This document shows positions 1 to 64,000 of a DNA stretch of 64,000 bases, in pieces (positions within the stretch are counted from its first letter, which is position 1; each line of letters starts with the position of its first letter). The translations under genes were made by a program, and so were the position numbers. Under the pieces are notes generated by a model that had not been told where the DNA came from, did no database searches, and was given only the letters and a program-made list of their open reading frames with translations. The DNA lies in the NCBI GenBank assembly GCA_015180985.1, contig CP054185.1, forward strand, positions 2,975,225 through 3,039,224. Direction: 5' to 3'. The DNA is from Flammeovirgaceae bacterium (GTDB lineage Bacteria > Bacteroidota > Bacteroidia > Cytophagales > Cyclobacteriaceae).

Positions 1-2
1 TC

Positions 3-503
3 CCTTACAAAAGCGAGGGCTTTCTTACTGAAATCCGGTCGCGTATTGTGAACCGTGAATCGCTAAACCTGCTGGCCCGCAAAATCGGCATTGGCTCTAT
101 TGTTCAGTTCGACCAGAAGAATACCCAACTGCAACAGGTTATCCTGGGTAATACACTGGAAGCGATTGTTGGCGCCATTTATCTTGATAAGGGCTACCTC
201 CGCTGCAAACGGTTTGTTATCAACAAACTAATAGTACCTCATTACGATATCGAAGAACTGATTGCCACCCATTCCAACTTTAAAAGCAAAGTAATTGAGT
301 GGGGCCAACGTGAAGGAAAAGAAATCCGGTTTGAAATTGTAAGCATTAAAAAAGGCAGGCAGCATAAAGAATTTACCGCCCAGGTATTTGTTAATGGCCA
401 GCCGCAAGGCACCGGCCACGGCATCAGCAAGAAAAAAGCCGAGCAGGATGCGGCCTTTAAAACCTGCGAAATGCTCAACATCCTCAGCGAAACTTCCGGT
501 TAA
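3..503 (+). CDS. rnc: Ribonuclease III, C-terminal part (gene starts upstream of window)
   Basis: The reading frame is open from the first bases and encodes the end of an RNase III. It cleaves double-stranded RNA in rRNA processing and mRNA decay in the cytoplasm. Visible are the end of the nuclease domain (PYKSEGFLTEIRSRIVNRES, then the GNTLEAIVGAIYLDKGY block with the conserved catalytic-site Glu) and a full C-terminal dsRNA-binding domain (from about FKSKVIEWGQREGKE to KKKAEQDAAFKTCEML). A GTG at 48 is in frame but lies inside the conserved nuclease domain, so it is not the start. nadE follows after 32 bp, suggesting co-transcription. Confidence 0.93.
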   Translation, partial: PYKSEGFLTEIRSRIVNRESLNLLARKIGIGSIVQFDQKNTQLQQVILGNTLEAIVGAIYLDKGYLRCKRFVINKLIVPHYDIEELIATHSNFKSKVIEWGQREGKEIRFEIVSIKKGRQHKEFTAQVFVNGQPQGTGHGISKKKAEQDAAFKTCEMLNILSETSG

Positions 504-535
504 TTACCGTTTATTGCACACTGATTACCTGACTC

Positions 536-2371
536 GTGAGAAAACTGAAAATTGCCGGTGCTGCACTAAACCAAACCCCGCTTAACTGGAAGGGGAATCT
601 GGATAACATTATCCAGGCCACTACCCAGGCCCGGCAGCAACAAGCCGATATTTTACTGCTGCCCGAACTGTGTATTACCGGCTACGGCTGTGAGGACTGG
701 TTTCTTAGTGATTGGCTTTCCGAAAAAGCCTGGAAAATATTGCTGCAATTGCTGCCCCACAGTGCCGGCATAACCGTGTGTGCCGGCCTGCCTGTTCGCA
801 TCAAAAACAAAACATACAACGGAGTGGCCGTTATCAGCAACGAAAAACTTTTGGGCATTACGCTGAAGCAAAACCTGGCCAAAGACGGTGTGCATTACGA
901 ACCCCGCTGGTTCGAAGCGTGGAAACCCAATGAAGTGATTGAGCTTAACAAGCACAACACGACTGTACGGGCTGGCGATCTTATTTATGAAGTTTTGGGG
1001 ATACCATTTGGTTTTGAGATTTGCGAAGACGCCTGGCGGGTAAACCGGCCGGGCTATGCGCTTAAACAGCGAAATGTTGAGCTGATTCTGAATCCCAGCG
1101 CCAGTCACTTTGCACTGGGCAAAAGCAGTGAGCGCGAGAGCCTGGTTACTGAAAGTTCATCTCAATTAAAATGTGTTTATGCCTACGTAAACCTGCTGGG
1201 CAACGAGGCCGGCCGCATGATTTACGATGGCGATATCCTGATTGCACAACACGGAAAACTGCTGGTACAAAATGCACGACTTTCCTTTAAGCCGGTAAAC
1301 GTGCTCTGCTGTGAAGTAGATGTTGATAATGTAAATGCCAGCGAGCAGAAACCGGTAACCGACAACAAAGAGCGATACGAAGAGTTGACGCGTGCCGTAA
1401 CGCTTGCCTTGTTCGACTATTTGCGAAAAAGCAAAGCCAGGGGGTATGTGGTCTCACTAAGTGGCGGGGCTGACTCGGCCACCTGCACAGTAATGGTGGC
1501 AGAAATGATCAAGCGCGCATCGGCTGAACTGGGCTGGCCTGAATTTTCACGTCTTATTTTTCGTGATAAGCACGTAACCGGTTATCAGCAGGCTATTCAG
1601 CAACTACTAACCACGGCTTACCAGTCAACACAAAATTCTTCAACAACTACATTCGAGGCGGCAAAGCAATTGGCCGAATCGGTTGGAGCAGTGTTCTATC
1701 ACTGGTCGGTGAATGATGAAGTAAAATCCTATACCGAAAAAATCGAAAAAGCCCTGGGCCGTAAACTGGAATGGAATGCCGATGGCATTGCCCTGCAAAA
1801 CATCCAGGCCCGTGCGCGTTCGCCCATCATCTGGCTGCTGGCCAATGTTAAACAAAGTATTCTGTTAACCACCAGCAACCGCAGCGAAGGCGATGTGGGG
1901 TACTCCACCATGGATGGCGACACCAGCGGCAGCCTTGCGCCTATTTCTGCCATTGATAAACCCACTATTCTGGAATGGCTGAAGTGGGCAGAAAAAAATT
2001 TAGGCTACACGTCTCTTAAACTCATCAACCAATTAAAACCGACAGCCGAGTTACGCCCCGGCAAACAGACTGATGAGGACGACCTGATGCCTTACACGGT
2101 TTTAGTAGCTATTGAAAAAGAGGCTATCCGGCAGCATAAATCACCGGCAGAAGTTTATCATGCCCTGAAAAATTTTTATGAAGACAAAGCCGCGTTGAAG
2201 AAAAACATACGTAAGTTTTTTACGCTTTGGGCATCTACCCAGTGGAAACGCGAGCGCCTGGCGCCCTCCTTTCACCTGGACGAAATGAATGTAGACCCGC
2301 GCACCTGGTGCCGCTTTCCGATTCTCTCATCAGGATTTACCGATGAACTGAACGAATTAGAAAGCCTGTAG
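536..2371 (+). CDS. nadE: Glutamine-dependent NAD+ synthetase
   Basis: A 611-aa cytoplasmic enzyme that amidates nicotinic acid adenine dinucleotide to NAD+ using glutamine and ATP, the last step of NAD biosynthesis. Residues 1-270 are a nitrilase-fold glutaminase with the Glu-Lys-Cys triad visible as E44 (LLPELCITGYG), K116 (NLAKDG) and C163 (FEICEDAWR). The C-terminal half is the synthetase with the PP-loop SLSGGADSATC near residue 305 and the substrate-loop region TTSNRSEGDVGYSTMDGD. Length fits the long, glutamine-using form. GTG at 536 is chosen as start because the protein then begins RKLKIAGAALNQ, the normal N-terminus of the nitrilase domain. Confidence 0.95.
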   Translation: MRKLKIAGAALNQTPLNWKGNLDNIIQATTQARQQQADILLLPELCITGYGCEDWFLSDWLSEKAWKILLQLLPHSAGITVCAGLPVRIKNKTYNGVAVISNEKLLGITLKQNLAKDGVHYEPRWFEAWKPNEVIELNKHNTTVRAGDLIYEVLGIPFGFEICEDAWRVNRPGYALKQRNVELILNPSASHFALGKSSERESLVTESSSQLKCVYAYVNLLGNEAGRMIYDGDILIAQHGKLLVQNARLSFKPVNVLCCEVDVDNVNASEQKPVTDNKERYEELTRAVTLALFDYLRKSKARGYVVSLSGGADSATCTVMVAEMIKRASAELGWPEFSRLIFRDKHVTGYQQAIQQLLTTAYQSTQNSSTTTFEAAKQLAESVGAVFYHWSVNDEVKSYTEKIEKALGRKLEWNADGIALQNIQARARSPIIWLLANVKQSILLTTSNRSEGDVGYSTMDGDTSGSLAPISAIDKPTILEWLKWAEKNLGYTSLKLINQLKPTAELRPGKQTDEDDLMPYTVLVAIEKEAIRQHKSPAEVYHALKNFYEDKAALKKNIRKFFTLWASTQWKRERLAPSFHLDEMNVDPRTWCRFPILSSGFTDELNELESL

Positions 2372-2410
2372 CCCCTTTACACTGAAAATTTACATTTAAT
2401 AATGGGAACC

Positions 2411-2442
2411 TTGAACATGGAACCTTGAACCTTTTATATTTG
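2411..2442 (+). promoter_or_regulatory. Candidate Bacteroidota sigma-A promoter before lgt
   Basis: TTG at 2411-2413, a 21-bp spacer, then TATATTTG at 2435-2442, matching the Bacteroidota -33/-7 pattern TTG-N19/21-TAnnTTTG. It lies 38 bp before the lgt start. A match by eye only. Confidence 0.45.
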
Positions 2443-2479
2443 CGCCCGTCTGAACCAAACTTTTTAACTCGTTAAACCG

Positions 2480-3592
2480 ATGAATGCACTCAGTTTTATT
2501 ATCTGGAACGGCAGTCCTGAAATTTTTTCCATACCCATACCTTTTCTGGATACAACCCTTACCCTTCGCTGGTACGGGCTGTTGTTTGCCCTCGGTTTTC
2601 TGATAAGCCAGCAGTTGCTGTATTACATGTTTAAAAAAGAGGGCAAGCCCGAAAGCGATGTGGACGTGCTTACCGTGTATATGGTCATTGCCACTATTAT
2701 TGGTGCACGGCTGGGCCACGTATTCTTTTACGAACCCGCCCGGTACCTGGCCAACCCCATTGACATTTTGAAAGTTTGGGAAGGCGGCCTGGCCAGCCAC
2801 GGTGCTGCCATCGGTATTTTAGTTGCCCTGTGGTTGTACTCGCGCAAGAAAAAGCCTGGCCAGAGCTACCTGCAAACACTCGACCGGATTGTTATTTTGG
2901 TTGCGTTAACCGGTGCACTTATCCGCTTCGGCAACTTCTTCAATTCCGAAATCATCGGTAAGCAAACCCGCAGCACCAACGGAGTGTTTTTTGCCCGTAC
3001 TGTTACCGATATTTTAAAACGCAAAGACATTTTTACCGATGTGCAGTACGCCAAGATTCCTGACCCGAAAGGCATCTATCCCTACCCGCCCATTAAAATC
3101 CTGTGTCAGTTTAACAAAGCCAACAATTACACCGAGCAGGACATGAGGCGTTTTCTGGTAAACGAAGTTGCCGATGTGCTGATGTACAACGGGCGGATAC
3201 GGGAGCACATCAGCCAGGGCGATTTTATTTATGACCTTGTGCAGGATGAAGACGGAACCTGGTATGCCATCATCAGTACGCTGGCCGTACCGCGGTACCC
3301 GGCCCAGCTTTACGAAGCCGCATCCTGCATCCTGTTGTTTATTTTTCTGTTCTGGCTCTGGAGCCGCACAAAAGAGAACACCAGGCCGGGTATCATCTTC
3401 GGATACTTTATGATTATCCTGTGGAGTTTGCGATTTGCATATGAATTTCTTAAAGAACCGCAGGTAGATTTTGAGATAGATATGCCGCTCAACATGGGCC
3501 AACTCCTCAGCATTCCCATGGTTATCGTTGGTATCATTATATTGGTGTATGCTTACCGGCAAAAACAACAACCGCCAGCGGTAAGCAAGTAA
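2480..3592 (+). CDS. lgt: Prolipoprotein diacylglyceryl transferase
   Basis: Inner-membrane enzyme that transfers diacylglycerol from phosphatidylglycerol to the lipobox cysteine of prolipoproteins. Multiple hydrophobic segments; family blocks visible include LRWYGLLFALGFL, WEGGLASHGAAIGI and the Lgt signature RFGNFFNSEIIG. At 370 aa it is longer than typical ~260-300 aa proteins because of a hydrophilic insertion (about residues 165-260) between the signature and the YPAQLYEA block, as in many Bacteroidota. The many lipoproteins in the downstream array (C5, C7, C8, C13, C17, C22) would depend on it. The next gene starts after 35 bp. Confidence 0.94.
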   Translation: MNALSFIIWNGSPEIFSIPIPFLDTTLTLRWYGLLFALGFLISQQLLYYMFKKEGKPESDVDVLTVYMVIATIIGARLGHVFFYEPARYLANPIDILKVWEGGLASHGAAIGILVALWLYSRKKKPGQSYLQTLDRIVILVALTGALIRFGNFFNSEIIGKQTRSTNGVFFARTVTDILKRKDIFTDVQYAKIPDPKGIYPYPPIKILCQFNKANNYTEQDMRRFLVNEVADVLMYNGRIREHISQGDFIYDLVQDEDGTWYAIISTLAVPRYPAQLYEAASCILLFIFLFWLWSRTKENTRPGIIFGYFMIILWSLRFAYEFLKEPQVDFEIDMPLNMGQLLSIPMVIVGIIILVYAYRQKQQPPAVSK

Positions 3593-3627
3593 GCCTGCAC
3601 AGGCTGCGTTGGTTATACCGGGTAAGC

Positions 3628-5094
3628 ATGCTGAACATACTATGCGGTTTTTTAATTTCATTTTCAGTATCGGGGTACGATAGCGCGGTTGCCATTCATT
3701 ATGATTCACTGAAAAAACCTGCTAAGGAAAAAAAATACTATAACAAAGACACCACCGGGTACTACCTGCACATCAACCGTATCTTTATTATCGGTAACCG
3801 CAGAACGCGCGAGCGCATCATTCTGCGCGAACTCACCCTGAAACCGGGCGATTCGGTACATACCCGCGAACTGCCGGTAATTATTGAAAAAGATAAGTAT
3901 AAACTGTTTAACCTTGCCCTCTTCAACACCACCAACATCCGTACGCTGGAACTAACCAGCGGCCAGGCCGACCTGCTGGTTGAAGTGGACGAGCGTTGGT
4001 ACACTTTTCCAGTACCGATTTTTCAGTTATCTGACAGGAACTTTAACGAATGGTGGGAGAATTATAACCACGATTTCGATCGCATTAATTATGGCCTTAA
4101 GCTATACCAATACAACATGCGAGGCCGGAATGAAACACTTATCTTTACTGCACAGTTTGGTTACGTTAAACGATTTGAACTGCTCTATCGCGTTCCGTAT
4201 TTCGACCGAAGGCAGAAACAGGGTTTAATATTTGAATCGGATTACATCGATGCCAAAAACCTGCCCGTACAAACAGTTAACCATAAACTCGACTTCCTGG
4301 AGATGCGCAGCCTGCTGCGCAATACACGAGGCATAGGCTTAACCTACACCTACCGCAACGGATTTTATAAACAGCATCGCTGGAAGTACGGATACCGAAC
4401 CACCCACATTGCCGATACGGTGGCAAAGATTAACGAAAACTACCTGGGTACCGAAACAAATCTTCGCCAGCGGTACGATTTATTCAGTTACCAGTTTATC
4501 AGCGATCACCGCGATGTGGTTGCTTACCCGCTAAAAGGCCATCAGCTAAATGCTCAGGTACAAAAAACGGGTGTCTTTGTAAATTCCGATATTTCGAAGA
4601 TAGATGTATCCTTCAGTTATTCCCGGTTTTTCGACCTGAAAAAAAACTTCTTTCTGTCTAACCTGTCGTTTGCCTATTGGAGTAACCGCGATGATATTCC
4701 TTACTTTAATTATGGTGTGATGGGTTATAACAAAATCTTTGTACGCGGCTACGAACTATTTGTTATTGAAGGACCCTGGTACGTACTGAATAAAACCACT
4801 CTTAAAAAACGAATTTTCAGCCGAACCTGGAACTGGACTGATATGCCCTTCCGCCAGTTTCAGTACATCCCGTTTGCCATTTATGTAAAAACCTATGCCG
4901 ACTTCGGGTATGTAAAAAATTACCCGTACTACATCAGCAATAACTTAAACAAAATGCTCTCTGATAAATTAATTTTCGGTACAGGCTTTGGAGTTGACCT
5001 GGTTAGTTCATACGATGTTGTACTCCGGTTTGAGTATTCATTTAATGCCGAGGGCAACAGCGGATTGTTCTTCCACATCAAAAAGGAGTTCTAA
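3628..5094 (+). CDS. BamA/D15-family outer-membrane protein
   Basis: A 488-aa protein with a hydrophobic N-terminus (MLNILCGFLISFSVSG), one POTRA-like domain (about residues 45-125: IFIIGNRRTRERIILRELTL ... LVEVDERW) and a C-terminal region rich in alternating aromatic strands typical of a surface-antigen beta-barrel. It ends in Phe, as outer-membrane barrels often do. One POTRA is fewer than in BamA, so it is more likely a small TamA/patatin-barrel-like relative than BamA itself. Role in insertion or secretion is inference. It converges with the minus-strand MORN gene with a 4-bp overlap. Confidence 0.75.
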   Translation: MLNILCGFLISFSVSGYDSAVAIHYDSLKKPAKEKKYYNKDTTGYYLHINRIFIIGNRRTRERIILRELTLKPGDSVHTRELPVIIEKDKYKLFNLALFNTTNIRTLELTSGQADLLVEVDERWYTFPVPIFQLSDRNFNEWWENYNHDFDRINYGLKLYQYNMRGRNETLIFTAQFGYVKRFELLYRVPYFDRRQKQGLIFESDYIDAKNLPVQTVNHKLDFLEMRSLLRNTRGIGLTYTYRNGFYKQHRWKYGYRTTHIADTVAKINENYLGTETNLRQRYDLFSYQFISDHRDVVAYPLKGHQLNAQVQKTGVFVNSDISKIDVSFSYSRFFDLKKNFFLSNLSFAYWSNRDDIPYFNYGVMGYNKIFVRGYELFVIEGPWYVLNKTTLKKRIFSRTWNWTDMPFRQFQYIPFAIYVKTYADFGYVKNYPYYISNNLNKMLSDKLIFGTGFGVDLVSSYDVVLRFEYSFNAEGNSGLFFHIKKEF

Positions 5095-5711
5095 TCAGTG
5101 TACTTCCACTCCTTTGGCTTACCGGCACGGTTGTACCGATACCACTTGCCGCTACGCTTACCCGCAGTATAATTCCCACTATAGGCTAATCTTCCCTCAT
5201 CATCGTAAAACTTCCATTCACCATACTCCTGTCCACTTACATAGTATCCTTGCTGATTTAAAATTCCCCTTTCATTAAAAACCTCTATACGCCCGTTTGG
5301 TAATCCGTTTTCATACTCAATAATGCGTTGCTTATTTCCGTTCGGATGGAAGTAAACCCATGTACCGGCATACCTGCTATGATCGAAAACACCCTTTCGA
5401 TGCAACTGTCCGTTGTCGTAATAGTAAAAGGCCGAATCCTGCAACACTCCGTTGTGCCAGTTTTCTACCGACTCGGTTTTACCATTTATATAGTAGTAGT
5501 GAACACGCCCATGGAGTACATCGTGGTTAAAGGTTTGCACGGCATTTAATTCACCGGTTGGATAATAATATTTCCATGGTCCTTCTCTTTTACCATTAAG
5601 AAAAGCACCACGTGACTTTATCAGGCCGTTCGGATAGCGGACGATAACTGTATCTTGTGCAGATACCTGAATAGCTATTCCAAATGTAAACAGCAGGAGA
5701 ATATTTTTCAT
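5091..5711 (-). CDS. Secreted MORN-repeat (YwqK-like) protein
   Basis: A 206-aa protein with a signal peptide (MKNILLLFTFGIAIQVSAQ, cut after AQ is likely) followed by about eight MORN-type repeats built on the pattern YxNGxxxxxGxxxxGxxxGxWxYY (for example YPNGLIKSRGAFLNGKREG, ENGLPNGRIEV, GQEYGEWKFYDDEG). Such proteins are common in Bacteroidota and often annotated as YwqK-family antitoxin-like, with no proven role. It is the only minus-strand gene of the chromosomal part and overlaps the 3' end of the barrel gene. A second MORN-like protein is in cassette C18, but it is not a close copy. Confidence 0.8.
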   Translation of the reverse strand: MKNILLLFTFGIAIQVSAQDTVIVRYPNGLIKSRGAFLNGKREGPWKYYYPTGELNAVQTFNHDVLHGRVHYYYINGKTESVENWHNGVLQDSAFYYYDNGQLHRKGVFDHSRYAGTWVYFHPNGNKQRIIEYENGLPNGRIEVFNERGILNQQGYYVSGQEYGEWKFYDDEGRLAYSGNYTAGKRSGKWYRYNRAGKPKEWKYTD

Positions 5712-5749
5712 TTGCTCAAAGGTGTACTAAATTATAACACCAAATCCAC

Positions 5750-6556
5750 ATGATGTTGATCCGGCTGGCCTTTCTTCTGTTAACCATAAGTGCTTACACA
5801 CAAAGCGTAAGTACGCTAATGGGCGCACGTGGCAACGGAATGGGGTATATAACAGCTACACTGGCCGATGGTTTTTCCATGCTGAACAACGTAGCCGGCC
5901 TGGCAACTTTTACGCAACCTTTAGGTGCAGCCGCTTATAACCTGGCCGCAACACTGCCGGGCGCTAACCGCGCTGCTTTTACAGTGGGCGTACCGGTAAA
6001 ACCGGGGGTAGCGGGGTTCAGCCTGTTTCGCTTTGGCGATAACGTGTATAACGAAAGCATGGTATCAGCAGGTTTCAGCAATCAGTTTGGTTTGGCAGCC
6101 TTGGGGGTTAAGGTAAACTATATACAATACCAGGCCGAAGGTTTCGGAACAAAAGGTGTTTTTACCATCGGTATGGGCGGTATTGCTAAACTTACCAGGC
6201 AAATTTCTGTTGGAGCTTACATTACCAACTTCAACCGACCTGAAATTTCTGCCGATGGTGACAAGGTTCCGGCATTGCTTACTGCATCGCTCGCTTTTAC
6301 ACCAACAGAAAATGTATTGCTTGCTGCCGAAGTTCAGAAAGACCTCGATTACGAAACCACCTGGAAGGCCGGCCTGGAGTACGCCTTTCACCGAAAATTT
6401 TTTGCACGAACGGGCTTCAACCTTAAACCCAATGCCTCCTTCTTCGGCCTTGGTTTTAAAACAGGGGTGTTCAATTTTGATTATGCTGTTCAATACAGCA
6501 CAGTGTTGCAGTTCAGTCATCAGGCTTCAGCAACTTATAAGTTTGGCAAACCATGA
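5750..6556 (+). CDS. PorV/PorQ-like outer-membrane protein
   Basis: A 268-aa exported protein: signal peptide (MMLIRLAFLLLTISAYTQS), then LMGARGNGMGYITATLADGFSMLNNVAGLA, which resembles the start of PorV/PorQ and the related UPF0164 barrels (A-R-G-x-G-x-A followed by NPAGLA). The rest is alternating beta strands ending in FGKP. PorV/PorQ shuttle type IX secretion substrates to the surface attachment complex; the specific role here is inference. A T9SS substrate occurs in cassette C17. ATG at 5753 is an equally possible start. The downstream gene overlaps by 4 bp (ATGA), so they are one operon. Confidence 0.72.
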   Translation: MMLIRLAFLLLTISAYTQSVSTLMGARGNGMGYITATLADGFSMLNNVAGLATFTQPLGAAAYNLAATLPGANRAAFTVGVPVKPGVAGFSLFRFGDNVYNESMVSAGFSNQFGLAALGVKVNYIQYQAEGFGTKGVFTIGMGGIAKLTRQISVGAYITNFNRPEISADGDKVPALLTASLAFTPTENVLLAAEVQKDLDYETTWKAGLEYAFHRKFFARTGFNLKPNASFFGLGFKTGVFNFDYAVQYSTVLQFSHQASATYKFGKP

Positions 6557-8604
6557 GGTGGCCGGTATGTATGGTACTGCTAACCTGCATTGTAGCAAAT
6601 GCGCAGGAATATCCCCGAAAGGAAGTTGACCTGGAACGGCTGGCCGATGAGTTATTTGGATACCAGGATTTGGATTTAAACTACGAAGAACTATACGAAA
6701 ACCTCGCCTTGCTATTGAGCAATCCTATTAACATAAACACGGCCAATACAGAACAGCTTCGCTTTTTGAATTTACTAACTGAAGCCCAGGTTCAAAGTCT
6801 GGTTAACTATCGAACCGAAAACGGACCGTTAATCAGCATGTACGAACTACAGGCTGTGCCGGGTTTTGAAGTGCCTGACATACTGCGGATAACGCCTTTT
6901 TTTATTGTCAGCAACCCGGCAACCGGTTTCGACCGTTCCTTTCTGAAACGGATTACCCAATCAGATAACAGCTATTTTATTATGCGATACGACCGCACCC
7001 TCGAAACAAAAGCCGGATTTACAAATTCTGTAAGTGAATCGCAGCAGTTTAAAGGCAAAGAGGATAAACTATACCTGCGCTTTCGATCGGCCAGACCGGG
7101 CGATTACAGTTTTGGGTTTACCATGGAGAAAGATGCGGGCGAACAAATGGCCTGGAGTTCTTCAAAAAAACAGTATGGATTTGACTACAACTCATTTCAT
7201 GCACAGGTATTGAACAAAGGCCGGGTTAAGAACCTTATTGTTGGCGATTACCAGGCACAGTTTGCACAGGGATTACTGCTTGGAGGAAACTTTGGATTTG
7301 GCAAAGGTGGCGAAACCGTTACCACTGTGCGCAGAAGCAACCTCGGCTTTATGCCGTATACTTCAGTAAATGAACTGGGTTACCTGCGGGGTGCGGCTGT
7401 TACTTACGAACTGCATAAAAATATTTTCGTCTCATCATTTTACTCCAATGCCTTTCGTGATGCCAGTATTGCCGATGACTCCACCGAACAATCATTTGCT
7501 GCCGCGTTTCAAACCACAGGCCTGCACAGAAACGAGGCCGAATTGAGTTCACGTAAACGAATACGGGAACAACAATACGGAGTGATAATAAATTACCGAA
7601 TCAGGCAGACCGAAGCCGGTTTTATATTTAACCACATTGACTACAACTTAATCATCAGTCGTACCCCAAGAGCGTACAACCAATTTGCATTCTCAGGTAA
7701 TGGCCTTGATAACATCGGAATATTTCTGAATCATACAGTTAAGAATTTTACCTTTTTCAGCGAAGCCGGTAAAACCCTAAACCGTGGGTACGGTGTGGTT
7801 GCCGGACTGTTGGGTAGTATTACGCAACAATTTGATTTAGTGCTTCACTTCCGCAACTACCAGCGCAATTTTTACAGTTTGTATGCCAATGCTTTTGCCG
7901 AGGGTTCATTGCCCATTAATGAGGGCGGCATCTATTGGGGCTGGAAGTACCGATGGAACAAAAAATACAACGTGGCCGGCTATGCCGACCTGTTTCACTT
8001 CCCATGGCTTCGCTATCGAAGCTACACACCTTCCGATGGGCACGAGTGGTTGTTGCGCTTTACCTATCAGCCGGTACGGAGTGTACTGTTGTTTGTACAG
8101 GTACGCGAAGAGTCGAAAGTACGTAACCTGAGTACCTCCGAAAGCAACTTATACCTTACCGGTGAAGGCATTAAACGAAACCTGTGGCTGAACGCTGACT
8201 ATGGTTTGGGCACAAAACTTCGCTTAAAAACACGGGCACAATTCAGTTCCTATATAATTAACAACCGTAAAACATACGGTATGGCTTTGTTGCAGGATGT
8301 AGCCATCAACTTTGGCAGGCTATCGGTAACAGCCCGGTATGCCCTATTCGATACCGATGATTACGACAACCGGCAATATGTATATGAGCGCGATGTGTGG
8401 CTGGCTTACAGTTTACCGGCTTACAGTGGCATTGGCATACGGAGTTACATTCTGGCTGAGTACGGGCTGTCGCGTAGGTTAAGCATTTGGTTACGATGGG
8501 CCCGAACAACCTATACCCACCAGGAAGTGATTGGCAGCGGTGCCGATGCCATAACCGGAAACAAGCGTAACGATTTGCGGATGCAAGTAAGGTTTCGGTT
8601 CTGA
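6553..8604 (+). CDS. ComEA-type helix-hairpin-helix protein with C-terminal outer-membrane barrel
   Basis: A 683-aa exported protein: signal peptide (MRWPVCMVLLTCIVANAQ), an acidic segment, then a helix-hairpin-helix region (about residues 55-115: NPININTANTEQLRFLNLLT ... NYRTENGPLISMYELQAVPG) with the ININTA start typical of ComEA-like domains. Residues about 130-683 are alternating aromatic beta strands ending MQVRFRF, consistent with an outer-membrane barrel. ComEA HhH domains bind DNA non-specifically during uptake; a barrel carrying one at the surface could be involved in DNA binding or import, but that is inference. Translationally coupled to the PorV-like gene. Confidence 0.75.
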   Translation: MRWPVCMVLLTCIVANAQEYPRKEVDLERLADELFGYQDLDLNYEELYENLALLLSNPININTANTEQLRFLNLLTEAQVQSLVNYRTENGPLISMYELQAVPGFEVPDILRITPFFIVSNPATGFDRSFLKRITQSDNSYFIMRYDRTLETKAGFTNSVSESQQFKGKEDKLYLRFRSARPGDYSFGFTMEKDAGEQMAWSSSKKQYGFDYNSFHAQVLNKGRVKNLIVGDYQAQFAQGLLLGGNFGFGKGGETVTTVRRSNLGFMPYTSVNELGYLRGAAVTYELHKNIFVSSFYSNAFRDASIADDSTEQSFAAAFQTTGLHRNEAELSSRKRIREQQYGVIINYRIRQTEAGFIFNHIDYNLIISRTPRAYNQFAFSGNGLDNIGIFLNHTVKNFTFFSEAGKTLNRGYGVVAGLLGSITQQFDLVLHFRNYQRNFYSLYANAFAEGSLPINEGGIYWGWKYRWNKKYNVAGYADLFHFPWLRYRSYTPSDGHEWLLRFTYQPVRSVLLFVQVREESKVRNLSTSESNLYLTGEGIKRNLWLNADYGLGTKLRLKTRAQFSSYIINNRKTYGMALLQDVAINFGRLSVTARYALFDTDDYDNRQYVYERDVWLAYSLPAYSGIGIRSYILAEYGLSRRLSIWLRWARTTYTHQEVIGSGADAITGNKRNDLRMQVRFRF

Positions 8605-8634
8605 ATTTTTTAAGAATATAGTATTTTGCACTGC

Positions 8635-8742
8635 ATGCATGCGGTTAGCCAGATAACCCCCGAAGTTTTGCTGATGCTTTGCCTTGGCGGGATAATCTTT
8701 ATTACTGTTTTTTGGATGATTTTCCGCAAAAGCAAAAGGTAA
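8635..8742 (+). CDS. Possible 35-aa single-pass membrane peptide
   Basis: ATG at 8635 opens a 35-codon frame with one strongly hydrophobic helix (VLLMLCLGGIIFITVFWMIF) followed by the basic end RKSKR. This is a plausible single transmembrane miniprotein, and it sits in the otherwise empty 226-bp gap between the HhH/barrel gene and the DUF2807 gene. There is no clear Shine-Dalgarno, and the call rests only on hydrophobicity and basic tail. Confidence 0.35.
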   Translation: MHAVSQITPEVLLMLCLGGIIFITVFWMIFRKSKR

Positions 8743-8830
8743 ACGACTTCTGGTAGCGACTAACCGCTTTCCTGCAAATTCTTTTCGTTGTAATTTTCAA
8801 CGCATAAACAAAAACCTAAACCTGATAACT

Positions 8831-9556
8831 ATGAAAACCGGTTCATTTCTTTCTTTCCTGATGTTTCTGATGGTAACCACCTTTGCGCAAACCACCAAGA
8901 AAACACTTGAACTACCCGACTTTAAAGCAATTTATAATAACTCGAACTATACCGTTTACCTTAAACAAACCAATAAACAGGAAGTTACGGTAGAAGCTTT
9001 AACTGAGATTTATGACCTGACCAAGATTACGGTTGAAGACGGTGTATTAATGATTAACATGGAGCGCAAACCCGATAACCAGAACAAAAGTATCTGGGCC
9101 AAGATTGACGATATTAAGCTAAACCCCACCATGAAGGTATTTGTTAGCGTTAAAAACATAACCGACTTGCAAGTAAATGGGGGTGGCAAAATCATATCTG
9201 AAAATTCGCTGGCCGCAAATGCTTTAAATCTGGCCATAGGCGGAAGCGGCAGTATGGATTTGGACATTAAGGGCGATGTGGTAACTGCCGAAGTGAGTGG
9301 TTCAGGCAAAATGGCAATAAAAGGGTACGCTACCGCATTGGATGGTGTAGTAAGCGGCAGCGGCAGCATTAACGCCTTTAACTGTCCGCTTGAAAAAGCA
9401 AAAATTAAAGTTAGTGGTTCTGGCCTTGCAGAATTAAATGTTACCGAAACCATTGAAGCCACTGTGGTGGGCAGCGGTTCGGTAAAACACAAGGGTAACA
9501 CAAAGAATGCCACTAAAAAAGTGTACGGCTCCGGCACGGTTGACAGGGCCTATTAA
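8831..9556 (+). CDS. Secreted DUF2807 (head GIN domain) protein
   Basis: A 241-aa protein with a signal peptide (MKTGSFLSFLMFLMVTTFA, cut before QTTKK) and the repetitive beta-helical core of DUF2807: LPDFKAIYNNSNYTVYLKQT at the start, then repeated SGSG turns (GGSGSMDLD, VSGSGKMAI, VSGSGSINAF, VSGSGLAEL, VGSGSVKHKG, YGSGTVDRAY). Common in Bacteroidota; function unknown, probably cell-surface. The recombinase gene follows after only 14 bp, so read-through from this gene may express it. Confidence 0.88.
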   Translation: MKTGSFLSFLMFLMVTTFAQTTKKTLELPDFKAIYNNSNYTVYLKQTNKQEVTVEALTEIYDLTKITVEDGVLMINMERKPDNQNKSIWAKIDDIKLNPTMKVFVSVKNITDLQVNGGGKIISENSLAANALNLAIGGSGSMDLDIKGDVVTAEVSGSGKMAIKGYATALDGVVSGSGSINAFNCPLEKAKIKVSGSGLAELNVTETIEATVVGSGSVKHKGNTKNATKKVYGSGTVDRAY

Positions 9557-9570
9557 ACCCGGAATCCCCT

Positions 9571-10773
9571 ATGGGTCAGCGTTCAAAAACCGTAGTACTT
9601 AAGCCGGTTGAACACCGGGGGATGGACTGCATTGCCATACAGTTTCCATACGATGAAACATTACTGCCTGCGGTAAGAAAAGTACCCGGAGCTACTTTTA
9701 GCAAAACCATGAAGTGCTGGTACACGCCAGCCTCCAGGGCAGGGATTAGCCAAATATTAAACGCTTTTAGGGGTATTGCCTGGGTTGATCTTAAACAAAT
9801 CAGTTCACACAAGGGGCAACCAGGGCCGGTGGAACAACCAACTGCCAAACCCGAAGCCGGAACTATGCCGGTATTGATTGAGCCCGAAATTATTACCATT
9901 CATGAATTACAAACCGAGGCCCTGGAGGCCATGCGCAAAAAGCTTAAACTTAAAAATTATAGTCCTTCAACTATACGTACCTACACCGAACAGTTTAAAC
10001 TTTTCATGCAATTTTTTCCTGACAGCAATCCGGAAGATTTAGGCGAGGAAGAAATAGTGCACTACCTGATGCACCTCATTGAAAAAAGAAAGCTGAGTGT
10101 TTCAACACAAAACCAAGCCATTAACGCCATTAAGTTTTATTATGAAAAGGTATTGAAGCAAGAGAAAAAGGTTTATGAGCTTGAACGGCCCATGCAAGAG
10201 AAGAAGCTGCCCGAAGTACTTAGCCAGGAAGAAGTGATGCTGATTTTTGAAGCTACAGAAAACCTGAAGCACCGCACCATGCTCATGCTGCTGTATGCAT
10301 CGGGTTTAAGGCGTAGTGAGCTGCTTAACCTGCGTGTTGGCGATGTGGATGTTGATCGCGGGGTAGTTTTGATACGCGGAGGCAAAGGCCGCAAAGACCG
10401 GCACAGTGTACTGGCCCAAAGCCTTATCCCGATTATTGAAAAGTACATAGCTAAGTACAGGCCTGCCTTCTGGTTATTTGAAGGTGTGCAGGGCGAGCGT
10501 TACAGTGCCACAAGTTTACAGCAAATCCTGAAGCGCGCAGTAGCAAAAGCTGGTATCCGCAAAAATGTGCGGTTGCATATGCTGCGGCATTCGTTTGCAA
10601 CCCACCTGCTGGAAGCGGGCACTTCAACCCGGTACATACAGGTTTTACTGGGTCACCAGTCGCCCAAGACCACCGAGGTGTACGCAAAAGTTACCCGATT
10701 TGGGTTAGATAAAGTGGTTAGCCCGCTAGACCAGATAGTGGCCTCAAAACAGTTGCGGAGCGACTCGGAATAA
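9571..10773 (+). CDS. Tyrosine recombinase of the cassette array, HARP-like N-terminus + XerC/IntI-like catalytic part
   Basis: A 400-aa recombinase. Residues about 8-70 resemble the HARP-like fold found in SMARCAL1-type annealing helicases (CIAIQFPYDETLLPAVRKVP, then KCWYTP). Residues 108-200 are a SAM-like core-binding domain (YSPSTIRTYTEQF, KLSVSTQNQAINAIKFYYEK). The catalytic domain has R247 (ASGLRRSELL), K272 (GGKGRKDR), H336 and R339 (HMLRHSFATHL), H362 (LLGHQ) and nucleophile Y371 (TTEVYAKV). It resembles IntI/XerC, including a VSPLD tail near residues 383-387, but lacks the roughly 40-residue IntI-specific insertion before the HxxR box. It lies 62 bp upstream of the first recombination site and points into the array, opposite to the classical integron arrangement. 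That it drives cassette recombination is inferred from position and family. An alternative is an unrelated chromosomal recombinase. Confidence 0.85.
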   Translation: MGQRSKTVVLKPVEHRGMDCIAIQFPYDETLLPAVRKVPGATFSKTMKCWYTPASRAGISQILNAFRGIAWVDLKQISSHKGQPGPVEQPTAKPEAGTMPVLIEPEIITIHELQTEALEAMRKKLKLKNYSPSTIRTYTEQFKLFMQFFPDSNPEDLGEEEIVHYLMHLIEKRKLSVSTQNQAINAIKFYYEKVLKQEKKVYELERPMQEKKLPEVLSQEEVMLIFEATENLKHRTMLMLLYASGLRRSELLNLRVGDVDVDRGVVLIRGGKGRKDRHSVLAQSLIPIIEKYIAKYRPAFWLFEGVQGERYSATSLQQILKRAVAKAGIRKNVRLHMLRHSFATHLLEAGTSTRYIQVLLGHQSPKTTEVYAKVTRFGLDKVVSPLDQIVASKQLRSDSE

Positions 10774-10835
10774 TGATGTGTACAAAAAATATATCACCCG
10801 AATTTGGGTCATTTTGCTACTTTTTAAGGCAACCT

Positions 10836-10894
10836 CTTGTGCTTATGCCATATATCATATACATTCAATAGCAGAAGCACAAGTGTTAGTCGGC
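10836..10894 (+). other. Candidate attI-like first recombination site
   Basis: Between the recombinase stop and cassette C0 lies a small hairpin: CTTGTGCTT-A-TGC (10836-10848) pairs with GCA-G-AAGCACAAG (10871-10883), directly followed by T and then GTTAGTCGGC, the start of C0 (crossover inferred between 10885 and 10886). It is shorter (59 bp) than the attC-like sites, has no upstream cassette-end box and lacks the ACGTT core (it reads AGTGTT). This is what one would expect of an attI or of a worn terminal site. Confidence 0.5.
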
Positions 10895-10980
10895 AATTGG
10901 GCCTGTTTCAAATGGCCAACGCGCGAGCGTGTTCCTAAACACCGGACGATTGAGTTAATGGCTCTTCATCTTCGAATCTC

Positions 10981-11240
10981 CCATCGCACAGAACGCAAGC
11001 ATTTCATCTGAACAGACAGTTAGCCGCTCCTGCGTAGCGCACGCATTTCATAGAACTACCCTACCCCGCGACCGGCTATCCGAAACCCACGCGCATGTAC
11101 AGCCAAACCGACTGGCACTCTCCTCCGAAAACACCAGCCGCACAGAACGAGCGCATTTCAGCTGAACGGACACCTAGCCGCTCCTGCACAACAGGACGCA
11201 TTCCATAGAGCGACCGTACCCCGCGACCGGCTGACCCGAC
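10981..11240. repeat. Two diverged ~105-bp direct repeats inside ORF-less cassette C0
   Basis: Copy 1 is about 10981-11086 and copy 2 about 11134-11240. Shared blocks occur in the same order: CGCACAGAACG, GCATTTCA, CTGAAC, TAGCCGCTCCTGC, ACGCATT, CATAGA, TACCCCGCGACCGGCT. The stretch 10895-11250 has no convincing gene. GC content is higher than in neighbouring cassettes. It may encode a structured RNA or be a regulatory/early-array element; function unknown. Confidence 0.7.
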
Positions 11241-11250
11241 TATGCCCAAC

Positions 11251-11420
11251 TGCCGCTAACAACGTGTTTGTGGCATGCCTTGCTTCGGTGTTGACTAAAA
11301 TACCTTTCTTCGTATATTCGTTTGCGCTTGTGGACGCCCTAACGCACGCGCGGCTAAGCTGACGCCAATTTAGCCGCGCTACGAATACCAGGCACGTCCA
11401 CAAACACAAACGTTGTAGGC
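11251..11420 (+). repeat. attC-like site C0/C1 (long class)
   Basis: Left box TGCCGCTAAC (end of C0) and right box GTTGTAGGC (start of C1) flank an imperfect palindrome: GTGTTTGTGG near 11264 pairs with CCACAAACAC near 11399. The C0 end box matches the start of C0 (GTTAGTCGGCA) except for one extra T. Confidence 0.8.
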
Positions 11421-11453
11421 AATTTTCATTCGGACAATTGAGACTCCTAAAAA

Positions 11454-11852
11454 ATGCACGAACCTTACGATAACAAATTCGGACACACTTACGACTTCAA
11501 AGTAAAGTATAGACTTTATAGACCCGAAGAAGGTGGACGAAAGACAGGAGTGACATATCAAGGAATTAGATACGACTTTGCATATGAGGACTTTGGAAAA
11601 AGTGATTTCAATGTCTACATGATTTGGCCTGAATTTGAAAATGAGGACAAACAAATAATAACAAAAGACTTTGAATTAGTGAGAGACTCCGGGACTGCGA
11701 GAATGTGGATATTGATGGACAACATGAGAGCATTTCACAAGGACAAAATGAAACTTGGGACAAAAGGATATTTAATGGAGGGAAACCGAAAGATGGGAGA
11801 ATGTGAAATAATAGAAATTAATGGACTGTTGACAAATAGTTCGGACAAATGA
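11454..11852 (+). CDS. Cassette C1: small EF-Tu-barrel-like protein
   Basis: A 132-aa soluble protein with no signal peptide. The pattern DFKVKYRLYRPEEGGRKTGV, then YDFAY, a short acidic strand (MIWPEFE), and KLGTKGYLMEGNRKMGECEI resembles the beta-barrel domain III of elongation factor Tu (FLPTEEGGR, later FAIREGGRTVGAGVV). Short stand-alone proteins of this type are often annotated as EF-Tu-like in Bacteroidota; no role in translation is established. ATG at 11454 follows the cassette start by 41 bp. The whole cassette is 569 bp, a classical one-gene size. Confidence 0.6.
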   Translation: MHEPYDNKFGHTYDFKVKYRLYRPEEGGRKTGVTYQGIRYDFAYEDFGKSDFNVYMIWPEFENEDKQIITKDFELVRDSGTARMWILMDNMRAFHKDKMKLGTKGYLMEGNRKMGECEIIEINGLLTNSSDK

Positions 11853-11857
11853 AAACT

Positions 11858-11989
11858 GCCTACAACAATGTGCATAAGTCATGGCGGTGGGACATCAAGG
11901 TATTCAATGTATTTTCTTAATTTCGTTTACACCCGTGGATAGGACGCGGCTTCGAAAACCGCCACGCCTTATGCACTCACGTTAGCTGC
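11858..11989 (+). repeat. attC-like site C1/C2
   Basis: GCCTACAAC ends C1 and is the exact reverse complement of its start GTTGTAGGC. The inner stem TGTGCATAAG pairs with CTTATGCACT, and TGGCGG with CCGCCA. The core reads TCACGTT; GTTAGCTGC starts C2. Confidence 0.87.
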
Positions 11990-12032
11990 AAGGCTGTGAT
12001 GACAGTAAAGTATTAAAATCTTGGACAAAATA

Positions 12033-12425
12033 ATGGAACAGAACAAGGACAAATCTTCAAACAGACAACAGGAAATTGTTACACAGTACCTGCACGAACT
12101 GGACAAGCATTTAGCTGAGTTGAAAATAGGCAAAGCTGAAAACACATTCGAAATAAAGGACTTGGCAAGTTTGCTTTTTATACACCCGACACATTTAAGT
12201 AATACTATCCACGAGGTTTTAGGAAAATCGCCTTGTGACATTTATGAAGAAAGACTTATTGAAATCGCCAAAGAACTTATCCTTTCGTCTGACAGACCTA
12301 TTGCCCAAATAGCGCAATCCATGACTTTTGACCCTTCAAATTTTACCAAATTCTTTAAAAGTTATGTAGGAACGACACCAAAGAAATTCAGACAAATGGC
12401 CAAATCTGAACTTAACACCATTTAA
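12033..12425 (+). CDS. Cassette C2: AraC-type transcriptional regulator
   Basis: About 130 aa with a C-terminal AraC/XylS double helix-turn-helix: first helix pair FEIKDLASLLFIHPTHLSNT, then ERLIEIAKELILSSDRPIAQ, then the second HTH ending FTKFFKSYVGTTPKKFRQ. There is no sensor domain, so it is a stand-alone DNA-binding regulator. ATG at 12033 is preferred over the in-frame TTG at 12021. The SDR gene starts 67 bp downstream in the same cassette; control of that gene is inferred from pairing. Confidence 0.85.
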   Translation: MEQNKDKSSNRQQEIVTQYLHELDKHLAELKIGKAENTFEIKDLASLLFIHPTHLSNTIHEVLGKSPCDIYEERLIEIAKELILSSDRPIAQIAQSMTFDPSNFTKFFKSYVGTTPKKFRQMAKSELNTI

Positions 12426-12492
12426 TCTGAACTTAACACCATAACCATACAGCGAATTGGGAGGACTTTTGTGTCAACAAAACTTCAACAAA

Positions 12493-13365
12493 ATGACACA
12501 AAAGATACTAATAACAGGCGCGAGTGGTGGTTTCGGAAAACTAACCGTAAAAACTTTAATCGGTAGGGGGCATTATGTAGCAGCAGCGATGCGAGACATT
12601 AACGGAAAAAATAAAGCCGTTGCTAATGAATTGGGTAAAGCAGGAGCAAAAATTATTGATTTGGACATCACAAATGACCAAAGCGTAATAAACGGAGTAA
12701 ACAAAGCAATAGCAGATTTAGGTGGTTTGGACGTTCTGATTAATAATGCGGGTGTTGGCACACTTGGTATGCAGGAGTTCTTCACCACTTCTGACTATCA
12801 AAGACTTTTTGATGTAAACGTTTTTGGAGTTCAACGAATGAACCGAGCGGTCGCGCCATATTTTCGTAAGAATAGAAAAGGACTAATCATTTACACTTCA
12901 AGTCTATTAGGTAGAATTGCGTTACCATTTTACGGTCCTTATCAATCCTCAAAGTGGGCATTAGAAGCAATGGCAGAAAATTATCGGGTGGAACTTTCGT
13001 CATTCGGAATTGAAAACTGTATTGTTGAGCCTGGTGGTTATCCGACAACATTTATGGAAAACTTATTAAAGCCAACCGATAATAGTCAAACGACTTCATA
13101 TGGAGATTTCATGAAGTTTCCTGAACAAATGTTTGGCAATTTTGAAAACGTACTGAAGAGTAATCCACAACAAAACCCACAACGAGTTGCTGACGCTATT
13201 GCTGACCTAATCGAAAAACCGTATGGCGAAAAAGCTTTTCGAACAACGGTTGATTTCTTAGGCATGGGTGACCACGTACAAAAATACAATGAACACTTGG
13301 AACAGGTGATGACGGGACTTTATACGAATTTTGGAATCAACGGGCTGCTGACTGTAAAGAAATAA
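12493..13365 (+). CDS. Cassette C2: short-chain dehydrogenase/reductase
   Basis: A 290-aa classical SDR: nucleotide-binding TGASGGFG at the N-terminus, DxT (LDIT), NNAG (INNAGVGTLG), catalytic Ser in IYTSSLLGRIA and YxxxK as YQSSK. Substrate unknown. ATG at 12493 gives the expected MTQKILITGASGG start; the upstream in-frame TTG at 12457 would add an atypical N-terminal extension. AraC-regulator plus SDR pairs are common chromosomally; here the pair travels as one 1.6-kb cassette. Confidence 0.9.
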   Translation: MTQKILITGASGGFGKLTVKTLIGRGHYVAAAMRDINGKNKAVANELGKAGAKIIDLDITNDQSVINGVNKAIADLGGLDVLINNAGVGTLGMQEFFTTSDYQRLFDVNVFGVQRMNRAVAPYFRKNRKGLIIYTSSLLGRIALPFYGPYQSSKWALEAMAENYRVELSSFGIENCIVEPGGYPTTFMENLLKPTDNSQTTSYGDFMKFPEQMFGNFENVLKSNPQQNPQRVADAIADLIEKPYGEKAFRTTVDFLGMGDHVQKYNEHLEQVMTGLYTNFGINGLLTVKK

Positions 13366-13439
13366 GCATTCCTAAGCCAAAAACTCCAAGGTCGACACTG
13401 CAAAAAGTGTTGACCTTTCATGTTTATGGAGACAGCCCT

Positions 13440-13613
13440 GCAGCTAACAAAATGTTTATGCAATGCGGGGGTTCAATGTAGGTATTAAAAGTAATTTCTT
13501 AATTTAGTTCAGTGTCGGGGGACAGAGACGTGCAGGTCGGGCTAAACATTCCGCTGCGCTACATTTTTTAGCCCTCCTATTCCCCGCACTGCATAAACAT
13601 AAACGTTGGTAGC
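13440..13613 (+). repeat. attC-like site C2/C3 (long class)
   Basis: GCAGCTAAC ends C2 and matches its start GTTAGCTGC. TTTATGCAATGCGGGG pairs with CCCCGCACTGCATAAAC; an inner hairpin GGGCTAAAC ... TTTTTTAGCCC sits between. The core AAACGTT is followed by GTTGGTAGC, the start of C3. Confidence 0.9.
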
Positions 13614-13928
13614 AATAGGGCCCGGACAAATTTGTGTTTCAAAAAAATACGGACGACAATTTCTAACAAAGATTTCCCACGGGGGCAAGTGAACGACTTC
13701 GGGACATCGTGGACTTTGAAAAAATTAAGGCGAGGGACAGATTAAAAAATAATACAGCCGACCCTTCGCATTTTTAAGAGTATTGTGCTCCGAATTGCCC
13801 CGCGCATTTGGCACATGCCATAGCCGCGCAAACCCAACGCGACACCAAAGCTATGGCAAGAGCCAAATTTCCGCCCGCGCCACAAACTGTCACGAGAATT
13901 TGATTATTTTAAGGCTGAAACTAATAAA
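13614..13928 (+). other. C3 leader: conserved non-coding segment with terminal hairpin
   Basis: From TAGGGCCCGGACAAATTTGT to 13867 this is shared with the leaders of C4, C11 and C17. It ends in a 61-bp hairpin (13807-13867): TTTGGC, 4-nt bulge, GCCATAGC, loop, GCTATGGC, 4-nt bulge, GCCAAA. Conservation stops right after GAGCCAAA, and the methylase starts 61 bp later. No ORF is evident; it may hold a promoter or a second kind of recombination site. Confidence 0.75.
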
Positions 13929-15284
13929 ATGAGATTTATAGACTTATTTGCTGGACTTGGGGGGTTTCATAAAGCACTTCATGAATTAGGGCATAAATGT
14001 GTTTTTGCAAGCGAACTGAATCAACCGCTTCGAGAAATTTATAAAGCCAATTGGGGGATTGAGCCTAAAGGTGATATAAGAAAAGTGGTCAAAAGTAGTA
14101 TAGACTTAATTCCACCTCATGACATCTTATGTGCGGGTTTCCCGTGTCAGCCATTCTCTAAAGCTGGAAATCAACGTGGTTTAATGGACGAAGAGCGGGG
14201 TACACTATTCGATGACATTGTTAAGATATTAAAGCACAGAAGACCCAAATATTTCATCCTTGAAAATGTTCCTCATTTAGCTAAGCATAATGATGAGCAG
14301 ACGTGGACGTACATGCAAAACAAACTTAAACGATTAGGATATGAAGTAGACCATAGAAATTATTCACCTCACCACTTTGGAATACCGCAGCATCGTCTAC
14401 GTATTTTTATTGTGGGCTCACTTAACGGACTTTCTCATTTCAGTTTTGATGAGGTGGATAAACAAAAAAGGAAAGTTGTGGACATCCATTCTTTTCTAAA
14501 TGGTTATTCCAATTCAGTTAGAAAACTCCCTAAATCAAATATTGAATGTCTGGAACTATGGCAGGAATTTATTGATAGTATCCCCGAAGATGTACCCATG
14601 CCAGGCTTCCCCATTTGGTCCATGGAGTTTGGAGCTACTTATCCTTATGAGAATACAAATCCACACAAACTCTCAGAAAAAGAACTTGGGCAATACAAGG
14701 GGAATTTTGGAATCAGCCTTAAAGGATTATCGAAAGAAGAACAATTGAAGCTATTGCCAAGCTATGCTAGAACTAAAACAAAGTTTCCTGATTGGAAGGT
14801 CAAATACATTAGATTCAATCGGGAATTCTATCAACAGAATATCAAACAACTAAGAGCAGCCGTTTCAAAGTTGGCGACATATGAATTTCAGAGTTGGCAA
14901 AAATTAGAATGGAATGTTGGTCGCGAAAAGGGTAACATATTTGACTATATAATACAGTTTAGAGCTTCAGGAGTCCGAATCAAAAAAGTTGATTTTTTCC
15001 CCTCTCTAGTATGTACAAAAACTCAAATACCAATCATAGGATGGCAAAAAAGATACCTAACAAAAACTGAAGGATTAAAACTCCAGTCGTTAACAGGCAT
15101 TGAACTTCCAGAACAGGAAAATGCAGCGTTTAGAGCATTAGGAAATGCAGTCAATGCAAAAATTGTAAGACTAATAGCGGAGCAACTAATTAAGGAGACT
15201 CATAAAAATGGGAATCATAAGAATGGGAATCATAAAAACGGGCAACACATAAAAACTAAGAAAGTCTTGCATGAAGCAGAGTAA
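13929..15284 (+). CDS. Cassette C3: DNA (cytosine-5) methyltransferase
   Basis: A 451-aa C5 methylase. Motif I FAGLGGFHKAL, motif IV GFPCQPFSKAG with the catalytic Cys, motif VI ENVPHL, motif VIII QHRLRIFIVG and motif X RALGNAVNAKIV are in the normal order, with the target-recognition region at about 170-380. The C-terminus holds a short tandem repeat (HKNGNHKNG...) from a repeated 15-bp DNA unit. The next gene overlaps by 14 bp. It would protect host DNA in the four-gene restriction-like system of this cassette. Confidence 0.93.
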   Translation: MRFIDLFAGLGGFHKALHELGHKCVFASELNQPLREIYKANWGIEPKGDIRKVVKSSIDLIPPHDILCAGFPCQPFSKAGNQRGLMDEERGTLFDDIVKILKHRRPKYFILENVPHLAKHNDEQTWTYMQNKLKRLGYEVDHRNYSPHHFGIPQHRLRIFIVGSLNGLSHFSFDEVDKQKRKVVDIHSFLNGYSNSVRKLPKSNIECLELWQEFIDSIPEDVPMPGFPIWSMEFGATYPYENTNPHKLSEKELGQYKGNFGISLKGLSKEEQLKLLPSYARTKTKFPDWKVKYIRFNREFYQQNIKQLRAAVSKLATYEFQSWQKLEWNVGREKGNIFDYIIQFRASGVRIKKVDFFPSLVCTKTQIPIIGWQKRYLTKTEGLKLQSLTGIELPEQENAAFRALGNAVNAKIVRLIAEQLIKETHKNGNHKNGNHKNGQHIKTKKVLHEAE

Positions 15285-16809
15285 TAAAATCAACATTCGT
15301 CCAAATGTATCAATGCTTTCTGTTCTAAAATTTTTAGAATACGAGACATGGTTTGCTTTGGCAGAATTTGTGGATAATGCTATTGCAAGTTTTCAAGCAA
15401 ATGAGAAAGAACTTAAAAAGTTACACGGCAAAGACTTTCGCTTAAAGGTTAGTATTGAAATAAATGATTCCGAGAATCGGATAAAAATAAGAGACAATGC
15501 CGCGGGCATTGACGAAGCAAATTACCCTAGAGCATTCAGGGCAGCAGAAATACCGGCAGACACATCAGGGTTGTCGGAATTTGGAATGGGGATGAAGTCG
15601 GCCTCCTGCTGGTTTTCTGATTACTGGATTGTGCGTACAACGGCATTAGGTGAACCCTATGAGAAAACGGTCAAGTTTGATATGACCAAAATCTTTGAGG
15701 ACAAAATCGAAGAACTTGAGTTTGAAAGTACGGTAGTGGATAAAAATAAACATTATACTGTAATCGAACTCTTTAATGTTCAGAAGATGCCCCGAAGAAA
15801 GGGATTAGGAAAAGTTAAATCACACCTTTCAAGCATTTATCGGGAGTTCATTCGTAACGGTCTTCTCGAACTTACAGTAGAGGGAGAATTACTGAGTTAC
15901 ACTGAACCAAATATTCTTAATGTACCGAGATATGACAATCAAAAAGGTGAAAACGTACTATGGAAAAAAGAAATAAATTTCCCTATTGAAGATGGATTAA
16001 GCGTTCGCGGTTTTGTCGCAATAAGAGAGAAAGCTTCAACTTCTGAAGCTGGCTTCGCACTATTCCGGAGAGGCAGGGTAATTGAAGGGAGTTTTGATAA
16101 TGGCTTCAGACCAGAGTTCATATTCGGAAATCCCAATAGTTTCAGATACCAGCGTGTTTTTGGAGAATTACATCTTGAGGGGTTTGACGTGAGTTTCACT
16201 AAAAAGGGAATTCAATGGGACGAAAATCTTGATTTGTTTTTGAGATTACTCAAAGAAGACATAAGCCACAAGTCATTCCCGTTGCTTCAACAGGCGGAAC
16301 AGTACAGAGTTAGAGCGACCGAAAAGGAATATAAAGACGCCAAAAAGGTTTTAGATGTGACGGCCAACGACCTAGAACAGAAAGCCCCAAAGGCGGTTGC
16401 TGATATTGTCAATGCCCCCTCGAGAGTTGCGGAGCCCGACCAAGTTGAACTAGCAAAGACTGAAAAAACACTTCATAGAGAATTTGACATTCGGTTTAAT
16501 AAAATCAATTGGAGAGTTTCAATTGAACTTTCATATGACCCATCATTGAATGAACTAATCGAAGTTGGAGACACTTTTATAAAAGAGAAGTCCAATGATT
16601 CCTCAGTTCGACAAATAGGAATTAGACTTTCACTTACTCATCCTTTTATGGTTGAGTACGCAGGCGTGGATGCAACAAAAATTGAACCCATTCTAAGAAT
16701 GGCAGCTGCTCTTGGTCTCGCAGAAGCTATTGCAAAGAGTTCCAGAATCGTTGGTGATGTAAGAAGAAATTTTAATGAGTTGATTACAAACCTTTCAAAG
16801 CAAACGTAA
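15271..16809 (+). CDS. Cassette C3: MORC/MutL-like GHKL ATPase
   Basis: A 512-aa protein with an N-terminal GHKL ATPase: N-box LAEFVDNAIASF, G1 IKIRDNAAGID and G2 SEFGMGMKSASCW. Such MORC-like ATPases occur with Z1 helicases, DUF4420 nucleases and m5C methylases in the restriction systems described by Iyer, Abhiman and Aravind. They are thought to act as ATP-driven DNA clamps. The C-terminal 150 residues have no motif I can name. Flanking overlaps and short gaps show one operon. Confidence 0.88.
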   Translation: MKQSNKINIRPNVSMLSVLKFLEYETWFALAEFVDNAIASFQANEKELKKLHGKDFRLKVSIEINDSENRIKIRDNAAGIDEANYPRAFRAAEIPADTSGLSEFGMGMKSASCWFSDYWIVRTTALGEPYEKTVKFDMTKIFEDKIEELEFESTVVDKNKHYTVIELFNVQKMPRRKGLGKVKSHLSSIYREFIRNGLLELTVEGELLSYTEPNILNVPRYDNQKGENVLWKKEINFPIEDGLSVRGFVAIREKASTSEAGFALFRRGRVIEGSFDNGFRPEFIFGNPNSFRYQRVFGELHLEGFDVSFTKKGIQWDENLDLFLRLLKEDISHKSFPLLQQAEQYRVRATEKEYKDAKKVLDVTANDLEQKAPKAVADIVNAPSRVAEPDQVELAKTEKTLHREFDIRFNKINWRVSIELSYDPSLNELIEVGDTFIKEKSNDSSVRQIGIRLSLTHPFMVEYAGVDATKIEPILRMAAALGLAEAIAKSSRIVGDVRRNFNELITNLSKQT

Positions 16810-16811
16810 TT

Positions 16812-19064
16812 ATGTCTGAAATAATAGAAATACAGAACAATTCAAATAGCGATGATTGGAATCCTTTCGTTGGAGAAGAGACTCTAGGGCTACTTCGGGG
16901 CAATTCAAAACTAATAGATAATGGAAATCTAAATGATGCTGGGAATAGAGTTTTGAATGAAACACTGAGCATAATGCAAGCTTGTGGCAATCCAAGAGCG
17001 TCAAGCAACAATGAAACAGGAATCATCATCGGTTACGTTCAAAGTGGAAAAACCCTTTCATTTACAACACTGACTGCCCTTGCAAGAGATAATAACTATC
17101 GAATTGTAATCATACTCGGAGGCACTTCAAAAATATTACTACAGCAATCAACTTTAAGATTAAGGCGGGATTTAAGAATTGACAGCCGCTATGGGTTTGA
17201 GCAGAAATGGACACAGCTAACTAATCCTGAAACACAAGAAGATTTTGACACCATTTCAAATATTCTTGACCAATGGGCTAATCCCACTTTTCAAAAAGAT
17301 AGATGCAGAACTGCCTTGATAACCGTCATGAAAAACGGAAGTCGCTTACGAAATCTCACAAATCTATTAAGTGGGATGAATTTGCAAGGCGTTCCGACTT
17401 TGATAATTGACGATGAAGGAGACCAAGCAAGTTTAAATACAAGGGCATCATGGGCAGCTAGGCAGGGAATAGATGTTGAGGATTTAACCGAAAATGATGT
17501 TTCAACCATTTACAGAAGAATAAATGCTTTGAGAGCCATTCTCCCACATCACACATTTTTACAATATACAGCTACACCACAGGCGAACCTGTTTATCAAT
17601 ATAATGGATAGACTATCCCCAAACTTCATTAAACTACTTACACCAGGAGATGAGTATACAGGAGGAATCACTTTTTTTCAGGATAATCCAAACTTAATAG
17701 TAGAGATTCCACCATCCGATTTACCAACCTTGCAGCCATTACACGAAGCACCAAACAGTCTGCTACGCGCTTTGAAAATCTACTACCTTGGAGTTGTAGC
17801 AGGGCAGATTTTACAACTGTATAGAGACCCAAGCCAGCGAAATCGCTCCATGCTTATCCATCCATCAAGATTACAAGGAGACCATAATACCTTTTATGGA
17901 TGGGTGAATGATACAAAAGAAAGTTGGAGACGTTTGCTATCAAGTGAGGATAATGAGGACAAAAGAGAATTGCTAATTGATTTTCAGTTGGCATACAACG
18001 ACCTTCAAATGACGGTTCAAAATTTGCCAACATTCCAGCAATTAACAGACTCAAATCTAATTCATGCAATTCAATACACACCTATTGTTGAAGTCAATGC
18101 TAGGCAAGGGGCTACACCACAAATCAATTGGCAAGACTCCTATTCATGGATTTTAGTCGGTGGCCAGTCAATGGACAGGGGTTTCACAGTTGAAGGATTA
18201 ACTGTAACATACATGCCGAGAAATATTGGAGTTGGAAATGTGGACACAATTCAACAGCGTGCAAGGTTCTACGGCTATAAAAGAACTTACCTAGGTTACT
18301 GCCGAGTCTTCCTAGACCAAGTAACAATTGACTCCTACCACAGCATCATTGACCATGAGGAAGATGTTAGAGAGCAACTTCAACCTTTCAGTGAAAATAA
18401 CCGACATCTAAATGATTGGGACAGAAAGACAGTTCTTGACGGTATGCTGAATCTCACACGAGCCAATGTTCTTTATGACGATTTAAATAGAGACTATTTT
18501 GGAGATGAATGGTTCAGAATAAATGCACCCCATGACACAGAAGAATTCATTGAGACCAACAGAGATTCAGTCTTTAACTTTCTAAACCCTAGAGCATCTC
18601 AATTTGCAGAAGATGCGGGACATTTACAAAGAACAGATGACCAAAGGCATTTGGTGGCAACCCTCTCAATTCAAGATTGCATAGACAATTTGCTCAATGA
18701 TTTGCGATTCACACGGGAGAGTGATTCAGCAACCTATTCAAGTTTAAGAGGAATTTTAAAAAGATATTTGAGAGACCATCCTACCGAAAATTGTCTGGTG
18801 TATTTGATGAGTGCAAGGAGTTTGACCAACTGGACCAGAAGGACTCGTAGATTGGTTAATAACGAAATACAACAATTATTTCAAGGACGAAACCCGAGAG
18901 TTGGCGATGTGATTTATCCCGGTGATGCTGAAATAAAGAACGACAATACTCTTACTATTCAAATTCACTTGCTTGATTTAAGAGATACTCAATTCACTAG
19001 CGTTCCAACACTGGCAATTTGGATTCCTGAGCACATTGGAAGAGATATTATAAGACAAGCATGA
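16812..19064 (+). CDS. Cassette C3: Z1-domain superfamily II helicase/ATPase
   Basis: A 750-aa protein. Walker A IIGYVQSGKTLSFT (about residue 75), Walker B LIIDDEGDQASLN (about 200), a QYTATPQANL motif and the late helicase block GGQSMDRGFTVEGLTVTYMP followed by DTIQQRARFYGYKR. These match the Z1 family linked to MORC-type restriction systems. Expected to translocate on or remodel DNA for the nuclease. It starts 2 bp after the ATPase stop and overlaps the nuclease gene by 4 bp. Confidence 0.9.
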   Translation: MSEIIEIQNNSNSDDWNPFVGEETLGLLRGNSKLIDNGNLNDAGNRVLNETLSIMQACGNPRASSNNETGIIIGYVQSGKTLSFTTLTALARDNNYRIVIILGGTSKILLQQSTLRLRRDLRIDSRYGFEQKWTQLTNPETQEDFDTISNILDQWANPTFQKDRCRTALITVMKNGSRLRNLTNLLSGMNLQGVPTLIIDDEGDQASLNTRASWAARQGIDVEDLTENDVSTIYRRINALRAILPHHTFLQYTATPQANLFINIMDRLSPNFIKLLTPGDEYTGGITFFQDNPNLIVEIPPSDLPTLQPLHEAPNSLLRALKIYYLGVVAGQILQLYRDPSQRNRSMLIHPSRLQGDHNTFYGWVNDTKESWRRLLSSEDNEDKRELLIDFQLAYNDLQMTVQNLPTFQQLTDSNLIHAIQYTPIVEVNARQGATPQINWQDSYSWILVGGQSMDRGFTVEGLTVTYMPRNIGVGNVDTIQQRARFYGYKRTYLGYCRVFLDQVTIDSYHSIIDHEEDVREQLQPFSENNRHLNDWDRKTVLDGMLNLTRANVLYDDLNRDYFGDEWFRINAPHDTEEFIETNRDSVFNFLNPRASQFAEDAGHLQRTDDQRHLVATLSIQDCIDNLLNDLRFTRESDSATYSSLRGILKRYLRDHPTENCLVYLMSARSLTNWTRRTRRLVNNEIQQLFQGRNPRVGDVIYPGDAEIKNDNTLTIQIHLLDLRDTQFTSVPTLAIWIPEHIGRDIIRQA

Positions 19065-20044
19065 ATCTGATTGAACTATATGATAAACTTGAATTTGCGG
19101 AGGAAGGAAGCGGTAAAACGTTCAACGCCATTCAAATTCCTGAGCAACCAAACTTCCGAGTTGCTGTAAATAATGAAGGCAACCCTGTATTACTTCTATC
19201 AGTTGCAAATGCCGTTAAAGGAAATACTCTAAAAAACTTTAGATTAAAGTATTTACAACTTGAACAAAATGTCGAGTGTAAAATTACAGAGAATGATAAA
19301 AGTAGTTATCAAACCTTTACTGTCATTACATTTACGAGTGATGACCGAAACTTACAGGAATATTTTTTGAGGATTTCGGAGACCTTGATTAAAACACTTA
19401 GTAACAAGCCGACACAACAACAGATTGTCGATTCGATAAACAAATTTGTTGAAGTGTTTCGTTCACTCGCTGACACGCCAACAAATACGGTTCACGGACT
19501 GTGGACCGAATTATTTTTAATTGAGAATAGCTCGAATCCAAAGATTCTTTTAAACTATTGGCACAATCTGCCAGAAGAAAGATTTGATTTTAATTCAGGT
19601 CTAGAGAAAATTGAAGTCAAAAGCAATTCAAACTTTGAACGCATACATACCTTTTCGGCTGAACAGCTAAGCCCCCCCATAGGTACACAAGTATTGGTTG
19701 CTTCAATTTTCATCCGCCAACATAACAATGGACAAAGCATTCAACAACTTGTTCAAAGTATTACGAATAAAATTAAAGACGACATCGAATTGACCGAAAA
19801 ACTAAACAATATTATTTTCAGAACCCTTGGAAATTCTCTTGAGCAATCAATCAAAATCAAGTTTGACTATAACATCGCAAAAGATTCATTGCGCTTTTTT
19901 AGTCAACAAGATATAAGCAAGATTGAAGAAGTGCACATACCCGACAAGGTATCAGAGGTAAGATTTAAATCAGATTTAACCGACTTGACACCTATTGACG
20001 TGAGAGCAATGAAAACGACTAGTGAACTTTTTAGAGGTATTTAA
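19061..20044 (+). CDS. Cassette C3: DUF4420 PD-(D/E)XK-type nuclease
   Basis: A 327-aa protein. The block GLWTELFLIE ... RFDFNSGLEKIEVKSNSN provides the acidic residues and the ExK (IEVKS) typical of DUF4420, a predicted PD-(D/E)XK endonuclease family partnered with Z1 and MORC proteins. It is the likely cutting subunit of the system. It is the last gene of the operon; the shared cassette tail starts 17 bp after the stop. Confidence 0.85.
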   Translation: MNLIELYDKLEFAEEGSGKTFNAIQIPEQPNFRVAVNNEGNPVLLLSVANAVKGNTLKNFRLKYLQLEQNVECKITENDKSSYQTFTVITFTSDDRNLQEYFLRISETLIKTLSNKPTQQQIVDSINKFVEVFRSLADTPTNTVHGLWTELFLIENSSNPKILLNYWHNLPEERFDFNSGLEKIEVKSNSNFERIHTFSAEQLSPPIGTQVLVASIFIRQHNNGQSIQQLVQSITNKIKDDIELTEKLNNIIFRTLGNSLEQSIKIKFDYNIAKDSLRFFSQQDISKIEEVHIPDKVSEVRFKSDLTDLTPIDVRAMKTTSELFRGI

Positions 20045-20061
20045 ATTGGAGAACCAAATAT

Positions 20062-20246
20062 CGCACACACATTGTCTGGCCGCACATGCAGCCCACAACC
20101 AAAGCCAGCCAATAAGTGTGCTCAGTGCAGTGAAAGTGGACAATAACGTCAATGAAAAATGCCCCACCGCACGACTGAAAAACAAAGAGACGTGTAACAT
20201 TAACGGGTGACGAAAGACAAGGCTTCGAATGAAGTTCGGAGAAGGG
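20062..20246 (+). other. C3 tail: conserved non-coding segment with hairpin (cut by IS)
   Basis: Begins at CGCACACACATTG and is shared with the tails of C4, C11 and C17. The hairpin (20066-20120) pairs CACAC/ATTG/CTGGC with GCCAG/CAAT/GTGTG around a GCACAT loop. The tail normally runs to GGGCCCTACAGCTACCAAC; here the IS256-family element entered at GAGAAGGG, and the rest resumes at 21648-21671. Confidence 0.75.
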
Positions 20247-21647
20247 GGTAACGACTAAGCAACTGTGTAAAGGCCCGATTCGGCCTTGCTGAAAGGGGAT
20301 GTGGAATGTACCACTTTCAGCCGAATCGGTTGCATTTAAAGACTTAACTTTAAACACAGTTACCATGGAAAATCAAGAACAACACCCACTACTCAAAGAG
20401 ATGCTCACCCCTGAGTTTCTCAAGCAATTTAAGAATTCGAAAGACCTCAACAGCTTTATCGATGAACTTTTCAAAAAGGGCATGGAGCAAATGCTGGAAG
20501 GTGAACTCGATGGCCATTTGGGCTATGCCAAACATTCACCAGAAGGGATTAACTCCGGGAACTCACGGAACGGAAAAACCCGTAAGACCATCAAGACCAC
20601 GCGAGGTGAACTACAGATAGAAGTACCTCGGGATCGGAACAGCACGTTTGAGCCCGTCCTGGTTCCCAAGCGCAGCCGGTTCGTAGAAGGCATCGAAGAA
20701 ATTATCATCTCCTTATATGCCCGGGGTATGAGCGTACGCGACATTGAAATACAAATCCGGGAAATCTATGGTGTGAATGTTTCGGATGCCACTATTTCCA
20801 ACGTTACCTCGCGGGTACATACGTTGGTAACGGAGTGGCAAAGCAGGCCTCTTTCATCGGTGTACTTTGTGGTGTGGATGGATGGGATCGTATTCAAAGT
20901 CCGGCAGAATGGGAAGGTGATCAACAAAACCATTTACCTGGCCGTAGGCCTTAATGCTCAGGGGTTTAAGGAAGTATTGGGCATGTGGCTGGGTGAAAGC
21001 GAAAGTGCTTCATTCTGGATAAGTGTACTTACTGATTTAAAAAGCCGTGGCGTGGAAGATATTCTCATCACCAGCACCGATAATCTGAAGGGCTTCACCG
21101 ATGCAATCACCAGCGTGTTTACCCAATCGGTAACCCAGATTTGTGTAGTTCATCAGATCAGAAATGCGCTTCGCTACGTTGTCTGGAAAGACAAGAAACA
21201 ATTTGTAGCCGATTTGAAGACTGTTTACGGAGCACCAAACAAAGAGCTGGCTGCTCAAGCCTTAGAGCAGCTTGAAGTAACATGGGGCAAAAAATATCCG
21301 CATGCTATCAAGTCGTGGAAAACGAATTGGGATAACCTCACGCACTTCTTCGATTATCCGATCGAAATCCGAACGCTGATCTATACCACGAACATTATCG
21401 AAAATCTCAACGGAAAAATCCGCAAGTATACCAACAACAAACTTTCGTTCCCTGACGACCAGGCGGTGGTGAAAGCGGTGTACCTGGCTTTACGGGAGAT
21501 CACCAAAAAATGGACCTTGCCCGTGAGAAACTGGCCACTAATCGTAAATCAATTTTTAACTATCTTCGAAGGCAGATGCAAAATATAAAACCTTTACGCA
21601 GTTGCTTAGTCGTTACCCAGCACTTACACACTTAATTAGGCAGTGTC
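20247..21647 (+). mobile_element. IS256-family insertion sequence, copy 1 (1401 bp)
   Basis: Flanked by an 8-bp target duplication GAGAAGGG (20239-20246 and 21648-21655). It has the same length and boundaries as copy 2. The left end GGTAACGACTAAGCAACTG has its inverted match not at the right tip but about 30 bp inside it (21591-21617); the right tip reads TTAGGCAGTGTC. It sits in the non-coding tail of C3, so no gene is broken. Confidence 0.92.
20365..21588 (+). CDS. IS256-family (Mutator-like) transposase, copy 1
   Basis: A 407-aa transposase from ATG 20365 (MENQEQHPLLKEMLTPEF). DDE residues are visible as D in FVVWMDGIVFK, D in ITSTDNLKGF and E in TTNIIENLNGKIRKY, with the family CVVHQIRNALRYV block between. 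The protein is identical over its full length to copy 2, indicating recent transposition. An upstream in-frame ATG at 20299 would add 22 residues that look non-family. Confidence 0.95.
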   Translation: MENQEQHPLLKEMLTPEFLKQFKNSKDLNSFIDELFKKGMEQMLEGELDGHLGYAKHSPEGINSGNSRNGKTRKTIKTTRGELQIEVPRDRNSTFEPVLVPKRSRFVEGIEEIIISLYARGMSVRDIEIQIREIYGVNVSDATISNVTSRVHTLVTEWQSRPLSSVYFVVWMDGIVFKVRQNGKVINKTIYLAVGLNAQGFKEVLGMWLGESESASFWISVLTDLKSRGVEDILITSTDNLKGFTDAITSVFTQSVTQICVVHQIRNALRYVVWKDKKQFVADLKTVYGAPNKELAAQALEQLEVTWGKKYPHAIKSWKTNWDNLTHFFDYPIEIRTLIYTTNIIENLNGKIRKYTNNKLSFPDDQAVVKAVYLALREITKKWTLPVRNWPLIVNQFLTIFEGRCKI

Positions 21648-21662
21648 GAGAAGGGCCCTACA

Positions 21663-21836
21663 GCTACCAACAAAAAGTTTATGCAATGTGGGGGTTCAGT
21701 GTAGCTATTAAAAGTAATTTCTTAATTTCGTTCAGTAACGTTGGACAGTTCGGAGCAGGTCGGGCTTAACATTTCGCTGCGCTACATTTTTAAGCCCTCC
21801 TATTCCCCACACTGCATAAACTCAAACGTTGGTAGC
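21663..21836 (+). repeat. attC-like site C3/C4 (long class)
   Basis: GCTACCAAC ends C3 and matches its start GTTGGTAGC 8 kb away. TTTATGCAATGTGGGG pairs with CCCCACACTGCATAAAC, and GGGCTTAAC pairs around an inner loop with TTTTTAAGCCC. Next start GTTGGTAGC (C4). Confidence 0.9.
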
Positions 21837-22135
21837 AATAGGGCCCGGACAAATTTGTGTTTCAAAAAACAACGGACGACAATCAACTAACAAAGATTTC
21901 CCACGTGAACAAGTAACTGCTTCGGGACAACTTGGCTTTGAAAAAAACTCGGGACAGATTAAAAATAATACAGCCGACCCTTCGCATTTTTAAAAAGGTT
22001 CTCCTCCGAATTGCCCCACACATTTGGCACATGCCATAGCCGCGCAAACCCACCGCGACACCAAAGCTATGGCAAGAGCCAAATCCCCCACCGCATTACA
22101 TTTTTCATTAAATTGCTTGTTGACTTAACAATGGC
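21837..22135 (+). other. C4 leader: conserved non-coding segment with hairpin
   Basis: Shares the TAGGGCCCGGACAAATTTGT start, the ATACAGCCGACCCTTCGCAT block and the 61-bp hairpin (22023-22083, TTTGGC/GCCATAGC with GCTATGGC/GCCAAA) with C3, C11 and C17. Sequence diverges just after the hairpin. No gene seen. Confidence 0.75.
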
Positions 22136-23326
22136 ATGCAAATCAAATTACTTGGACAAGGATTCAAACCCTCATCTTCACAATCAGTCGGGCAAGAGCT
22201 AATCAAGCTTTTGGCGGATAAAGACTTTCATACTTTTACTGGAATTTCAGCATTTGCAAGCCAAGCTGGTGTAAATGGCCTCTCCAAATACATTTCAAAT
22301 GCCAAGAAGCATCTTAAAGTAATTACCATTGTTACAGGAGTTGACCAAAAGGGTACATCAAAGGAAGCATTGGAAGCTCTTTTGAATTTGGATGTTGAAG
22401 CATACGTTTTCTACCAGCCATCAATAACAATTTTTCACCCAAAAATCTATCTCTTTGAAGGAGACAACAAATCTGAGTTAATTCTCGGTTCATCGAACCT
22501 CACTTCTCAAGGACTTTTTACAAATGTTGAAGCTTCATTGCTGGTAAGCATTGACAATAAAAATGCAGGCGACCAACAAATTATCAAACAACTGAAAGAT
22601 TATTTTAGCGGAATATTTGACCACACTGACCCGAACATAAAGAAGCTGACAAAGCAGCTAATAGATGACTTGGTTAAATCACGAGTTGTTCCAACAGAAG
22701 CAGAGCGTAAGGCAATTCAAGATAAGGCTGAAAAGCCTGAGAATATCTCCACAGAAAGTTTAATCTCTAAGATTTTCCCTAAGCGGGCAATTGCACAAAT
22801 ACCAAGTGAGTTTAGAGGAGTTCAAAAGCCATCAACAAAAGCTAAAGTCAAGGTATCACCAGCAGTAGCTCCAGTTAAAAGCAAGCCATCAGAATTGCTA
22901 TGGAAAAGTGGGCGTTTAACACAACGCGACTTAAATATTCCAAAAGGTTCAAATACCAATCCTACTGGGTCAATGCTCTTTAAAAAAGGTAAGACTGGGG
23001 ATATTGACCAACGACATTATTTCAGAGACAACGTGTTTTCATCTCTCAAGTGGGTAAGAGACAAAGACCCAAAAACATCTCACCTTGAAAGAGCAAATGC
23101 ACTATTCAAGATAATTATTGATGGTAAAGAAGTTGGTGACTATGAACTGACCCTTACCCATAACACAAAAACAGATACGAGGTCTTACAAGCAGAAGAAT
23201 TCGATGACCCAAATAAGTTGGGGGAAAGCAAAGAAGGTAATTGCTAAAGATGCATTGATTGGCAAAAGCGCTTCATTGTTTAAGAACGCTGGCAAAAAGG
23301 ACGAGTTTACTTTAACCATCGAATAA
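22136..23326 (+). CDS. Cassette C4: phospholipase D-fold nuclease
   Basis: A 396-aa protein. Residues about 30-150 hold a PLD-type nuclease core with the HxK(x)nGSSN motif: FHPKIYLFEGDNKSELILGS followed by SNLTSQG. Single-HKD PLD proteins next to methylases are restriction endonucleases (BfiI/NgoFVII-type). The C-terminal half (about 270-396), with a WGKAKKVIAKDAL-like end, may bind DNA but is not recognised. ATG at 22136 lies 52 bp after the leader hairpin. It shares the cassette with an HTH regulator and an N6A methylase, hence a probable restriction-modification system. Confidence 0.82.
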   Translation: MQIKLLGQGFKPSSSQSVGQELIKLLADKDFHTFTGISAFASQAGVNGLSKYISNAKKHLKVITIVTGVDQKGTSKEALEALLNLDVEAYVFYQPSITIFHPKIYLFEGDNKSELILGSSNLTSQGLFTNVEASLLVSIDNKNAGDQQIIKQLKDYFSGIFDHTDPNIKKLTKQLIDDLVKSRVVPTEAERKAIQDKAEKPENISTESLISKIFPKRAIAQIPSEFRGVQKPSTKAKVKVSPAVAPVKSKPSELLWKSGRLTQRDLNIPKGSNTNPTGSMLFKKGKTGDIDQRHYFRDNVFSSLKWVRDKDPKTSHLERANALFKIIIDGKEVGDYELTLTHNTKTDTRSYKQKNSMTQISWGKAKKVIAKDALIGKSASLFKNAGKKDEFTLTIE

Positions 23327-23404
23327 CCTAATCAAAATTTTGAAGTCACACTTTGGTATTTAGCGGCTCATTTCATACTTTTGGACTGAAGTAGTCCAAA
23401 AAAG

Positions 23405-23728
23405 ATGAATTTCGAAAACACGTTTGGTGAGACTGTTAAGAAGCTAAGAGAGGACAAAAACCTCACTCTCAAAGAAGTAGCTAAGCACTTAAAAATTGAT
23501 ACTTCAATGCTTGGCAAAATCGAAAAGAATAGCCGAAAGCCAACAAAGAAGCTCATTGAGCGAATTTCAAAACTCTTTGATGTAAGTGAGAAGGACTTAA
23601 CCATTGCTTTTCTCAGCGATACGGTTGCTTCCCAAATTCTATATGAAAACGAATTCACCTCAGAGGTTCTAAAAGCCGCTGAGAAAAAAGTTAAATATAT
23701 GAAGGCCAAAAAGACATCTTTGAAATGA
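23405..23728 (+). CDS. Cassette C4: XRE-family HTH controller protein
   Basis: A 107-aa protein with an N-terminal helix-turn-helix (FGETVKKLREDKNLTLKEVA, then KIDTSMLGKIEKNSRKPTKK) and a short helical C-terminus. Placed between nuclease and methylase genes and overlapping the methylase by 4 bp, it resembles controller proteins that delay nuclease expression in type II systems; that role is inference. Confidence 0.85.
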   Translation: MNFENTFGETVKKLREDKNLTLKEVAKHLKIDTSMLGKIEKNSRKPTKKLIERISKLFDVSEKDLTIAFLSDTVASQILYENEFTSEVLKAAEKKVKYMKAKKTSLK

Positions 23729-25335
23729 AGCTAATCTCTGAGGCATCGGCTGAAAAACTAAGAGGCGGTTTTTATACCCCTGAAAAGATTGCTGAATTTG
23801 TACTCCGCTGGGGAATCAATGGAAGTACTACATCCGACATATTAGAGCCAAGTTGTGGCGATGGTATTTTCTTAGAGCAGCTTCATAAAAATAAGCTAAA
23901 ATATAAATCTATAACAGCTGTTGAGTTAGATGAAGTTGAGGCAGAAAAGGCAAATTCAATTCCCCTTAAGAATCGACAAATAATCAATGCGGACTTTCAC
24001 ACTTATTGCAATAGCACCAACAAACGTTTTGATTTAATTGTTGGTAATCCACCTTACATACGTTATCAGTTTTTTGACAGAAAGCAACAAGTAGAAGCTG
24101 AGGATATTTTTATCAAAGCTGGTTTGACCTATTCAAAACTCACAAATGCTTGGGTATCGTTTGTTGTTGGGTCTTCTCTTTTACTTAAAGAGGAAGGCGG
24201 AAAAATTGGTTTTGTCCTTCCAGCAGAAATATTGCAAGTTTCATTTGCTCAGCAGTTGAGACAGTTTATAGCTCACTACTATAACAAAATCAATATTATT
24301 TCTTTTGAGAAGTTGGTATTTCCCAACATTCAACAAGAGGTAGTTTTGTTGTTATGTGAAAAAAATAACACTAAAGACCATCTCATTGAACACATTGAAT
24401 TAAAGGACGCTGACAGTTTAGCATCCCTTGATGTTGCGAGGTTAAAGAGTCCGAAAAAGAGAATAGACTTTAAGTCTAATAAATGGACTTTTTATTTTTT
24501 AGAGCAAGAAGAGATTGACTTCTTGGAGGATATAGCAACAAGTAGAAACGTTCCAATACTTGGCAAGTTTGCTAATGTTGAGGTTGGAATTACGACAGGT
24601 TCAAATGACTTTTTCACGGTTCCGCTTTCGACAATTGAGGAGTATGACCTTGAGGACTATGCGAGGCCAATGGTTGGAAGGAGTGTTCAGGTCAACAGCG
24701 TTATTTTCACAGAAAAAGATTGGGAGAAGAATAGATTGTCTGAGGCCAAAGCTCACTTATTGGTTTTTCCTGAACGTAAAAATCTGAACAAAAGAAATGG
24801 AGCTGTAAAATATATTGCTTTCGGAGAGAGCAAAGAAATTCACAAAGGTTACAAAACAGGAATTCGAGATGATTGGTTTGTAGTTCCTTCGTTAAAAATC
24901 TCTGACGCTTTATTTATTCGGAGAAGCAATCTCTATCCACGCTTAATCATTAATCAAGCTAAAGCATACACGACAGACACAATGCACAGAGTCTTTCTGA
25001 AGACAGGCACAAATATCAAGGCACTAACAGCAAGCTATTATAATTCACTTTCACTGGCATTTACTGAGGTCTCTGGTAGAAGTCATGGAGGTGGAGTTCT
25101 CGAACTTATGCCGAATGAAGCAGAACGCGTTTTACTTCCGTACCATAAAGACAACTCATCTTTACTTCCTACAATTGACAAACTGATAAGGAGTAAAACG
25201 GACATTGATGACGTGCTAAAGATTACAAATCAAGTTATCCTTAAAGAGCACTATGGCTTTACTCAAAAAGAGATAAAATTGGCTCACAATATTTGGAAGA
25301 AATTATCGTACAGACGATTGAATCGAGGAAAGTAA
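23725..25335 (+). CDS. Cassette C4: N6-adenine DNA methyltransferase (Eco57I/TaqI-like)
   Basis: A 536-aa gamma-type adenine methylase: SAM-binding ILEPSCGDGIFLEQL (about residue 40) and the catalytic FDLIVGNPPYIRYQFF (about 100-115). Residues about 270-480 look like a TaqI-type specificity domain (GITTGSNDFFTVP, VVPSLKISDALFIRRSNLYP). Length and architecture fit Eco57I-family modification enzymes without a fused nuclease; the PLD protein would cut. The conserved cassette tail starts 11 bp after the stop. Confidence 0.9.
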   Translation: MKLISEASAEKLRGGFYTPEKIAEFVLRWGINGSTTSDILEPSCGDGIFLEQLHKNKLKYKSITAVELDEVEAEKANSIPLKNRQIINADFHTYCNSTNKRFDLIVGNPPYIRYQFFDRKQQVEAEDIFIKAGLTYSKLTNAWVSFVVGSSLLLKEEGGKIGFVLPAEILQVSFAQQLRQFIAHYYNKINIISFEKLVFPNIQQEVVLLLCEKNNTKDHLIEHIELKDADSLASLDVARLKSPKKRIDFKSNKWTFYFLEQEEIDFLEDIATSRNVPILGKFANVEVGITTGSNDFFTVPLSTIEEYDLEDYARPMVGRSVQVNSVIFTEKDWEKNRLSEAKAHLLVFPERKNLNKRNGAVKYIAFGESKEIHKGYKTGIRDDWFVVPSLKISDALFIRRSNLYPRLIINQAKAYTTDTMHRVFLKTGTNIKALTASYYNSLSLAFTEVSGRSHGGGVLELMPNEAERVLLPYHKDNSSLLPTIDKLIRSKTDIDDVLKITNQVILKEHYGFTQKEIKLAHNIWKKLSYRRLNRGK

Positions 25336-25346
25336 TTATTCAAAAC

Positions 25347-25537
25347 CGCACACACATTACCTTGGCCGCACATACAGCCCGCATCCAAAGCCAGTCAATA
25401 AGTGTGCTCAGTTTAGTGTAAGCTGACAGTGTAGTCAACGAAAAATGCCCCACCGCACGGCTGACAATTAAGAGTGGTGTAACATTAACGGGGACAAAAG
25501 ACAAGGCTACGAATGAAGTGCGGAGAAGGGCCCTACA
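25347..25537 (+). other. C4 tail: conserved non-coding segment with hairpin
   Basis: Starts CGCACACACATTACC and ends AGAAGGGCCCTACA before the attC box. Hairpin 25351-25406: CACAC/ATT/TTGGC with GCCAG/CAAT/GTGTG. Homologous to the C3, C11 and C17 tails. Confidence 0.75.
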
Positions 25538-25711
25538 GCTACCAACAAAATGCTTGTGCAATGGCCTGGTTCGGTGTCCTCATTACTTTCGGTTTCTTTA
25601 TTTAAATTTATCAGTGGGACAGGTCGCAACTGGTCAGCCCTTGTCAGCCGCTGAGGCGGCTTTAACAAGGCTTCCTATTCCGGCCACTGCACAAGCACAA
25701 ACGTTGCCGCC
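25538..25711 (+). repeat. attC-like site C4/C5 (long class)
   Basis: GCTACCAAC ends C4. GCTTGTGCAATGGCC pairs with GGCCACTGCACAAGC, and the internal AGCCGCTGAGGCGGCT hairpin is a strong GC stem. Core AAACGTT; GTTGCCGCC starts C5. Confidence 0.9.
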
Positions 25712-25748
25712 AATACGCAAAAAGACCTATAAATAAAATTCTACAGAC

Positions 25749-26150
25749 ATGAAATTTATTACAAGACTATTTCTCCTGACAATAACTCTGTTAATGAGTT
25801 GCTCAGACGATGAAACTTTTGAGACAAAGACTAATCTTTTGGTTGGTGTATTCTGGTTTAACCCCGAAATAATTGGGACATCACCAAGTGGGTATATAGT
25901 AGCATCACCATTAGTTTTTAATAGAGACAAGAGCGCCAGTGTTGGTGCAAACAGAGCAAGATGGAGGTTTATTGAAAATGGAAACTCTATACAATTAACA
26001 TATTTATATACAAATTATTCAGACAAGTACGAAATTATAAATCTCTCAGACACCGAATTTCACTTTAAGCATTACAGCAGTTCAGGACAATTTCTGATTG
26101 AACTAAAATATGACAGGTGTCATAAGGGAGCGTTAGACCCTTGCCTTTAA
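25749..26150 (+). CDS. Cassette C5: small lipoprotein
   Basis: A 133-aa protein with a lipoprotein signal (MKFITRLFLLTITLLMSCSD, lipobox LMSC, acidic residues right after the Cys as in surface-exposed Bacteroidota lipoproteins). The mature part (RARWRFIENGNSIQLTYLYT, YEIINLSDTEFHFKHYSSSG) has the alternating strand pattern of lipocalin-like (DUF4923/5004-type) domains. Function unknown. Confidence 0.7.
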   Translation: MKFITRLFLLTITLLMSCSDDETFETKTNLLVGVFWFNPEIIGTSPSGYIVASPLVFNRDKSASVGANRARWRFIENGNSIQLTYLYTNYSDKYEIINLSDTEFHFKHYSSSGQFLIELKYDRCHKGALDPCL

Positions 26151-26218
26151 AAAATTTTTAGGCAGTTTTACCGACATAGACCGACCAACCCGATAACGTT
26201 TTGTAAAAGTGGAGCCAG

Positions 26219-26286
26219 ACGCGTCCAAAACTAGTTTTCGGTGGACTTCTTATCAGAAGTCCAAAATAAAGTAACGGTGGACGCGT
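26219..26286. other. Nested inverted repeats downstream of the C5 gene
   Basis: Three palindromes are stacked: ACGCGTCC (26219-26226) with GGACGCGT (26279-26286) outside, and inside them AAAACTAGTTTT (26227-26238) and TGGACTTCT-TATC-AGAAGTCCA (26242-26263). No T-run follows, so a terminator is unlikely; it looks like a cruciform-forming or RNA-structured element between the gene and the attC-like site. Confidence 0.6.
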
Positions 26287-26289
26287 ACT

Positions 26290-26426
26290 GGCGGCAACAC
26301 CAGGTTTATGCCAGCTGCGGGTGACAGGTGGAATTGTAGTTTGGTTTCACTAACTTCGTTTCGCACACCCGGGACAAATACGGCTTCGAAAACCGCAGCC
26401 GTCATAAACCCAAAACGTTACCAGCC
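26290..26426 (+). repeat. attC-like site C5/C6
   Basis: GGCGGCAAC ends C5 (start GTTGCCGCC). GGTTTATG and GCTGCGG pair with CCGCAGC and CATAAACC. Core AAACGTT; GTTACCAGCC starts C6. Nearly the same palindrome recurs at C22/C23. Confidence 0.9.
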
Positions 26427-26467
26427 ATTATAAAAGACGACACAGCTAAAAACGAAAAACAGAAAAT

Positions 26468-28279
26468 ATGAATTATACAGACAGGATATTTCCGACAAAC
26501 AAAGGACTAACAACTTACCTTGACGAGTTGATAGCCAAGAATTATCAAATCCCGACATTTCAGCGTGACGTAGTTTGGGAACAAGAAAACGTAAAAAAAC
26601 TTTGGGACAGTATTTACAAGTTTTATCCTTTGGGTAGTATCCTGATTTGGAAAACAGATTTAAAACTTCAAAACCATAGACAAATAGGTGGACACCAAAT
26701 AACGGACACAAATTTCAGTCGGACTGAATATCAATACATACTTGACGGACAGCAAAGAACGACTTCGCTTCTTACTTCTTTATATGGTGGCAGCATTGAA
26801 GGACGACCAGGATTTAATCCATTGCTTTATGTTGACTTAACTGTTCCCATTGACAGCGATACAGATGATGAAAGCTACCGTAACCGCTTTTTGTTCTGGA
26901 CAGAAATTGACGACCGCAACGGAGAAATTAGACCAAACATTGGCAAAAAGAAAAGATTTGACGAAGGTTTGATTGTGAAATTGATTGACATTAAAAACAA
27001 CTTCACAACTGTTCAAACAAGCGTATTTAACAGCGATACAGTTAACAAAGATTTTAACCACCCAATTTTAGCAGAACTTTCAAAAATTAAGGGCGTTCTT
27101 GACAACTATCGAATTTCATTTATTGAAGTTAAAGGCATTCAAGTTTCAGAAGTTTGCCAAATATTTGAAAGAATAAATCAAGCAGGCAAACCACTTAACA
27201 TTTTTGATATAGTAGTTGCAAAAACATTCAAACCTGCAACACAACAGACAGCGACCACGCCAGCCGACAATGGATTTTACCTTCGTGACTTGATTGATAA
27301 TTTTAGAAGTCACAACAACAGCGAGTTTTTAAAAATCAGCGACCTTGATTATCTGCAAATATTAGCAGTCATTATCAATCACAATGTTCCAAATAGCGGA
27401 GTGAGAAATATCACAGACCGTTACCTAAACGAAATTAAAACTGAACATATTTTGGCGGTTTGGGAAGAAACAAAAAAGGCAATGCTTAAAACATTCGACT
27501 TTTTTGAAAATCACTTACACATAAAAACTCCTTACCTAATTCCCTTCCGCTATTTTTATTTCACGATTACCGCATACTTCTATAAAAACAGTTCGCCTGA
27601 CTATGGCTTACTCAAAAAGTATTTCTGGTTTAACAGCTTTCACAATGATGACTTGTTAAGCAACACAACTCAATTAGGTCAACACATTGAGTTCTTGAAT
27701 AAAGGAAAAGCTAACGAGCCAGTTGTGTTTGACAGGTTCTTAATTGATAAGCAAAAACTCCGCACCGCAACTTACAGCTCAAAAGGGCGAATGAGTAGAG
27801 CAGTTTTGGCTTTATATTCAAGTGCTCAACCAAAAGATTGGGAACATTGCGACAGAGAAGTATTAGTTCAAAACTTCTTCTTCTCGACAGACAAACCAAA
27901 CTTGCACCACATTTTTCCGACCAATTCAGAGTATGTGCTGAATAATCAGCATAAAAACAAAATTACAAGCGACAGTTTGATGAACATTGCTTATCTAACT
28001 CAGATAACAAACCTTGACATTACAAACAGAAATCCGCTTGAGTATATGAAGGACTATGACAAACCGGAATTTGAAGCAATAATGCCTTCACACTTACTTT
28101 CAAGCGACATTTTAGATTGGGCAAGAAATGGAACATTACCCGACAATGCAATTGACCAGTTTATAGAAAGTAGAGTAAACAACATTTTAACTGACTTAAA
28201 AACAAAATTAAGCGGACTGACATTTGACGAAATGGACACAATGGAAATTAAAGAAGCTGTGACGACAGAACAAGAATAA
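26468..28279 (+). CDS. Cassette C6: GmrSD-like DUF262/DUF1524 restriction protein
   Basis: A 603-aa protein. The N-terminal DUF262 (ParB-like NTP-dependent nuclease) shows YQIPTFQRDVVWEQENVKKL, YPLGSILIWKT and ILDGQQRTTSLLTSL; the middle is helical. The C-terminal DUF1524 carries an HNH-type motif (PNLHHIFPTNSEY, later SLMNIAYLTQITN). GmrS/GmrD-type enzymes are type IV restriction systems that attack DNA with modified (for example glucosylated hydroxymethyl) cytosine. Target here unknown. It is a one-gene 2.0-kb cassette. Confidence 0.88.
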   Translation: MNYTDRIFPTNKGLTTYLDELIAKNYQIPTFQRDVVWEQENVKKLWDSIYKFYPLGSILIWKTDLKLQNHRQIGGHQITDTNFSRTEYQYILDGQQRTTSLLTSLYGGSIEGRPGFNPLLYVDLTVPIDSDTDDESYRNRFLFWTEIDDRNGEIRPNIGKKKRFDEGLIVKLIDIKNNFTTVQTSVFNSDTVNKDFNHPILAELSKIKGVLDNYRISFIEVKGIQVSEVCQIFERINQAGKPLNIFDIVVAKTFKPATQQTATTPADNGFYLRDLIDNFRSHNNSEFLKISDLDYLQILAVIINHNVPNSGVRNITDRYLNEIKTEHILAVWEETKKAMLKTFDFFENHLHIKTPYLIPFRYFYFTITAYFYKNSSPDYGLLKKYFWFNSFHNDDLLSNTTQLGQHIEFLNKGKANEPVVFDRFLIDKQKLRTATYSSKGRMSRAVLALYSSAQPKDWEHCDREVLVQNFFFSTDKPNLHHIFPTNSEYVLNNQHKNKITSDSLMNIAYLTQITNLDITNRNPLEYMKDYDKPEFEAIMPSHLLSSDILDWARNGTLPDNAIDQFIESRVNNILTDLKTKLSGLTFDEMDTMEIKEAVTTEQE

Positions 28280-28280
28280 C

Positions 28281-28417
28281 GGCTGGTAACAGCAGTTTGG
28301 CGTAATGGCGGGTGACGTGCTACTATGACAATTTAGTGCTAACCCAAAGTGCAGTTCTTCAATTGAACATTTGTGCTAAAAATCCGCCACTACGCCAAGC
28401 TGCCAAACGTTGCCGGC
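28281..28417 (+). repeat. attC-like site C6/C7
   Basis: GGCTGGTAAC ends C6, exactly complementary to its start GTTACCAGCC. TTTGGCGTAATGGCGG pairs with CCGCCACTACGCCAAG. Core AAACGTT; GTTGCCGGC starts C7. Confidence 0.92.
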
Positions 28418-28433
28418 AAGCCATTAAAGTGAC

Positions 28434-28835
28434 ATGAGAATCATAAACTACTTGTTGATTTTACAACTTTGTACAATCTTCTCTTGTACTACTGAGACTG
28501 ACTACAGATTTCAGATAAAAAATACGACAAGGTTTAACCTAGATAAAATTCAACTAAATGGACGGGAAGGAATTATTGTCAACGTTGGACCTTATGGAAT
28601 CAGTGACACTTTTGTAATCGCTAGACAAAATAGTCTTGCAAACATTTTTAGTGAACCTCAAATGGTAATCACCGTATTGGAATTCTCAGATTCAGTTTCA
28701 AAGTACGACAACCATATAGGTGAAGTAATCAGTATTAGTAAACTCAAACCAGATGAAGTAAACATCTTGACATTTAGACTAGACAAAAGGACGACATATA
28801 TAACCAAAAAATTTACTATTCACACAACAGACTGA
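28434..28835 (+). CDS. Cassette C7: small lipoprotein of unknown function
   Basis: A 133-aa protein with signal MRIINYLLILQLCTIFSCTT (lipobox IFSC). The remaining ~115 residues look beta-rich (YRFQIKNTTRFNLDKIQLNG), reminiscent of a small Ig/FN-like strand order, but no family is recognised. ATG lies 20 bp after the cassette start. Confidence 0.65.
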   Translation: MRIINYLLILQLCTIFSCTTETDYRFQIKNTTRFNLDKIQLNGREGIIVNVGPYGISDTFVIARQNSLANIFSEPQMVITVLEFSDSVSKYDNHIGEVISISKLKPDEVNILTFRLDKRTTYITKKFTIHTTD

Positions 28836-28869
28836 CAAACATAAGCATGACGGACAGACAAAATGGCCA

Positions 28870-29003
28870 GCCGGCAACACCGGGTTTGTTTAATGGCGGG
28901 CGACACAGTCGCCCGTAGTGTCAGCAAGTTTATTTATATTCGTGTAGGCGGACAAATCCTCCGGATTTATCCGCCACTAAACAAACCCAAAACGTTGTGT
29001 GCC
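28870..29003 (+). repeat. attC-like site C7/C8
   Basis: GCCGGCAAC ends C7 (start GTTGCCGGC). GGGTTTGTTTAATGGCGG pairs with CCGCCACTAAACAAACCC; the inner part has GGCGGACAAATCC and GGATTTATCCGCC as a second stem. Core AAACGTT; GTTGTGTGCC starts C8. Confidence 0.9.
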
Positions 29004-29019
29004 ATTGGCTTTTGGACAG

Positions 29020-29682
29020 ATGAGATACCTAACAACAATATTGATTTTGACATTTCTCGCCTCGTGTAACCGCGGACAAGATTTGCAAGAAGAGAAGTTT
29101 AAGACAGCCGTTGCCAATCTTCGACAAGTCGGACTCTTTGAGAACTTCAAAGACTTGGACGATGAACAATTGACGACATTACTAATTGAGAAAGCCCAAC
29201 AGAAGTACAAGGTTGACGGTTATGATGAGTTCAATGAAATATTTGATCCAAAGTATAACGCGGACTTCTTTGATCTTCACGTAGCAGAGTTGGACGAGAC
29301 AAGAGTGTGGTGGGGAGATTTGGAGGCTGACGTTCTAAACGGAAATAATGTTTACGCAATGACAGTTGAAAAATTTGGAAAGCTATCAGGTGGTTATTTA
29401 AATACAGACAGGATTAAAGAGGAATGGACATCTGACGAAGGACCTGTTAAGGTTTCGTTCTGGGACAGTGATACATTACGAGTCTTCAACTTAAAATTTC
29501 ATGACGACTGGTACGACACCGACTTCTTCAAATACTTAGAATCATCAATGAAGAACAATGGTTCGCCTTATCAACTTTATATGCACCACCAGACAGGACA
29601 AGACGTTTTTGTAATTCGACTGACGGAGGACGAAAAAGATAAGGTTGAAAAGAAGATGAACTGGAAATTAGTGAAGTTCTAA
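29020..29682 (+). CDS. Cassette C8: lipoprotein of unknown function
   Basis: A 220-aa protein. ATG 29020 is chosen because it gives a clean lipoprotein signal (MRYLTTILILTFLASCNRG, lipobox LASC); the in-frame ATG at 28999 lies inside the recombination box. The mature part is acidic, with Trp/Tyr-rich blocks (ETRVWWGDLEADVL, KFHDDWYDTDFFKYLE), and no family is recognised. Plus-strand GACA is strikingly frequent in this gene, with no TGTC. Confidence 0.65.
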   Translation: MRYLTTILILTFLASCNRGQDLQEEKFKTAVANLRQVGLFENFKDLDDEQLTTLLIEKAQQKYKVDGYDEFNEIFDPKYNADFFDLHVAELDETRVWWGDLEADVLNGNNVYAMTVEKFGKLSGGYLNTDRIKEEWTSDEGPVKVSFWDSDTLRVFNLKFHDDWYDTDFFKYLESSMKNNGSPYQLYMHHQTGQDVFVIRLTEDEKDKVEKKMNWKLVKF

Positions 29683-29689
29683 AGCCAAC

Positions 29690-29865
29690 GGCACACAACA
29701 AAATGCATAATCAATGGCGGGGTTCGGTATAAATTTGTAGTTTTAGTTTTCAAACAACGTTCGGTGTCGTGGGACAAGTCGCGGCAGGTCGGTCTTAGCA
29801 TTCCGCTTCGCTACATTGCTAAGCCCTCCTAAACCCGCCACTGCTTATGCACTCACGTTGGCGCC
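29690..29865 (+). repeat. attC-like site C8/C9 (long class)
   Basis: GGCACACAAC ends C8 (start GTTGTGTGCC); with flanking bases the match covers 18 of 19. TGCATAATCAATGGCGGG pairs with CCCGCCACTGCTTATGCA, and CTTAGCA pairs with TGCTAAG around CTTCG. GTTGGCGCC starts C9. Confidence 0.9.
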
Positions 29866-29886
29866 AATACGCGGGACAAGAAATCA

Positions 29887-30444
29887 ATGAGGACGTTATT
29901 AGTAAGTTGGGTTTTTAGTTTGGTCGCGGTGACAGTGAGTGGACAACTTAAGTCTACGAAGTACGGACTCGACATGATGCTAGGCGATGCTTCGAAAGAG
30001 CAGCTGATAAGTGACATTAGGTTTGAAGACGGGACTGACGACACCGTTGGCGTAGTACGTTTTGACCACGTGGGACCGAACCTTTACCCACTCTTAGTTT
30101 CTTCCAAATTACCGGTACCGACAGACTCATTGGGGCTATTGTCTTTCAAGCTCCATCCTGACACACTACGAAAGCTTCTTTGGACGATTGACAACGTTAA
30201 TCCCAAACTAAAAACAAGAAACATGGACGGCATCTTAGTTCGTGTGACTTACAGAATCCAAGGACGACTGGAGCAATACTATGTGACGAACCAAAAGATC
30301 ACGACCGGCTTTTTTATGATCATTGAGAAGCGATTGATTTCTAACAATGACAAAGACGCCTTAGACAAATTTTATCATTTTGTTTCACGGACCGGACTTT
30401 TGACATCAGACTACGGAAAGAGAAAATGGAAATACATGAACTAA
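29887..30444 (+). CDS. Cassette C9: exported protein of unknown function
   Basis: A 185-aa protein with a signal peptide (MRTLLVSWVFSLVAVTVSGQ). The mature domain is mixed alpha/beta (FKLHPDTLRKLLWTIDNVNP, VRVTYRIQGRLEQYYVTNQK, KDALDKFYHFVSRTG); no family recognised. The cassette carries only this gene. Confidence 0.65.
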   Translation: MRTLLVSWVFSLVAVTVSGQLKSTKYGLDMMLGDASKEQLISDIRFEDGTDDTVGVVRFDHVGPNLYPLLVSSKLPVPTDSLGLLSFKLHPDTLRKLLWTIDNVNPKLKTRNMDGILVRVTYRIQGRLEQYYVTNQKITTGFFMIIEKRLISNNDKDALDKFYHFVSRTGLLTSDYGKRKWKYMN

Positions 30445-30451
30445 GCGTACT

Positions 30452-30625
30452 GGCGCCAACAATATGTATGTGACCATTGCCGGGTTTAGGTTCAAACAAA
30501 TAGCTATCTTCGCAAGCACGTTCTGTCACGGTGGACAATGTCGGAGCAGGTCGCCAAAATCATTCCCTACGGTCATTCATTTTGGCTCCTAGTCCGGCAA
30601 CGGCACATACACAGACGTTGTGCGC
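30452..30625 (+). repeat. attC-like site C9/C10 (long class)
   Basis: GGCGCCAAC ends C9 (start GTTGGCGCC). TGTATGTGACCATTGCCGG pairs with CCGGCAACGGCACATACA; GCCAAAAT pairs with ATTTTGGC around CATTCCCTACGGTC. Core AGACGTT; GTTGTGCGC starts C10. Confidence 0.88.
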
Positions 30626-30649
30626 AAGCTGGCTGGACAAAATATTCGT

Positions 30650-31186
30650 ATGAAATCGAAATTTATATTGACGTTTCTTCTTCTAGTACAATGCGGACAA
30701 ATTTACGCATGTAAATGCGGTGGTACTGGGACAATAAGGGAATCCTTGAATTCCGCTGACGGTGTGATATTTGGTAAAGTTGTAAAAAAAGAATTGGTCT
30801 CTTTTGCAGAAACACTAAAAGCCGATAAAGCAAATTCTATCCGAGATAACATTAAAAATGAAAAACGACAGGCTCAATCATTTGATTACAAACAGATTAT
30901 TAAGGTTGACATTCAAGTGATAGAATTTTTCAAGGGTCAAATAACAAGTGACACTGTGACAATTTTCACGAGTGAGGGAGGGGCTTCCTGTGGTTTTGAC
31001 TTTGAATTAAACAAAGAGTACATAGTATACGGTACTATAAAAGGTCACACTTATTCCTTTTTCCTCAATGAATCAGAAAAGCTTGATAATATCGAAAAAG
31101 AAAACTGCTACTGGACAAATAGGTGTACCCGGACAAAAGAATTCAGCAAAACCGAAATAGACGGACTAAAAGAATTAAAAAAATGA
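30650..31186 (+). CDS. Cassette C10: exported TIMP/netrin-like (NTR) domain protein
   Basis: A 178-aa protein from ATG 30650: signal peptide (MKSKFILTFLLLVQCGQIYA) directly followed by CKCGGTGTIRESLNSADGVI. An N-terminal CxC right after cleavage, then a strand V-FGKV, IQVIEFFKG, a GGASCGF Cys and a C-terminal Cys pair (ENCYWTNRC) resemble the NTR fold of tissue inhibitors of metalloproteases. Bacterial members are of unknown role; protease inhibition is only a guess. The in-frame ATG at 30620 lies within the recombination box and is rejected. Confidence 0.7.
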   Translation: MKSKFILTFLLLVQCGQIYACKCGGTGTIRESLNSADGVIFGKVVKKELVSFAETLKADKANSIRDNIKNEKRQAQSFDYKQIIKVDIQVIEFFKGQITSDTVTIFTSEGGASCGFDFELNKEYIVYGTIKGHTYSFFLNESEKLDNIEKENCYWTNRCTRTKEFSKTEIDGLKELKK

Positions 31187-31202
31187 GATGGTTAGCCAGC
31201 CA

Positions 31203-31377
31203 GCGCACAACACCAGGTTTGGTCAATGGCGGGGTGACGAGTATGTAAAAAGTTTTATCTTCGCTACAACGTTTGCCCACTGCGGACAGTGACGACCTTG
31301 TCGGCCTTAGCATTCCGCGATGCTCCATTGCTAAGGCCTCCTAAGCCCGCCACTGCCCAAACCCAAACGTTGGTAGC
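31203..31377 (+). repeat. attC-like site C10/C11 (long class)
   Basis: GCGCACAAC ends C10 (start GTTGTGCGC). GGTTTGGTCAATGGCGGG pairs with CCCGCCACTGCCCAAACC; GGCCTTAGCA pairs with TGCTAAGGCC. GTTGGTAGC starts C11. Confidence 0.9.
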
Positions 31378-31737
31378 AATAGGGCCCGGACAAATTTGTG
31401 TTTCAAAAAAACGGACGACAATTTTTAAACAAAGTTTTCTCACGTGGACAAGTGAACGGCTTCGCAGACAACTTGGTCTTGGAAAATTAATACGTGGGAC
31501 AGACTAAAAATTAATGCAGCCGACCCTTCGCATTTTTGAGAAGATTGTGCTTCGACTTGCCCCCCGCATTTGGCACATGCCATAGCTGCACAAACCCACC
31601 GCGACTCCAAAGCTATGGCAAGAGCCAAACCAGTCCGCGTGACCCAGATATTTAATTAAAGTGAACCCAAACTTAACCCGCCAGAACCACCAGAAAAGTC
31701 GATTATTTTATTAAATTTGGCCAAATCCTTTGAACAG
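31378..31737 (+). other. C11 leader: conserved non-coding segment with hairpin
   Basis: Homologous to the C3, C4 and C17 leaders, ending in the hairpin at 31569-31629 (TTTGGC/GCCATAGC with GCTATGGC/GCCAAA). After the hairpin 108 bp of unshared sequence precede the methylase ATG. No gene seen. Confidence 0.75.
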
Positions 31738-32715
31738 ATGGAAAAAATTAGATTCATAGACTTGTTTTGTGGAATTGGCGGATTTAGAGTTGCAATGGAT
31801 GAAGCATGCCGTGAGAATGATTTGATACCTGAGTGTGTTTTTTCGTCTGACATTGACACATATTGCCAAGACAGTTATGAGGCAAATTTCGGCCATCGTC
31901 CATCTGGCGACATAACTAAAGTTGACGAAAAAGATATACCAGACCACGATATTTTATTTGCAGGTTTCCCATGCCAACCTTTCAGCATAATAGGTCAAAT
32001 GCAAGGATTCAATGATATCAGAGGAACACTTTTTTTTGATATTGTTAGAATTATAAAGCACAAAAAACCGAAAGCCTTTGTTCTTGAAAATGTAAAACAA
32101 CTCGTTGGTCACGATGGAGGTAAAACTTTGAAGACCATTATAAATACTCTTCAAAAAAAATTAGGCTATCATGTTCAATATGCAGTCCTAAATGCGCTCG
32201 ACTATGGCCTTCCGCAAAAAAGAGAAAGGGTTATAATTGTAGGGCACCGAGACCCGATTCTTTTTAGCTACCCATCACCAATAAGACCTTTCAAACCTCT
32301 GTCTCAAATTTTAGAAAGAAAGGTTGATAAAAAACACTATGCTTCGGACTACATTGTTGAAAAGCGGAAGCAAAAGCATAAGTCAGCTTATAAACTTTCG
32401 ATATGGCATGAGAATAAAGCAGGCAACATTTGTTCTTATCCATACTCATGTGCTTTGCGAGCCGGAGCATCTTACAATTATTTACTTGTAAACGGTGAAA
32501 GACGGCTAACACCAAGGGAAATGTTTAGACTACAAGGTTTTCCCGATACATACAAAATTGTAGTTAATGATGGTCAAGCAAGAAAACAAGCTGGTAATGC
32601 AGTTCCAGTCAATCTAGTGAAAGCAGTAATCTTAAAGCTATTACCATATGTTGCAACCTCACTTGATATGACATCTGTTTTAAGAGAATACGAAGTAAGT
32701 TATAATAAAGGTTAA
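31738..32715 (+). CDS. Cassette C11: DNA (cytosine-5) methyltransferase
   Basis: A 325-aa m5C methylase: motif I FIDLFCGIGGFRVAMDEA, motif IV AGFPCQPFSIIGQ, motif VI LENVKQL, motif VIII QKRERVIIVG, a compact target domain, then LTPREMFRLQGFPD and motif X GQARKQAGNAVPVNL. ATG 31738 gives the standard start; the in-frame TTG at 31717 would add seven residues. It overlaps the next gene by one base. It differs clearly from the C3 methylase, so the two cassettes carry distinct systems. Confidence 0.94.
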   Translation: MEKIRFIDLFCGIGGFRVAMDEACRENDLIPECVFSSDIDTYCQDSYEANFGHRPSGDITKVDEKDIPDHDILFAGFPCQPFSIIGQMQGFNDIRGTLFFDIVRIIKHKKPKAFVLENVKQLVGHDGGKTLKTIINTLQKKLGYHVQYAVLNALDYGLPQKRERVIIVGHRDPILFSYPSPIRPFKPLSQILERKVDKKHYASDYIVEKRKQKHKSAYKLSIWHENKAGNICSYPYSCALRAGASYNYLLVNGERRLTPREMFRLQGFPDTYKIVVNDGQARKQAGNAVPVNLVKAVILKLLPYVATSLDMTSVLREYEVSYNKG

Positions 32716-33503
32716 TGGATAAAAACTCACCCAAACTAAGGACTGTTAATAAATCTGTTCCTCCCTTTCTTCTAAACGATTTTCCAAAAGATTTTCCTTA
32801 CAAAGTAGGTGAACAGCTTATCTATATTTTAGCAACAAGAGGAGCAACAGATATTGAAGGCAAAGAATGGGAACAAATATTTGCAAATTCAATTGGAGCA
32901 AAATGGAAACCCTCTGTTGTTGGGCTAGATGACATTGCGTTAGGTAATACAGCTTGGGGAGCAAAATCAGTAAAATTCAAAAAGCCATCTAAGAGGAAAT
33001 CCATCCGATTAATTAGTGGAAGAAACGACTTAATAAATTCTTACGACTATAATGTTCAACCGGGGAAACTTCCAAATGAGCATGGTGAATTAGTTCTGAA
33101 TATTTATAATGAAAGGGTCTCAAAAATGAGAGAAACCTATAAACATTTGAGAACTGTTGTCTTGATACGCTCCGAAGACCTAATTGAAAATGTAATTTTT
33201 GAAATTGACACAATTAGATACGACCCGGAGCTATATTACTGGGAGTGGAAAGGTAAAAACCTGTACGGGTTTAATAAAAAAACCAAAGACCAAAAATTTA
33301 CGTGGCAATCAGGAGGACAGCAATTCACTATTTTTGAGGACGTGCCAGAAGACAGTTTAATCATTAGAGTAAAGAGACCGACCTTAATACCTAAAGACTT
33401 TATTCTTTCAAAAATTGGGTTTGATAGTTCTTGGATTAATGTAATAAAATATACTTCTCCAAGTCCGAAAAAGGAATCAGCCAAAGGTAAGAAGTCATCT
33501 TAA
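32715..33503 (+). CDS. Cassette C11: predicted type II restriction endonuclease
   Basis: A 262-aa protein of no family I recognise. Placement directly between an m5C methylase and a Vsr nuclease argues for the cognate endonuclease. A possible PD-(D/E)XK core is SVVGLDDIALGNTAWGAKSV followed by Lys (Asp, then a K-containing strand, residues about 70-95). The C-terminal part has strands and a basic tail (PSPKKESAKGKKSS). The catalytic assignment is tentative. Confidence 0.6.
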   Translation: MDKNSPKLRTVNKSVPPFLLNDFPKDFPYKVGEQLIYILATRGATDIEGKEWEQIFANSIGAKWKPSVVGLDDIALGNTAWGAKSVKFKKPSKRKSIRLISGRNDLINSYDYNVQPGKLPNEHGELVLNIYNERVSKMRETYKHLRTVVLIRSEDLIENVIFEIDTIRYDPELYYWEWKGKNLYGFNKKTKDQKFTWQSGGQQFTIFEDVPEDSLIIRVKRPTLIPKDFILSKIGFDSSWINVIKYTSPSPKKESAKGKKSS

Positions 33504-33521
33504 TACTTAATCATCTTAATT

Positions 33522-33923
33522 GTGGACACGTTCTCAAAAGAAGAACGAACTAAAATAATGCGACAAGTAAAAAGCAGTCGCAATAAGTCAACGGAACTCG
33601 CGCTAATACATTTTTTCAAACAAAATAAAATTATTGGCTGGAGAAGAAATTACAAACTTTTAGGAAAACCTGATTTTACATTCCCAACAAAACACATCAC
33701 AGTATTTGTTGACGGCTGTTTTTGGCATGGCCACAACTGCAGAAACACAAAGCCAAGCAATGACAAGGAATACTGGGATAAAAAAATTAAAAGGAATAAA
33801 GAGCGAGACAAAGATGTAAGTAAGGCTTTGACGACTAAAGGTTGGAAAGTCTATCGCATTTGGGAATGTGAGCTAAGAAAATCAAAAAAGTTGAGAAACC
33901 TGAGTTTACATTTGCAGAGATAG
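33522..33923 (+). CDS. vsr: Cassette C11: very short patch repair endonuclease
   Basis: A 133-aa Vsr nuclease, GTG start at 33522. Family hallmarks: TIMRQVKSSRNKSTELAL at the N-terminus, WRRNYKLLGKPDFTFP with the catalytic Asp, VFVDGCFWHGHNC with the metal/His residues, and a C-terminal KGWKVYRIWECEL. Vsr nicks 5' of T:G mismatches arising when 5-methylcytosine deaminates, so its place after an m5C methylase makes functional sense. It is complete at normal length. Confidence 0.95.
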   Translation: MDTFSKEERTKIMRQVKSSRNKSTELALIHFFKQNKIIGWRRNYKLLGKPDFTFPTKHITVFVDGCFWHGHNCRNTKPSNDKEYWDKKIKRNKERDKDVSKALTTKGWKVYRIWECELRKSKKLRNLSLHLQR

Positions 33924-33934
33924 GTCAAAGAAAT

Positions 33935-34125
33935 CGCACACACATTGCCTGGCCGCACTTACAGCCCACATCCAAAGCCAGTCAATAAGTGTGCTCAGTA
34001 CAGCGTAAACGGAGAATGACGTCAATGAAAAATGCCCCACCGCACGACTAAATGATAAAGTGACGTGTAACATTAGCGGGGACGAAAGACAAGGCTACGA
34101 ATGAAGTTCGTAGAAGGGCCCTACA
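33935..34125 (+). other. C11 tail: conserved non-coding segment with hairpin
   Basis: Starts CGCACACACATTGCC; hairpin 33939-33993 (CACAC/ATTG/CTGGC with GCCAG/CAAT/GTGTG). Ends AGAAGGGCCCTACA before the attC box. Homologous to the C3, C4 and C17 tails. Confidence 0.75.
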
Positions 34126-34299
34126 GCTACCAACAAAATGTTTATGCAATGCGGGGGTTTAGTGTAGGTATTAAAAGTAATTTCTTAATTTAGATCGGTG
34201 TCGGGGGACAGAGACGTGCAGGTCGGGCAAAACATTTCGCTGCGCTACATTTTTTTGCCCTCCTATTCCCCGCACTGCATAAACACAAACGTTAGTGGC
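34126..34299 (+). repeat. attC-like site C11/C12 (long class)
   Basis: GCTACCAAC ends C11 (start GTTGGTAGC). TTTATGCAATGCGGGG pairs with CCCCGCACTGCATAAAC, nearly the same as at C2/C3. Core AAACGTT; GTTAGTGGC starts C12. Confidence 0.9.
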
Positions 34300-34548
34300 A
34301 ACCGTGCGACCGACAGTTCAACAGTTAACGAGAGTAACAATTAGACACTGAATGACTGTCCCTTTTGCGTTCTTTATATGTTGACTTTGACTTAGGTTGT
34401 AAGAGTTGTGCTTTTAACCTCAGTTCGGTTTCGGGGGACAGTAATTCATTGTCTTACGGACTTGGTTGACGGCAGGACAATCAATCACACGACAGCAACT
34501 AACGTTCGTAAAATCGTGTTTACATTTACAACAAACTAACAAAAAAAT
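34300..34548. other. C12 non-coding leader
   Basis: 249 bp between the cassette start and the VOC gene. I see no ORF, no strong hairpin and no T-run. It may contain a promoter for the gene, but no consensus is clear. Confidence 0.4.
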
Positions 34549-34908
34549 ATGCTGACAGAAATAAATCCAAAATTACCAATGCGTGACAAAGCCGTAACGA
34601 AAGACTATTACATAAATAGTTTAGGTTTTCAACTTTGGGGCGACAATGACTTTGATGGTTATTTAATGGTTCACAAAGACAACATTCAAATTCACTTTTT
34701 TGAGTTTAAAGACCTTAACCCAACAGAAAACTACGGACAGGTTTATATTAGAACAAACGACATTGATAAACTTTACCAAACAATTTTGGACAACAAAGTT
34801 TTAATTCACCCAAATGGACATTTAGAAACAAAACCTTGGAGACAAAGAGAGTTTTCATTGCTTGACCCGGACAACAACCTACTAACTTTTGGACAGAGCA
34901 TAAAATGA
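34549..34908 (+). CDS. Cassette C12: VOC-family (bleomycin-resistance-like) protein
   Basis: A 119-aa protein of the glyoxalase/bleomycin resistance superfamily: KLPMRDKAVTKDYYINSLGF at the N-terminus, LMVHKDNIQIHFFEF, YIRTNDIDKLYQTI and the C-terminal PWRQREFSLLDPDNNLLTFG block typical of Ble-type drug-sequestering dimers. This is classical integron-type cargo; resistance itself is not proven. Normal length, no signal peptide. Confidence 0.88.
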   Translation: MLTEINPKLPMRDKAVTKDYYINSLGFQLWGDNDFDGYLMVHKDNIQIHFFEFKDLNPTENYGQVYIRTNDIDKLYQTILDNKVLIHPNGHLETKPWRQREFSLLDPDNNLLTFGQSIK

Positions 34909-34943
34909 GAAACAAAAATTTGCATAAAGCGACAAGAACGGCA

Positions 34944-35081
34944 GCCACTAACATCGGTTTTGCGTCAGGCGGGGTGACGTGCTTCTATTGACAATTTTGT
35001 GTATAATTGAAGTGCGGTTCTTCGTATCGAGTGTAGTGCTAAAAAGCCCGCCCGAACGCAAAGCCGAAAAACGTTAGGCAA
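34944..35081 (+). repeat. attC-like site C12/C13
   Basis: GCCACTAAC ends C12 (start GTTAGTGGC). CGGTTTTGCGTCAGGCGGG pairs with CCCGCCCGAACGCAAAGCCG. Core AAACGTT; GTTAGGCAA starts C13. Confidence 0.9.
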
Positions 35082-35104
35082 CATTGTAAAAAGACAGGAC
35101 AAAA

Positions 35105-36046
35105 ATGATAAGAACAATTTTAATATTCATTATTTCGACAGTTTTCTTTTCTTGCTCAAAAGAAAAGCGATCAGACAAAGCAGCGGAAAAAATGCAGGAC
35201 TTTGTTATTGCCATTTCTAATTACGCAAGAGGATATGACCCAGACTTTATAGTTATTCCTCAAAATGGAATTGAACTATGTTTTAATAATATTGCCCCAA
35301 ATGACGGACAAAACTCATCTTATATGAGTTCAATAAACGGAATTGGCGTTGAAGAACTTTTTTACAATGGCACTTATGCGTTAGATGGTGAACGACTTTC
35401 TATGCTTCAACAACTAAAAACATCGAAAAAAATAATGGTATCCGAATTCGTTTCTGACAACAATTATACCTCAGACGCTTTTCTCAGAAATTATAATGAA
35501 GGGTTTATATGCTTTACAAGGAGTAGCGACAATTATCATTATAAACAAATCCCTGACAGCATTCCTTATGAAAACACCTCCAACATTACAAATCTATCAC
35601 TTGCACAAAATCATTTATATCTTATCAGCACAGACAATTACTCATCGAAGCAAGAAATGATTAGCGCCATTTCAGCAACAAATTTTGATGTAGTCCTAAT
35701 TGACCTGTTCTTTGAGGGGACAGAATTTACATTGTCTGAAATAAATCAATTAAAAACAAAAGCAAATGGCGGACAAAGACTTGTAATTTCTTACATAAAT
35801 ATTGGCTCAGCAGAAAAATTTCGATACTACTGGAAAAAAGGTTGGGGACTACATCACCCGCTTTGGCTCAAAAGAAAGTATAACGGTTATGAAGATGAGT
35901 TTTGGGTTAAGTTTTGGAAAAAAGATTGGCAGGACATCATTTATGGCAATGACAAGTCGTATATGAAAAAAATATTGAATGCAGGTTTTGACGGTGCTTA
36001 TCTTGACAATGTTGAGGCATATTATTTTTTATACTACAAGGACTAA
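35105..36046 (+). CDS. Cassette C13: GH114-like TIM-barrel lipoprotein
   Basis: A 313-aa protein with a lipoprotein signal (MIRTILIFIISTVFFSCSKE). The mature part fits the glycoside hydrolase 114 / endo-alpha-1,4-polygalactosaminidase superfamily: DFVIAISNYARGYDPDFIVI, NFDVVLIDLFFEG, QRLVISYINIGSAEKFRYYW, WQDIIYG and GFDGAYLDNVEAYYF with candidate acidic catalytic residues. Such enzymes can cut amino-sugar exopolysaccharides; substrate unknown. The in-frame product is complete. Confidence 0.78.
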   Translation: MIRTILIFIISTVFFSCSKEKRSDKAAEKMQDFVIAISNYARGYDPDFIVIPQNGIELCFNNIAPNDGQNSSYMSSINGIGVEELFYNGTYALDGERLSMLQQLKTSKKIMVSEFVSDNNYTSDAFLRNYNEGFICFTRSSDNYHYKQIPDSIPYENTSNITNLSLAQNHLYLISTDNYSSKQEMISAISATNFDVVLIDLFFEGTEFTLSEINQLKTKANGGQRLVISYINIGSAEKFRYYWKKGWGLHHPLWLKRKYNGYEDEFWVKFWKKDWQDIIYGNDKSYMKKILNAGFDGAYLDNVEAYYFLYYKD

Positions 36047-36053
36047 ACAACGA

Positions 36054-36188
36054 TTGCCTAACAGCACCTTTGCGTTATGGCGGGGAAAGTGGGTATATAA
36101 ACAGTAGTGCAATTAATAAACATTGTGCGTTTAGACAGGTTATCGCATCTAATCCGCCACAACGCAAAGCTGCAAAACGTTATAGGGC
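36054..36188 (+). repeat. attC-like site C13/C14
   Basis: TTGCCTAAC ends C13 (start GTTAGGCAA). CTTTGCGTTATGGCGG pairs with CCGCCACAACGCAAAG. Core AAACGTT; GTTATAGGGC starts C14. Confidence 0.9.
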
Positions 36189-36555
36189 ATTGTAAAACGA
36201 CACGAATAAAAAGAAATAAATGGCAAAGACAACATTTTGGGACGTTATAGAAAAGACGATTGAAAAAGTCGGGACACCACTTTCCGCAAAGGAAATTTGG
36301 GACAAGGCAAATGAACTGGGAACGCTTGGTGACTTTTCAACAACTGGCAAGACACCCTGGGCGACAATAGCAGCATATTGCTACACAGACATTAACAACA
36401 ATGCCGACAACTCGACTGTAATTCAGACAAGTGAGCGACCTGCACAATTCTTTTTAAGACGACTTGCAAGCCAAATAGACTTACAAAAAGTTCAAAAGCA
36501 GAAAGACACAGAAATCGCAAAAAAGGAAAAAATAGAGACTAAGAAATTTAATGAA

Positions 36556-37956
36556 GGTAACGACTAAGCAACTGTGTAAAGGCCCGATTCGGCCTTGCTG
36601 AAAGGGGATGTGGAATGTACCACTTTCAGCCGAATCGGTTGCATTTAAAGACTTAACTTTAAACACAGTTACCATGGAAAATCAAGAACAACACCCACTA
36701 CTCAAAGAGATGCTCACCCCTGAGTTTCTCAAGCAATTTAAGAATTCGAAAGACCTCAACAGCTTTATCGATGAACTTTTCAAAAAGGGCATGGAGCAAA
36801 TGCTGGAAGGTGAACTCGATGGCCATTTGGGCTATGCCAAACATTCACCAGAAGGGATTAACTCCGGGAACTCACGGAACGGAAAAACCCGTAAGACCAT
36901 CAAGACCACGCGAGGTGAACTACAGATAGAAGTACCTCGGGATCGGAACAGCACGTTTGAGCCCGTCCTGGTTCCCAAGCGCAGCCGGTTCGTAGAAGGC
37001 ATCGAAGAAATTATCATCTCCTTATATGCCCGGGGTATGAGCGTACGCGACATTGAAATACAAATCCGGGAAATCTATGGTGTGAATGTTTCGGATGCCA
37101 CTATTTCCAACGTTACCTCGCGGGTACATACGTTGGTAACGGAGTGGCAAAGCAGGCCTCTTTCATCGGTGTACTTTGTGGTGTGGATGGATGGGATCGT
37201 ATTCAAAGTCCGGCAGAATGGGAAGGTGATCAACAAAACCATTTACCTGGCCGTAGGCCTTAATGCTCAGGGGTTTAAGGAAGTATTGGGCATGTGGCTG
37301 GGTGAAAGCGAAAGTGCTTCATTCTGGATAAGTGTACTTACTGATTTAAAAAGCCGTGGCGTGGAAGATATTCTCATCACCAGCACCGATAATCTGAAGG
37401 GCTTCACCGATGCAATCACCAGCGTGTTTACCCAATCGGTAACCCAGATTTGTGTAGTTCATCAGATCAGAAATGCGCTTCGCTACGTTGTCTGGAAAGA
37501 CAAGAAACAATTTGTAGCCGATTTGAAGACTGTTTACGGAGCACCAAACAAAGAGCTGGCTGCTCAAGCCTTAGAGCAGCTTGAAGTAACATGGGGCAAA
37601 AAATATCCGCATGCTATCAAGTCGTGGAAAACGAATTGGGATAACCTCACGCACTTCTTCGATTATCCGATCGAAATCCGAACGCTGATCTATACCACGA
37701 ACATTATCGAAAATCTCAACGGAAAAATCCGCAAGTATACCAACAACAAACTTTCGTTCCCTGACGACCAGGCGGTGGTGAAAGCGGTGTACCTGGCTTT
37801 ACGGGAGATCACCAAAAAATGGACCTTGCCCGTGAGAAACTGGCCACTAATCGTAAATCAATTTTTAACTATCTTCGAAGGCAGATGCAAAATATAAAAC
37901 CTTTACGCAGTTGCTTAGTCGTTACCCAGCACTTACACACTTAATTAGGCAGTGTC
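36556..37956 (+). mobile_element. IS256-family insertion sequence, copy 2 (1401 bp)
   Basis: Same length and ends as copy 1, with an 8-bp target duplication TTAATGAA (36548-36555 and 37957-37964). It interrupts the HrgA-like gene of C14. The left tip is GGTAACGACTAAGC, the right tip TTAGGCAGTGTC; the inverted match of the left end again lies about 30 bp inside the right tip. Confidence 0.93.
36674..37897 (+). CDS. IS256-family transposase, copy 2
   Basis: A 407-aa transposase identical in protein sequence to copy 1 at 20365-21588, with the same DDE residues (WMDGIVFK, STDNLKGF, IIENLNG). ATG 36674 is chosen for the same reason. The two insertions 16 kb apart could recombine and delete or circularise cassettes C4 to C13. 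Confidence 0.95.
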   Translation: MENQEQHPLLKEMLTPEFLKQFKNSKDLNSFIDELFKKGMEQMLEGELDGHLGYAKHSPEGINSGNSRNGKTRKTIKTTRGELQIEVPRDRNSTFEPVLVPKRSRFVEGIEEIIISLYARGMSVRDIEIQIREIYGVNVSDATISNVTSRVHTLVTEWQSRPLSSVYFVVWMDGIVFKVRQNGKVINKTIYLAVGLNAQGFKEVLGMWLGESESASFWISVLTDLKSRGVEDILITSTDNLKGFTDAITSVFTQSVTQICVVHQIRNALRYVVWKDKKQFVADLKTVYGAPNKELAAQALEQLEVTWGKKYPHAIKSWKTNWDNLTHFFDYPIEIRTLIYTTNIIENLNGKIRKYTNNKLSFPDDQAVVKAVYLALREITKKWTLPVRNWPLIVNQFLTIFEGRCKI

Positions 37957-38591
37957 TTAATGAAAGAGACCTTCATTCCTTATTAGTTGCTTATGCTTTT
38001 GGTGACAGCCATTTCAAAGCCAACCTTAAGACAGTCTTTCACGAGAACTCTTCCAAAGCTACCAAAGGACAAAACGAGTGGTTACATCCTGACCTAGTTG
38101 GCGTTTATTTCCCATTTCGTGACTACAAATCAGAAACGCTTGAAATCCAAAACCATTTGTCAATAACCTCAATAAAGTTGTTTTCTTTTGAGTTAAAGGT
38201 TTCTTTGAACTTCGGCAACTTACGCCAATCATACTTTCAAGCCGTTTCAAATTCAAGTTGGGCAAATGAAGGTTACTTAGTGACACTTAACATAGATGAC
38301 GACCCGACTTTTAAAGATGAAGTAAGACGACTTAACAATGCATTTGGAATAGGAATTATTAAACTAAATCCAGAGAACATATTTGAGAGTGAAATACTTT
38401 TCCCTTCAAGAATAAATCAAGAAATAGATTGGGACACAGTAAACCGACTTGCAAACGAAAATTCTGACTTCAATGACTTTTTGAAATTGATAACTGAAGA
38501 CTGTAAACTTGGGAAAGTAAAAAGTCAATATGACAAGGTTTTAAAAATGGACGAACTAACAAAATATATAAAGGACAAAGGAATAAACAAC

Positions 38592-38728
38592 GCCCTATAA
38601 CAGCCGTTTGCCACAATGGGGGCTGACGTGGTTAAATCAAGTTCAGTGCTTCTATCAACATTTGTGCTTGGTTGACAGTGAAGTGCTCCGAAATCCCCCA
38701 CTGCGGCAAGCGGCCAACCGTTAGCGCC
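38592..38728 (+). repeat. attC-like site C14/C15
   Basis: GCCCTATAAC ends C14 (start GTTATAGGGC) and overlaps the last codons of the split gene. GTTTGCCACAATGGGGG pairs with CCCCCACTGCGGCAAGC. Core AACCGTT (one base off the usual AAACGTT); GTTAGCGCC starts C15. Confidence 0.87.
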
Positions 38729-38881
38729 AATGCCTTTAAAAAAGAGTTAGTTTTACTGACAATGACTCGTTGGACAGATAAACAAAAAATAACGGTTGAC
38801 AGAAAAGTGAATAATTCGGGACTTCAAATTAAGAGCGGGGTAACAACAATAAAGTTTTTTTCCACCGCGCACCACGCGCCA

Positions 38882-38946
38882 AGCAAGAGTGTGGCAGTAG
38901 CTGCCGACACACAAGCCCACGCGCACGCTACTCCCACACACTTGCT
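38882..38946. other. C15 leader hairpin
   Basis: AGCAAG, AG, TGTGG, CA, GTAGC pairs with GCTAC, TC, CCACA, CA, CTTGCT across a 27-nt loop. The stem-bulge-stem plan resembles the leader hairpins of C3/C4/C11/C17 but the sequence differs. It ends 33 bp before the response-regulator ATG. Confidence 0.65.
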
Positions 38947-38979
38947 TTCCCCATCTCTTTAGGACATCAAAATAAGACC

Positions 38980-39624
38980 ATGACAAAAATTAAGTTAGCC
39001 ATCACTGATGACCATGAGAAATTCCGAAAAGCTATTATTAGGACAATTCACCTCGAAGAAGACATTGAAGTAATAATAGAGGCTGAAAACGGTGCTGATT
39101 TACTTGAACAACTTAAAATCAAAACTCCCGATATTGTTCTGATGGATATACGGATGCCAGTCATGAATGGCGTTGAAGCAACTGATGAAATTAAAGAGCA
39201 TTATCCCCATCTCAAGGTTATTGCCTATTCGCAATACGATCTGGAGAGTAACATAATTGAAATGTACGCTCATGGCGTAAAAAGTTTTATTGGTAAAGAG
39301 GACGAGCCGGAAGAACTTTTTAAAGCTATCAGACTAGTTTATGACGGTGGCGCTTATTTGACAAGTCGTTCTGCTCAGATCGTTCAGAATTATCTTAAAA
39401 ATGTATCCATCAAAAAGAAATGCCCTTACAGATTAACTGAATTGGAAAAGAAACTTATAAAGGGTATTTCGAATGGTCTTACAAGTACTCAACTTGCCGA
39501 AAAAATCCATAAAAGCCATCGAACTGTCGAAAAGTACATCGCAGGAATATATAAGAAATTCAGTGTGAGTAATAAAGTTCAATTGATAAAGGTCGTGGTA
39601 GAGTGGGATATGAAAGATTGGTGA
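38980..39624 (+). CDS. Cassette C15: NarL/FixJ-type response regulator
   Basis: A 214-aa two-domain regulator. Receiver domain with D10/D11 (AITDDHEKF), phospho-acceptor D56 (DIVLMDIRMPVMNG) and KSFIGK; then a LuxR-type HTH (LTELEKKLIKGISNGLTSTQ, LAEKIHKSHRTVEKYIAGIY). No partner kinase is in the cassette, so it must use a host kinase or none. As first gene of the cassette it probably controls the bacteriocin genes downstream. Confidence 0.92.
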   Translation: MTKIKLAITDDHEKFRKAIIRTIHLEEDIEVIIEAENGADLLEQLKIKTPDIVLMDIRMPVMNGVEATDEIKEHYPHLKVIAYSQYDLESNIIEMYAHGVKSFIGKEDEPEELFKAIRLVYDGGAYLTSRSAQIVQNYLKNVSIKKKCPYRLTELEKKLIKGISNGLTSTQLAEKIHKSHRTVEKYIAGIYKKFSVSNKVQLIKVVVEWDMKDW

Positions 39625-39822
39625 CCTTATTTTAATTTACTTTAACTATGTGAGTGAAAAAAGCGTAGTTCTACGATAAAAATTTGGGTAGAATTACGAT
39701 TGCAGGTTTCGTTTATTGTAAATATGATTGCGCAGTTCTTTGCAAAGACAACCTGAGCTGAACAGATTTTCGGCAACCGCTTGCCAGTCGGATACTGGCA
39801 ATTACTAAACTATTTTATTCTT

Positions 39823-40026
39823 ATGAAAGAATTGTCTTCTGAAAAAATGCAAAACCTTCAAGGTGAAGGTTGGTTTGCTTGTGCTGCTATGGTAGGCTGG
39901 GGCATTTTAGCCGTTGGAACAACTGTAGCTGTAACTGCAGGCGGTCCTATAACTTGGGGTGGTGCTGGTCTTATTGTGGGAGAAGTTGCTGCCATGATGG
40001 ATTCAGCAGATTCCTGTGTTAACTAA
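39823..40026 (+). CDS. Cassette C15: bacteriocin-like precursor peptide
   Basis: A 67-aa peptide (ATG 39823). The leader MKELSSEKMQNLQGEG resembles Bacteroidota leaders with an ELSxEKMxNLxG pattern, ending in a Gly-rich site for C39 cleavage (GEG rather than GG). The mature part is hydrophobic and Gly/Ala-rich with GxxxG-type spacing and Cys at positions 19 and 64, like class II pore-forming bacteriocins. It sits directly upstream of a dedicated exporter operon. The antibacterial role is inferred. The ORF could be extended upstream to 39781, but that part does not look like a leader. Confidence 0.78.
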   Translation: MKELSSEKMQNLQGEGWFACAAMVGWGILAVGTTVAVTAGGPITWGGAGLIVGEVAAMMDSADSCVN

Positions 40027-40041
40027 AACCAGCGTTACAAG

Positions 40042-40069
40042 AAAGGGTCTGAATTATTTCAGACCCTTT
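40042..40069 (+). terminator. Hairpin after the bacteriocin gene (attenuating terminator)
   Basis: AAAGGGTCTGAA pairs with TTTCAGACCCTTT around a short ATTA loop, starting 15 bp after the precursor stop and followed by ATTTACT. A strong 12-bp stem with a weak T-run suggests partial termination, giving more precursor than exporter mRNA. Confidence 0.7.
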
Positions 40070-40088
40070 ATTTACTAATTTGAGGAAT

Positions 40089-40745
40089 ATGGCTAACCTT
40101 TTTTTTATTTTATACATTATACTAATTGCAGTTGGTGCAATTTCCAATTTTTTTGGTGGTAGTGAGCAAAATGAAGGCTATCAAGTAGCACTAATTGTGA
40201 CATTTCACTACGGGGCGATTCTGATGTATATTTTAAGCCAAATCAATAACGCAAAAGTTCGAACGCTAATCGTTCCGAAATATTTTTATTGCTTTGCTAT
40301 ATCATATAAGGAATTTACCCTTAATGTCTTTTCAAATTTAATTTTGATGAGAACTGCAATTATTCCTCTATTGCTTTCTCCAATCTTTCTTCTTATCTCA
40401 AGATTTTCTTTTTCCAAAATATTGTCGATTTCCATTGTCTTATATTTAATGACCGCATATACGTTGTTTGTTGTATTTATATTATTTCACCTTTGGACAA
40501 TCAAAAAAAATAAATTAAACTTTAATTACTTACTAATATTGACATTTGCTGTTCCATTTTACTTTGCTGACAAATTTGATAACCCCTTAGCTTTGGCAGT
40601 AAATCCTATTGGCACTTTCATTAGTGCGCCACTTTTTGCAAACAGTAATATCTTACCATATGTACTGATTATACAAGTTTTATTCGTGTCATCGTTGACA
40701 TTTTTAATTTTTAAAAGAGTTCTTAAGGAATGGCCAGTCTATTGA
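40089..40745 (+). CDS. Cassette C15: membrane protein, ABC permease-like subunit 1
   Basis: A 218-aa protein of about six hydrophobic segments (MANLFFILYIILIAVGAISN; AIIPLLLSPIFLLISRF; VLYLMTAYTLFVVFILF; NYLLILTFAVPFYFAD). Start taken at ATG 40089 rather than the upstream TTG. No family is clear, but the layout (two or three membrane proteins around an ABC ATPase in a bacteriocin locus) suggests a permease or self-protection pump. It overlaps the next gene by 16 bp. Confidence 0.7.
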   Translation: MANLFFILYIILIAVGAISNFFGGSEQNEGYQVALIVTFHYGAILMYILSQINNAKVRTLIVPKYFYCFAISYKEFTLNVFSNLILMRTAIIPLLLSPIFLLISRFSFSKILSISIVLYLMTAYTLFVVFILFHLWTIKKNKLNFNYLLILTFAVPFYFADKFDNPLALAVNPIGTFISAPLFANSNILPYVLIIQVLFVSSLTFLIFKRVLKEWPVY

Positions 40746-41275
40746 CACTACTTGCCTTTTATGCTAGGTATTGGCAAAAGGAAGCAAAGATATTTAACGG
40801 ACTGATTCAAGTCCATGCCATAATTCTTGGATTCAATTTTCTGTACCCTAAGCTCGCAGCTCTAACTATTCCTATTATAGTTTTGTTTTTAATGCAGGTC
40901 TTTTATCATGATTGGGAGTTGAGGAATGATTTCTATAATATTTTTCGGATTAGGCCAATTGATAGGCACTACATTAAGATTCTGTTAACCGACATATTAA
41001 TATTGACTTTTGTCTTTCATCTCCAAGTAAAAAACACTCTTTCCTTACCTACAGATCATATGTTGCTTGCAATATTTTATTGCTCGTTACTTTTTGCATT
41101 AGCTCACTCTATCGACAAGAAAGCATGGAGCATCGTTGTCTATATTTTAGCGTGTTCTATTTCAGTATTATTAACTAAAACAGAATTGGATATAAAATTC
41201 CATCTACTGTTTATATCTGGTTTAATTTTTACAAACGTGATTTATTATAGGGTTCAAACAAGAAAATATCAATGA
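40730..41275 (+). CDS. Cassette C15: membrane protein, ABC permease-like subunit 2
   Basis: A 181-aa protein with five or so hydrophobic segments (IILGFNFLYPKLAALTIPII, DILILTFVFHLQVKNTL, HMLLAIFYCSLLFALAHSI, SIVVYILACSISVLL). Not recognised. It overlaps both neighbours (16 bp upstream, 4 bp downstream with the ATPase), so translation is coupled; probably the membrane partner of the ATPase. Confidence 0.68.
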   Translation: MASLLTLLAFYARYWQKEAKIFNGLIQVHAIILGFNFLYPKLAALTIPIIVLFLMQVFYHDWELRNDFYNIFRIRPIDRHYIKILLTDILILTFVFHLQVKNTLSLPTDHMLLAIFYCSLLFALAHSIDKKAWSIVVYILACSISVLLTKTELDIKFHLLFISGLIFTNVIYYRVQTRKYQ

Positions 41276-42015
41276 TAGAGGTAAAAAAGGTAAGCAAACG
41301 GTATTTGTTCAGTAAAAGCAGCGCCCTTGAGGGTTTAAGCTTTAAAATCGATCGCTTTGATAATTGTGCTTTAGTGGGGAACAATGGTTGTGGTAAAACA
41401 ACGATAATTAAAATACTATGTAATCTGATAGGCTATGACTCGGGTGACATATTCATAAAAAGTAATAGGCTTACCACTAATTTCGTCTCTTACAAGAAAG
41501 ATTGGGGTATTGTGTTAAGTAAACCATATTTTATAGAAGAGTTTGGCGTGTTAGAATATCTCGGCTTTGTAGCCAAATTTCAAAAGGTTGAAAATCAAAT
41601 TATCAAATCAAGAATTGATGATTTGATCCAATTGCTATCGCTAGAAGATCATCAGAACAAGAGGATTAAAGATCTCTCTTCTGGGAATCAAATGAAAGTG
41701 ACTTTGGCATCAATCCTTATTCATAATCCTGAATTTTTAATTCTCGATGAACCATTTGTGAATCTTGATATTTCCACAACTGAAAGATTTATGGCAATTC
41801 TAAAATCATTCAGAGGTAAGAAAACAACGATGATAACTTCTCATAACCTTGAAATAATAACTGAGCTAAGCGATAGAATTTATATCATGGACAAAGGTCG
41901 CATCGTCTCTGAATTGGAAAATAAGTCATTCGGGCAGTCTGAAGAACTGAAAAAGAGGATTAAAGATCAACTTAAACAAGAGGATAAAATAATAAACGCT
42001 GATTGGTTAATATGA
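41272..42015 (+). CDS. Cassette C15: ABC transporter ATP-binding protein
   Basis: A 247-aa single-NBD ATPase: Walker A GNNGCGKTTI, Q-loop region VLSKPYFIEEFG, signature LSSGNQMKV, Walker B FLILDEPFVNLD and switch His in TSHNLE. It probably drives a bacteriocin self-immunity or export pump with the adjacent membrane proteins. Overlaps by 4 bp (ATGA) on both sides. Confidence 0.92.
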   Translation: MIEVKKVSKRYLFSKSSALEGLSFKIDRFDNCALVGNNGCGKTTIIKILCNLIGYDSGDIFIKSNRLTTNFVSYKKDWGIVLSKPYFIEEFGVLEYLGFVAKFQKVENQIIKSRIDDLIQLLSLEDHQNKRIKDLSSGNQMKVTLASILIHNPEFLILDEPFVNLDISTTERFMAILKSFRGKKTTMITSHNLEIITELSDRIYIMDKGRIVSELENKSFGQSEELKKRIKDQLKQEDKIINADWLI

Positions 42016-42665
42016 GAAGCTTTCGTTTTAGTGAAGTCAACAAGACTTATCTTTTTCTCTTGTTTATACTTCTATTGGTCTTGATATCATTGATTTCAGA
42101 TACATTTATTTATTCAGAAAATTTGTATTACGAATATTTTAAGGATCGATTGACTTATGATCAAGTAACTGAAATTCTCCAATTTAAAAGTGACTGGTTC
42201 TTTCTCGATTACATTATTATACCAATTGTTTATTTGCTAAAGTTCTTCATTCTTTCCATGTGGCTTCTGACCGGTATAATTTTATTTGGTTATAAGGCTT
42301 CATTCAGAAGGGTTTTTCACGCATGCATACTTGCTGAGTTTGTACTAATAATTCCGTCCATAATTGGATTGATTTGGTTTGGGCTTGTGGTAAAGGATTA
42401 TACTATATCAGATGTTCAAGAATTTCATCCATTGTCGGTGCTGAGTTTATTTGAAGCAAATGACTTGGAATCATGGATTATATACCCACTTCAATCACTT
42501 AGTTTGTTTCAACTTGGTTATTCATTAGCGCTGGCATACGGCATTAAATATGCTATAGATAAACCTTATGGGCAATCATTGTCATTGACTCTACCAGTAT
42601 ACGCAAGTGGAATTTTTATTTGGCTTATTTTTATTACGTTTCTTTCAATAAGTTATATGCCATGA
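42012..42665 (+). CDS. Cassette C15: polytopic membrane protein
   Basis: A 217-aa protein with four or five hydrophobic segments (YLFLLFILLLVLISLISDTF, YIIIPIVYLLKFFILSMWLL, AEFVLIIPSIIGLIWFGLVV). Start at ATG 42012 gives the ATGA overlap with the ATPase stop. The pattern resembles Yip1-like or immunity membrane proteins, but no family is sure. Confidence 0.68.
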   Translation: MRSFRFSEVNKTYLFLLFILLLVLISLISDTFIYSENLYYEYFKDRLTYDQVTEILQFKSDWFFLDYIIIPIVYLLKFFILSMWLLTGIILFGYKASFRRVFHACILAEFVLIIPSIIGLIWFGLVVKDYTISDVQEFHPLSVLSLFEANDLESWIIYPLQSLSLFQLGYSLALAYGIKYAIDKPYGQSLSLTLPVYASGIFIWLIFITFLSISYMP

Positions 42666-43186
42666 ACACGAAGCGTATTATTAGATTCATCGCAATTCTG
42701 TCTTTCATAGCACTATCGCTTTTCTGGATAATGCGGAGTGTTAGTAATCTAAAACAAAAGGAAAAAGCTCTCCATAATAAAAAAGAGTTGTCCCGCATTA
42801 TGGGCTCCTTAAGTGAAGCTTCAAGTCATGCGACTGAGCTTAATTATGAGAAACCCACGCTGGTTTTATACTTTAATTCAGAATGTGAATATTGCCAAGA
42901 AGAATTTGCGGAATTAGAGAGTAATATTTCAGGTACAGAAGACCTACAGATTTGTGCCGTTTCTTATCAAACGATAAATGAGATTGAGTCTTTTGCTATG
43001 AAATATAGACTTCTCGGGAGGCCTAATTTCTTTTTATTTCAAATTAGACCTGATCAAGTTGTATCAACATTTGGAAAAGCTAATGTGCCCCAGATTTTTG
43101 TTTATAAAAACAATTCACTGGTAAACGAATACAAAGGCAAAACAGAACTGAAAGCAATATTGAGAGCTTTGAATGATGAATTATAA
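42662..43186 (+). CDS. Cassette C15: membrane-anchored thioredoxin-like protein
   Basis: A 174-aa protein: N-terminal membrane anchor (FIAILSFIALSLFWIM), a linker, then a thioredoxin-fold domain with the CxxC motif in FNSECEYCQEEFAELE and the later cis-Pro strand NVPQIFVYK. Probably makes or checks disulfides in the periplasm; the precursor peptide has two Cys, which may be its substrate (inference). It overlaps the transporter gene by 14 bp. Confidence 0.82.
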   Translation: MNTKRIIRFIAILSFIALSLFWIMRSVSNLKQKEKALHNKKELSRIMGSLSEASSHATELNYEKPTLVLYFNSECEYCQEEFAELESNISGTEDLQICAVSYQTINEIESFAMKYRLLGRPNFFLFQIRPDQVVSTFGKANVPQIFVYKNNSLVNEYKGKTELKAILRALNDEL

Positions 43187-45341
43187 AAAAATCAAAAGGA
43201 CCTTTGTAAGGCAGCACGGACAATCTGATTGCGGAATTTCATGCCTGGCATCAATATTAAAATTTCATGGTGGCTTCGCCACTTTAGACTATCTACGACA
43301 AATAAGCGGGACAACCAAATTTGGCACAAGCATGATTGGCCTCAAGGAAGCTTCTGAATCGGTTGGGTTTCAGGCAAAGGGTTTAGAAGCAACTTCCGTG
43401 GATAACCTAAAAGAATTGGCTCAGCCAGCAATATTGCATGTTTTACTTCATGGCAAGTTTCAGCACTACGTAGTATATTATGGATTTAAAGGAGAAGATA
43501 TAATAATTGGCGACCCTCAGAGTGGTATTGAAACATGGTCAAAGAGTAAACTTGATGACATGTGGCAATCAAAAGCATTAATAAAATTAACTCCGACTGA
43601 CCAAATTGAGAAAAGACGACATCAAGAAAAGAGTCTCCGATGGTTCTTAACTATTCTTAAAGAAGATTTGAACATTTTATCGTCTTCGCTGTTTCTCGGA
43701 ATTCTTATAGCACTCTTTTCAATATCAACAGCAATATTTAGCCAACAGCTAATTGACACAATACTCCCAGAAAAAAACCTATTCAAACTTACATTGGGTC
43801 TCTCCTTGTTTGCGTTGATCCTCTTTATCAAAACAGGTTTGGGTTACGTCAGAGGATTATTTCTTATCACACAAGGCAGAGAGTTCAATAAACGTTTGAT
43901 CAAACAATTTTACAATGCTCTTCTGTTTCTCCCAAAGCAATTTTTCGATTCAAAGAAAACTGGTGAATTGGTATCGAGAATGAACGATACCAACAGAATT
44001 CAAACCGTCATAGGTAATATGGTTGGGAATATTCTTGTTGAGTTATTCTTAACAATAGTGTCTGTCATTGCTATTTTTATCTATAATAGCGAATTGGGTT
44101 TTATCGTACTAACATTTATCCCATTTAGCGCGCTATTTCTTTTCTTCTTTACAAAATCCATAACATCTAATCAAAAGGAAGTTATGGTATTACAAGCTGC
44201 AAATGAAAGCAACTACATTGATTCAATTACTGGAATTTCTGAAATCAAATCGTTGAATAAGCAGTCCTTCTTTTCAGAGGTTACATCCATTATTTATGAA
44301 AATTTTCAAAATAGAATATTGCAGCTTGGGAAAATTAAGATACGATTTGGTCTTTTTCTTGAGCTTGTCAGTATCTTAATTACAGTCATATCTATTGGAT
44401 ATGCTTCACTACTAATTTTTCACGATAAACTTAAAATAGGTGAATTAGTAGCAGTAATTTCTTTAGTAGGAACAATAGTTCCAGCGTTAACAAGAACCGC
44501 TAGCTTTTATGTTCAGGTACAGGAAGCCAAAGTTGCATTTGATCGGATGAAAGAATTTACATCTCTGCAACCGGAAAATAATAATGGCAAGCGCGATAAC
44601 CTAAGCTTCGGAGAAAGCTTAATAATCAAGAATCTTAGTTTCAATTATCCTGGTAATCCCGCTCTTTTACATAATATTTCATTATCCATTAACCCTCAGA
44701 ATCTAACTGTGTTGTTGGGAGAGAGTGGTTCTGGAAAAAGCACATTGATACAATTGATTCAAAGATTTTATCTGCCGCAATCTGGAAAAATCTGCTATGG
44801 AGATTGTAACATATTAGACATTGAGTTATATGCGTACAGAGGCAAGCTTGGAGTTGTTTCACAACATACCAAATTGTTTAATAATTTCTTATTATTCAAT
44901 ATTGCACTCTCAGACGATCCAATTGAACTAGAAAACGCAAAGTCGTGGTGTGAGGCAAATGGGTTCGGTAATTACTTCAAAAATTTTCCAAGAGGCTATA
45001 TGACTTTGCTGGGTGAGGAGGGTATCAATATCTCAGGAGGGCAAAGACAGTTGGTTGCGTTTGCGAGGGCTCTTTACCATAACCCAAGTCTCTTAATAGT
45101 TGACGAAGGCACCTCTGCAATGGATAAAAATACTGAGAATTTTATTCTTGAACTGCTTCATATTAAGAAGAAGGAATTAGCGATTTTAATGGTGACACAT
45201 AAAATTAAATCAGCTCTAAGGGCCGATGTGGTTTATATTTTAGAAAAAGGGAGTATAGTTCAAAACGGTCATCCCAGAGAGTTGATAAAAAGCGATAATT
45301 TCTTTAGTGAATCATATCGTGAACTTCAATATCATTTATAA
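43173..45341 (+). CDS. Cassette C15: peptidase-containing ABC exporter (C39)
   Basis: A 722-aa bacteriocin exporter. N-terminal C39 peptidase with catalytic C20 (RQHGQSDCGISCLA), H98 (GKFQHYVVYYG) and D114 (IIIGDPQSG); six-helix ABC membrane domain (about 170-440); NBD with Walker A LLGESGSGKSTL, signature NISGGQRQLV and Walker B LLIVDEGTSA. It would cut the leader of the 39823 peptide and export it. Normal full length. Confidence 0.95.
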   Translation: MMNYKKIKRTFVRQHGQSDCGISCLASILKFHGGFATLDYLRQISGTTKFGTSMIGLKEASESVGFQAKGLEATSVDNLKELAQPAILHVLLHGKFQHYVVYYGFKGEDIIIGDPQSGIETWSKSKLDDMWQSKALIKLTPTDQIEKRRHQEKSLRWFLTILKEDLNILSSSLFLGILIALFSISTAIFSQQLIDTILPEKNLFKLTLGLSLFALILFIKTGLGYVRGLFLITQGREFNKRLIKQFYNALLFLPKQFFDSKKTGELVSRMNDTNRIQTVIGNMVGNILVELFLTIVSVIAIFIYNSELGFIVLTFIPFSALFLFFFTKSITSNQKEVMVLQAANESNYIDSITGISEIKSLNKQSFFSEVTSIIYENFQNRILQLGKIKIRFGLFLELVSILITVISIGYASLLIFHDKLKIGELVAVISLVGTIVPALTRTASFYVQVQEAKVAFDRMKEFTSLQPENNNGKRDNLSFGESLIIKNLSFNYPGNPALLHNISLSINPQNLTVLLGESGSGKSTLIQLIQRFYLPQSGKICYGDCNILDIELYAYRGKLGVVSQHTKLFNNFLLFNIALSDDPIELENAKSWCEANGFGNYFKNFPRGYMTLLGEEGINISGGQRQLVAFARALYHNPSLLIVDEGTSAMDKNTENFILELLHIKKKELAILMVTHKIKSALRADVVYILEKGSIVQNGHPRELIKSDNFFSESYRELQYHL

Positions 45342-45388
45342 CATTGACAGGGTCTTTTTCCAAACTGAAATGATTACTTTTGACAGCT

Positions 45389-45547
45389 ATGACTTTTTTA
45401 CTTTATTTCTTTTCGAAAGCAAGAAAAAATTTTGATAAGCGTCCGGGTGCAGGCATGAGGGGTGTTAAGGTTGTTTTATGGATGCTTTTTACAATTGCCG
45501 TTCTTTATTTTGTCATTTATCTTATAGCGTTTTCGCAAGTAGCATAA
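45389..45547 (+). CDS. Cassette C15: 52-aa small membrane protein, candidate immunity
   Basis: ATG 45389 opens a 52-codon frame: a basic N-terminal part (FFSKARKNFDKRPGAGMRG) and one hydrophobic helix (VVLWMLFTIAVLYFVIYLI). It is the last gene-like frame of the bacteriocin operon, 47 bp after the exporter. Small one- or two-helix proteins at this place are often immunity proteins; here that is inference from position and shape only. Confidence 0.55.
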   Translation: MTFLLYFFSKARKNFDKRPGAGMRGVKVVLWMLFTIAVLYFVIYLIAFSQVA

Positions 45548-45617
45548 GTGTTAAGTATAAGCTTTACCTCTCTGATCACTTGACCCTATAAGAAAAATTA
45601 CCGTCCCCTAAATTCCG

Positions 45618-45680
45618 CCACACACATTAAGCAAGCCGCACATGCGACACTCAATCCAAAGCTTACTTAAAGAGTGTAGC
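45618..45680. other. C15 tail hairpin
   Basis: CACAC, ATTAAG, CAAGC pairs with GCTTA, CTTAA, GTGTAG with small bulges. It starts CCACACACATT, like the tails of C3/C4/C11/C17, but with a different stem. From here to 45813 no gene is seen. Confidence 0.6.
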
Positions 45681-45813
45681 TGGTTATCCCAAGTGGACAA
45701 AGTTGTATATAATACTCCTACGCTTCAAAAAACTTTATTGTTGTTTGAGAGTTTCAAAAATAAAAGTGGACAAAGGAATATGACTTCAAAATAGATTGGG
45801 AACAAAGGCACAT

Positions 45814-45988
45814 GGCGCTAACAAAATGCTTGTGCAATGGCCGGGTTCAGAGTCGGTATTAAGTTTCGGTTTCATTAGTTACATTTATCACGGTGGACAG
45901 GTCGCAACTGGTCAGGCTTAACATTCCGCTACGCTACATTTTTAAGCCTTTCTATTCCGGCCACTGCACAAGCACAAACGTTGCCAAC
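45814..45988 (+). repeat. attC-like site C15/C16 (long class)
   Basis: GGCGCTAAC ends C15 and matches its start GTTAGCGCC 7.1 kb upstream. GCTTGTGCAATGGCCGG pairs with CCGGCCACTGCACAAGC; GGCTTAAC pairs with TTTTTAAGCC. Core AAACGTT; GTTGCCAAC starts C16. Confidence 0.9.
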
Positions 45989-46258
45989 AATTTGCGGACG
46001 ACAAATAAGACTACGCAGACTGTTGACCGTTTGACGACAACGACTCGTTTCCGCTGACAACGTTTGTAGAATTAACAACTAAGGTGTCGTGCGACAGCAC
46101 GACATTTTTTTTATCCGCGCGACAGCGCGAAGTTTTGAAAACTGACGACAAATCGACTCCGGTCGACAATGAATACTTAAATATGGCCATTTTGCTTCGT
46201 GACTTCCATTCCGGTCGACACGAAACGGTCGACACCAACGTGACGGACGAAGCAAACT
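45989..46258. other. ORF-less cassette C16
   Basis: 403-bp cassette with no convincing gene. It contains two hairpins with the same GACA loop: the terminator at 46085-46104 and CGCGC-GACA-GCGCG at about 46116-46129, and two GGTCGACA copies (46162, 46214). GACA is repeated many times on the plus strand. May express a small RNA or act as a transcription block. Confidence 0.6.
46085..46112 (+). terminator. Rho-independent terminator in cassette C16
   Basis: Perfect 8-bp stem TGTCGTGC (46085-46092), loop GACA, GCACGACA (46097-46104), followed directly by eight T (46105-46112). It would stop plus-strand transcription coming from C15 before C17. Confidence 0.85.
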
Positions 46259-46391
46259 GTTGGCAACAACAAGTTTGTGCAACGGCTGTTTGACGACTAA
46301 TATTTTCATTATTTTTACTCTACAAAGTTTAGTCACGTGGGAGAAAGACTGTTTCACTAACAGCCGATGCACAAACTCAAACGTTGGCAGT
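46259..46391 (+). repeat. attC-like site C16/C17
   Basis: GTTGGCAAC ends C16 (start GTTGCCAAC). AGTTTGTGCAACGGCTGTT pairs with AACAGCCGATGCACAAACT. Core AAACGTT; GTTGGCAGT starts C17. The same palindrome type recurs at C23/C24. Confidence 0.9.
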
Positions 46392-46829
46392 AATAGGGCC
46401 CGGACAATTTGGTCATCTAACGGCTGACACCAGTAACAAAGATTTCCCACGAGTGAATGGCTTCGAGTCAACTTGGACTTTAAGAAATTTAAAACGTGGG
46501 ACAAATTAAAAAGTAATACAGCCGGCCCTTCGCATTTTTAAGAAGATTATGCTTCGACTTGCCCCGCACATTTGGCACATGCCATAGCCGCGCAAACCCA
46601 TCGCGACACCAAAGCTATGGCAAGAGCCAAATTTGCTAACGCGCCCACTTAATACTATGAATACTTTTCGCATCTGCTATCTTGGCGATAAATCAGAAAA
46701 TTTCAACGTATAGGACTTGTAGAAAATTTATGCTTTTATTAATTTCAAAACGTCCGGAGTATCTCTCAATCCTAAAAAAGGTACACAACCAAATTACCGG
46801 TTTAGGTGTCAAAGTAGGAGGTAGGCATT
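46392..46829 (+). other. C17 leader: conserved non-coding segment with hairpin
   Basis: Shares TAGGGCCCGGACAA, AACAAAGATTTCCCACG, ATACAGCC and the hairpin (46571-46631) with C3/C4/C11, although C17 carries no restriction genes. Then 198 bp of unshared sequence lead to the next gene, with a strong ribosome site AGGAGG at 46816-46821. Confidence 0.7.
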
Positions 46830-47831
46830 ATGCTGAGAGTCTTTTCAACCATATTAATCATTGTGATTCTTGGTCTTTTCAGCTGTGAAAATGACGATAA
46901 TCTAATATTTCCGAAGTGCCCACCATATGATATTGTCCCCACCTCTCCATATGACGACCCAATATGGCATCCAAATGGACAACTTATTGGATTCAACCAC
47001 AGGCCTATCAAAGAAATACAATATACTAATGGGTATGAGTGCCCTCGTCAGGCAATCTATATTTATAAAGAAGACTCTGTAGGATTTTGGTTGATCAATT
47101 CCGATGGAACTGGTAAACGAAGAGCACTGCCGTTTTTTTTGCATAACCCCGACTGGAGCCCTGACGGAAACTGGATAGCATTTATGAACGGAGCACAAAT
47201 TTTCAAAATGCCATTTGACGGAGCAAATTTCGATACAACGGCTATTGAGCAGCTCACATTTGAGGGCCGGAATTTCTTTCCAGCATGGAGTCCCGATGGG
47301 GAATTTATTGCTTATGACAATACCAATTGCGGAAGCGCCTCAACCCCCATACCCCCCAATAGTTGTGGTGTATTGATAATGGGTGCCGATGGAAGTAACA
47401 AAAGATTTGTAGGAAAAGGGCGAGTTCCTTATTGGAGGGATGATAGCAATTATTTATTTACATACGGAACGAGGTATAACATACATCAAGCCACATCAGA
47501 AATCTTTTTTGACCCCAAAGAAAACAATATTTCCTTTTACCCACGTGTAAGATTCAACCCGCAGGGTACAAAAATTGCGTTTATCGGCAACTACACAAAT
47601 ACCTCTACTCAATTCGCTAAGCTCTTCACAATTACACCGGACGGTTCTGATTTGAAGACAGTAAGTAATAACAACATAATGAATTTCTCATGGGCGCCAG
47701 ACGGAAGGATTGTGTACCTGAATTTTGATTATATGAGAATAGATAACGAAAAGGGCACTCTTTGGATAATGGACGCTAACGGAAAAAATCAATTTCAACT
47801 AACCCGAAATAATTTTATAATGAGTTATTAA
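46830..47831 (+). CDS. Cassette C17: PD40/TolB-type beta-propeller lipoprotein
   Basis: A 333-aa protein with a lipoprotein signal (MLRVFSTILIIVILGLFSCE). Repeated PD40 units with the W-S-P-D-G core (DPIWHPNGQLIGF, PDWSPDGNWIAFM, PAWSPDGEFIAYD, RVRFNPQGTKIAFI, FSWAPDGRIVYL) build a TolB-like propeller. Likely on the cell surface or in the periplasm, binding a partner. Preceded by AGGAGG at a good distance. The subtilase follows after 20 bp. Confidence 0.85.
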   Translation: MLRVFSTILIIVILGLFSCENDDNLIFPKCPPYDIVPTSPYDDPIWHPNGQLIGFNHRPIKEIQYTNGYECPRQAIYIYKEDSVGFWLINSDGTGKRRALPFFLHNPDWSPDGNWIAFMNGAQIFKMPFDGANFDTTAIEQLTFEGRNFFPAWSPDGEFIAYDNTNCGSASTPIPPNSCGVLIMGADGSNKRFVGKGRVPYWRDDSNYLFTYGTRYNIHQATSEIFFDPKENNISFYPRVRFNPQGTKIAFIGNYTNTSTQFAKLFTITPDGSDLKTVSNNNIMNFSWAPDGRIVYLNFDYMRIDNEKGTLWIMDANGKNQFQLTRNNFIMSY

Positions 47832-47851
47832 CACCTTTAACCCTAAACGCC

Positions 47852-50386
47852 ATGAAAAAGCTGATAATCTTTACACTATTTATGCTTCAGGTATGGATTG
47901 CTACAGCACAACGGAATCCCCAAAAGGAAATTTTGGTCTTCTTTACCGAAGGTGCGGCTCTGGAAACAAAAATACAGAATGATAAGACTATCACTCTGCC
48001 GGTTTTTAGCTCGGAAATATTGAAGCAGAATTTATTACGTCTTGGGTTAACCGAAAGTTCATTTGAGCCAGCTAATCCACGATTCGTTGAAGCCGACACG
48101 CTAAAAGTACTTGCAGATGGTACAAGACTACAGCAATTGAATATGACAAAACTGTTTCGACTGCGAGTTGATGATGATGATGCGCGTAATACACTCATCA
48201 AAGAGTTGAATAAAATTCCTGAAGTTCTATATGCTGAGCAAAATGGTACGGTTACCCCTTACCTTATTCCAAGCGATGACCGGTTTAATGAACAGTGGGG
48301 ATTAAGGAACACAATATTCCCGGGGAGAGATATTCACGCAGAACAAGCGTGGGATATATTCACGGGTAATCCCACCAACATCATAGCTATTGTTGATGGT
48401 GGTGTCGATGTCAATCACGAAGATTTGAATGAAAAGGTGACAGGTGGCGATACCGGGTTCGGATGGGATGGGCATGGTATTCACGTAGCAGGAATTGCAG
48501 CTGCTGAATCAAATAATGGGCAGGGCGTTTCAGGTGTTGACTGGAATGCTCAAATCCATCCTCAGCGCATCGACAACGTACAGGATGATGTTGACACTTA
48601 TAATGCTATTGTGGACGCAGTTAATTTTTCTCCCAATGTTCATGTGCTAAATCACAGTTGGGGGCTTACCTTTCCGGACGAGTCTCCCGGACGAAACTCC
48701 ATTACTGTACGTCAAGCATTTGCCCTGGCTTACAAAGCGAACCGTACATCAGTTGTGGCTATGGGCAATCATCAGCAAACCAATCCAGGCGTAGTTGCTT
48801 TTCCAGCCGGTTTTGATAATGTAATCGCTGTTGGCGCTTCAAATATTCAGGATGTGGTTGCTGGCTTTTCGGCAAGGGGAAATCATATTGATGTTGCTGC
48901 CCCGGGAGTGACAATTTTATCAACGTTTACAGCAGGTGGTTACGGCAATAACTCTGGAACTTCGATGGCAACACCTCATGTTTCTGGTATCGCATCATTA
49001 TTAAAGGGGTTTAACGCTAATCTGTCGAACGATGATATTGAAAATATTATTCGACTCAGTGCTGACGATCTTGACAATCCCGGAGCTGGTGACGGAACTA
49101 CCCCTGGATTTGACCAGAGTAGTGGAGCAGGACGAGTGAATGCAGAAAGAGCTTTGGGGTTTTTGGTCGCACCATTTTCTTTGAACAGATTGAGTTCGCA
49201 AGGCGGTGCAACTTTTGGTTCGCCAACCAATTATTATAATGTACTATTTCTAACAGCAGCAGGGCTAAGTTCTGCCTGGTATTCTGTACAACGGTATGAG
49301 GTTCGTAAATCAGTAACTTTTCCTCAGTCATATTGTCAATTTGTGGGCGCATGGGGTCGTGGAGTTGGTACTACGGGTTGGAGTGTTGCAAATCCAAACT
49401 ATGGTGAGGGCTTCTGCGAGGTTGTGCCCGGAACGCTTACAAGCACTGGTGCAGTATTAAGAACTTACGTGTATAAAGTTTATACAATCTTAGGTCAATA
49501 TGTAGGGTGGTATCCAACCAGCCCGGGTAATGTTACTTTTCAATACTCCGTACTCGGTATCCCTAATCCCAACGCAGGGATATCAGGGCCATCTCTTGTT
49601 TGTGATAATGGTCAATACAGTTTTCAAACTATGCCGCAAGGAGCAACTGGTATCTATTGGCAATCAAATAATCCTACCAATTTTCCAATTAACTCAAATG
49701 GTCTTGCCACACGCGTTGGTGGTTTTAATGGTGGTGTTTCTATTTGGGGTACCTATCTTGGTGGTGTTTGTAATGGGGTAACCATGACAAAGCCAGTACA
49801 TGTCGGATTACCTACTGGTCAGATTTCGGGACCTTCAACAGTTTATCCTGGTCAGGTTTATACGTATAACGGAACATTTCATGATGGAACCTATGCATTT
49901 GAGTGGAGCGTAAATGGAGGTGGAAGCATATTTGCAGGCGGCTCTCCCAATAATTGGGTGAGCATTTATTGGAACACAGATGGTTCCGTTGACTTACAAA
50001 CTACCAACCAGTGTGGCACAACCTATTCAAGTTTAAATGTAACAGTATCATCAGAGGGGGGGTGTGACCCTTGCCAGAGAAAACGATCAGAAGATCATAC
50101 TGGAAATTTGGCTGATGAGAGTTTAGAAGAAGAGAATATCTCAGGCATATTAGCCGCTTATCCAAATCCATCTGATGATATCTTTACTGTCAGGTTCAAT
50201 AATGAGTTAGAGATAAGTAAACCTATAAGCATAACTATATTCGATATAAAAGGTCAACCAATAAAATTGCTGTCTACCGACAAGAAAAAATTTACTTTCA
50301 GTTTGAGTGAATATCCAACAGGACTTTATTATCTGAGAGCAGATCTTCTTGACAAAAGAGCATTCGTTAAGCTTATCCGAAAGTAA
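47852..50386 (+). CDS. Cassette C17: secreted subtilisin-like protease with T9SS sorting domain
   Basis: An 844-aa S8 peptidase. Signal peptide MKKLIIFTLFMLQVWIATAQ; inhibitor-like propeptide (about 25-130); catalytic domain with Asp in AIVDGGVDVNHED, His in GHGIHVAGIAA and Ser in NNSGTSMATPHVSG; several Ig/PKD-like modules (about 430-760); C-terminal type A sorting domain (LAAYPNPSDDIFTVRF ... PTGLYYLRADLL ... KLIRK). Needs the host type IX secretion system, so this cassette works only in Bacteroidota carrying one. Substrate unknown. Confidence 0.93.
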   Translation: MKKLIIFTLFMLQVWIATAQRNPQKEILVFFTEGAALETKIQNDKTITLPVFSSEILKQNLLRLGLTESSFEPANPRFVEADTLKVLADGTRLQQLNMTKLFRLRVDDDDARNTLIKELNKIPEVLYAEQNGTVTPYLIPSDDRFNEQWGLRNTIFPGRDIHAEQAWDIFTGNPTNIIAIVDGGVDVNHEDLNEKVTGGDTGFGWDGHGIHVAGIAAAESNNGQGVSGVDWNAQIHPQRIDNVQDDVDTYNAIVDAVNFSPNVHVLNHSWGLTFPDESPGRNSITVRQAFALAYKANRTSVVAMGNHQQTNPGVVAFPAGFDNVIAVGASNIQDVVAGFSARGNHIDVAAPGVTILSTFTAGGYGNNSGTSMATPHVSGIASLLKGFNANLSNDDIENIIRLSADDLDNPGAGDGTTPGFDQSSGAGRVNAERALGFLVAPFSLNRLSSQGGATFGSPTNYYNVLFLTAAGLSSAWYSVQRYEVRKSVTFPQSYCQFVGAWGRGVGTTGWSVANPNYGEGFCEVVPGTLTSTGAVLRTYVYKVYTILGQYVGWYPTSPGNVTFQYSVLGIPNPNAGISGPSLVCDNGQYSFQTMPQGATGIYWQSNNPTNFPINSNGLATRVGGFNGGVSIWGTYLGGVCNGVTMTKPVHVGLPTGQISGPSTVYPGQVYTYNGTFHDGTYAFEWSVNGGGSIFAGGSPNNWVSIYWNTDGSVDLQTTNQCGTTYSSLNVTVSSEGGCDPCQRKRSEDHTGNLADESLEEENISGILAAYPNPSDDIFTVRFNNELEISKPISITIFDIKGQPIKLLSTDKKKFTFSLSEYPTGLYYLRADLLDKRAFVKLIRK

Positions 50387-50401
50387 TTTGTCTTACCAAC
50401 T

Positions 50402-50592
50402 CGCACACACATTGCCTGGCCGCACATTCAGTCCACAACCAAAGCCAGTCAATAAGTGTGCTCAGTGCAGTGTAAGTGGACAAAGTAGAAATGAAAAATG
50501 TCCCATCGCACGACTGACAAATAAAGCTTGGTGTAAGATTAACGTGTGACAAAAGACAAGGCTACGAATAAAATTTAGAGTAGGGCCCTACT
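50402..50592 (+). other. C17 tail: conserved non-coding segment with hairpin
   Basis: Starts CGCACACACATTGCC; hairpin 50406-50460 (CACAC/ATTG/CTGGC with GCCAG/CAAT/GTGTG). Ends AGTAGGGCCCTACT before the attC box. More diverged than the C3/C4/C11 tails. Confidence 0.72.
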
Positions 50593-50770
50593 ACTGCCAA
50601 CAATATGCATGTGACCATAGCGGGGGCTAGGTGTTGCGTTATAGTTTTTGTTTATTAATTTCGCTCACCCACGTGGGACAGGTCGCAGCAGGTCGGCTTT
50701 GCCATTCCCTACGGTCATTTGGCAAAGCCTCCTAAACCCCGCTACGGCACATGCACAAACGTTAGGCGGC
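50593..50770 (+). repeat. attC-like site C17/C18 (long class)
   Basis: ACTGCCAAC ends C17 (start GTTGGCAGT). TGCATGTGACCATAGCGGGG pairs with CCCCGCTACGGCACATGCA; GGCTTTGCCA pairs with TGGCAAAGCC. Core AAACGTT; GTTAGGCGG starts C18. Confidence 0.9.
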
Positions 50771-50840
50771 ATACTGGACAGACCTAAAAAAGTTATGTAA
50801 TTTTATAATATTCGACATATAAGCATAAAACCTCATAGAC

Positions 50841-51356
50841 ATGAAAACAAAATCAATTTTAACAATGCTCCTGCTGACTTTGACGACATTCATTTTCGGC
50901 CAAACAAATCAATTAGACTCTAACGGAAAAAAAGATGGTAAATGGATAGTCTATCTTGACAAAGACTGGAAAAAAGTTGACGACAGCACTAAAGCAATTT
51001 ATCACCGTTACACTTATTTTGACCACGGGACAAATATTTATCCAATGGGGCCATGTGGCGGAAAAGGTTACAAATTAGAGGGCGACACAAAAAACAAAAT
51101 ACTTAATGGTGAATACAAGTGGTATGACGCAAAAGGAAAATTAAGTTCCGTTCACGTTTTTAAAGACGGTGAATACATTTCTTGCAAAGAATATTTTCCA
51201 ACAGGTGAATTAAGTCAACATTTTGACTATACAAAAAAGTGTGAAGGACAACCACACGGTTGGACAGTTTATATTTACGACAAAAAAGGAAATTTAACTT
51301 TGACATCCCCTACTTGTAAGGACAAAAATGGTAATTGGCCAAAAATGCGTGGTTAG
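50841..51356 (+). CDS. Cassette C18: exported MORN-like repeat protein
   Basis: A 171-aa protein with a signal peptide (MKTKSILTMLLLTLTTFIFG) and MORN/YwqK-type units: LDSNGKKDGKWIVYLD, LNGEYKWYDAKGKLSSVHVF, KDGEYISCKEYFPTGELSQH, GQPHGWTVYIYDKKGNL. Function unknown. ATG 50841 lies 80 bp after the cassette start. Confidence 0.72.
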   Translation: MKTKSILTMLLLTLTTFIFGQTNQLDSNGKKDGKWIVYLDKDWKKVDDSTKAIYHRYTYFDHGTNIYPMGPCGGKGYKLEGDTKNKILNGEYKWYDAKGKLSSVHVFKDGEYISCKEYFPTGELSQHFDYTKKCEGQPHGWTVYIYDKKGNLTLTSPTCKDKNGNWPKMRG

Positions 51357-51368
51357 ACAAAAGTACGC

Positions 51369-51503
51369 CCGCCTAACACGGGTTTTGCGTTAGTGGGCGG
51401 ACAGTGCATATAGAAACATTTGAGCAATAAATAAACTTTGGTGCTGGCAGACAGTTTACGGTTTCAAAAGCCCACCAACGCAAAGCCCGAAAACGTTAGT
51501 GGC
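51369..51503 (+). repeat. attC-like site C18/C19
   Basis: CCGCCTAAC ends C18 (start GTTAGGCGG). GGGTTTTGCGTTAGTGGGC pairs with GCCCACCAACGCAAAGCCC. Core AAACGTT; GTTAGTGGC starts C19 (same 9 bases as C12). Confidence 0.9.
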
Positions 51504-51519
51504 AAGGCTATGACGACAC

Positions 51520-51547
51520 AACCCGACAGACAAATCGGGTTCTTTTT
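51520..51547 (+). terminator. Terminator at the entrance of the mercury cassette C19
   Basis: AACCCGA (51520-51526), 8-nt loop, TCGGGTT (51535-51541), then CTTTTT. It lies between the recombination site and the cassette's own promoter, so it would block read-through from upstream cassettes. Confidence 0.75.
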
Positions 51548-51560
51548 GACATTTCATATT

Positions 51561-51597
51561 TTAGCAATTGCTTAAATAAACAAATTAACTATCTTTG
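51561..51597 (+). promoter_or_regulatory. Promoter with overlapping palindromic operator for the ArsR-merTP operon
   Basis: TTG at 51568-51570, 19-bp spacer and TATCTTTG at 51590-51597 match the Bacteroidota consensus. The palindrome AGCAATTGCT (51563-51572) overlaps the -33 element and could be the ArsR operator. The -7 box ends 4 bp before the ATG at 51602, so the transcript would be leaderless or nearly so. Confidence 0.65.
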
Positions 51598-51601
51598 CTC
51601 A

Positions 51602-51976
51602 ATGGACAATAATTCTTGCATACGACAACAAGCAGACATTAAACAAATAAATCGCTGTAAAGACCGAGTTTCAGAACTCAACGGCTCGTTTGACTATTTA
51701 TCGAACGGACTTGAATTAGCGGGAAACAACGTAAGACTCAAAATTCTGTTTCTGCTCTATGAAGAAAAACGACTTTGTGTCTGTGATATAAGCGACATTC
51801 TTGGAATGACAATTTCAGCAGTTTCACAACACTTGCGAAAACTAAAAGACAGAAAACTAATTGAAACAGAAAGAGAAGCTCAAACCATTTTTTACTCATT
51901 GACAAAAGAGTATGAAAAAATGCTGAGACCGTTTTTCAAAATACTTGACGAGAATAAAATATTAGAAACAATATGA
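51602..51976 (+). CDS. Cassette C19: ArsR/SmtB-family metal-responsive repressor
   Basis: A 124-aa winged-helix repressor: GNNVRLKILFLLYEEKRLCV, then CDISDILGMTISAVSQHLRK as recognition helix and ETEREAQTIFYSLTKEYEKM. The metal-site Cys pair is likely in LCVCDIS (family ELCVCDL site), with another Cys near the N-terminus (NNSCIRQQ, INRCKD). It would release the promoter when Hg(II) or a similar thiophilic metal binds. It overlaps merTP by 4 bp. Confidence 0.92.
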   Translation: MDNNSCIRQQADIKQINRCKDRVSELNGSFDYLSNGLELAGNNVRLKILFLLYEEKRLCVCDISDILGMTISAVSQHLRKLKDRKLIETEREAQTIFYSLTKEYEKMLRPFFKILDENKILETI

Positions 51977-52572
51977 AAACAGACAACAAACTAATTGGAG
52001 CAGGGCTTTTGACAGCAATTGCCGCTTCATTGTGTTGCATTACACCAGTCTTGGCTCTCATTGCAGGGACAAGCGGACTTGCTTCAACTTTTTCTTGGCT
52101 TGAACCTTTCCGACCGTATTTTATCGGTTTGACAATTTTGGTTCTTGGTTTTGCTTGGTATCAAAAGTTGAAACCAAAAAAACAAATTAACTGTAACTGT
52201 GAAACAGAAGTAAAACCTAAATTCATTCAATCAAAAAAGTTTTTAGGAATTGTAACAGCATTTGCAATCGTTATGCTTGCCTTTCCACACTACTCCAACA
52301 TTTTCTATCCAAAGTCAGAAAAGCAAATCATAGTAGTAGACAAATCCAATATTCAAAAAGTAGAATTTACCATTAGCGGAATGACTTGTGCAAGTTGTGG
52401 CGAACACGTAAATCACGAAGTAAATAAATTGACAGGAATAATAAGTTCAAACGCTTCATACGAAAATGGAAACGCAATTGTAGAATTTGACAACTCAAAA
52501 ACTAACATTGCAGACATTGAAAAAGCAATTAACTCAACAGGATATTCTGTAACCGACAAAAAAGAAAATTAA
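51973..52572 (+). CDS. merTP: Cassette C19: mercuric transport fusion MerTP
   Basis: A 199-aa fusion. The N-terminal MerT-like part has membrane segments and the vicinal Cys pair in AASLCCITPVLALIAG, plus a NCNCE motif; the C-terminal MerP-like heavy-metal-associated domain has GMTCASCGEHV. It imports Hg(II) into the cytosol, normally for reduction by MerA. No merA is in the cassette, so the end point must be a chromosomal reductase or another sink. Confidence 0.92.
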   Translation: MKTDNKLIGAGLLTAIAASLCCITPVLALIAGTSGLASTFSWLEPFRPYFIGLTILVLGFAWYQKLKPKKQINCNCETEVKPKFIQSKKFLGIVTAFAIVMLAFPHYSNIFYPKSEKQIIVVDKSNIQKVEFTISGMTCASCGEHVNHEVNKLTGIISSNASYENGNAIVEFDNSKTNIADIEKAINSTGYSVTDKKEN

Positions 52573-52573
52573 A

Positions 52574-52780
52574 ATGGAAGTAATATTACAATCAACAATC
52601 ACTTGCCCCAACTGCGGACACAAAAAAGAAGAAACAATGCCGACAGACGCTTGTCAATATTTTTACGAATGTGAAAAATGTAAGCAAGTTCTTAAACCAA
52701 AACAAGGCGACTGTTGTGTATATTGCAGTTACGGAAGTGTAGCTTGTCCACCAATTCAGCAAGACAAAAAATGTTGCTAA
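52574..52780 (+). CDS. Cassette C19: GDCCVxC-motif Cys-rich small protein
   Basis: A 68-aa protein with CPNCGHKK, a YECEKCKQVLKPKQGDCCVY core containing the named GDCCVYC motif, and a final KKCC. Small proteins of this family accompany mer operons in Bacteroidota and other phyla and probably bind metal by thiols. It starts 1 bp after the merTP stop and ends the operon. Confidence 0.9.
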   Translation: MEVILQSTITCPNCGHKKEETMPTDACQYFYECEKCKQVLKPKQGDCCVYCSYGSVACPPIQQDKKCC

Positions 52781-52802
52781 CGGACAGAAATAAAGAAGCC
52801 CA

Positions 52803-52939
52803 GCCACTAACAGCGGTTTGGCGTAATGGCGGGTGTATTGCTTCGTATGACAGTTTTGTGGTAGGTTCAAGTGCAGTGCTTCGATTGAACTTTTGTGCTA
52901 AAAATCCGCCACTACGCCAAGCCGCAAAACGTTACCACC
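52803..52939 (+). repeat. attC-like site C19/C20
   Basis: GCCACTAAC ends C19 (start GTTAGTGGC). GGTTTGGCGTAATGGCGG pairs with CCGCCACTACGCCAAGCC. Core AAACGTT; GTTACCACC starts C20. Confidence 0.9.
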
Positions 52940-52965
52940 AATGCTAAAAGACGACACACTAGAAA

Positions 52966-53727
52966 ATGAATTTAGAATTTGAAATATACGCTGAACAGCT
53001 AAAGTCATACTTATATAGACTGACAGCAAATAAAGAAGATGCGGAAGATTTGCTGCATGACACTTTTATAAAGGCTCATGAGAAAATTGAAACCTTTAAG
53101 GGAAATTCATCTTTAAAAACTTGGGTGTTTAGTATTGCTACCAATCTTGCCAAGGACAATCAAAGAGTTAAAAATCGTTGGGACTTAGATGTTCAAGACA
53201 AATGCAAAAATGCGGCAGTCGAAAACCCGAAAGTTGCGGAAAGAATAGTTTTATCGTTTAATAGCCAATCGGACTTACACTTTGAATTAAAGGAACATAT
53301 CAACTATTGCTTCACTTGTGTTGCCAAAAACCTGACTTTGGAGAAACAAATAGCAATAATTTTAAAAGAAATATATGATTTCAAACGGACTGAAATTGCC
53401 AAAATACTGAATGTAACAGAAGGTGTGGTAAAACACCTATTGCATGACGGCAGAAAAGAACTTCAATTAAAATATGAAAACAGATGTGCTCTGATTAACA
53501 AAACCGGGGTATGTTATCAATGTGCTGAGTTAAACGACTATTTACAAACCGAGAAAAATTCAACTGAAAAAATTTCCAAATTAGGTTTAAGTCGGGATAA
53601 ATCACCAGAAGAAAACCTTAAGCTGCGATTTCAAATCATCAATCAAATCAACCCTTTACACAGCAATGGTGCCGACTTAGAAGACACTATAATGCAAATA
53701 TTAAGAGAAACCATAATTGACCGGTAG
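52966..53727 (+). CDS. Cassette C20: ECF-like sigma-70 factor with Cys-containing C-terminal extension
   Basis: A 253-aa protein. Region 2 (YLYRLTANKEDAEDLLHDTF, then FKGNSSLKTWVFSIATNLAK) and region 4 (LTLEKQIAIILKEIYDFKRT, EIAKILNVTEGVVKHLLHDG) are clear. The region between them has CxxC (NYCFTCVAK), and the ~65-residue extension has another (GVCYQCAEL). No anti-sigma is adjacent. May drive the two enzyme genes that follow; a metal- or redox-sensing role for the Cys pairs is a guess. Confidence 0.85.
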   Translation: MNLEFEIYAEQLKSYLYRLTANKEDAEDLLHDTFIKAHEKIETFKGNSSLKTWVFSIATNLAKDNQRVKNRWDLDVQDKCKNAAVENPKVAERIVLSFNSQSDLHFELKEHINYCFTCVAKNLTLEKQIAIILKEIYDFKRTEIAKILNVTEGVVKHLLHDGRKELQLKYENRCALINKTGVCYQCAELNDYLQTEKNSTEKISKLGLSRDKSPEENLKLRFQIINQINPLHSNGADLEDTIMQILRETIIDR

Positions 53728-53809
53728 TTTCCGACCGTTTTAATGGCTCAAAACGTCTAATGAAGAAAACACAATAAAGACGTTTTTAACATTAACTCTA
53801 ATTTCAATT

Positions 53810-54691
53810 ATGACGACAACAACAAACGGCAAATCCAATCAACCTAAATGGCTCGATAAAAACGAGTATCCATTTAAAAATCATTTTTTCACCTTGCCTG
53901 AGGGAAATATGCACTATGTGGACGAAGGGGAAGGAGACCCCATAGTAATGGTGCATGGCAACCCAGCATGGAGTTTTGAGTTTAGAAATGTGATTAAGGA
54001 AATGTCCAAAACACATCGCTGTTTAGCTCCTGACCATATTGGGTTTGGGCTATCGGACAAACCTGAAAATTGGACGTACCTACCCGAACAACACGCCAAA
54101 AACTTTGAGCTTTGGATGGACAGCTTGGATTTACACAATATTACCCTTGTTGTAAATGACTGGGGTGGCCCTATTGGACTATCTTATGCCCTTAAACATC
54201 CTGAGAGAATAAAGAAAATTGTCATTTTGAACACATGGCTTTGGAGTGTAGAAAATGACCCGCATTTCAAAAAGTTCAGCAATTTTATGGGAAGCTGGTT
54301 TGGACGACTTCTGATAAAAAGATTTAATTTCTTTGGCAAACAAGTGGTTAAGAAAGCTGTTGGCGACTCAAAGAAATTGAGCAAAAATATACACAAGCAT
54401 TACTATCTTCATTTGGAAACACCTGCACAACGAAAAGGATGTTACGTTTTCCCAAAACAAATCATCGGCTCAAGCAAGTGGTTAGACAGTTTGTGGCAAC
54501 AGAAAGACAAAATCATCAGTATTCCCACAACCTTTGTATGGGGTATGAAAGATATTGCTTTCAGAGAACAGGATTTGAACTTTTGGCTTGACAATTGGAA
54601 AAATACAACTGTAGTCAAACTTCCTGAAATAGGGCATTTCCCGCAAGAAGAAGCACCAGAAGAAGTAATTAAGGTTTTAAAAGCAAAGTAA
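53810..54691 (+). CDS. Cassette C20: haloalkane-dehalogenase-like alpha/beta hydrolase
   Basis: A 293-aa alpha/beta hydrolase. Oxyanion motif VHGNPAWSFE, nucleophile Asp in LVVNDWGGPIG (Asp rather than Ser, as in haloalkane dehalogenases and fluoroacetate dehalogenases), acid in FVWGMKDIAF and His in LPEIGHFPQEE. The Trp after the nucleophile (DWGG) fits the halide-binding site of HLDs. Substrate unverified. No signal peptide. Confidence 0.88.
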   Translation: MTTTTNGKSNQPKWLDKNEYPFKNHFFTLPEGNMHYVDEGEGDPIVMVHGNPAWSFEFRNVIKEMSKTHRCLAPDHIGFGLSDKPENWTYLPEQHAKNFELWMDSLDLHNITLVVNDWGGPIGLSYALKHPERIKKIVILNTWLWSVENDPHFKKFSNFMGSWFGRLLIKRFNFFGKQVVKKAVGDSKKLSKNIHKHYYLHLETPAQRKGCYVFPKQIIGSSKWLDSLWQQKDKIISIPTTFVWGMKDIAFREQDLNFWLDNWKNTTVVKLPEIGHFPQEEAPEEVIKVLKAK

Positions 54692-54700
54692 TTTAAAAAA

Positions 54701-55852
54701 ATGAAAAGTGTTTATCGTAAGAGTAGGGTTCTAAAACTAGCTGCTCTTATACTATATTTATCAATTTTTGAAACAGCATCAGGACAAGATAATACCGACA
54801 AAAGCATGACTGAGAAAGAAAAATCACTTCAGGCCGTTTTAGATAAAACGGTTGATAATAAAAAAGTGTTTGGGGCATCTTTTGCCTTCAAAAAAGACAC
54901 TTTAACTTGGCAAGGTTCATCGGGGAATATGAGCATAGACCAACCCTATTTTATTGCAAGTACAACCAAACTTTTTACAACTGCGATTATCTTGAAACTA
55001 AGGGCAGATGGCAAATTAAATCTTGATGACAAAATCAGCAAATACATTGAACAATCAATCTTATCGGGACTGCATGTTTATAAAGGGAAAGACTATTCTC
55101 AAGAACTAACTATTCAACATTTGCTTTCTCATACTTCGGGCTTACCAGACTATTTTCAAGACAAAGGCTCCAATGGTAAAAGTCTGGAAGACGAGTTGAT
55201 AAGTGGCCATGACCAATACTGGACTTTTGAGCAGACTATAGAGAGAACCAAATCAATTGAACCTCATTTTGCACCGGGTAGAAAGGGAAAGGCTCATTAT
55301 TCAGATGCTAATTTTCAACTTTTGGGTAAAATAATTGAGAACATAACTCACAAGCCGTATACTGAAAACTGCCAAGACATAATTATTAAACCACTTGGCT
55401 TGATAAACACCTATCTATATCAAGACTCAACTGACAAAACACCTAAAACATTATATTACAAAAGCACTGAGTTAAATATACCCAAAGCAATGACTTCATT
55501 TGGGGCAGACGGTGGTATCGTTTCTACTTCAAACGATATGCTTATTTTTATTGAAGCATTTTTTATAGGCAAATTATTTCCACAGACTTACATTGACGAA
55601 TTGCAAGAATGGAACAGAATCTTTTTTCCAATGCAATCCGGTATCGGAATTCATTTATTCAAGCTTCCTTGGATTTTTAATCCGACAGGTGCTGTACCAT
55701 ACTTCATTGGCCATTCAGGACTTTCGGGTGCTTTGGCATATTACAGTCCGAAAGAAAATATCTTCATAGTTGGAACCGTAAATCAAGTTGCAAACCCTGA
55801 GATTTCCTTTAAGACAATGATTAAATTAACTCAACAAATAAAGAAACAATGA
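54701..55852 (+). CDS. Cassette C20: exported serine hydrolase, beta-lactamase class C-like
   Basis: A 383-aa protein with a signal peptide (LAALILYLSIFETASGQ). Serine beta-lactamase/PBP-like fold: SxxK as ASTTKLFTT, Tyr motif HYSDANFQLLGKII (usually YSN/YxN) and a late HSGLSGA in the KTG position, as in esterase EstB-type class C relatives. Could act on peptides or esters; resistance to beta-lactams cannot be claimed. It starts 9 bp after the hydrolase. Confidence 0.87.
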   Translation: MKSVYRKSRVLKLAALILYLSIFETASGQDNTDKSMTEKEKSLQAVLDKTVDNKKVFGASFAFKKDTLTWQGSSGNMSIDQPYFIASTTKLFTTAIILKLRADGKLNLDDKISKYIEQSILSGLHVYKGKDYSQELTIQHLLSHTSGLPDYFQDKGSNGKSLEDELISGHDQYWTFEQTIERTKSIEPHFAPGRKGKAHYSDANFQLLGKIIENITHKPYTENCQDIIIKPLGLINTYLYQDSTDKTPKTLYYKSTELNIPKAMTSFGADGGIVSTSNDMLIFIEAFFIGKLFPQTYIDELQEWNRIFFPMQSGIGIHLFKLPWIFNPTGAVPYFIGHSGLSGALAYYSPKENIFIVGTVNQVANPEISFKTMIKLTQQIKKQ

Positions 55853-55860
55853 GAAGCACT

Positions 55861-55996
55861 GGTGGTAACAGCGTGTTGCCTCAATTGGCGGTGACGTGCT
55901 AAATTGAAGCTGAGTGCTCCTATCAAACTTTAGTGCAGTTTGACAGTGAAGTGCTCCGAAATCGCCAACTGCGGCAACACGCAAAACGTTGGGTGC
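55861..55996 (+). repeat. attC-like site C20/C21
   Basis: GGTGGTAAC ends C20 (start GTTACCACC). CGTGTTGCCTCAATTGGCG pairs with CGCCAACTGCGGCAACACG. Core AAACGTT; GTTGGGTGC starts C21. Confidence 0.9.
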
Positions 55997-57862
55997 AAGC
56001 TTAAAAAACGACAACACAAAGAAATTACGATATGGGATTTTACTTTAGAAAATCAAAAGGTTTACTCGGTGGACTTTTCCGACTGAACTTCTCAAAACGG
56101 GGCGTTGGTGTCTCGACAGGTGTTAAAGGTGCAAGATTTGTAGTTGGACCAGCAGGGACATATGTTCACCTTGGACGGAAAGGTTTTTATTACAAAAAAT
56201 ATCTTGGTAAAGGACTTTTTAAATCTGACAAAGAGAAAGAACAATATAACCAATTAGCCAAAGATTTTCATATTCCAGCGGCTGACGAAATTCCTGCAAC
56301 AATTACAACGAGCAATTTTGACAGAATTACAGATAGCGAATCTACTGACTTTATAAATGAATTACAGGAAAAAGATAAAAAGATACGACTGCAAAAGATT
56401 TTGGGTTTATATCCTTCAATCATCATTTTATTATTTGTTGCTTACAAATTATTTGAAGTAACAAACACTATTGAAGAGCATCAGAACTTTGCTACAATCA
56501 AAAATGAAACCGTAAACCTTAGAGACCAACCCAAAACCGAAAACTCAAAAATTCTTGACAAATCTCACAAAGGTGATAAGTTTGTTTTACTTGGAGAAAC
56601 TGAAAATCATTGGTTCAAAGTTTTAACTGCGAACAATGACACTGCTTATGTTCACGGTGACTTGGTAACAACATCAAATGAATTAATTAAATCAGAAACA
56701 ATAAGACGGTTTGATGACAATCCCAATATGAGATATATTTTATTTGGAACAGCTTTCATACCTCTCCTCCTTTTAAATCTTTTTCTATACAGTAACGATA
56801 AAAGAAGAAAATCTATTTTCATTACATACGAGCTTGATGAAATTGTTCAAGAATTACAAAAAGATATGCTTACAGGATTTAAACAGTTTACAAACTCAAA
56901 TAAAAAATGGCAAGTAGTAAATGCTCGTAGAACAAATGATGCAAAATACAGTGCAGGAGCTACTGTAACAGTAGACAGAAAAGAAATAAAGGAAATTTCA
57001 AGTCACAAATTGCCGTCTCCTTTTTTTGAAACGAATGTCAAAATACCATTTATAGGATTGCAAAATACCGAGCTTTACTTTCTGCCTGACCGCTTATTGC
57101 TCAAACGAAACAATAAATTTGCAGCAGTTCAATACAGTAATCTAAACATTGACATTTTGCCAGTAAGTTTTAGGGAATATAATGGGGTTCCATCTGATGC
57201 AACAGTTGCAGATTACACTTATAAATATGTAAATAAAAGTGGCGGAGCAGATAGGAGATTTTCAAATAATCCAAGAATCCCAATTTGCGCTTATACTGAA
57301 TACCACTTTTCATCTGATGAAGGAATTAATGAAATAATTATGCCATCAAAGTCAGATGCTTTAGATGATTTTGTAATACAGTTAAGGACTATTGGAAAAC
57401 TCCAAAGTGGAAATTTAGGTCGTAACATAAATAATTCAGCTTCCCAATTTTCAACTTCAACATTCACAAACTACGACATTCCTGAATATGACCCCCTTTT
57501 TCAAGAAGCTGCTGAATTAGTTGTTTTGCATCAATCAGCTTCGACATCACTAATTCAAAGGAAATTAAAATTGGGATACAATCGAGCGGGCAGAATTATG
57601 GATGAATTAGAGCAAGCAAAAATTGTTGGAAGATTTGATGATTCTAATGGCAGAGAACTTTTAATAAAAGACCAAGATGAATTGAATAGAGTTCTTTCAA
57701 GCTTATCAAGTAAATTACCCACTTCTATAAGCACTTCAAATGTGAAGGGAACATTATCAAAAGAGTATTTCAATTTACTATCTGACTTATCAAAGCATCT
57801 TTCAGACATAACTGATAAATTAAAATTTGATGAAGCATTTACAGATTGTAAGCTCCCCCTTT

Positions 57863-58125
57863 TTAGGACAACTCTAAATTAGAAAATTTATTCATTGTTA
57901 TCATAGTAACCGGCTGTGGGTTTGTGGGAAACTCGTTTCGAGTTTTCCATAAATCCACTGCCAGCATGTCCGCAGGACTGCGACCTTCTAGCGCGTCATG
58001 GGGACGGTGGTAGTTATAATCATTCATCCACTCGTCTGCCAGGATTCTAACCTGGGTCAGCGATTCGAATACGTATGCATCAAGCACATCCTTCCGAAAG
58101 CTCCCATTAAAACGCTCGATGTATG
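57863..58125 (-). pseudogene. IS3 copy A orfB, C-terminal fragment
   Basis: C-terminal end of the integrase-type transposase ([36 protein letters not shown]) cut from the rest by copy B. Its upstream part resumes at 59369. No intact reading frame joins them. Confidence 0.88.
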
Positions 58126-58141
58126 TGTAAGCTCCCCCTTT

Positions 58142-59048
58142 TTAGGACAACTCTAAATTAGAAAATTTATTCATTGTTATCATAGTAACCGGCTGTGGGT
58201 TTGTGGGAAACTCGTTTCGAGTTTTCCATAAATCCACTGCCAGCATGTCCGCAGGACTGCGACCTTCTAGCGCGTCATGGGGACGGTGGTAGTTATAATC
58301 ATTCATCCACTCGTCTGCCAGGATTCTAACCTGGGTCAGCGATTCGAATACGTATGCATCAAGCACATCCTTCCGAAAGCTCCCATTAAAACGCTCGATG
58401 TATGCATTTTGGGAAGGTTTGCCTGGTTGAATGAATTGTAAATGGATACCATTCTCCTCGCACCATAAGCCAAGTTTGCTTGATATGAATTCGGGCCCAT
58501 TATCAACCCTGATTCGCTTGGGTTTCCCTCTCCACCCAATGACTTGTTCCAGCACCCGTATCACCCGTTCGGCTCTCATTGAGGTGTCCACTTCAATAGC
58601 CAGAGCCTCGCGGTTAAAGTCATCCAGCAGGTTCAGCACCCTGAACTTACGACCTGACAAAAGAGAATCACTCATAAAATCCATCGACCATTTTGCATTG
58701 ATATGGCTAACCGCCTCCAGGGGCTGGAGCGCGCGTGCCGGTAACCTCTTTTTCCTTTTCGCTTCATATTCAATTTCAATAGTTTATACACCCGGTGGAT
58801 GCGTTTATGGTTCCATAATAATCCTTCCTTTCGTATCCTGAAGTACATTTTCCAAAACCCTCCGTAGGCCGTTTCTCCGCTAAATCCTGAAGTTTGTCAA
58901 TCACCACATGATCGTCCTTCTTACTTTGGTAGTAGTAAACCGAACGTGAGATATCCATCACTTTACAGGCCCGACCGAGGCTGACTTTAAATGTCGTTCT
59001 CAGATGGTCTACATGGGTTCGCTTCTCAGCGGGCCTTAATACTTTTTT
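58142..59048 (-). pseudogene. IS3 copy B orfB transposase (DDE), with two frameshifts
   Basis: Reached from orfA by a -1 slip at AAAAAAG (59042-59048). DDE residues: D in [11 protein letters not shown] in RVDNGPEFIS and E in [11 protein letters not shown]. The frame breaks twice, near 58848-58851 and 58774-58776, both inside short A-runs of the coding strand where one extra A would restore the IS3 sequence. Copy A has the same two breaks. Confidence 0.85.
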
Positions 59049-59302
59049 CCCAAAACATCTTTAAGCATCTTGTTGTCCAGGGCCAGGTCGGCATACATCT
59101 GCTTGAGTTTCCGGTTTTCTTCCTCAAGTTCCTTAACCCGCTTGAGTTCGCTCATCTCCATGCCCCCGTATTTTGCCTTCCAGTTATAAATGGTGGCTTT
59201 CGAAATCCCCTGATCGCGGGCAATATCCTGGATGTTTTTGCCAGCATCAAACTCCTTGAGAATGTTGAAAATCTGGACTTCGGTGAATCGTGTTCTTTTC
59301 AT
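59036..59302 (-). CDS. IS3 copy B orfA
   Basis: An 88-aa HTH protein (FTEVQIFNILKEFDAGKNIQ, GISKATIYNWKAKYGGM) with a leucine-zipper-like tail (LKRVKELEEENRKLKQMY). The A6G slip site lies near its stop, the usual place for orfA-orfB frameshifting in IS3-family elements. Confidence 0.92.
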   Translation of the reverse strand: MKRTRFTEVQIFNILKEFDAGKNIQDIARDQGISKATIYNWKAKYGGMEMSELKRVKELEEENRKLKQMYADLALDNKMLKDVLGKKY

Positions 59303-59368
59303 AGTTAACAGTTTAAAGTTAGACCTTTTGTCTAATTCAAAACTGTCCTATTTTCGGGGGAGCTTACA

Positions 59369-60016
59369 TATGCATTTTGGGAAGGTTTGCCTGGTTGAAT
59401 GAATTGTAAATGGATACCATTCTCCTCGCACCATAAGCCAAGTTTGCTTGATATGAATTCGGGCCCATTATCAACCCTGATTCGCTTGGGTTTCCCTCTC
59501 CACCCAATGACTTGTTCCAGCACCCGTATCACCCGTTCGGCTCTCATTGAGGTGTCCACTTCAATAGCCAGAGCCTCGCGGTTAAAGTCATCCAGCAGGT
59601 TCAGCACCCTGAACTTACGACCTGACAAAAGAGAATCACTCATAAAATCCATCGACCAGCTTGCATTGATATGGCTAACCGCCTCCAGGGGCTGGAGCGC
59701 GCGTGCCGGTAACCTCTTTTTCCTTTTCGCTTCATATTCAATTTCAATAGTTTATACACCCGGTGGATGCGTTTATGGTTCCATAATAATCCTTCCTTTC
59801 GTATCCTGAAGTACATTTTCCAAAACCCTCCGTAGGCCGTTTCTCCGCTAAATCCTGAAGTTTGTCAATCACCACATGATCGTCCTTCTTACTTTGGTAG
59901 TAGTAAACCGAACGTGAGATATCCATCACTTTACAGGCCCGACCGAGGCTGACTTTAAATGTCGTTCTCAGATGGTCTACATGGGTTCGCTTCTCAGCGG
60001 GCCTTAATACTTTTTT
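59369..60016 (-). pseudogene. IS3 copy A orfB, N-terminal and central part
   Basis: Carries MDISRSVYYYQSKKDD, the two frameshifts (near 59816-59819 and 59742-59744) and the first two DDE aspartates, then stops in copy B. The third catalytic residue is lost from this piece. Confidence 0.87.
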
Positions 60017-60270
60017 CCCAAAACATCTTTAAGCATCTTGTTGTCCAGGGCCAGGTCGGCATACATCTGCTTGAGTTTCCGGTTTTCTTCCTCAAGTTCC
60101 TTAACCCGCTTGAGTTCGCTCATCTCCATGCCCCCGTATTTTGCCTTCCAGTTATAAATGGTGGCTTTCGAAATCCCCTGATCGCGGGCAATATCCTGGA
60201 TGTTTTTGCCAGCATCAAACTCCTTGAGAATGTTGAAAATCTGGACTTCGGTGAATCGTGTTCTTTTCAT
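60004..60270 (-). CDS. IS3 copy A orfA
   Basis: An 88-aa HTH protein identical to the copy B orfA product. Intact, but its orfB partner is cut and frameshifted, so copy A cannot make a full transposase. Confidence 0.9.
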   Translation of the reverse strand: MKRTRFTEVQIFNILKEFDAGKNIQDIARDQGISKATIYNWKAKYGGMEMSELKRVKELEEENRKLKQMYADLALDNKMLKDVLGKKY

Positions 60271-61742
60271 AGTTAACAGTTTAAAGTTAGACCTTTTGTC
60301 TAATTCAAAACTGTCCTATTTTCGGGGGAGCTTACAAGATAATTTTAAACATACATTAACTGAATCTACCCCCGAAACATTTGTTCCTTATTGTGTCCTT
60401 TACGATATGACACAAATTTTCAAAATTTTAACAAACGGAAAAATTATACTTGATAGCGTGGAAATGTCAGGATTAGTTCTTCTATCAATGAGAATTATTG
60501 AAACAGAAACAGATTTTTTATCGCTTGATTATGAAACAATAGCCAATTCGCATTCATCAGGAAAGTTTAAAAATATGGCTGACACAATTTTAGAAATTGC
60601 AGACAAAAGCAACCCTCTAAAAATTGACATTCAAGAAACCAAAGATGGAGAGCCAGTTTCCTCTACTAAAGTTCAAAACAATCTTTCTTTACCAGCTACA
60701 TTAAAGCTTTTAGACCATCCCCTTTTTGATGATTATGTTACAACTTTATATCGTTTTGCAACGATAATCGCAAAAGCTGATAATATAGTAACCAAAAAAG
60801 AAGAAACTGCCTTGAAAGAAATATATCAGATAACGCACAAACCAGTTCCAGAAGATGAAAACAAAGCAGTTAATATTTCAGAAGCTGAAGAATCAGAAAG
60901 CTTAGAACAAGTTTTGGCGGAACTTGAAAGTTTGATAGGACTTGATGATGTAAAGCGAGAAGTTAAGTCTTTAATCAACTTTATACAAATTCAAAAAGAA
61001 CGTGAAAAGCAAGGACTTAAAAACTCACAAGTATCTTACCATTGTGTTTTTACAGGCTCACCAGGAACAGGAAAAACTACAATTGCTCGTTTAGTTGCCA
61101 AAATTTACAAGCATTTAGGGATATTAGAGAAAGGTCAATTAGTAGAAACAGACCGTTCAGGACTTGTTGCAGAATATTTAGGTCAGACATCAACCAAAGT
61201 TGACAAAGTTGTTAAATCTGCTCTTGACGGAATCCTTTTTATAGATGAAGCTTATGCGTTAGTTGGACAAGGAAATGATGATTATGGGAAAGAAGCCGTT
61301 GCAGCTTTAATAAAACGAATGGAAGACAATCGAGACAAATTGGTTTTAATTGTAGCAGGATATTCGGAAGAAATGAAAACATTCATTGATACTAATCCCG
61401 GCTTCAAATCTCGGTTTAACAGATATATTCATTTCCCTGACTATACGCCAGACGAAATGATAAAAATTTATGAATTGCTATGTTCTAAATCTGAATATAA
61501 CATTTCACCAAGTGCTAAAACCCTTTTGACAGACGCTTTTAAACACCTTTACGAGACAAAAACAAAGGACTTTGGCAACGGTAGACTTGTAAGAAATATT
61601 TTTGAGAAGTCAATCGAAAACCAATCAAACAGAATTGCTTTGACAGACCAACAGTTGACTAAAGAGATATTAACAACAATAGAATCAGAAGACATACCAA
61701 ACGTGACAATATATGCAAGTTGACAAACAAACAAGAAAGCCA

Positions 61743-61878
61743 GCACCCAACAGGCGTTTGGCTCAATGGCGGGTGACGTGGTTAATTGAACATTCTACCT
61801 CGCATCAACTTTTGTGGTGTATTGACAGTTTTGTACTCCGAAATCCGCCACTGCGCCAAGCGCCAAAACGTTGGGCAC
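61743..61878 (+). repeat. attC-like site C21/C22
   Basis: GCACCCAAC ends C21 and matches its start GTTGGGTGC 5.8 kb upstream. GCGTTTGGCTCAATGGCGG pairs with CCGCCACTGCGCCAAGCGC. Core AAACGTT; GTTGGGCAC starts C22. Confidence 0.9.
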
Positions 61879-61887
61879 AATAGCCAA

Positions 61888-62547
61888 ATGAAAAAGTACC
61901 TCATTATATCAGGACTCTTAATTACCATTTCCTGTTCCGGACAAAGTAATTTATCAAAGCGGACTGTTTATTCTCACTTTATAAATGACAACATAAAAGA
62001 ATATGACTCAATGTTTAATAAACGGACTGACTTAATACTTTTGACAACCATAGATAAGTTCGAGTCAGTTATTGACAGCCTTTACCTGTTTGACTTTTTA
62101 TCTGGAAATATTGAAAACAATGAGTTCTATCAAAAGACATTCATAGGACAAGAACCTACTTTGTATTTTGACATGCCTCCTACCTATGGACTAGGTAAAA
62201 TGCTAAAACATGACACAGAACTAGGACAATTGATGTTAAAATTATTTTCGAACTATAAACAAGACCTTTCGGCTATTTCCGACATAGACACAAACTACAA
62301 CATAAAAGTAATTAAGAAGGCTAAACCCTACTTTAAAATGGGTTGGACTAAGTTTCACAAAAAGCACAAGGACTGCTATGGAATAATTCGTTTTTCAAAT
62401 ATCATATTCAATGACAGTTATGACCGAGCTATGTTTTACGTGGAAAACTACAAAGGAAGTCTTGATGCCTCAGGTGACATAGTTGTTATGAGAAAAATAA
62501 ACGACAAGTGGACAATTGAGTATTATATTAATCAATGGATGAGTTAA
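61888..62547 (+). CDS. Cassette C22: lipoprotein of unknown function
   Basis: A 219-aa protein from ATG 61888, which gives a clean lipoprotein signal (MKKYLIISGLLITISCSGQ, lipobox TISC). An upstream in-frame ATG (61786) lies inside the attC-like site and is rejected. Mature part alpha/beta (RTDLILLTTIDKFESVIDSL, KDCYGIIRFSNIIFNDSYDR, INDKWTIEYYINQWMS); no family recognised. Confidence 0.65.
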   Translation: MKKYLIISGLLITISCSGQSNLSKRTVYSHFINDNIKEYDSMFNKRTDLILLTTIDKFESVIDSLYLFDFLSGNIENNEFYQKTFIGQEPTLYFDMPPTYGLGKMLKHDTELGQLMLKLFSNYKQDLSAISDIDTNYNIKVIKKAKPYFKMGWTKFHKKHKDCYGIIRFSNIIFNDSYDRAMFYVENYKGSLDASGDIVVMRKINDKWTIEYYINQWMS

Positions 62548-62554
62548 GGCTACT

Positions 62555-62691
62555 GTGCCCAACACCAGGTTTATGCCAGCTGCGGGTGACAGGTTGAAAT
62601 GTAGTTTTGTTTTACTAATTTCGTTTACGTAACGGTGGACAATGACGGCTTCGATAGCCGCAGCCGTCATAAACCCAAAACGTTGTGCACC
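62555..62691 (+). repeat. attC-like site C22/C23
   Basis: GTGCCCAAC ends C22 (start GTTGGGCAC). The palindrome (GGTTTATG, GCTGCGG with CCGCAGC, CATAAACC) is nearly that of C5/C6, including GACGGCTTCGATAGCCGCAG. GTTGTGCACC starts C23. Confidence 0.9.
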
Positions 62692-63090
62692 ATGCGGTCG
62701 GACAAAATAATCTTACGCATCTGGTGACAACGTAAACAAGATAAATTCATCCCCGCAGACAATAACGGCAGACAAGCAATCAATTACGTTCGGGCTTCAC
62801 ACTGCGACCGCGCGACAATCAAGTTTCAAAATTACGTTCCGGCTTTCGGGACAGTTTGGGCTTCGGTCGACAATAACTGACTAAAACAAAATACATCGGA
62901 CTCATTTACGCAGACAGTTTTACATCCAGTCGTCAAGATTTCGCTCCGCGGATAGTTTCTGGATTTCTCCCACGCGCACGTGTTGGCACCGTACAGTCTG
63001 TCTATTACGTGGGACTTAGAATAAGTTTCAAAATAAAGTTAAGGTTTGCCGACAGCATTTTATCTTTATATAACGTACGACAGACCGCAC
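62692..63090. other. ORF-less cassette C23
   Basis: 533-bp cassette whose ~400 non-attC bases hold no supported gene and no clear terminator. Plus-strand GACA is very frequent (I count about ten, with one TGTC). Could carry a small RNA or be a decayed cassette. Confidence 0.55.
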
Positions 63091-63224
63091 GGTGCACAAC
63101 AACAAGTTTGCGCAACGGCTGGTTGACGACCAACTATTTAGTATATTTACTTTACAACGTTTGGTTTCGTGGGACAAGGAATGTTTCACTAACAGCCGAT
63201 GCGCAAACTCAAACGTTGTGGGTT
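63091..63224 (+). repeat. attC-like site C23/C24
   Basis: GGTGCACAAC ends C23 (start GTTGTGCACC); with flanks the match is 17 of 18. AGTTTGCGCAACGGCTGGTT pairs with AACAGCCGATGCGCAAACT, as at C16/C17. GTTGTGGGTT starts C24. Confidence 0.9.
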
Positions 63225-63241
63225 ATATTGGCTGGACATAG

Positions 63242-63913
63242 ATGAGTACTGTAAACATTCAGACATTTATAAAATTTGGTTCTGAGGAGAACATTCGAGA
63301 CCTCCAAGAAAATGGGACTATTTACTGTAATACAATTGAGTACTTCAGACAACTTGAAGACTCTTATTTAAGAGGAGACAGTTACGAGGGGACTTTTAAG
63401 ATTACTAACTACCCTCCTGACAGTAAAATAACTCTTTATCTTCCAGACAAAAAAGAAATAGAACTCAAGACAGCCAAACTACATCTTCGAGAATTTTATA
63501 CCGACATCAAAGGAAATATCTATTGCTTGACCGCAATTACAAGAGAGGAGATTATAAAACTTGAGACTCTAAAGTTGGACTTAAAGAATTCAAGATTTGG
63601 GACACACTTTTTATTAATCAAGGACAACCAACAATTTTTCGACCGACTGATGAAAGGGTTCGAAAATGAAAAATTGAGCATTAAGACTGGCTTTGTGAAA
63701 TATTACGACAAACATTTAATAAACGGAGAGTTGGACTTATTTCATAAAAGCAAAGAATTTGAGTATCAAAAGGAGTTTCGAATAATTGTTAAGAATGACA
63801 GGCAAAATCCAATTAAGTTTCAGATTGGTTCACTAAAAGAGATTTCTGAAATATTTGAAACAAAGGACTTAGAAACACTGGTGTGCCAATACAACCCCCA
63901 ACACCGTGTTTAA
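63242..63913 (+). CDS. Cassette C24: protein of unknown function
   Basis: A 223-aa cytosolic-looking protein (MSTVNIQTFIKFGSEENIRD) with IYCNTIEYFRQLEDSYLRGD, GNIYCLTAITREEI, and YQKEFRIIVKNDRQNPIKFQ followed by IGSLKEISEI. The fold looks alpha/beta and recalls small proteins found near phage-defence or abortive loci, but I cannot name a family. The stop lies inside the cassette's own attC: the last six codons cover and pass the end box at 63893-63902. Confidence 0.75.
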   Translation: MSTVNIQTFIKFGSEENIRDLQENGTIYCNTIEYFRQLEDSYLRGDSYEGTFKITNYPPDSKITLYLPDKKEIELKTAKLHLREFYTDIKGNIYCLTAITREEIIKLETLKLDLKNSRFGTHFLLIKDNQQFFDRLMKGFENEKLSIKTGFVKYYDKHLINGELDLFHKSKEFEYQKEFRIIVKNDRQNPIKFQIGSLKEISEIFETKDLETLVCQYNPQHRV

Positions 63914-64000
63914 GTAATTGCGGGGTGTTGTGTGCCAATTCAAATTCGTTTCTTAATTTAGTCCCACAACGTGGGACAGTTGCGCAGCAGGTCGGGTTTA
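63893..64000 (+). repeat. attC-like site after C24 (cut by window end)
   Basis: AACCCCCAAC ends C24 and matches its start GTTGTGGGTT with one mismatch; the flank extends the match. GTGTTTAAGTAATTGCGGGG is the left arm; the GGACAGTTGCGCAGCAGGTC block shows it is the long class. The right arm lies outside, so the array continues. Confidence 0.85.

What the first reader, a model, noticed from the sequence alone, without database searches (positions are those of the whole stretch)
10886..64000. Integron-like array of at least 25 cassettes in a Bacteroidota chromosome
Seen: 25 junctions, each a 130-175 bp imperfect palindrome ending in (A)ACGTT, spaced by one to eight co-oriented genes or none. 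The start of every cassette is complementary to its own end, not to its neighbour's. Known: this is how integron cassettes behave, because R'' and R' of one attC come together in the excised circle. Inference: a recombinase copies or moves circular cassettes here by cutting at G^TT. The right box is GTTR plus variable bases, not the strict GTTRRRY, so standard attC models may miss it. I know of no description of such an array in Bacteroidota with this type of integrase.
Basis: partly seen in the sequence, partly recalled or inferred. Interest (0 to 1): 0.97.

Follow-up and report, generated by a model that had tools for sequence, protein, structure and literature searches.

The report
Integron-like gene-capture array without IntI
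A Bacteroidota chromosome carries about 60 gene cassettes in an 89-kb row beside a recombinase that lacks the domain thought essential for integrons, and similar rows occur across the phylum, so this is likely a second kind of integron that captures and shuffles genes.

Summary
The window has one attI-like junction (G at 10885), 24 complete attC-like sites and one cut by the window edge. Each cassette's start is complementary to its own end, not its neighbour's (0 of 100,000 permutations reach this). The array runs on to about 60 sites over 89 kb. Similar arrays lie downstream of related integrases across Bacteroidota. Homologous cassettes in different genera begin and end at G^TT far more often than shifted sites allow, which supports mobility.

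The integrase is not IntI: it lacks the additional (I2) domain, falls below the IntI cut-off and forms its own clade. Its N-terminal domain most resembles, weakly, structure-specific DNA-binding domains (XPB damage-recognition domain, SMARCAL1 HARP). The sites have a 15-bp stem fully restored only in the excised circle, with a never-paired A at position 11 (0 of 191); I know of no such description. The mismatch tends to make the bottom strand the better hairpin.

The sites track this integrase and not canonical IntI, which also occurs in the phylum. Recombination itself is inferred; no circle was observed.

The parts
9571..10773 (+). Tyrosine recombinase, 400 aa (array integrase): N-terminal HARP/XPB-DRD-like domain (about aa 1-80), SAM-like core-binding domain (118-198), catalytic domain (216-375), no IntI additional domain
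   Evidence: Pfam PF13495+PF00589; TIGR02249 231.6 bits, below cut-off 265, in two stretches; 2A3V aligned in two stretches with the additional-domain region skipped; R247, K272, H336, R339, H362, Y371 invariant in A4 (catalytic roles recalled)
10836..10887 (+). attI-like site: inverted repeat 10836-10851/10868-10883, then AAGCACAAGTG^TT; insertion point G at 10885
   Evidence: I25; homology with same-genus G065 ends at this G; AGAAGCACAAGTGTT occurs exactly twice in the genome, here and at the head of a satellite array
11246..11424 (+). attC-like site 1 (junction G 11412)
   Evidence: A1, R1
11853..11993 (+). attC-like site (G 11981)
13435..13617 (+). attC-like site (G 13605)
21658..21840 (+). 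attC-like site (G 21828)
25533..25715 (+). attC-like site (G 25703)
26285..26429 (+). attC-like site (G 26417); cassette 25703-26417 is shared whole with same-genus G300 (88%, both ends at G)
28277..28421 (+). attC-like site (G 28409)
28865..29006 (+). attC-like site (G 28994)
29686..29869 (+). attC-like site (G 29857)
30447..30629 (+). attC-like site (G 30617)
31198..31381 (+). attC-like site (G 31369)
34121..34303 (+). attC-like site (G 34291)
34939..35085 (+). attC-like site (G 35073)
36049..36191 (+). attC-like site (G 36179)
38588..38732 (+). attC-like site (G 38720, CCGTT)
45809..45992 (+). attC-like site (G 45980)
46254..46395 (+). attC-like site (G 46383)
50588..50773 (+). attC-like site (G 50761)
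51364..51507 (+). attC-like site (G 51495)
52798..52943 (+). attC-like site (G 52931)
55856..56000 (+). attC-like site (G 55988)
61738..61882 (+). attC-like site (G 61870)
62550..62694 (+). attC-like site (G 62682)
63087..63227 (+). attC-like site (G 63215)
63889..64000 (+). attC-like site cut by the window end (complete in L024:2113-2297)
13929..20044 (+). [not shown]
   Evidence: Pfam and PADLOC
22136..25335 (+). Cassette cargo: PLD/NgoFVII-like nuclease and M.Eco57I-type methyltransferase
26468..28279 (+). Cassette cargo: GmrSD_N protein
31717..33923 (+). Cassette cargo: C5 methyltransferase, unknown ORF, Vsr mismatch endonuclease
38980..45341 (+). Multi-gene cassette cargo: response regulator at one end, C39 peptidase/ABC transporter at the other
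46830..50386 (+). Cassette cargo: PD40 repeat protein and subtilase with C-terminal sorting domain

Best explanation
This is most likely a chromosomal integron-like platform in which a tyrosine recombinase outside the IntI clade (9571-10773), lacking the IntI additional domain, is predicted to insert circular gene cassettes at an attI-like site (G at 10885) by recombining folded bottom-strand attC-like hairpins at G^TT. Shown by sequence: the integrase lies directly upstream of and co-oriented with the array; the attI-like junction lies 112 bp after its stop; each cassette's first bases pair with its own last bases (99% at positions 4-9) far better than with its neighbour's (45%), so the full R stem exists only in the excised circle. 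One position of that stem (A at 11) is never paired, and the L stem usually carries the same mismatch. Inferred: the circle's bottom strand folds, because the mismatch is a weak A.C on the top strand but a G.T wobble on the bottom strand. The integrase binds the R and L boxes, perhaps reading the mismatch with its N-terminal domain, which resembles structure-specific DNA-binding domains and may do the work that I2 does in IntI. It then exchanges one strand with attI. Because the hairpin is complete only in the circle, insertion should be favoured over excision, so large arrays would accumulate.
For: Own-end pairing in the window, in this genome 64 of 70 cassettes, and in other genomes 127 of 149 at 9 or more of 12. 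Covariation in 16 of 19 pairs. Position 11 unpaired in 191 of 191 cassettes while positions 1-9 pair 97-100%; L-stem A.C in 143 of 150 sites of A3, 66 of 104 of A2, 17 of 24 of A1. Circle form more stable than array form in 227 of 232; bottom strand better in the L arms in 58 of 77 and 147 of 173. attI-like GTT 64-141 nt after the integrase match, pairing with the first attC at 10 or more of 12, in 16 of 20 arrays. Homologous cassettes bounded by G^TT across genera. A satellite array begins with a second attI copy and holds the same cassettes in a different join. Sites associate with this integrase (59 of 72 vs 72 of 224 genomes, odds ratio 9.6) and not with IntI (odds ratio 0.66); none of 124 listed sites lies within 60 kb of a typed IntI place, while 37 site-integrase pairs do for the array integrase. 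R1 found sites in 0 of 150 Pseudomonadota genomes.
Confidence: 0.85

Rival explanations
1. A canonical sedentary chromosomal integron whose IntI is encoded here or elsewhere in the genome.
For: TIGR02249 is the best-scoring NCBIfam model by E-value; 2A3V, an IntI bound to its site, is the top PDB match by sequence and by fold, though the archaeal Xer 4A8E is close behind in both.
Against: Score below the curated cut-off (231.6 vs 265) and the additional domain is skipped; the GKG-to-HxLRH distance is 65 aa in 120 of 120 homologues against 105-119 in 28 of 29 IntI references; separate clades, 98/99 and 100/100; no match at the bound used in this genome (G000 row); R1 sites do not associate with IntI.
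Confidence: 0.04
2. The same platform, but the recombinase acts on double-stranded L'-R' cores in the ordinary Xer/lambda way, and the hairpin is only a by-product of inverted binding sites.
For: No I2 domain; L' and R' form an inverted pair of GTT-N-CA(A/G)TG-like arms around a short spacer, like a classical core site (sequences); relatives of Xer type act on duplex DNA (recalled).
Against: The left half of the site and the 15-bp own-end pairing would have no purpose; the stems covary and keep a fixed mismatch; only the circle restores the full stem.
Confidence: 0.1
3. Repeats spread by another element (REP/RAYT or IS200/IS605-like transposase, or homologous recombination between repeats), with the integrase only a neighbour.
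For: Repeats alone can recombine; satellites lie far from the integrase; a Mutator-family transposase is present in the array.
Against: 83 of 85 plus-strand sites in 78 loci found by integrase search lie downstream of it; attI pairing in 16 of 20 arrays; genome-level association; REP-type repeats would not make a cassette's start match its own end.
Confidence: 0.03

Closest known systems
Integron with IntI integrase (sedentary chromosomal integron), attI/attC, TIGR02249
   Same: Arrays of co-oriented cassettes, cassette boundary at G^TT, site made of R''-L''...L'-R', own start/end complementarity, attI beside the integrase, integrase-less satellite clusters, nearest solved structure is IntI bound to its site
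   Different: Integrase lacks the additional/I2 domain, has an extra N-terminal domain, forms a separate clade; integrase is co-oriented with the cassettes and attI lies at its 3' end; R' is GTTR plus variable bases with a 15-bp stem complete only in the circle and a fixed unpaired A at position 11 in place of GTTRRRY; several multi-gene cassettes, up to 8.2 kb
XerA/XerC-XerD simple tyrosine recombinases (NF040815, 4A8E)
   Same: No I2 domain; NF040815 is passed by 1 bit (221 vs 220)
   Different: Has the N-terminal domain and sits at the head of a cassette array; the genome has three other, distant tyrosine recombinases (27-34% identity)
SMARCAL1 HARP domain and XPB damage-recognition domain (as relatives of the N-terminal domain)
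   Different: Weak statistics; found here fused to a recombinase; function untested

Membership tests
Integron (IntI type) | Integrase with IntI additional (I2) domain | tested here: not met
   Two-stretch matches skip it; distance 65 vs 105-119 aa
Integron (IntI type) | Integrase over the TIGR02249 cut-off | tested here: not met
   231.6 bits vs 265
Integron (IntI type) | Integrase inside the IntI clade | tested here: not met
   IntI 29 rows 100/100; 31 rows of this family (19 from arrays, 12 database homologues with the window's) 98/99; whether the two are sisters is unresolved (support 73)
Integron (IntI type) | Array of palindromic attC sites with R''/L''/L'/R' layout | tested here: met
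   24 sites, covariation
Integron (IntI type) | R' box GTTRRRY (consensus recalled) | tested here: not met
   4 of 24 in the window, 21 of 252 overall
Integron (IntI type) | Unpaired landmark bases giving bottom-strand choice | tested here: inconclusive
   Fixed A.C mismatch rather than bulged bases; bottom strand more often the more stable
Integron (IntI type) | attI adjacent to the integrase gene | tested here: met
   16 of 20 arrays; end of homology with G065 at this point
Integron (IntI type) | Cassettes mobile at G^TT | tested here: met
   Comparative only:
Integron (IntI type) | Integrase-catalysed attI x attC recombination | not testable with these tools
   Needs a bench assay
XerA/Xer recombinase NF040815 | Score over the curated cut-off | tested here: met
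   221 vs 220, a margin of 1 bit
XerA/Xer recombinase NF040815 | Chromosome dimer resolution at dif | not tested
   No dif search was made
HARP domain | Sequence and fold match | tested here: inconclusive
   [not shown]

The most novel reading that the evidence does not exclude
Bacteroidota possess a second, phylum-wide kind of integron: a non-IntI recombinase captures cassettes by single-strand hairpin recombination without the I2 helix, using instead an N-terminal structure-specific DNA-binding domain (HARP/XPB-DRD-like) that reads a fixed mismatch. I2 would then not be a prerequisite for integrons; the clade is either an independent invention or a surviving pre-I2 lineage.
Probability: 0.45. 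Interest if true: 0.96.

Novelty: new variant of a known kind. Interest (0 to 1): 0.93.

Why it matters
Integron surveys select integrases by the IntI additional domain (passages read: PMC2426708, PMC9668308, PMC7784347), so this system would be passed over; IntegronFinder 2.0 names one complete integron in Bacteroidetes proper, in Salinibacter ruber (PMC9024848, passage). Sites of this kind were found in 131 of 296 sampled phylum genomes. If it works as inferred, a large gene-exchange system carrying restriction-modification, secretion and metabolic genes has been overlooked. It also makes testable the question of how integron integrases gained single-strand recombination: the papers hold that I2 confers it and has not been found elsewhere (PMC7790495 and PMC4792948, passages), yet here is a natural cassette system without I2.

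Tried and rejected
Rfam gave nothing in the window at gathering scores and ARAGORN no tRNA. The plain start/end search failed for the first site because of an indel. Pfam found no family for the N-terminal domain alone even at E 10. A canonical-IntI explanation was tested and rejected. I could not run IntegronFinder or HattCI, so the claim that standard attC models miss these sites is not shown directly; only the GTTRRRY count and R1's 0 of 150 Pseudomonadota genomes bear on it. That empty answer scored at most 18 candidates a genome and the tool warns that it shows nothing by itself; the same model rang, and 49 of 249 genomes drawn from the same phylum carry IntI. Site counts per genome are lower bounds (at most 23 and 9 candidates scored). 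Whether the array integrases and IntI are sister clades stays open: the quick tree joins them at 73, unstarred, and the Xer rows have very long branches. Metagenome contigs with closer integrases (88% and 79%) could not be fetched, so no strain-level comparison was possible. Literature: seven searches on integrons listed no paper whose title or abstract start describes such a system; three more were on HARP and on attG. The library holds no preprints and few subscription papers. The proximity count used the 124 R1 hits listed outside the own genus, 62 family-integrase places typed and 31 IntI places typed, not every place listed. One search was given 78 of the 80 loci (L065 and L078 left out). 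The A11 count comes partly from sites found with R1, which itself favours A there, though one column of 143 is unlikely to explain 0 of 191. In one search, rows of conserved backbone near the integrase were kept in the 32. In some searches, cassettes under 9 of 12 were left out. In one search, one of 30 IntI loci was not parsed and one of 29 gave 71.
Full report
WHAT IS THERE. The window lies at 2975225-3039224 of a single-contig, 3.38-Mb genome. Several of the nearest homologues of the integrase carry the name Cyclobacteriaceae, so the host is probably of that family. A 400-aa tyrosine recombinase (9571-10773, +) is followed 112 bp after its stop codon by an attI-like junction and then by 24 complete attC-like sites within the window, plus one cut by its end. 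A covariance model (R1) from the 24 sites finds 81 sites in the genome at E up to 1.1e-9. The main array holds about 60 sites on one strand over 89 kb (59 of those 81; 60). Smaller clusters lie at about 3265k, 3373k, 1768k and 513k, with three minus-strand sites at 3087-3090k and single sites at 1935k and 2888k.

NOT CHANCE. In the window each cassette's first 12 bases match the reverse complement of its own end at a mean of 10.3, against 7.3 for other pairings; 0 of 100,000 permutations reach this. In this genome 64 of 70 cassettes, and in 25 stretches from other genomes 127 of 149, reach 9 of 12, against 13% and 7% for wrong pairings; 0 of 20,000 permutations each. RNAalifold finds 19 pairs, 16 with compensatory changes.

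ANATOMY OF THE SITE. Over 232 cassettes the circle form pairs 99% at positions 4-9 of the R stem and the array form only 45%; the bottom strand of the circle form is more stable in 227 of 232, by 8.6 kcal/mol on average. Position 11 is always A and never paired: 0 of 64 here and 0 of 127 elsewhere, with C opposite in 59 and 100; positions 1-9 pair 97-100% and position 12 pairs 91-94%. The L stem has the same A.C at a fixed place in 143 of 150 sites (A3), 66 of 104 (A2) and 17 of 24 (A1). On the bottom strand this is a T.G wobble. The bottom hairpin is the more stable in 58 of 77 and 147 of 173 sites by L arms, but only 52 of 77 and 121 of 173 by whole sites; in the window 20 of 24 by both arms and 19 of 24 whole (with one row given a wrong left end). 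Inference: the mismatch is a structural landmark and strand label, like the bulged bases of classical attC.

ATTI AND SYNTENY. In 20 arrays with an integrase, a GTT 64-141 nt after the integrase match pairs with the first attC's end at 10 or more of 12 in 16; 0 of 50,000 permutations. The window's own needs a gap; G107, G047 and G085 do not show it. The majority strand of the sites is the integrase's strand in 20 of 20. Homology between this genome and same-genus G065 runs through the integrase and stops at the attI G. A second exact copy of the attI core heads the satellite array at 3373k, and no relative of the integrase was found there. That array carries stretches 98-99% identical to main-array cassettes, joined differently at G^TT.

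MOBILITY BETWEEN GENOMES. Among 32 cross-genome BLAST matches (75% or more, 250 bp or more), 9 start and 8 end at a G^TT in both genomes (2 both), against 0.01 and 0.00 for shifted sites. Examples: a 3.7-kb match at 92.6% between different genera, and cassettes of G078 and G096 whose identity begins right after the G while left flanks are unrelated. The same-genus genome G300 (34 sites in its main array) shares one whole cassette of 714 bp with this array (a 750-bp match, 88%, both ends at G). It is the only one of 31 matches among G000, G065 and G300 with both ends at G; 14 of the 31 end at G, many simply because attC similarity itself ends there.

DISTRIBUTION AND SPECIFICITY. Sites occur in 86 of 118 genomes of the family and 131 of 296 of the phylum; the integrase at E<=1e-60 in 77 of 118 and 72 of 296. 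Phylum genomes with the integrase have sites in 59 of 72, others in 72 of 224 (odds ratio 9.6, p 7e-14); in the family 64 of 77 against 22 of 41 (odds ratio 4.3, p 0.001). Canonical IntI over the cut-off is present in 84 of 296 phylum genomes, all but one outside the window's class, and shows no association with the sites (odds ratio 0.66, p 0.12). Of 124 listed sites, 37 site-integrase pairs lie within 60 kb, 33 of them downstream and co-oriented, and none lies within 60 kb of a typed IntI place. R1 found 0 of 150 Pseudomonadota genomes. In 78 of the 80 loci found by integrase search alone, 27 hold plus-strand sites (E up to 0.05); 85 of 87 hits are on the integrase's strand and 83 of those 85 are downstream of it. 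Cultured carriers include Algoriphagus ornithinivorans, Arundinibacter roseus, Flavobacterium aciduliphilum, Algibacter onchidii, Zunongwangia mangrovi and Winogradskyella ursingii.

CARGO. Restriction-modification and defence-like genes, an AraC regulator with a dehydrogenase, a C39 peptide exporter, a subtilase with a sorting tail, MerT-HMA, and a beta-lactamase-fold hydrolase that is not necessarily a resistance gene. Cassettes reach 8.2 kb and several genes.

HOW IT MOST LIKELY WORKS. Shown: layout, complementarity, fixed mismatch, co-occurrence, boundaries at G^TT in comparisons. Inferred: bottom-strand hairpin, single-strand exchange with attI, role of the N-domain, bias to insertion. 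The duplex-core rival (0.10) cannot be excluded without a strand-specific assay.

LITERATURE. Passages only were seen in PMC9024848, PMC9668308, PMC8618304, PMC2426708, PMC8138268, PMC7784347 and PMC4792948; the abstract, outline and passages in PMC7790495. None of what I saw describes this system; the searches are named in Tried and rejected.

Noticed in passing
window 13605-21828, 21828-25703, 31369-34291, 46383-50761: Four large cassettes share a constant leader of about 265 bp from G^TT and a constant trailer of about 190 bp near the cassette end, with different cargo between: a nested carrier cassette. Three more occur in G300 and one in G024, another genus.
   Followed up: partly
G000 C1:3373040 (L028): A second attI copy without a neighbouring integrase heads a satellite array that shares cassettes with the main array.
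   Followed up: partly
window 57847-60337: Transposase-like insertion with a 279-bp tandem repeat and a repeat at 968-bp spacing inside the cassette 55988-61870; it may split one ORF.
   Followed up: no
window 20247-21647 and 36556-37956: Identical copies of a Mutator-family transposase element sit in two cassettes, with near-identical copies elsewhere in the genome.
   Followed up: no
phylum sample: Canonical IntI over the cut-off in 84 of 296 phylum genomes, all but one outside the window's class; 18 of them also carry the array-type integrase.
   Followed up: partly
G085 contig 1: One genome lists 15 relatives of this integrase, most of them short forms of about 280 aa without the N-domain, possibly a transposing form.
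   Followed up: no
L114, L124, L117, L137, L141: Relatives of the integrase in Saccharibacillus, Paenibacillus, Oceanirhabdus, Mesorhizobium and an archaeon with no clear R1 sites (one weak hit in Paenibacillus, E 4.6e-4); their partner sites are unknown.
   Followed up: no
L217:112-1047 (G300 cassette): A carrier cassette of G300 holds a Streptomycin adenylyltransferase-family gene with glyoxalase-fold and MacB/FtsX genes.
   Followed up: no
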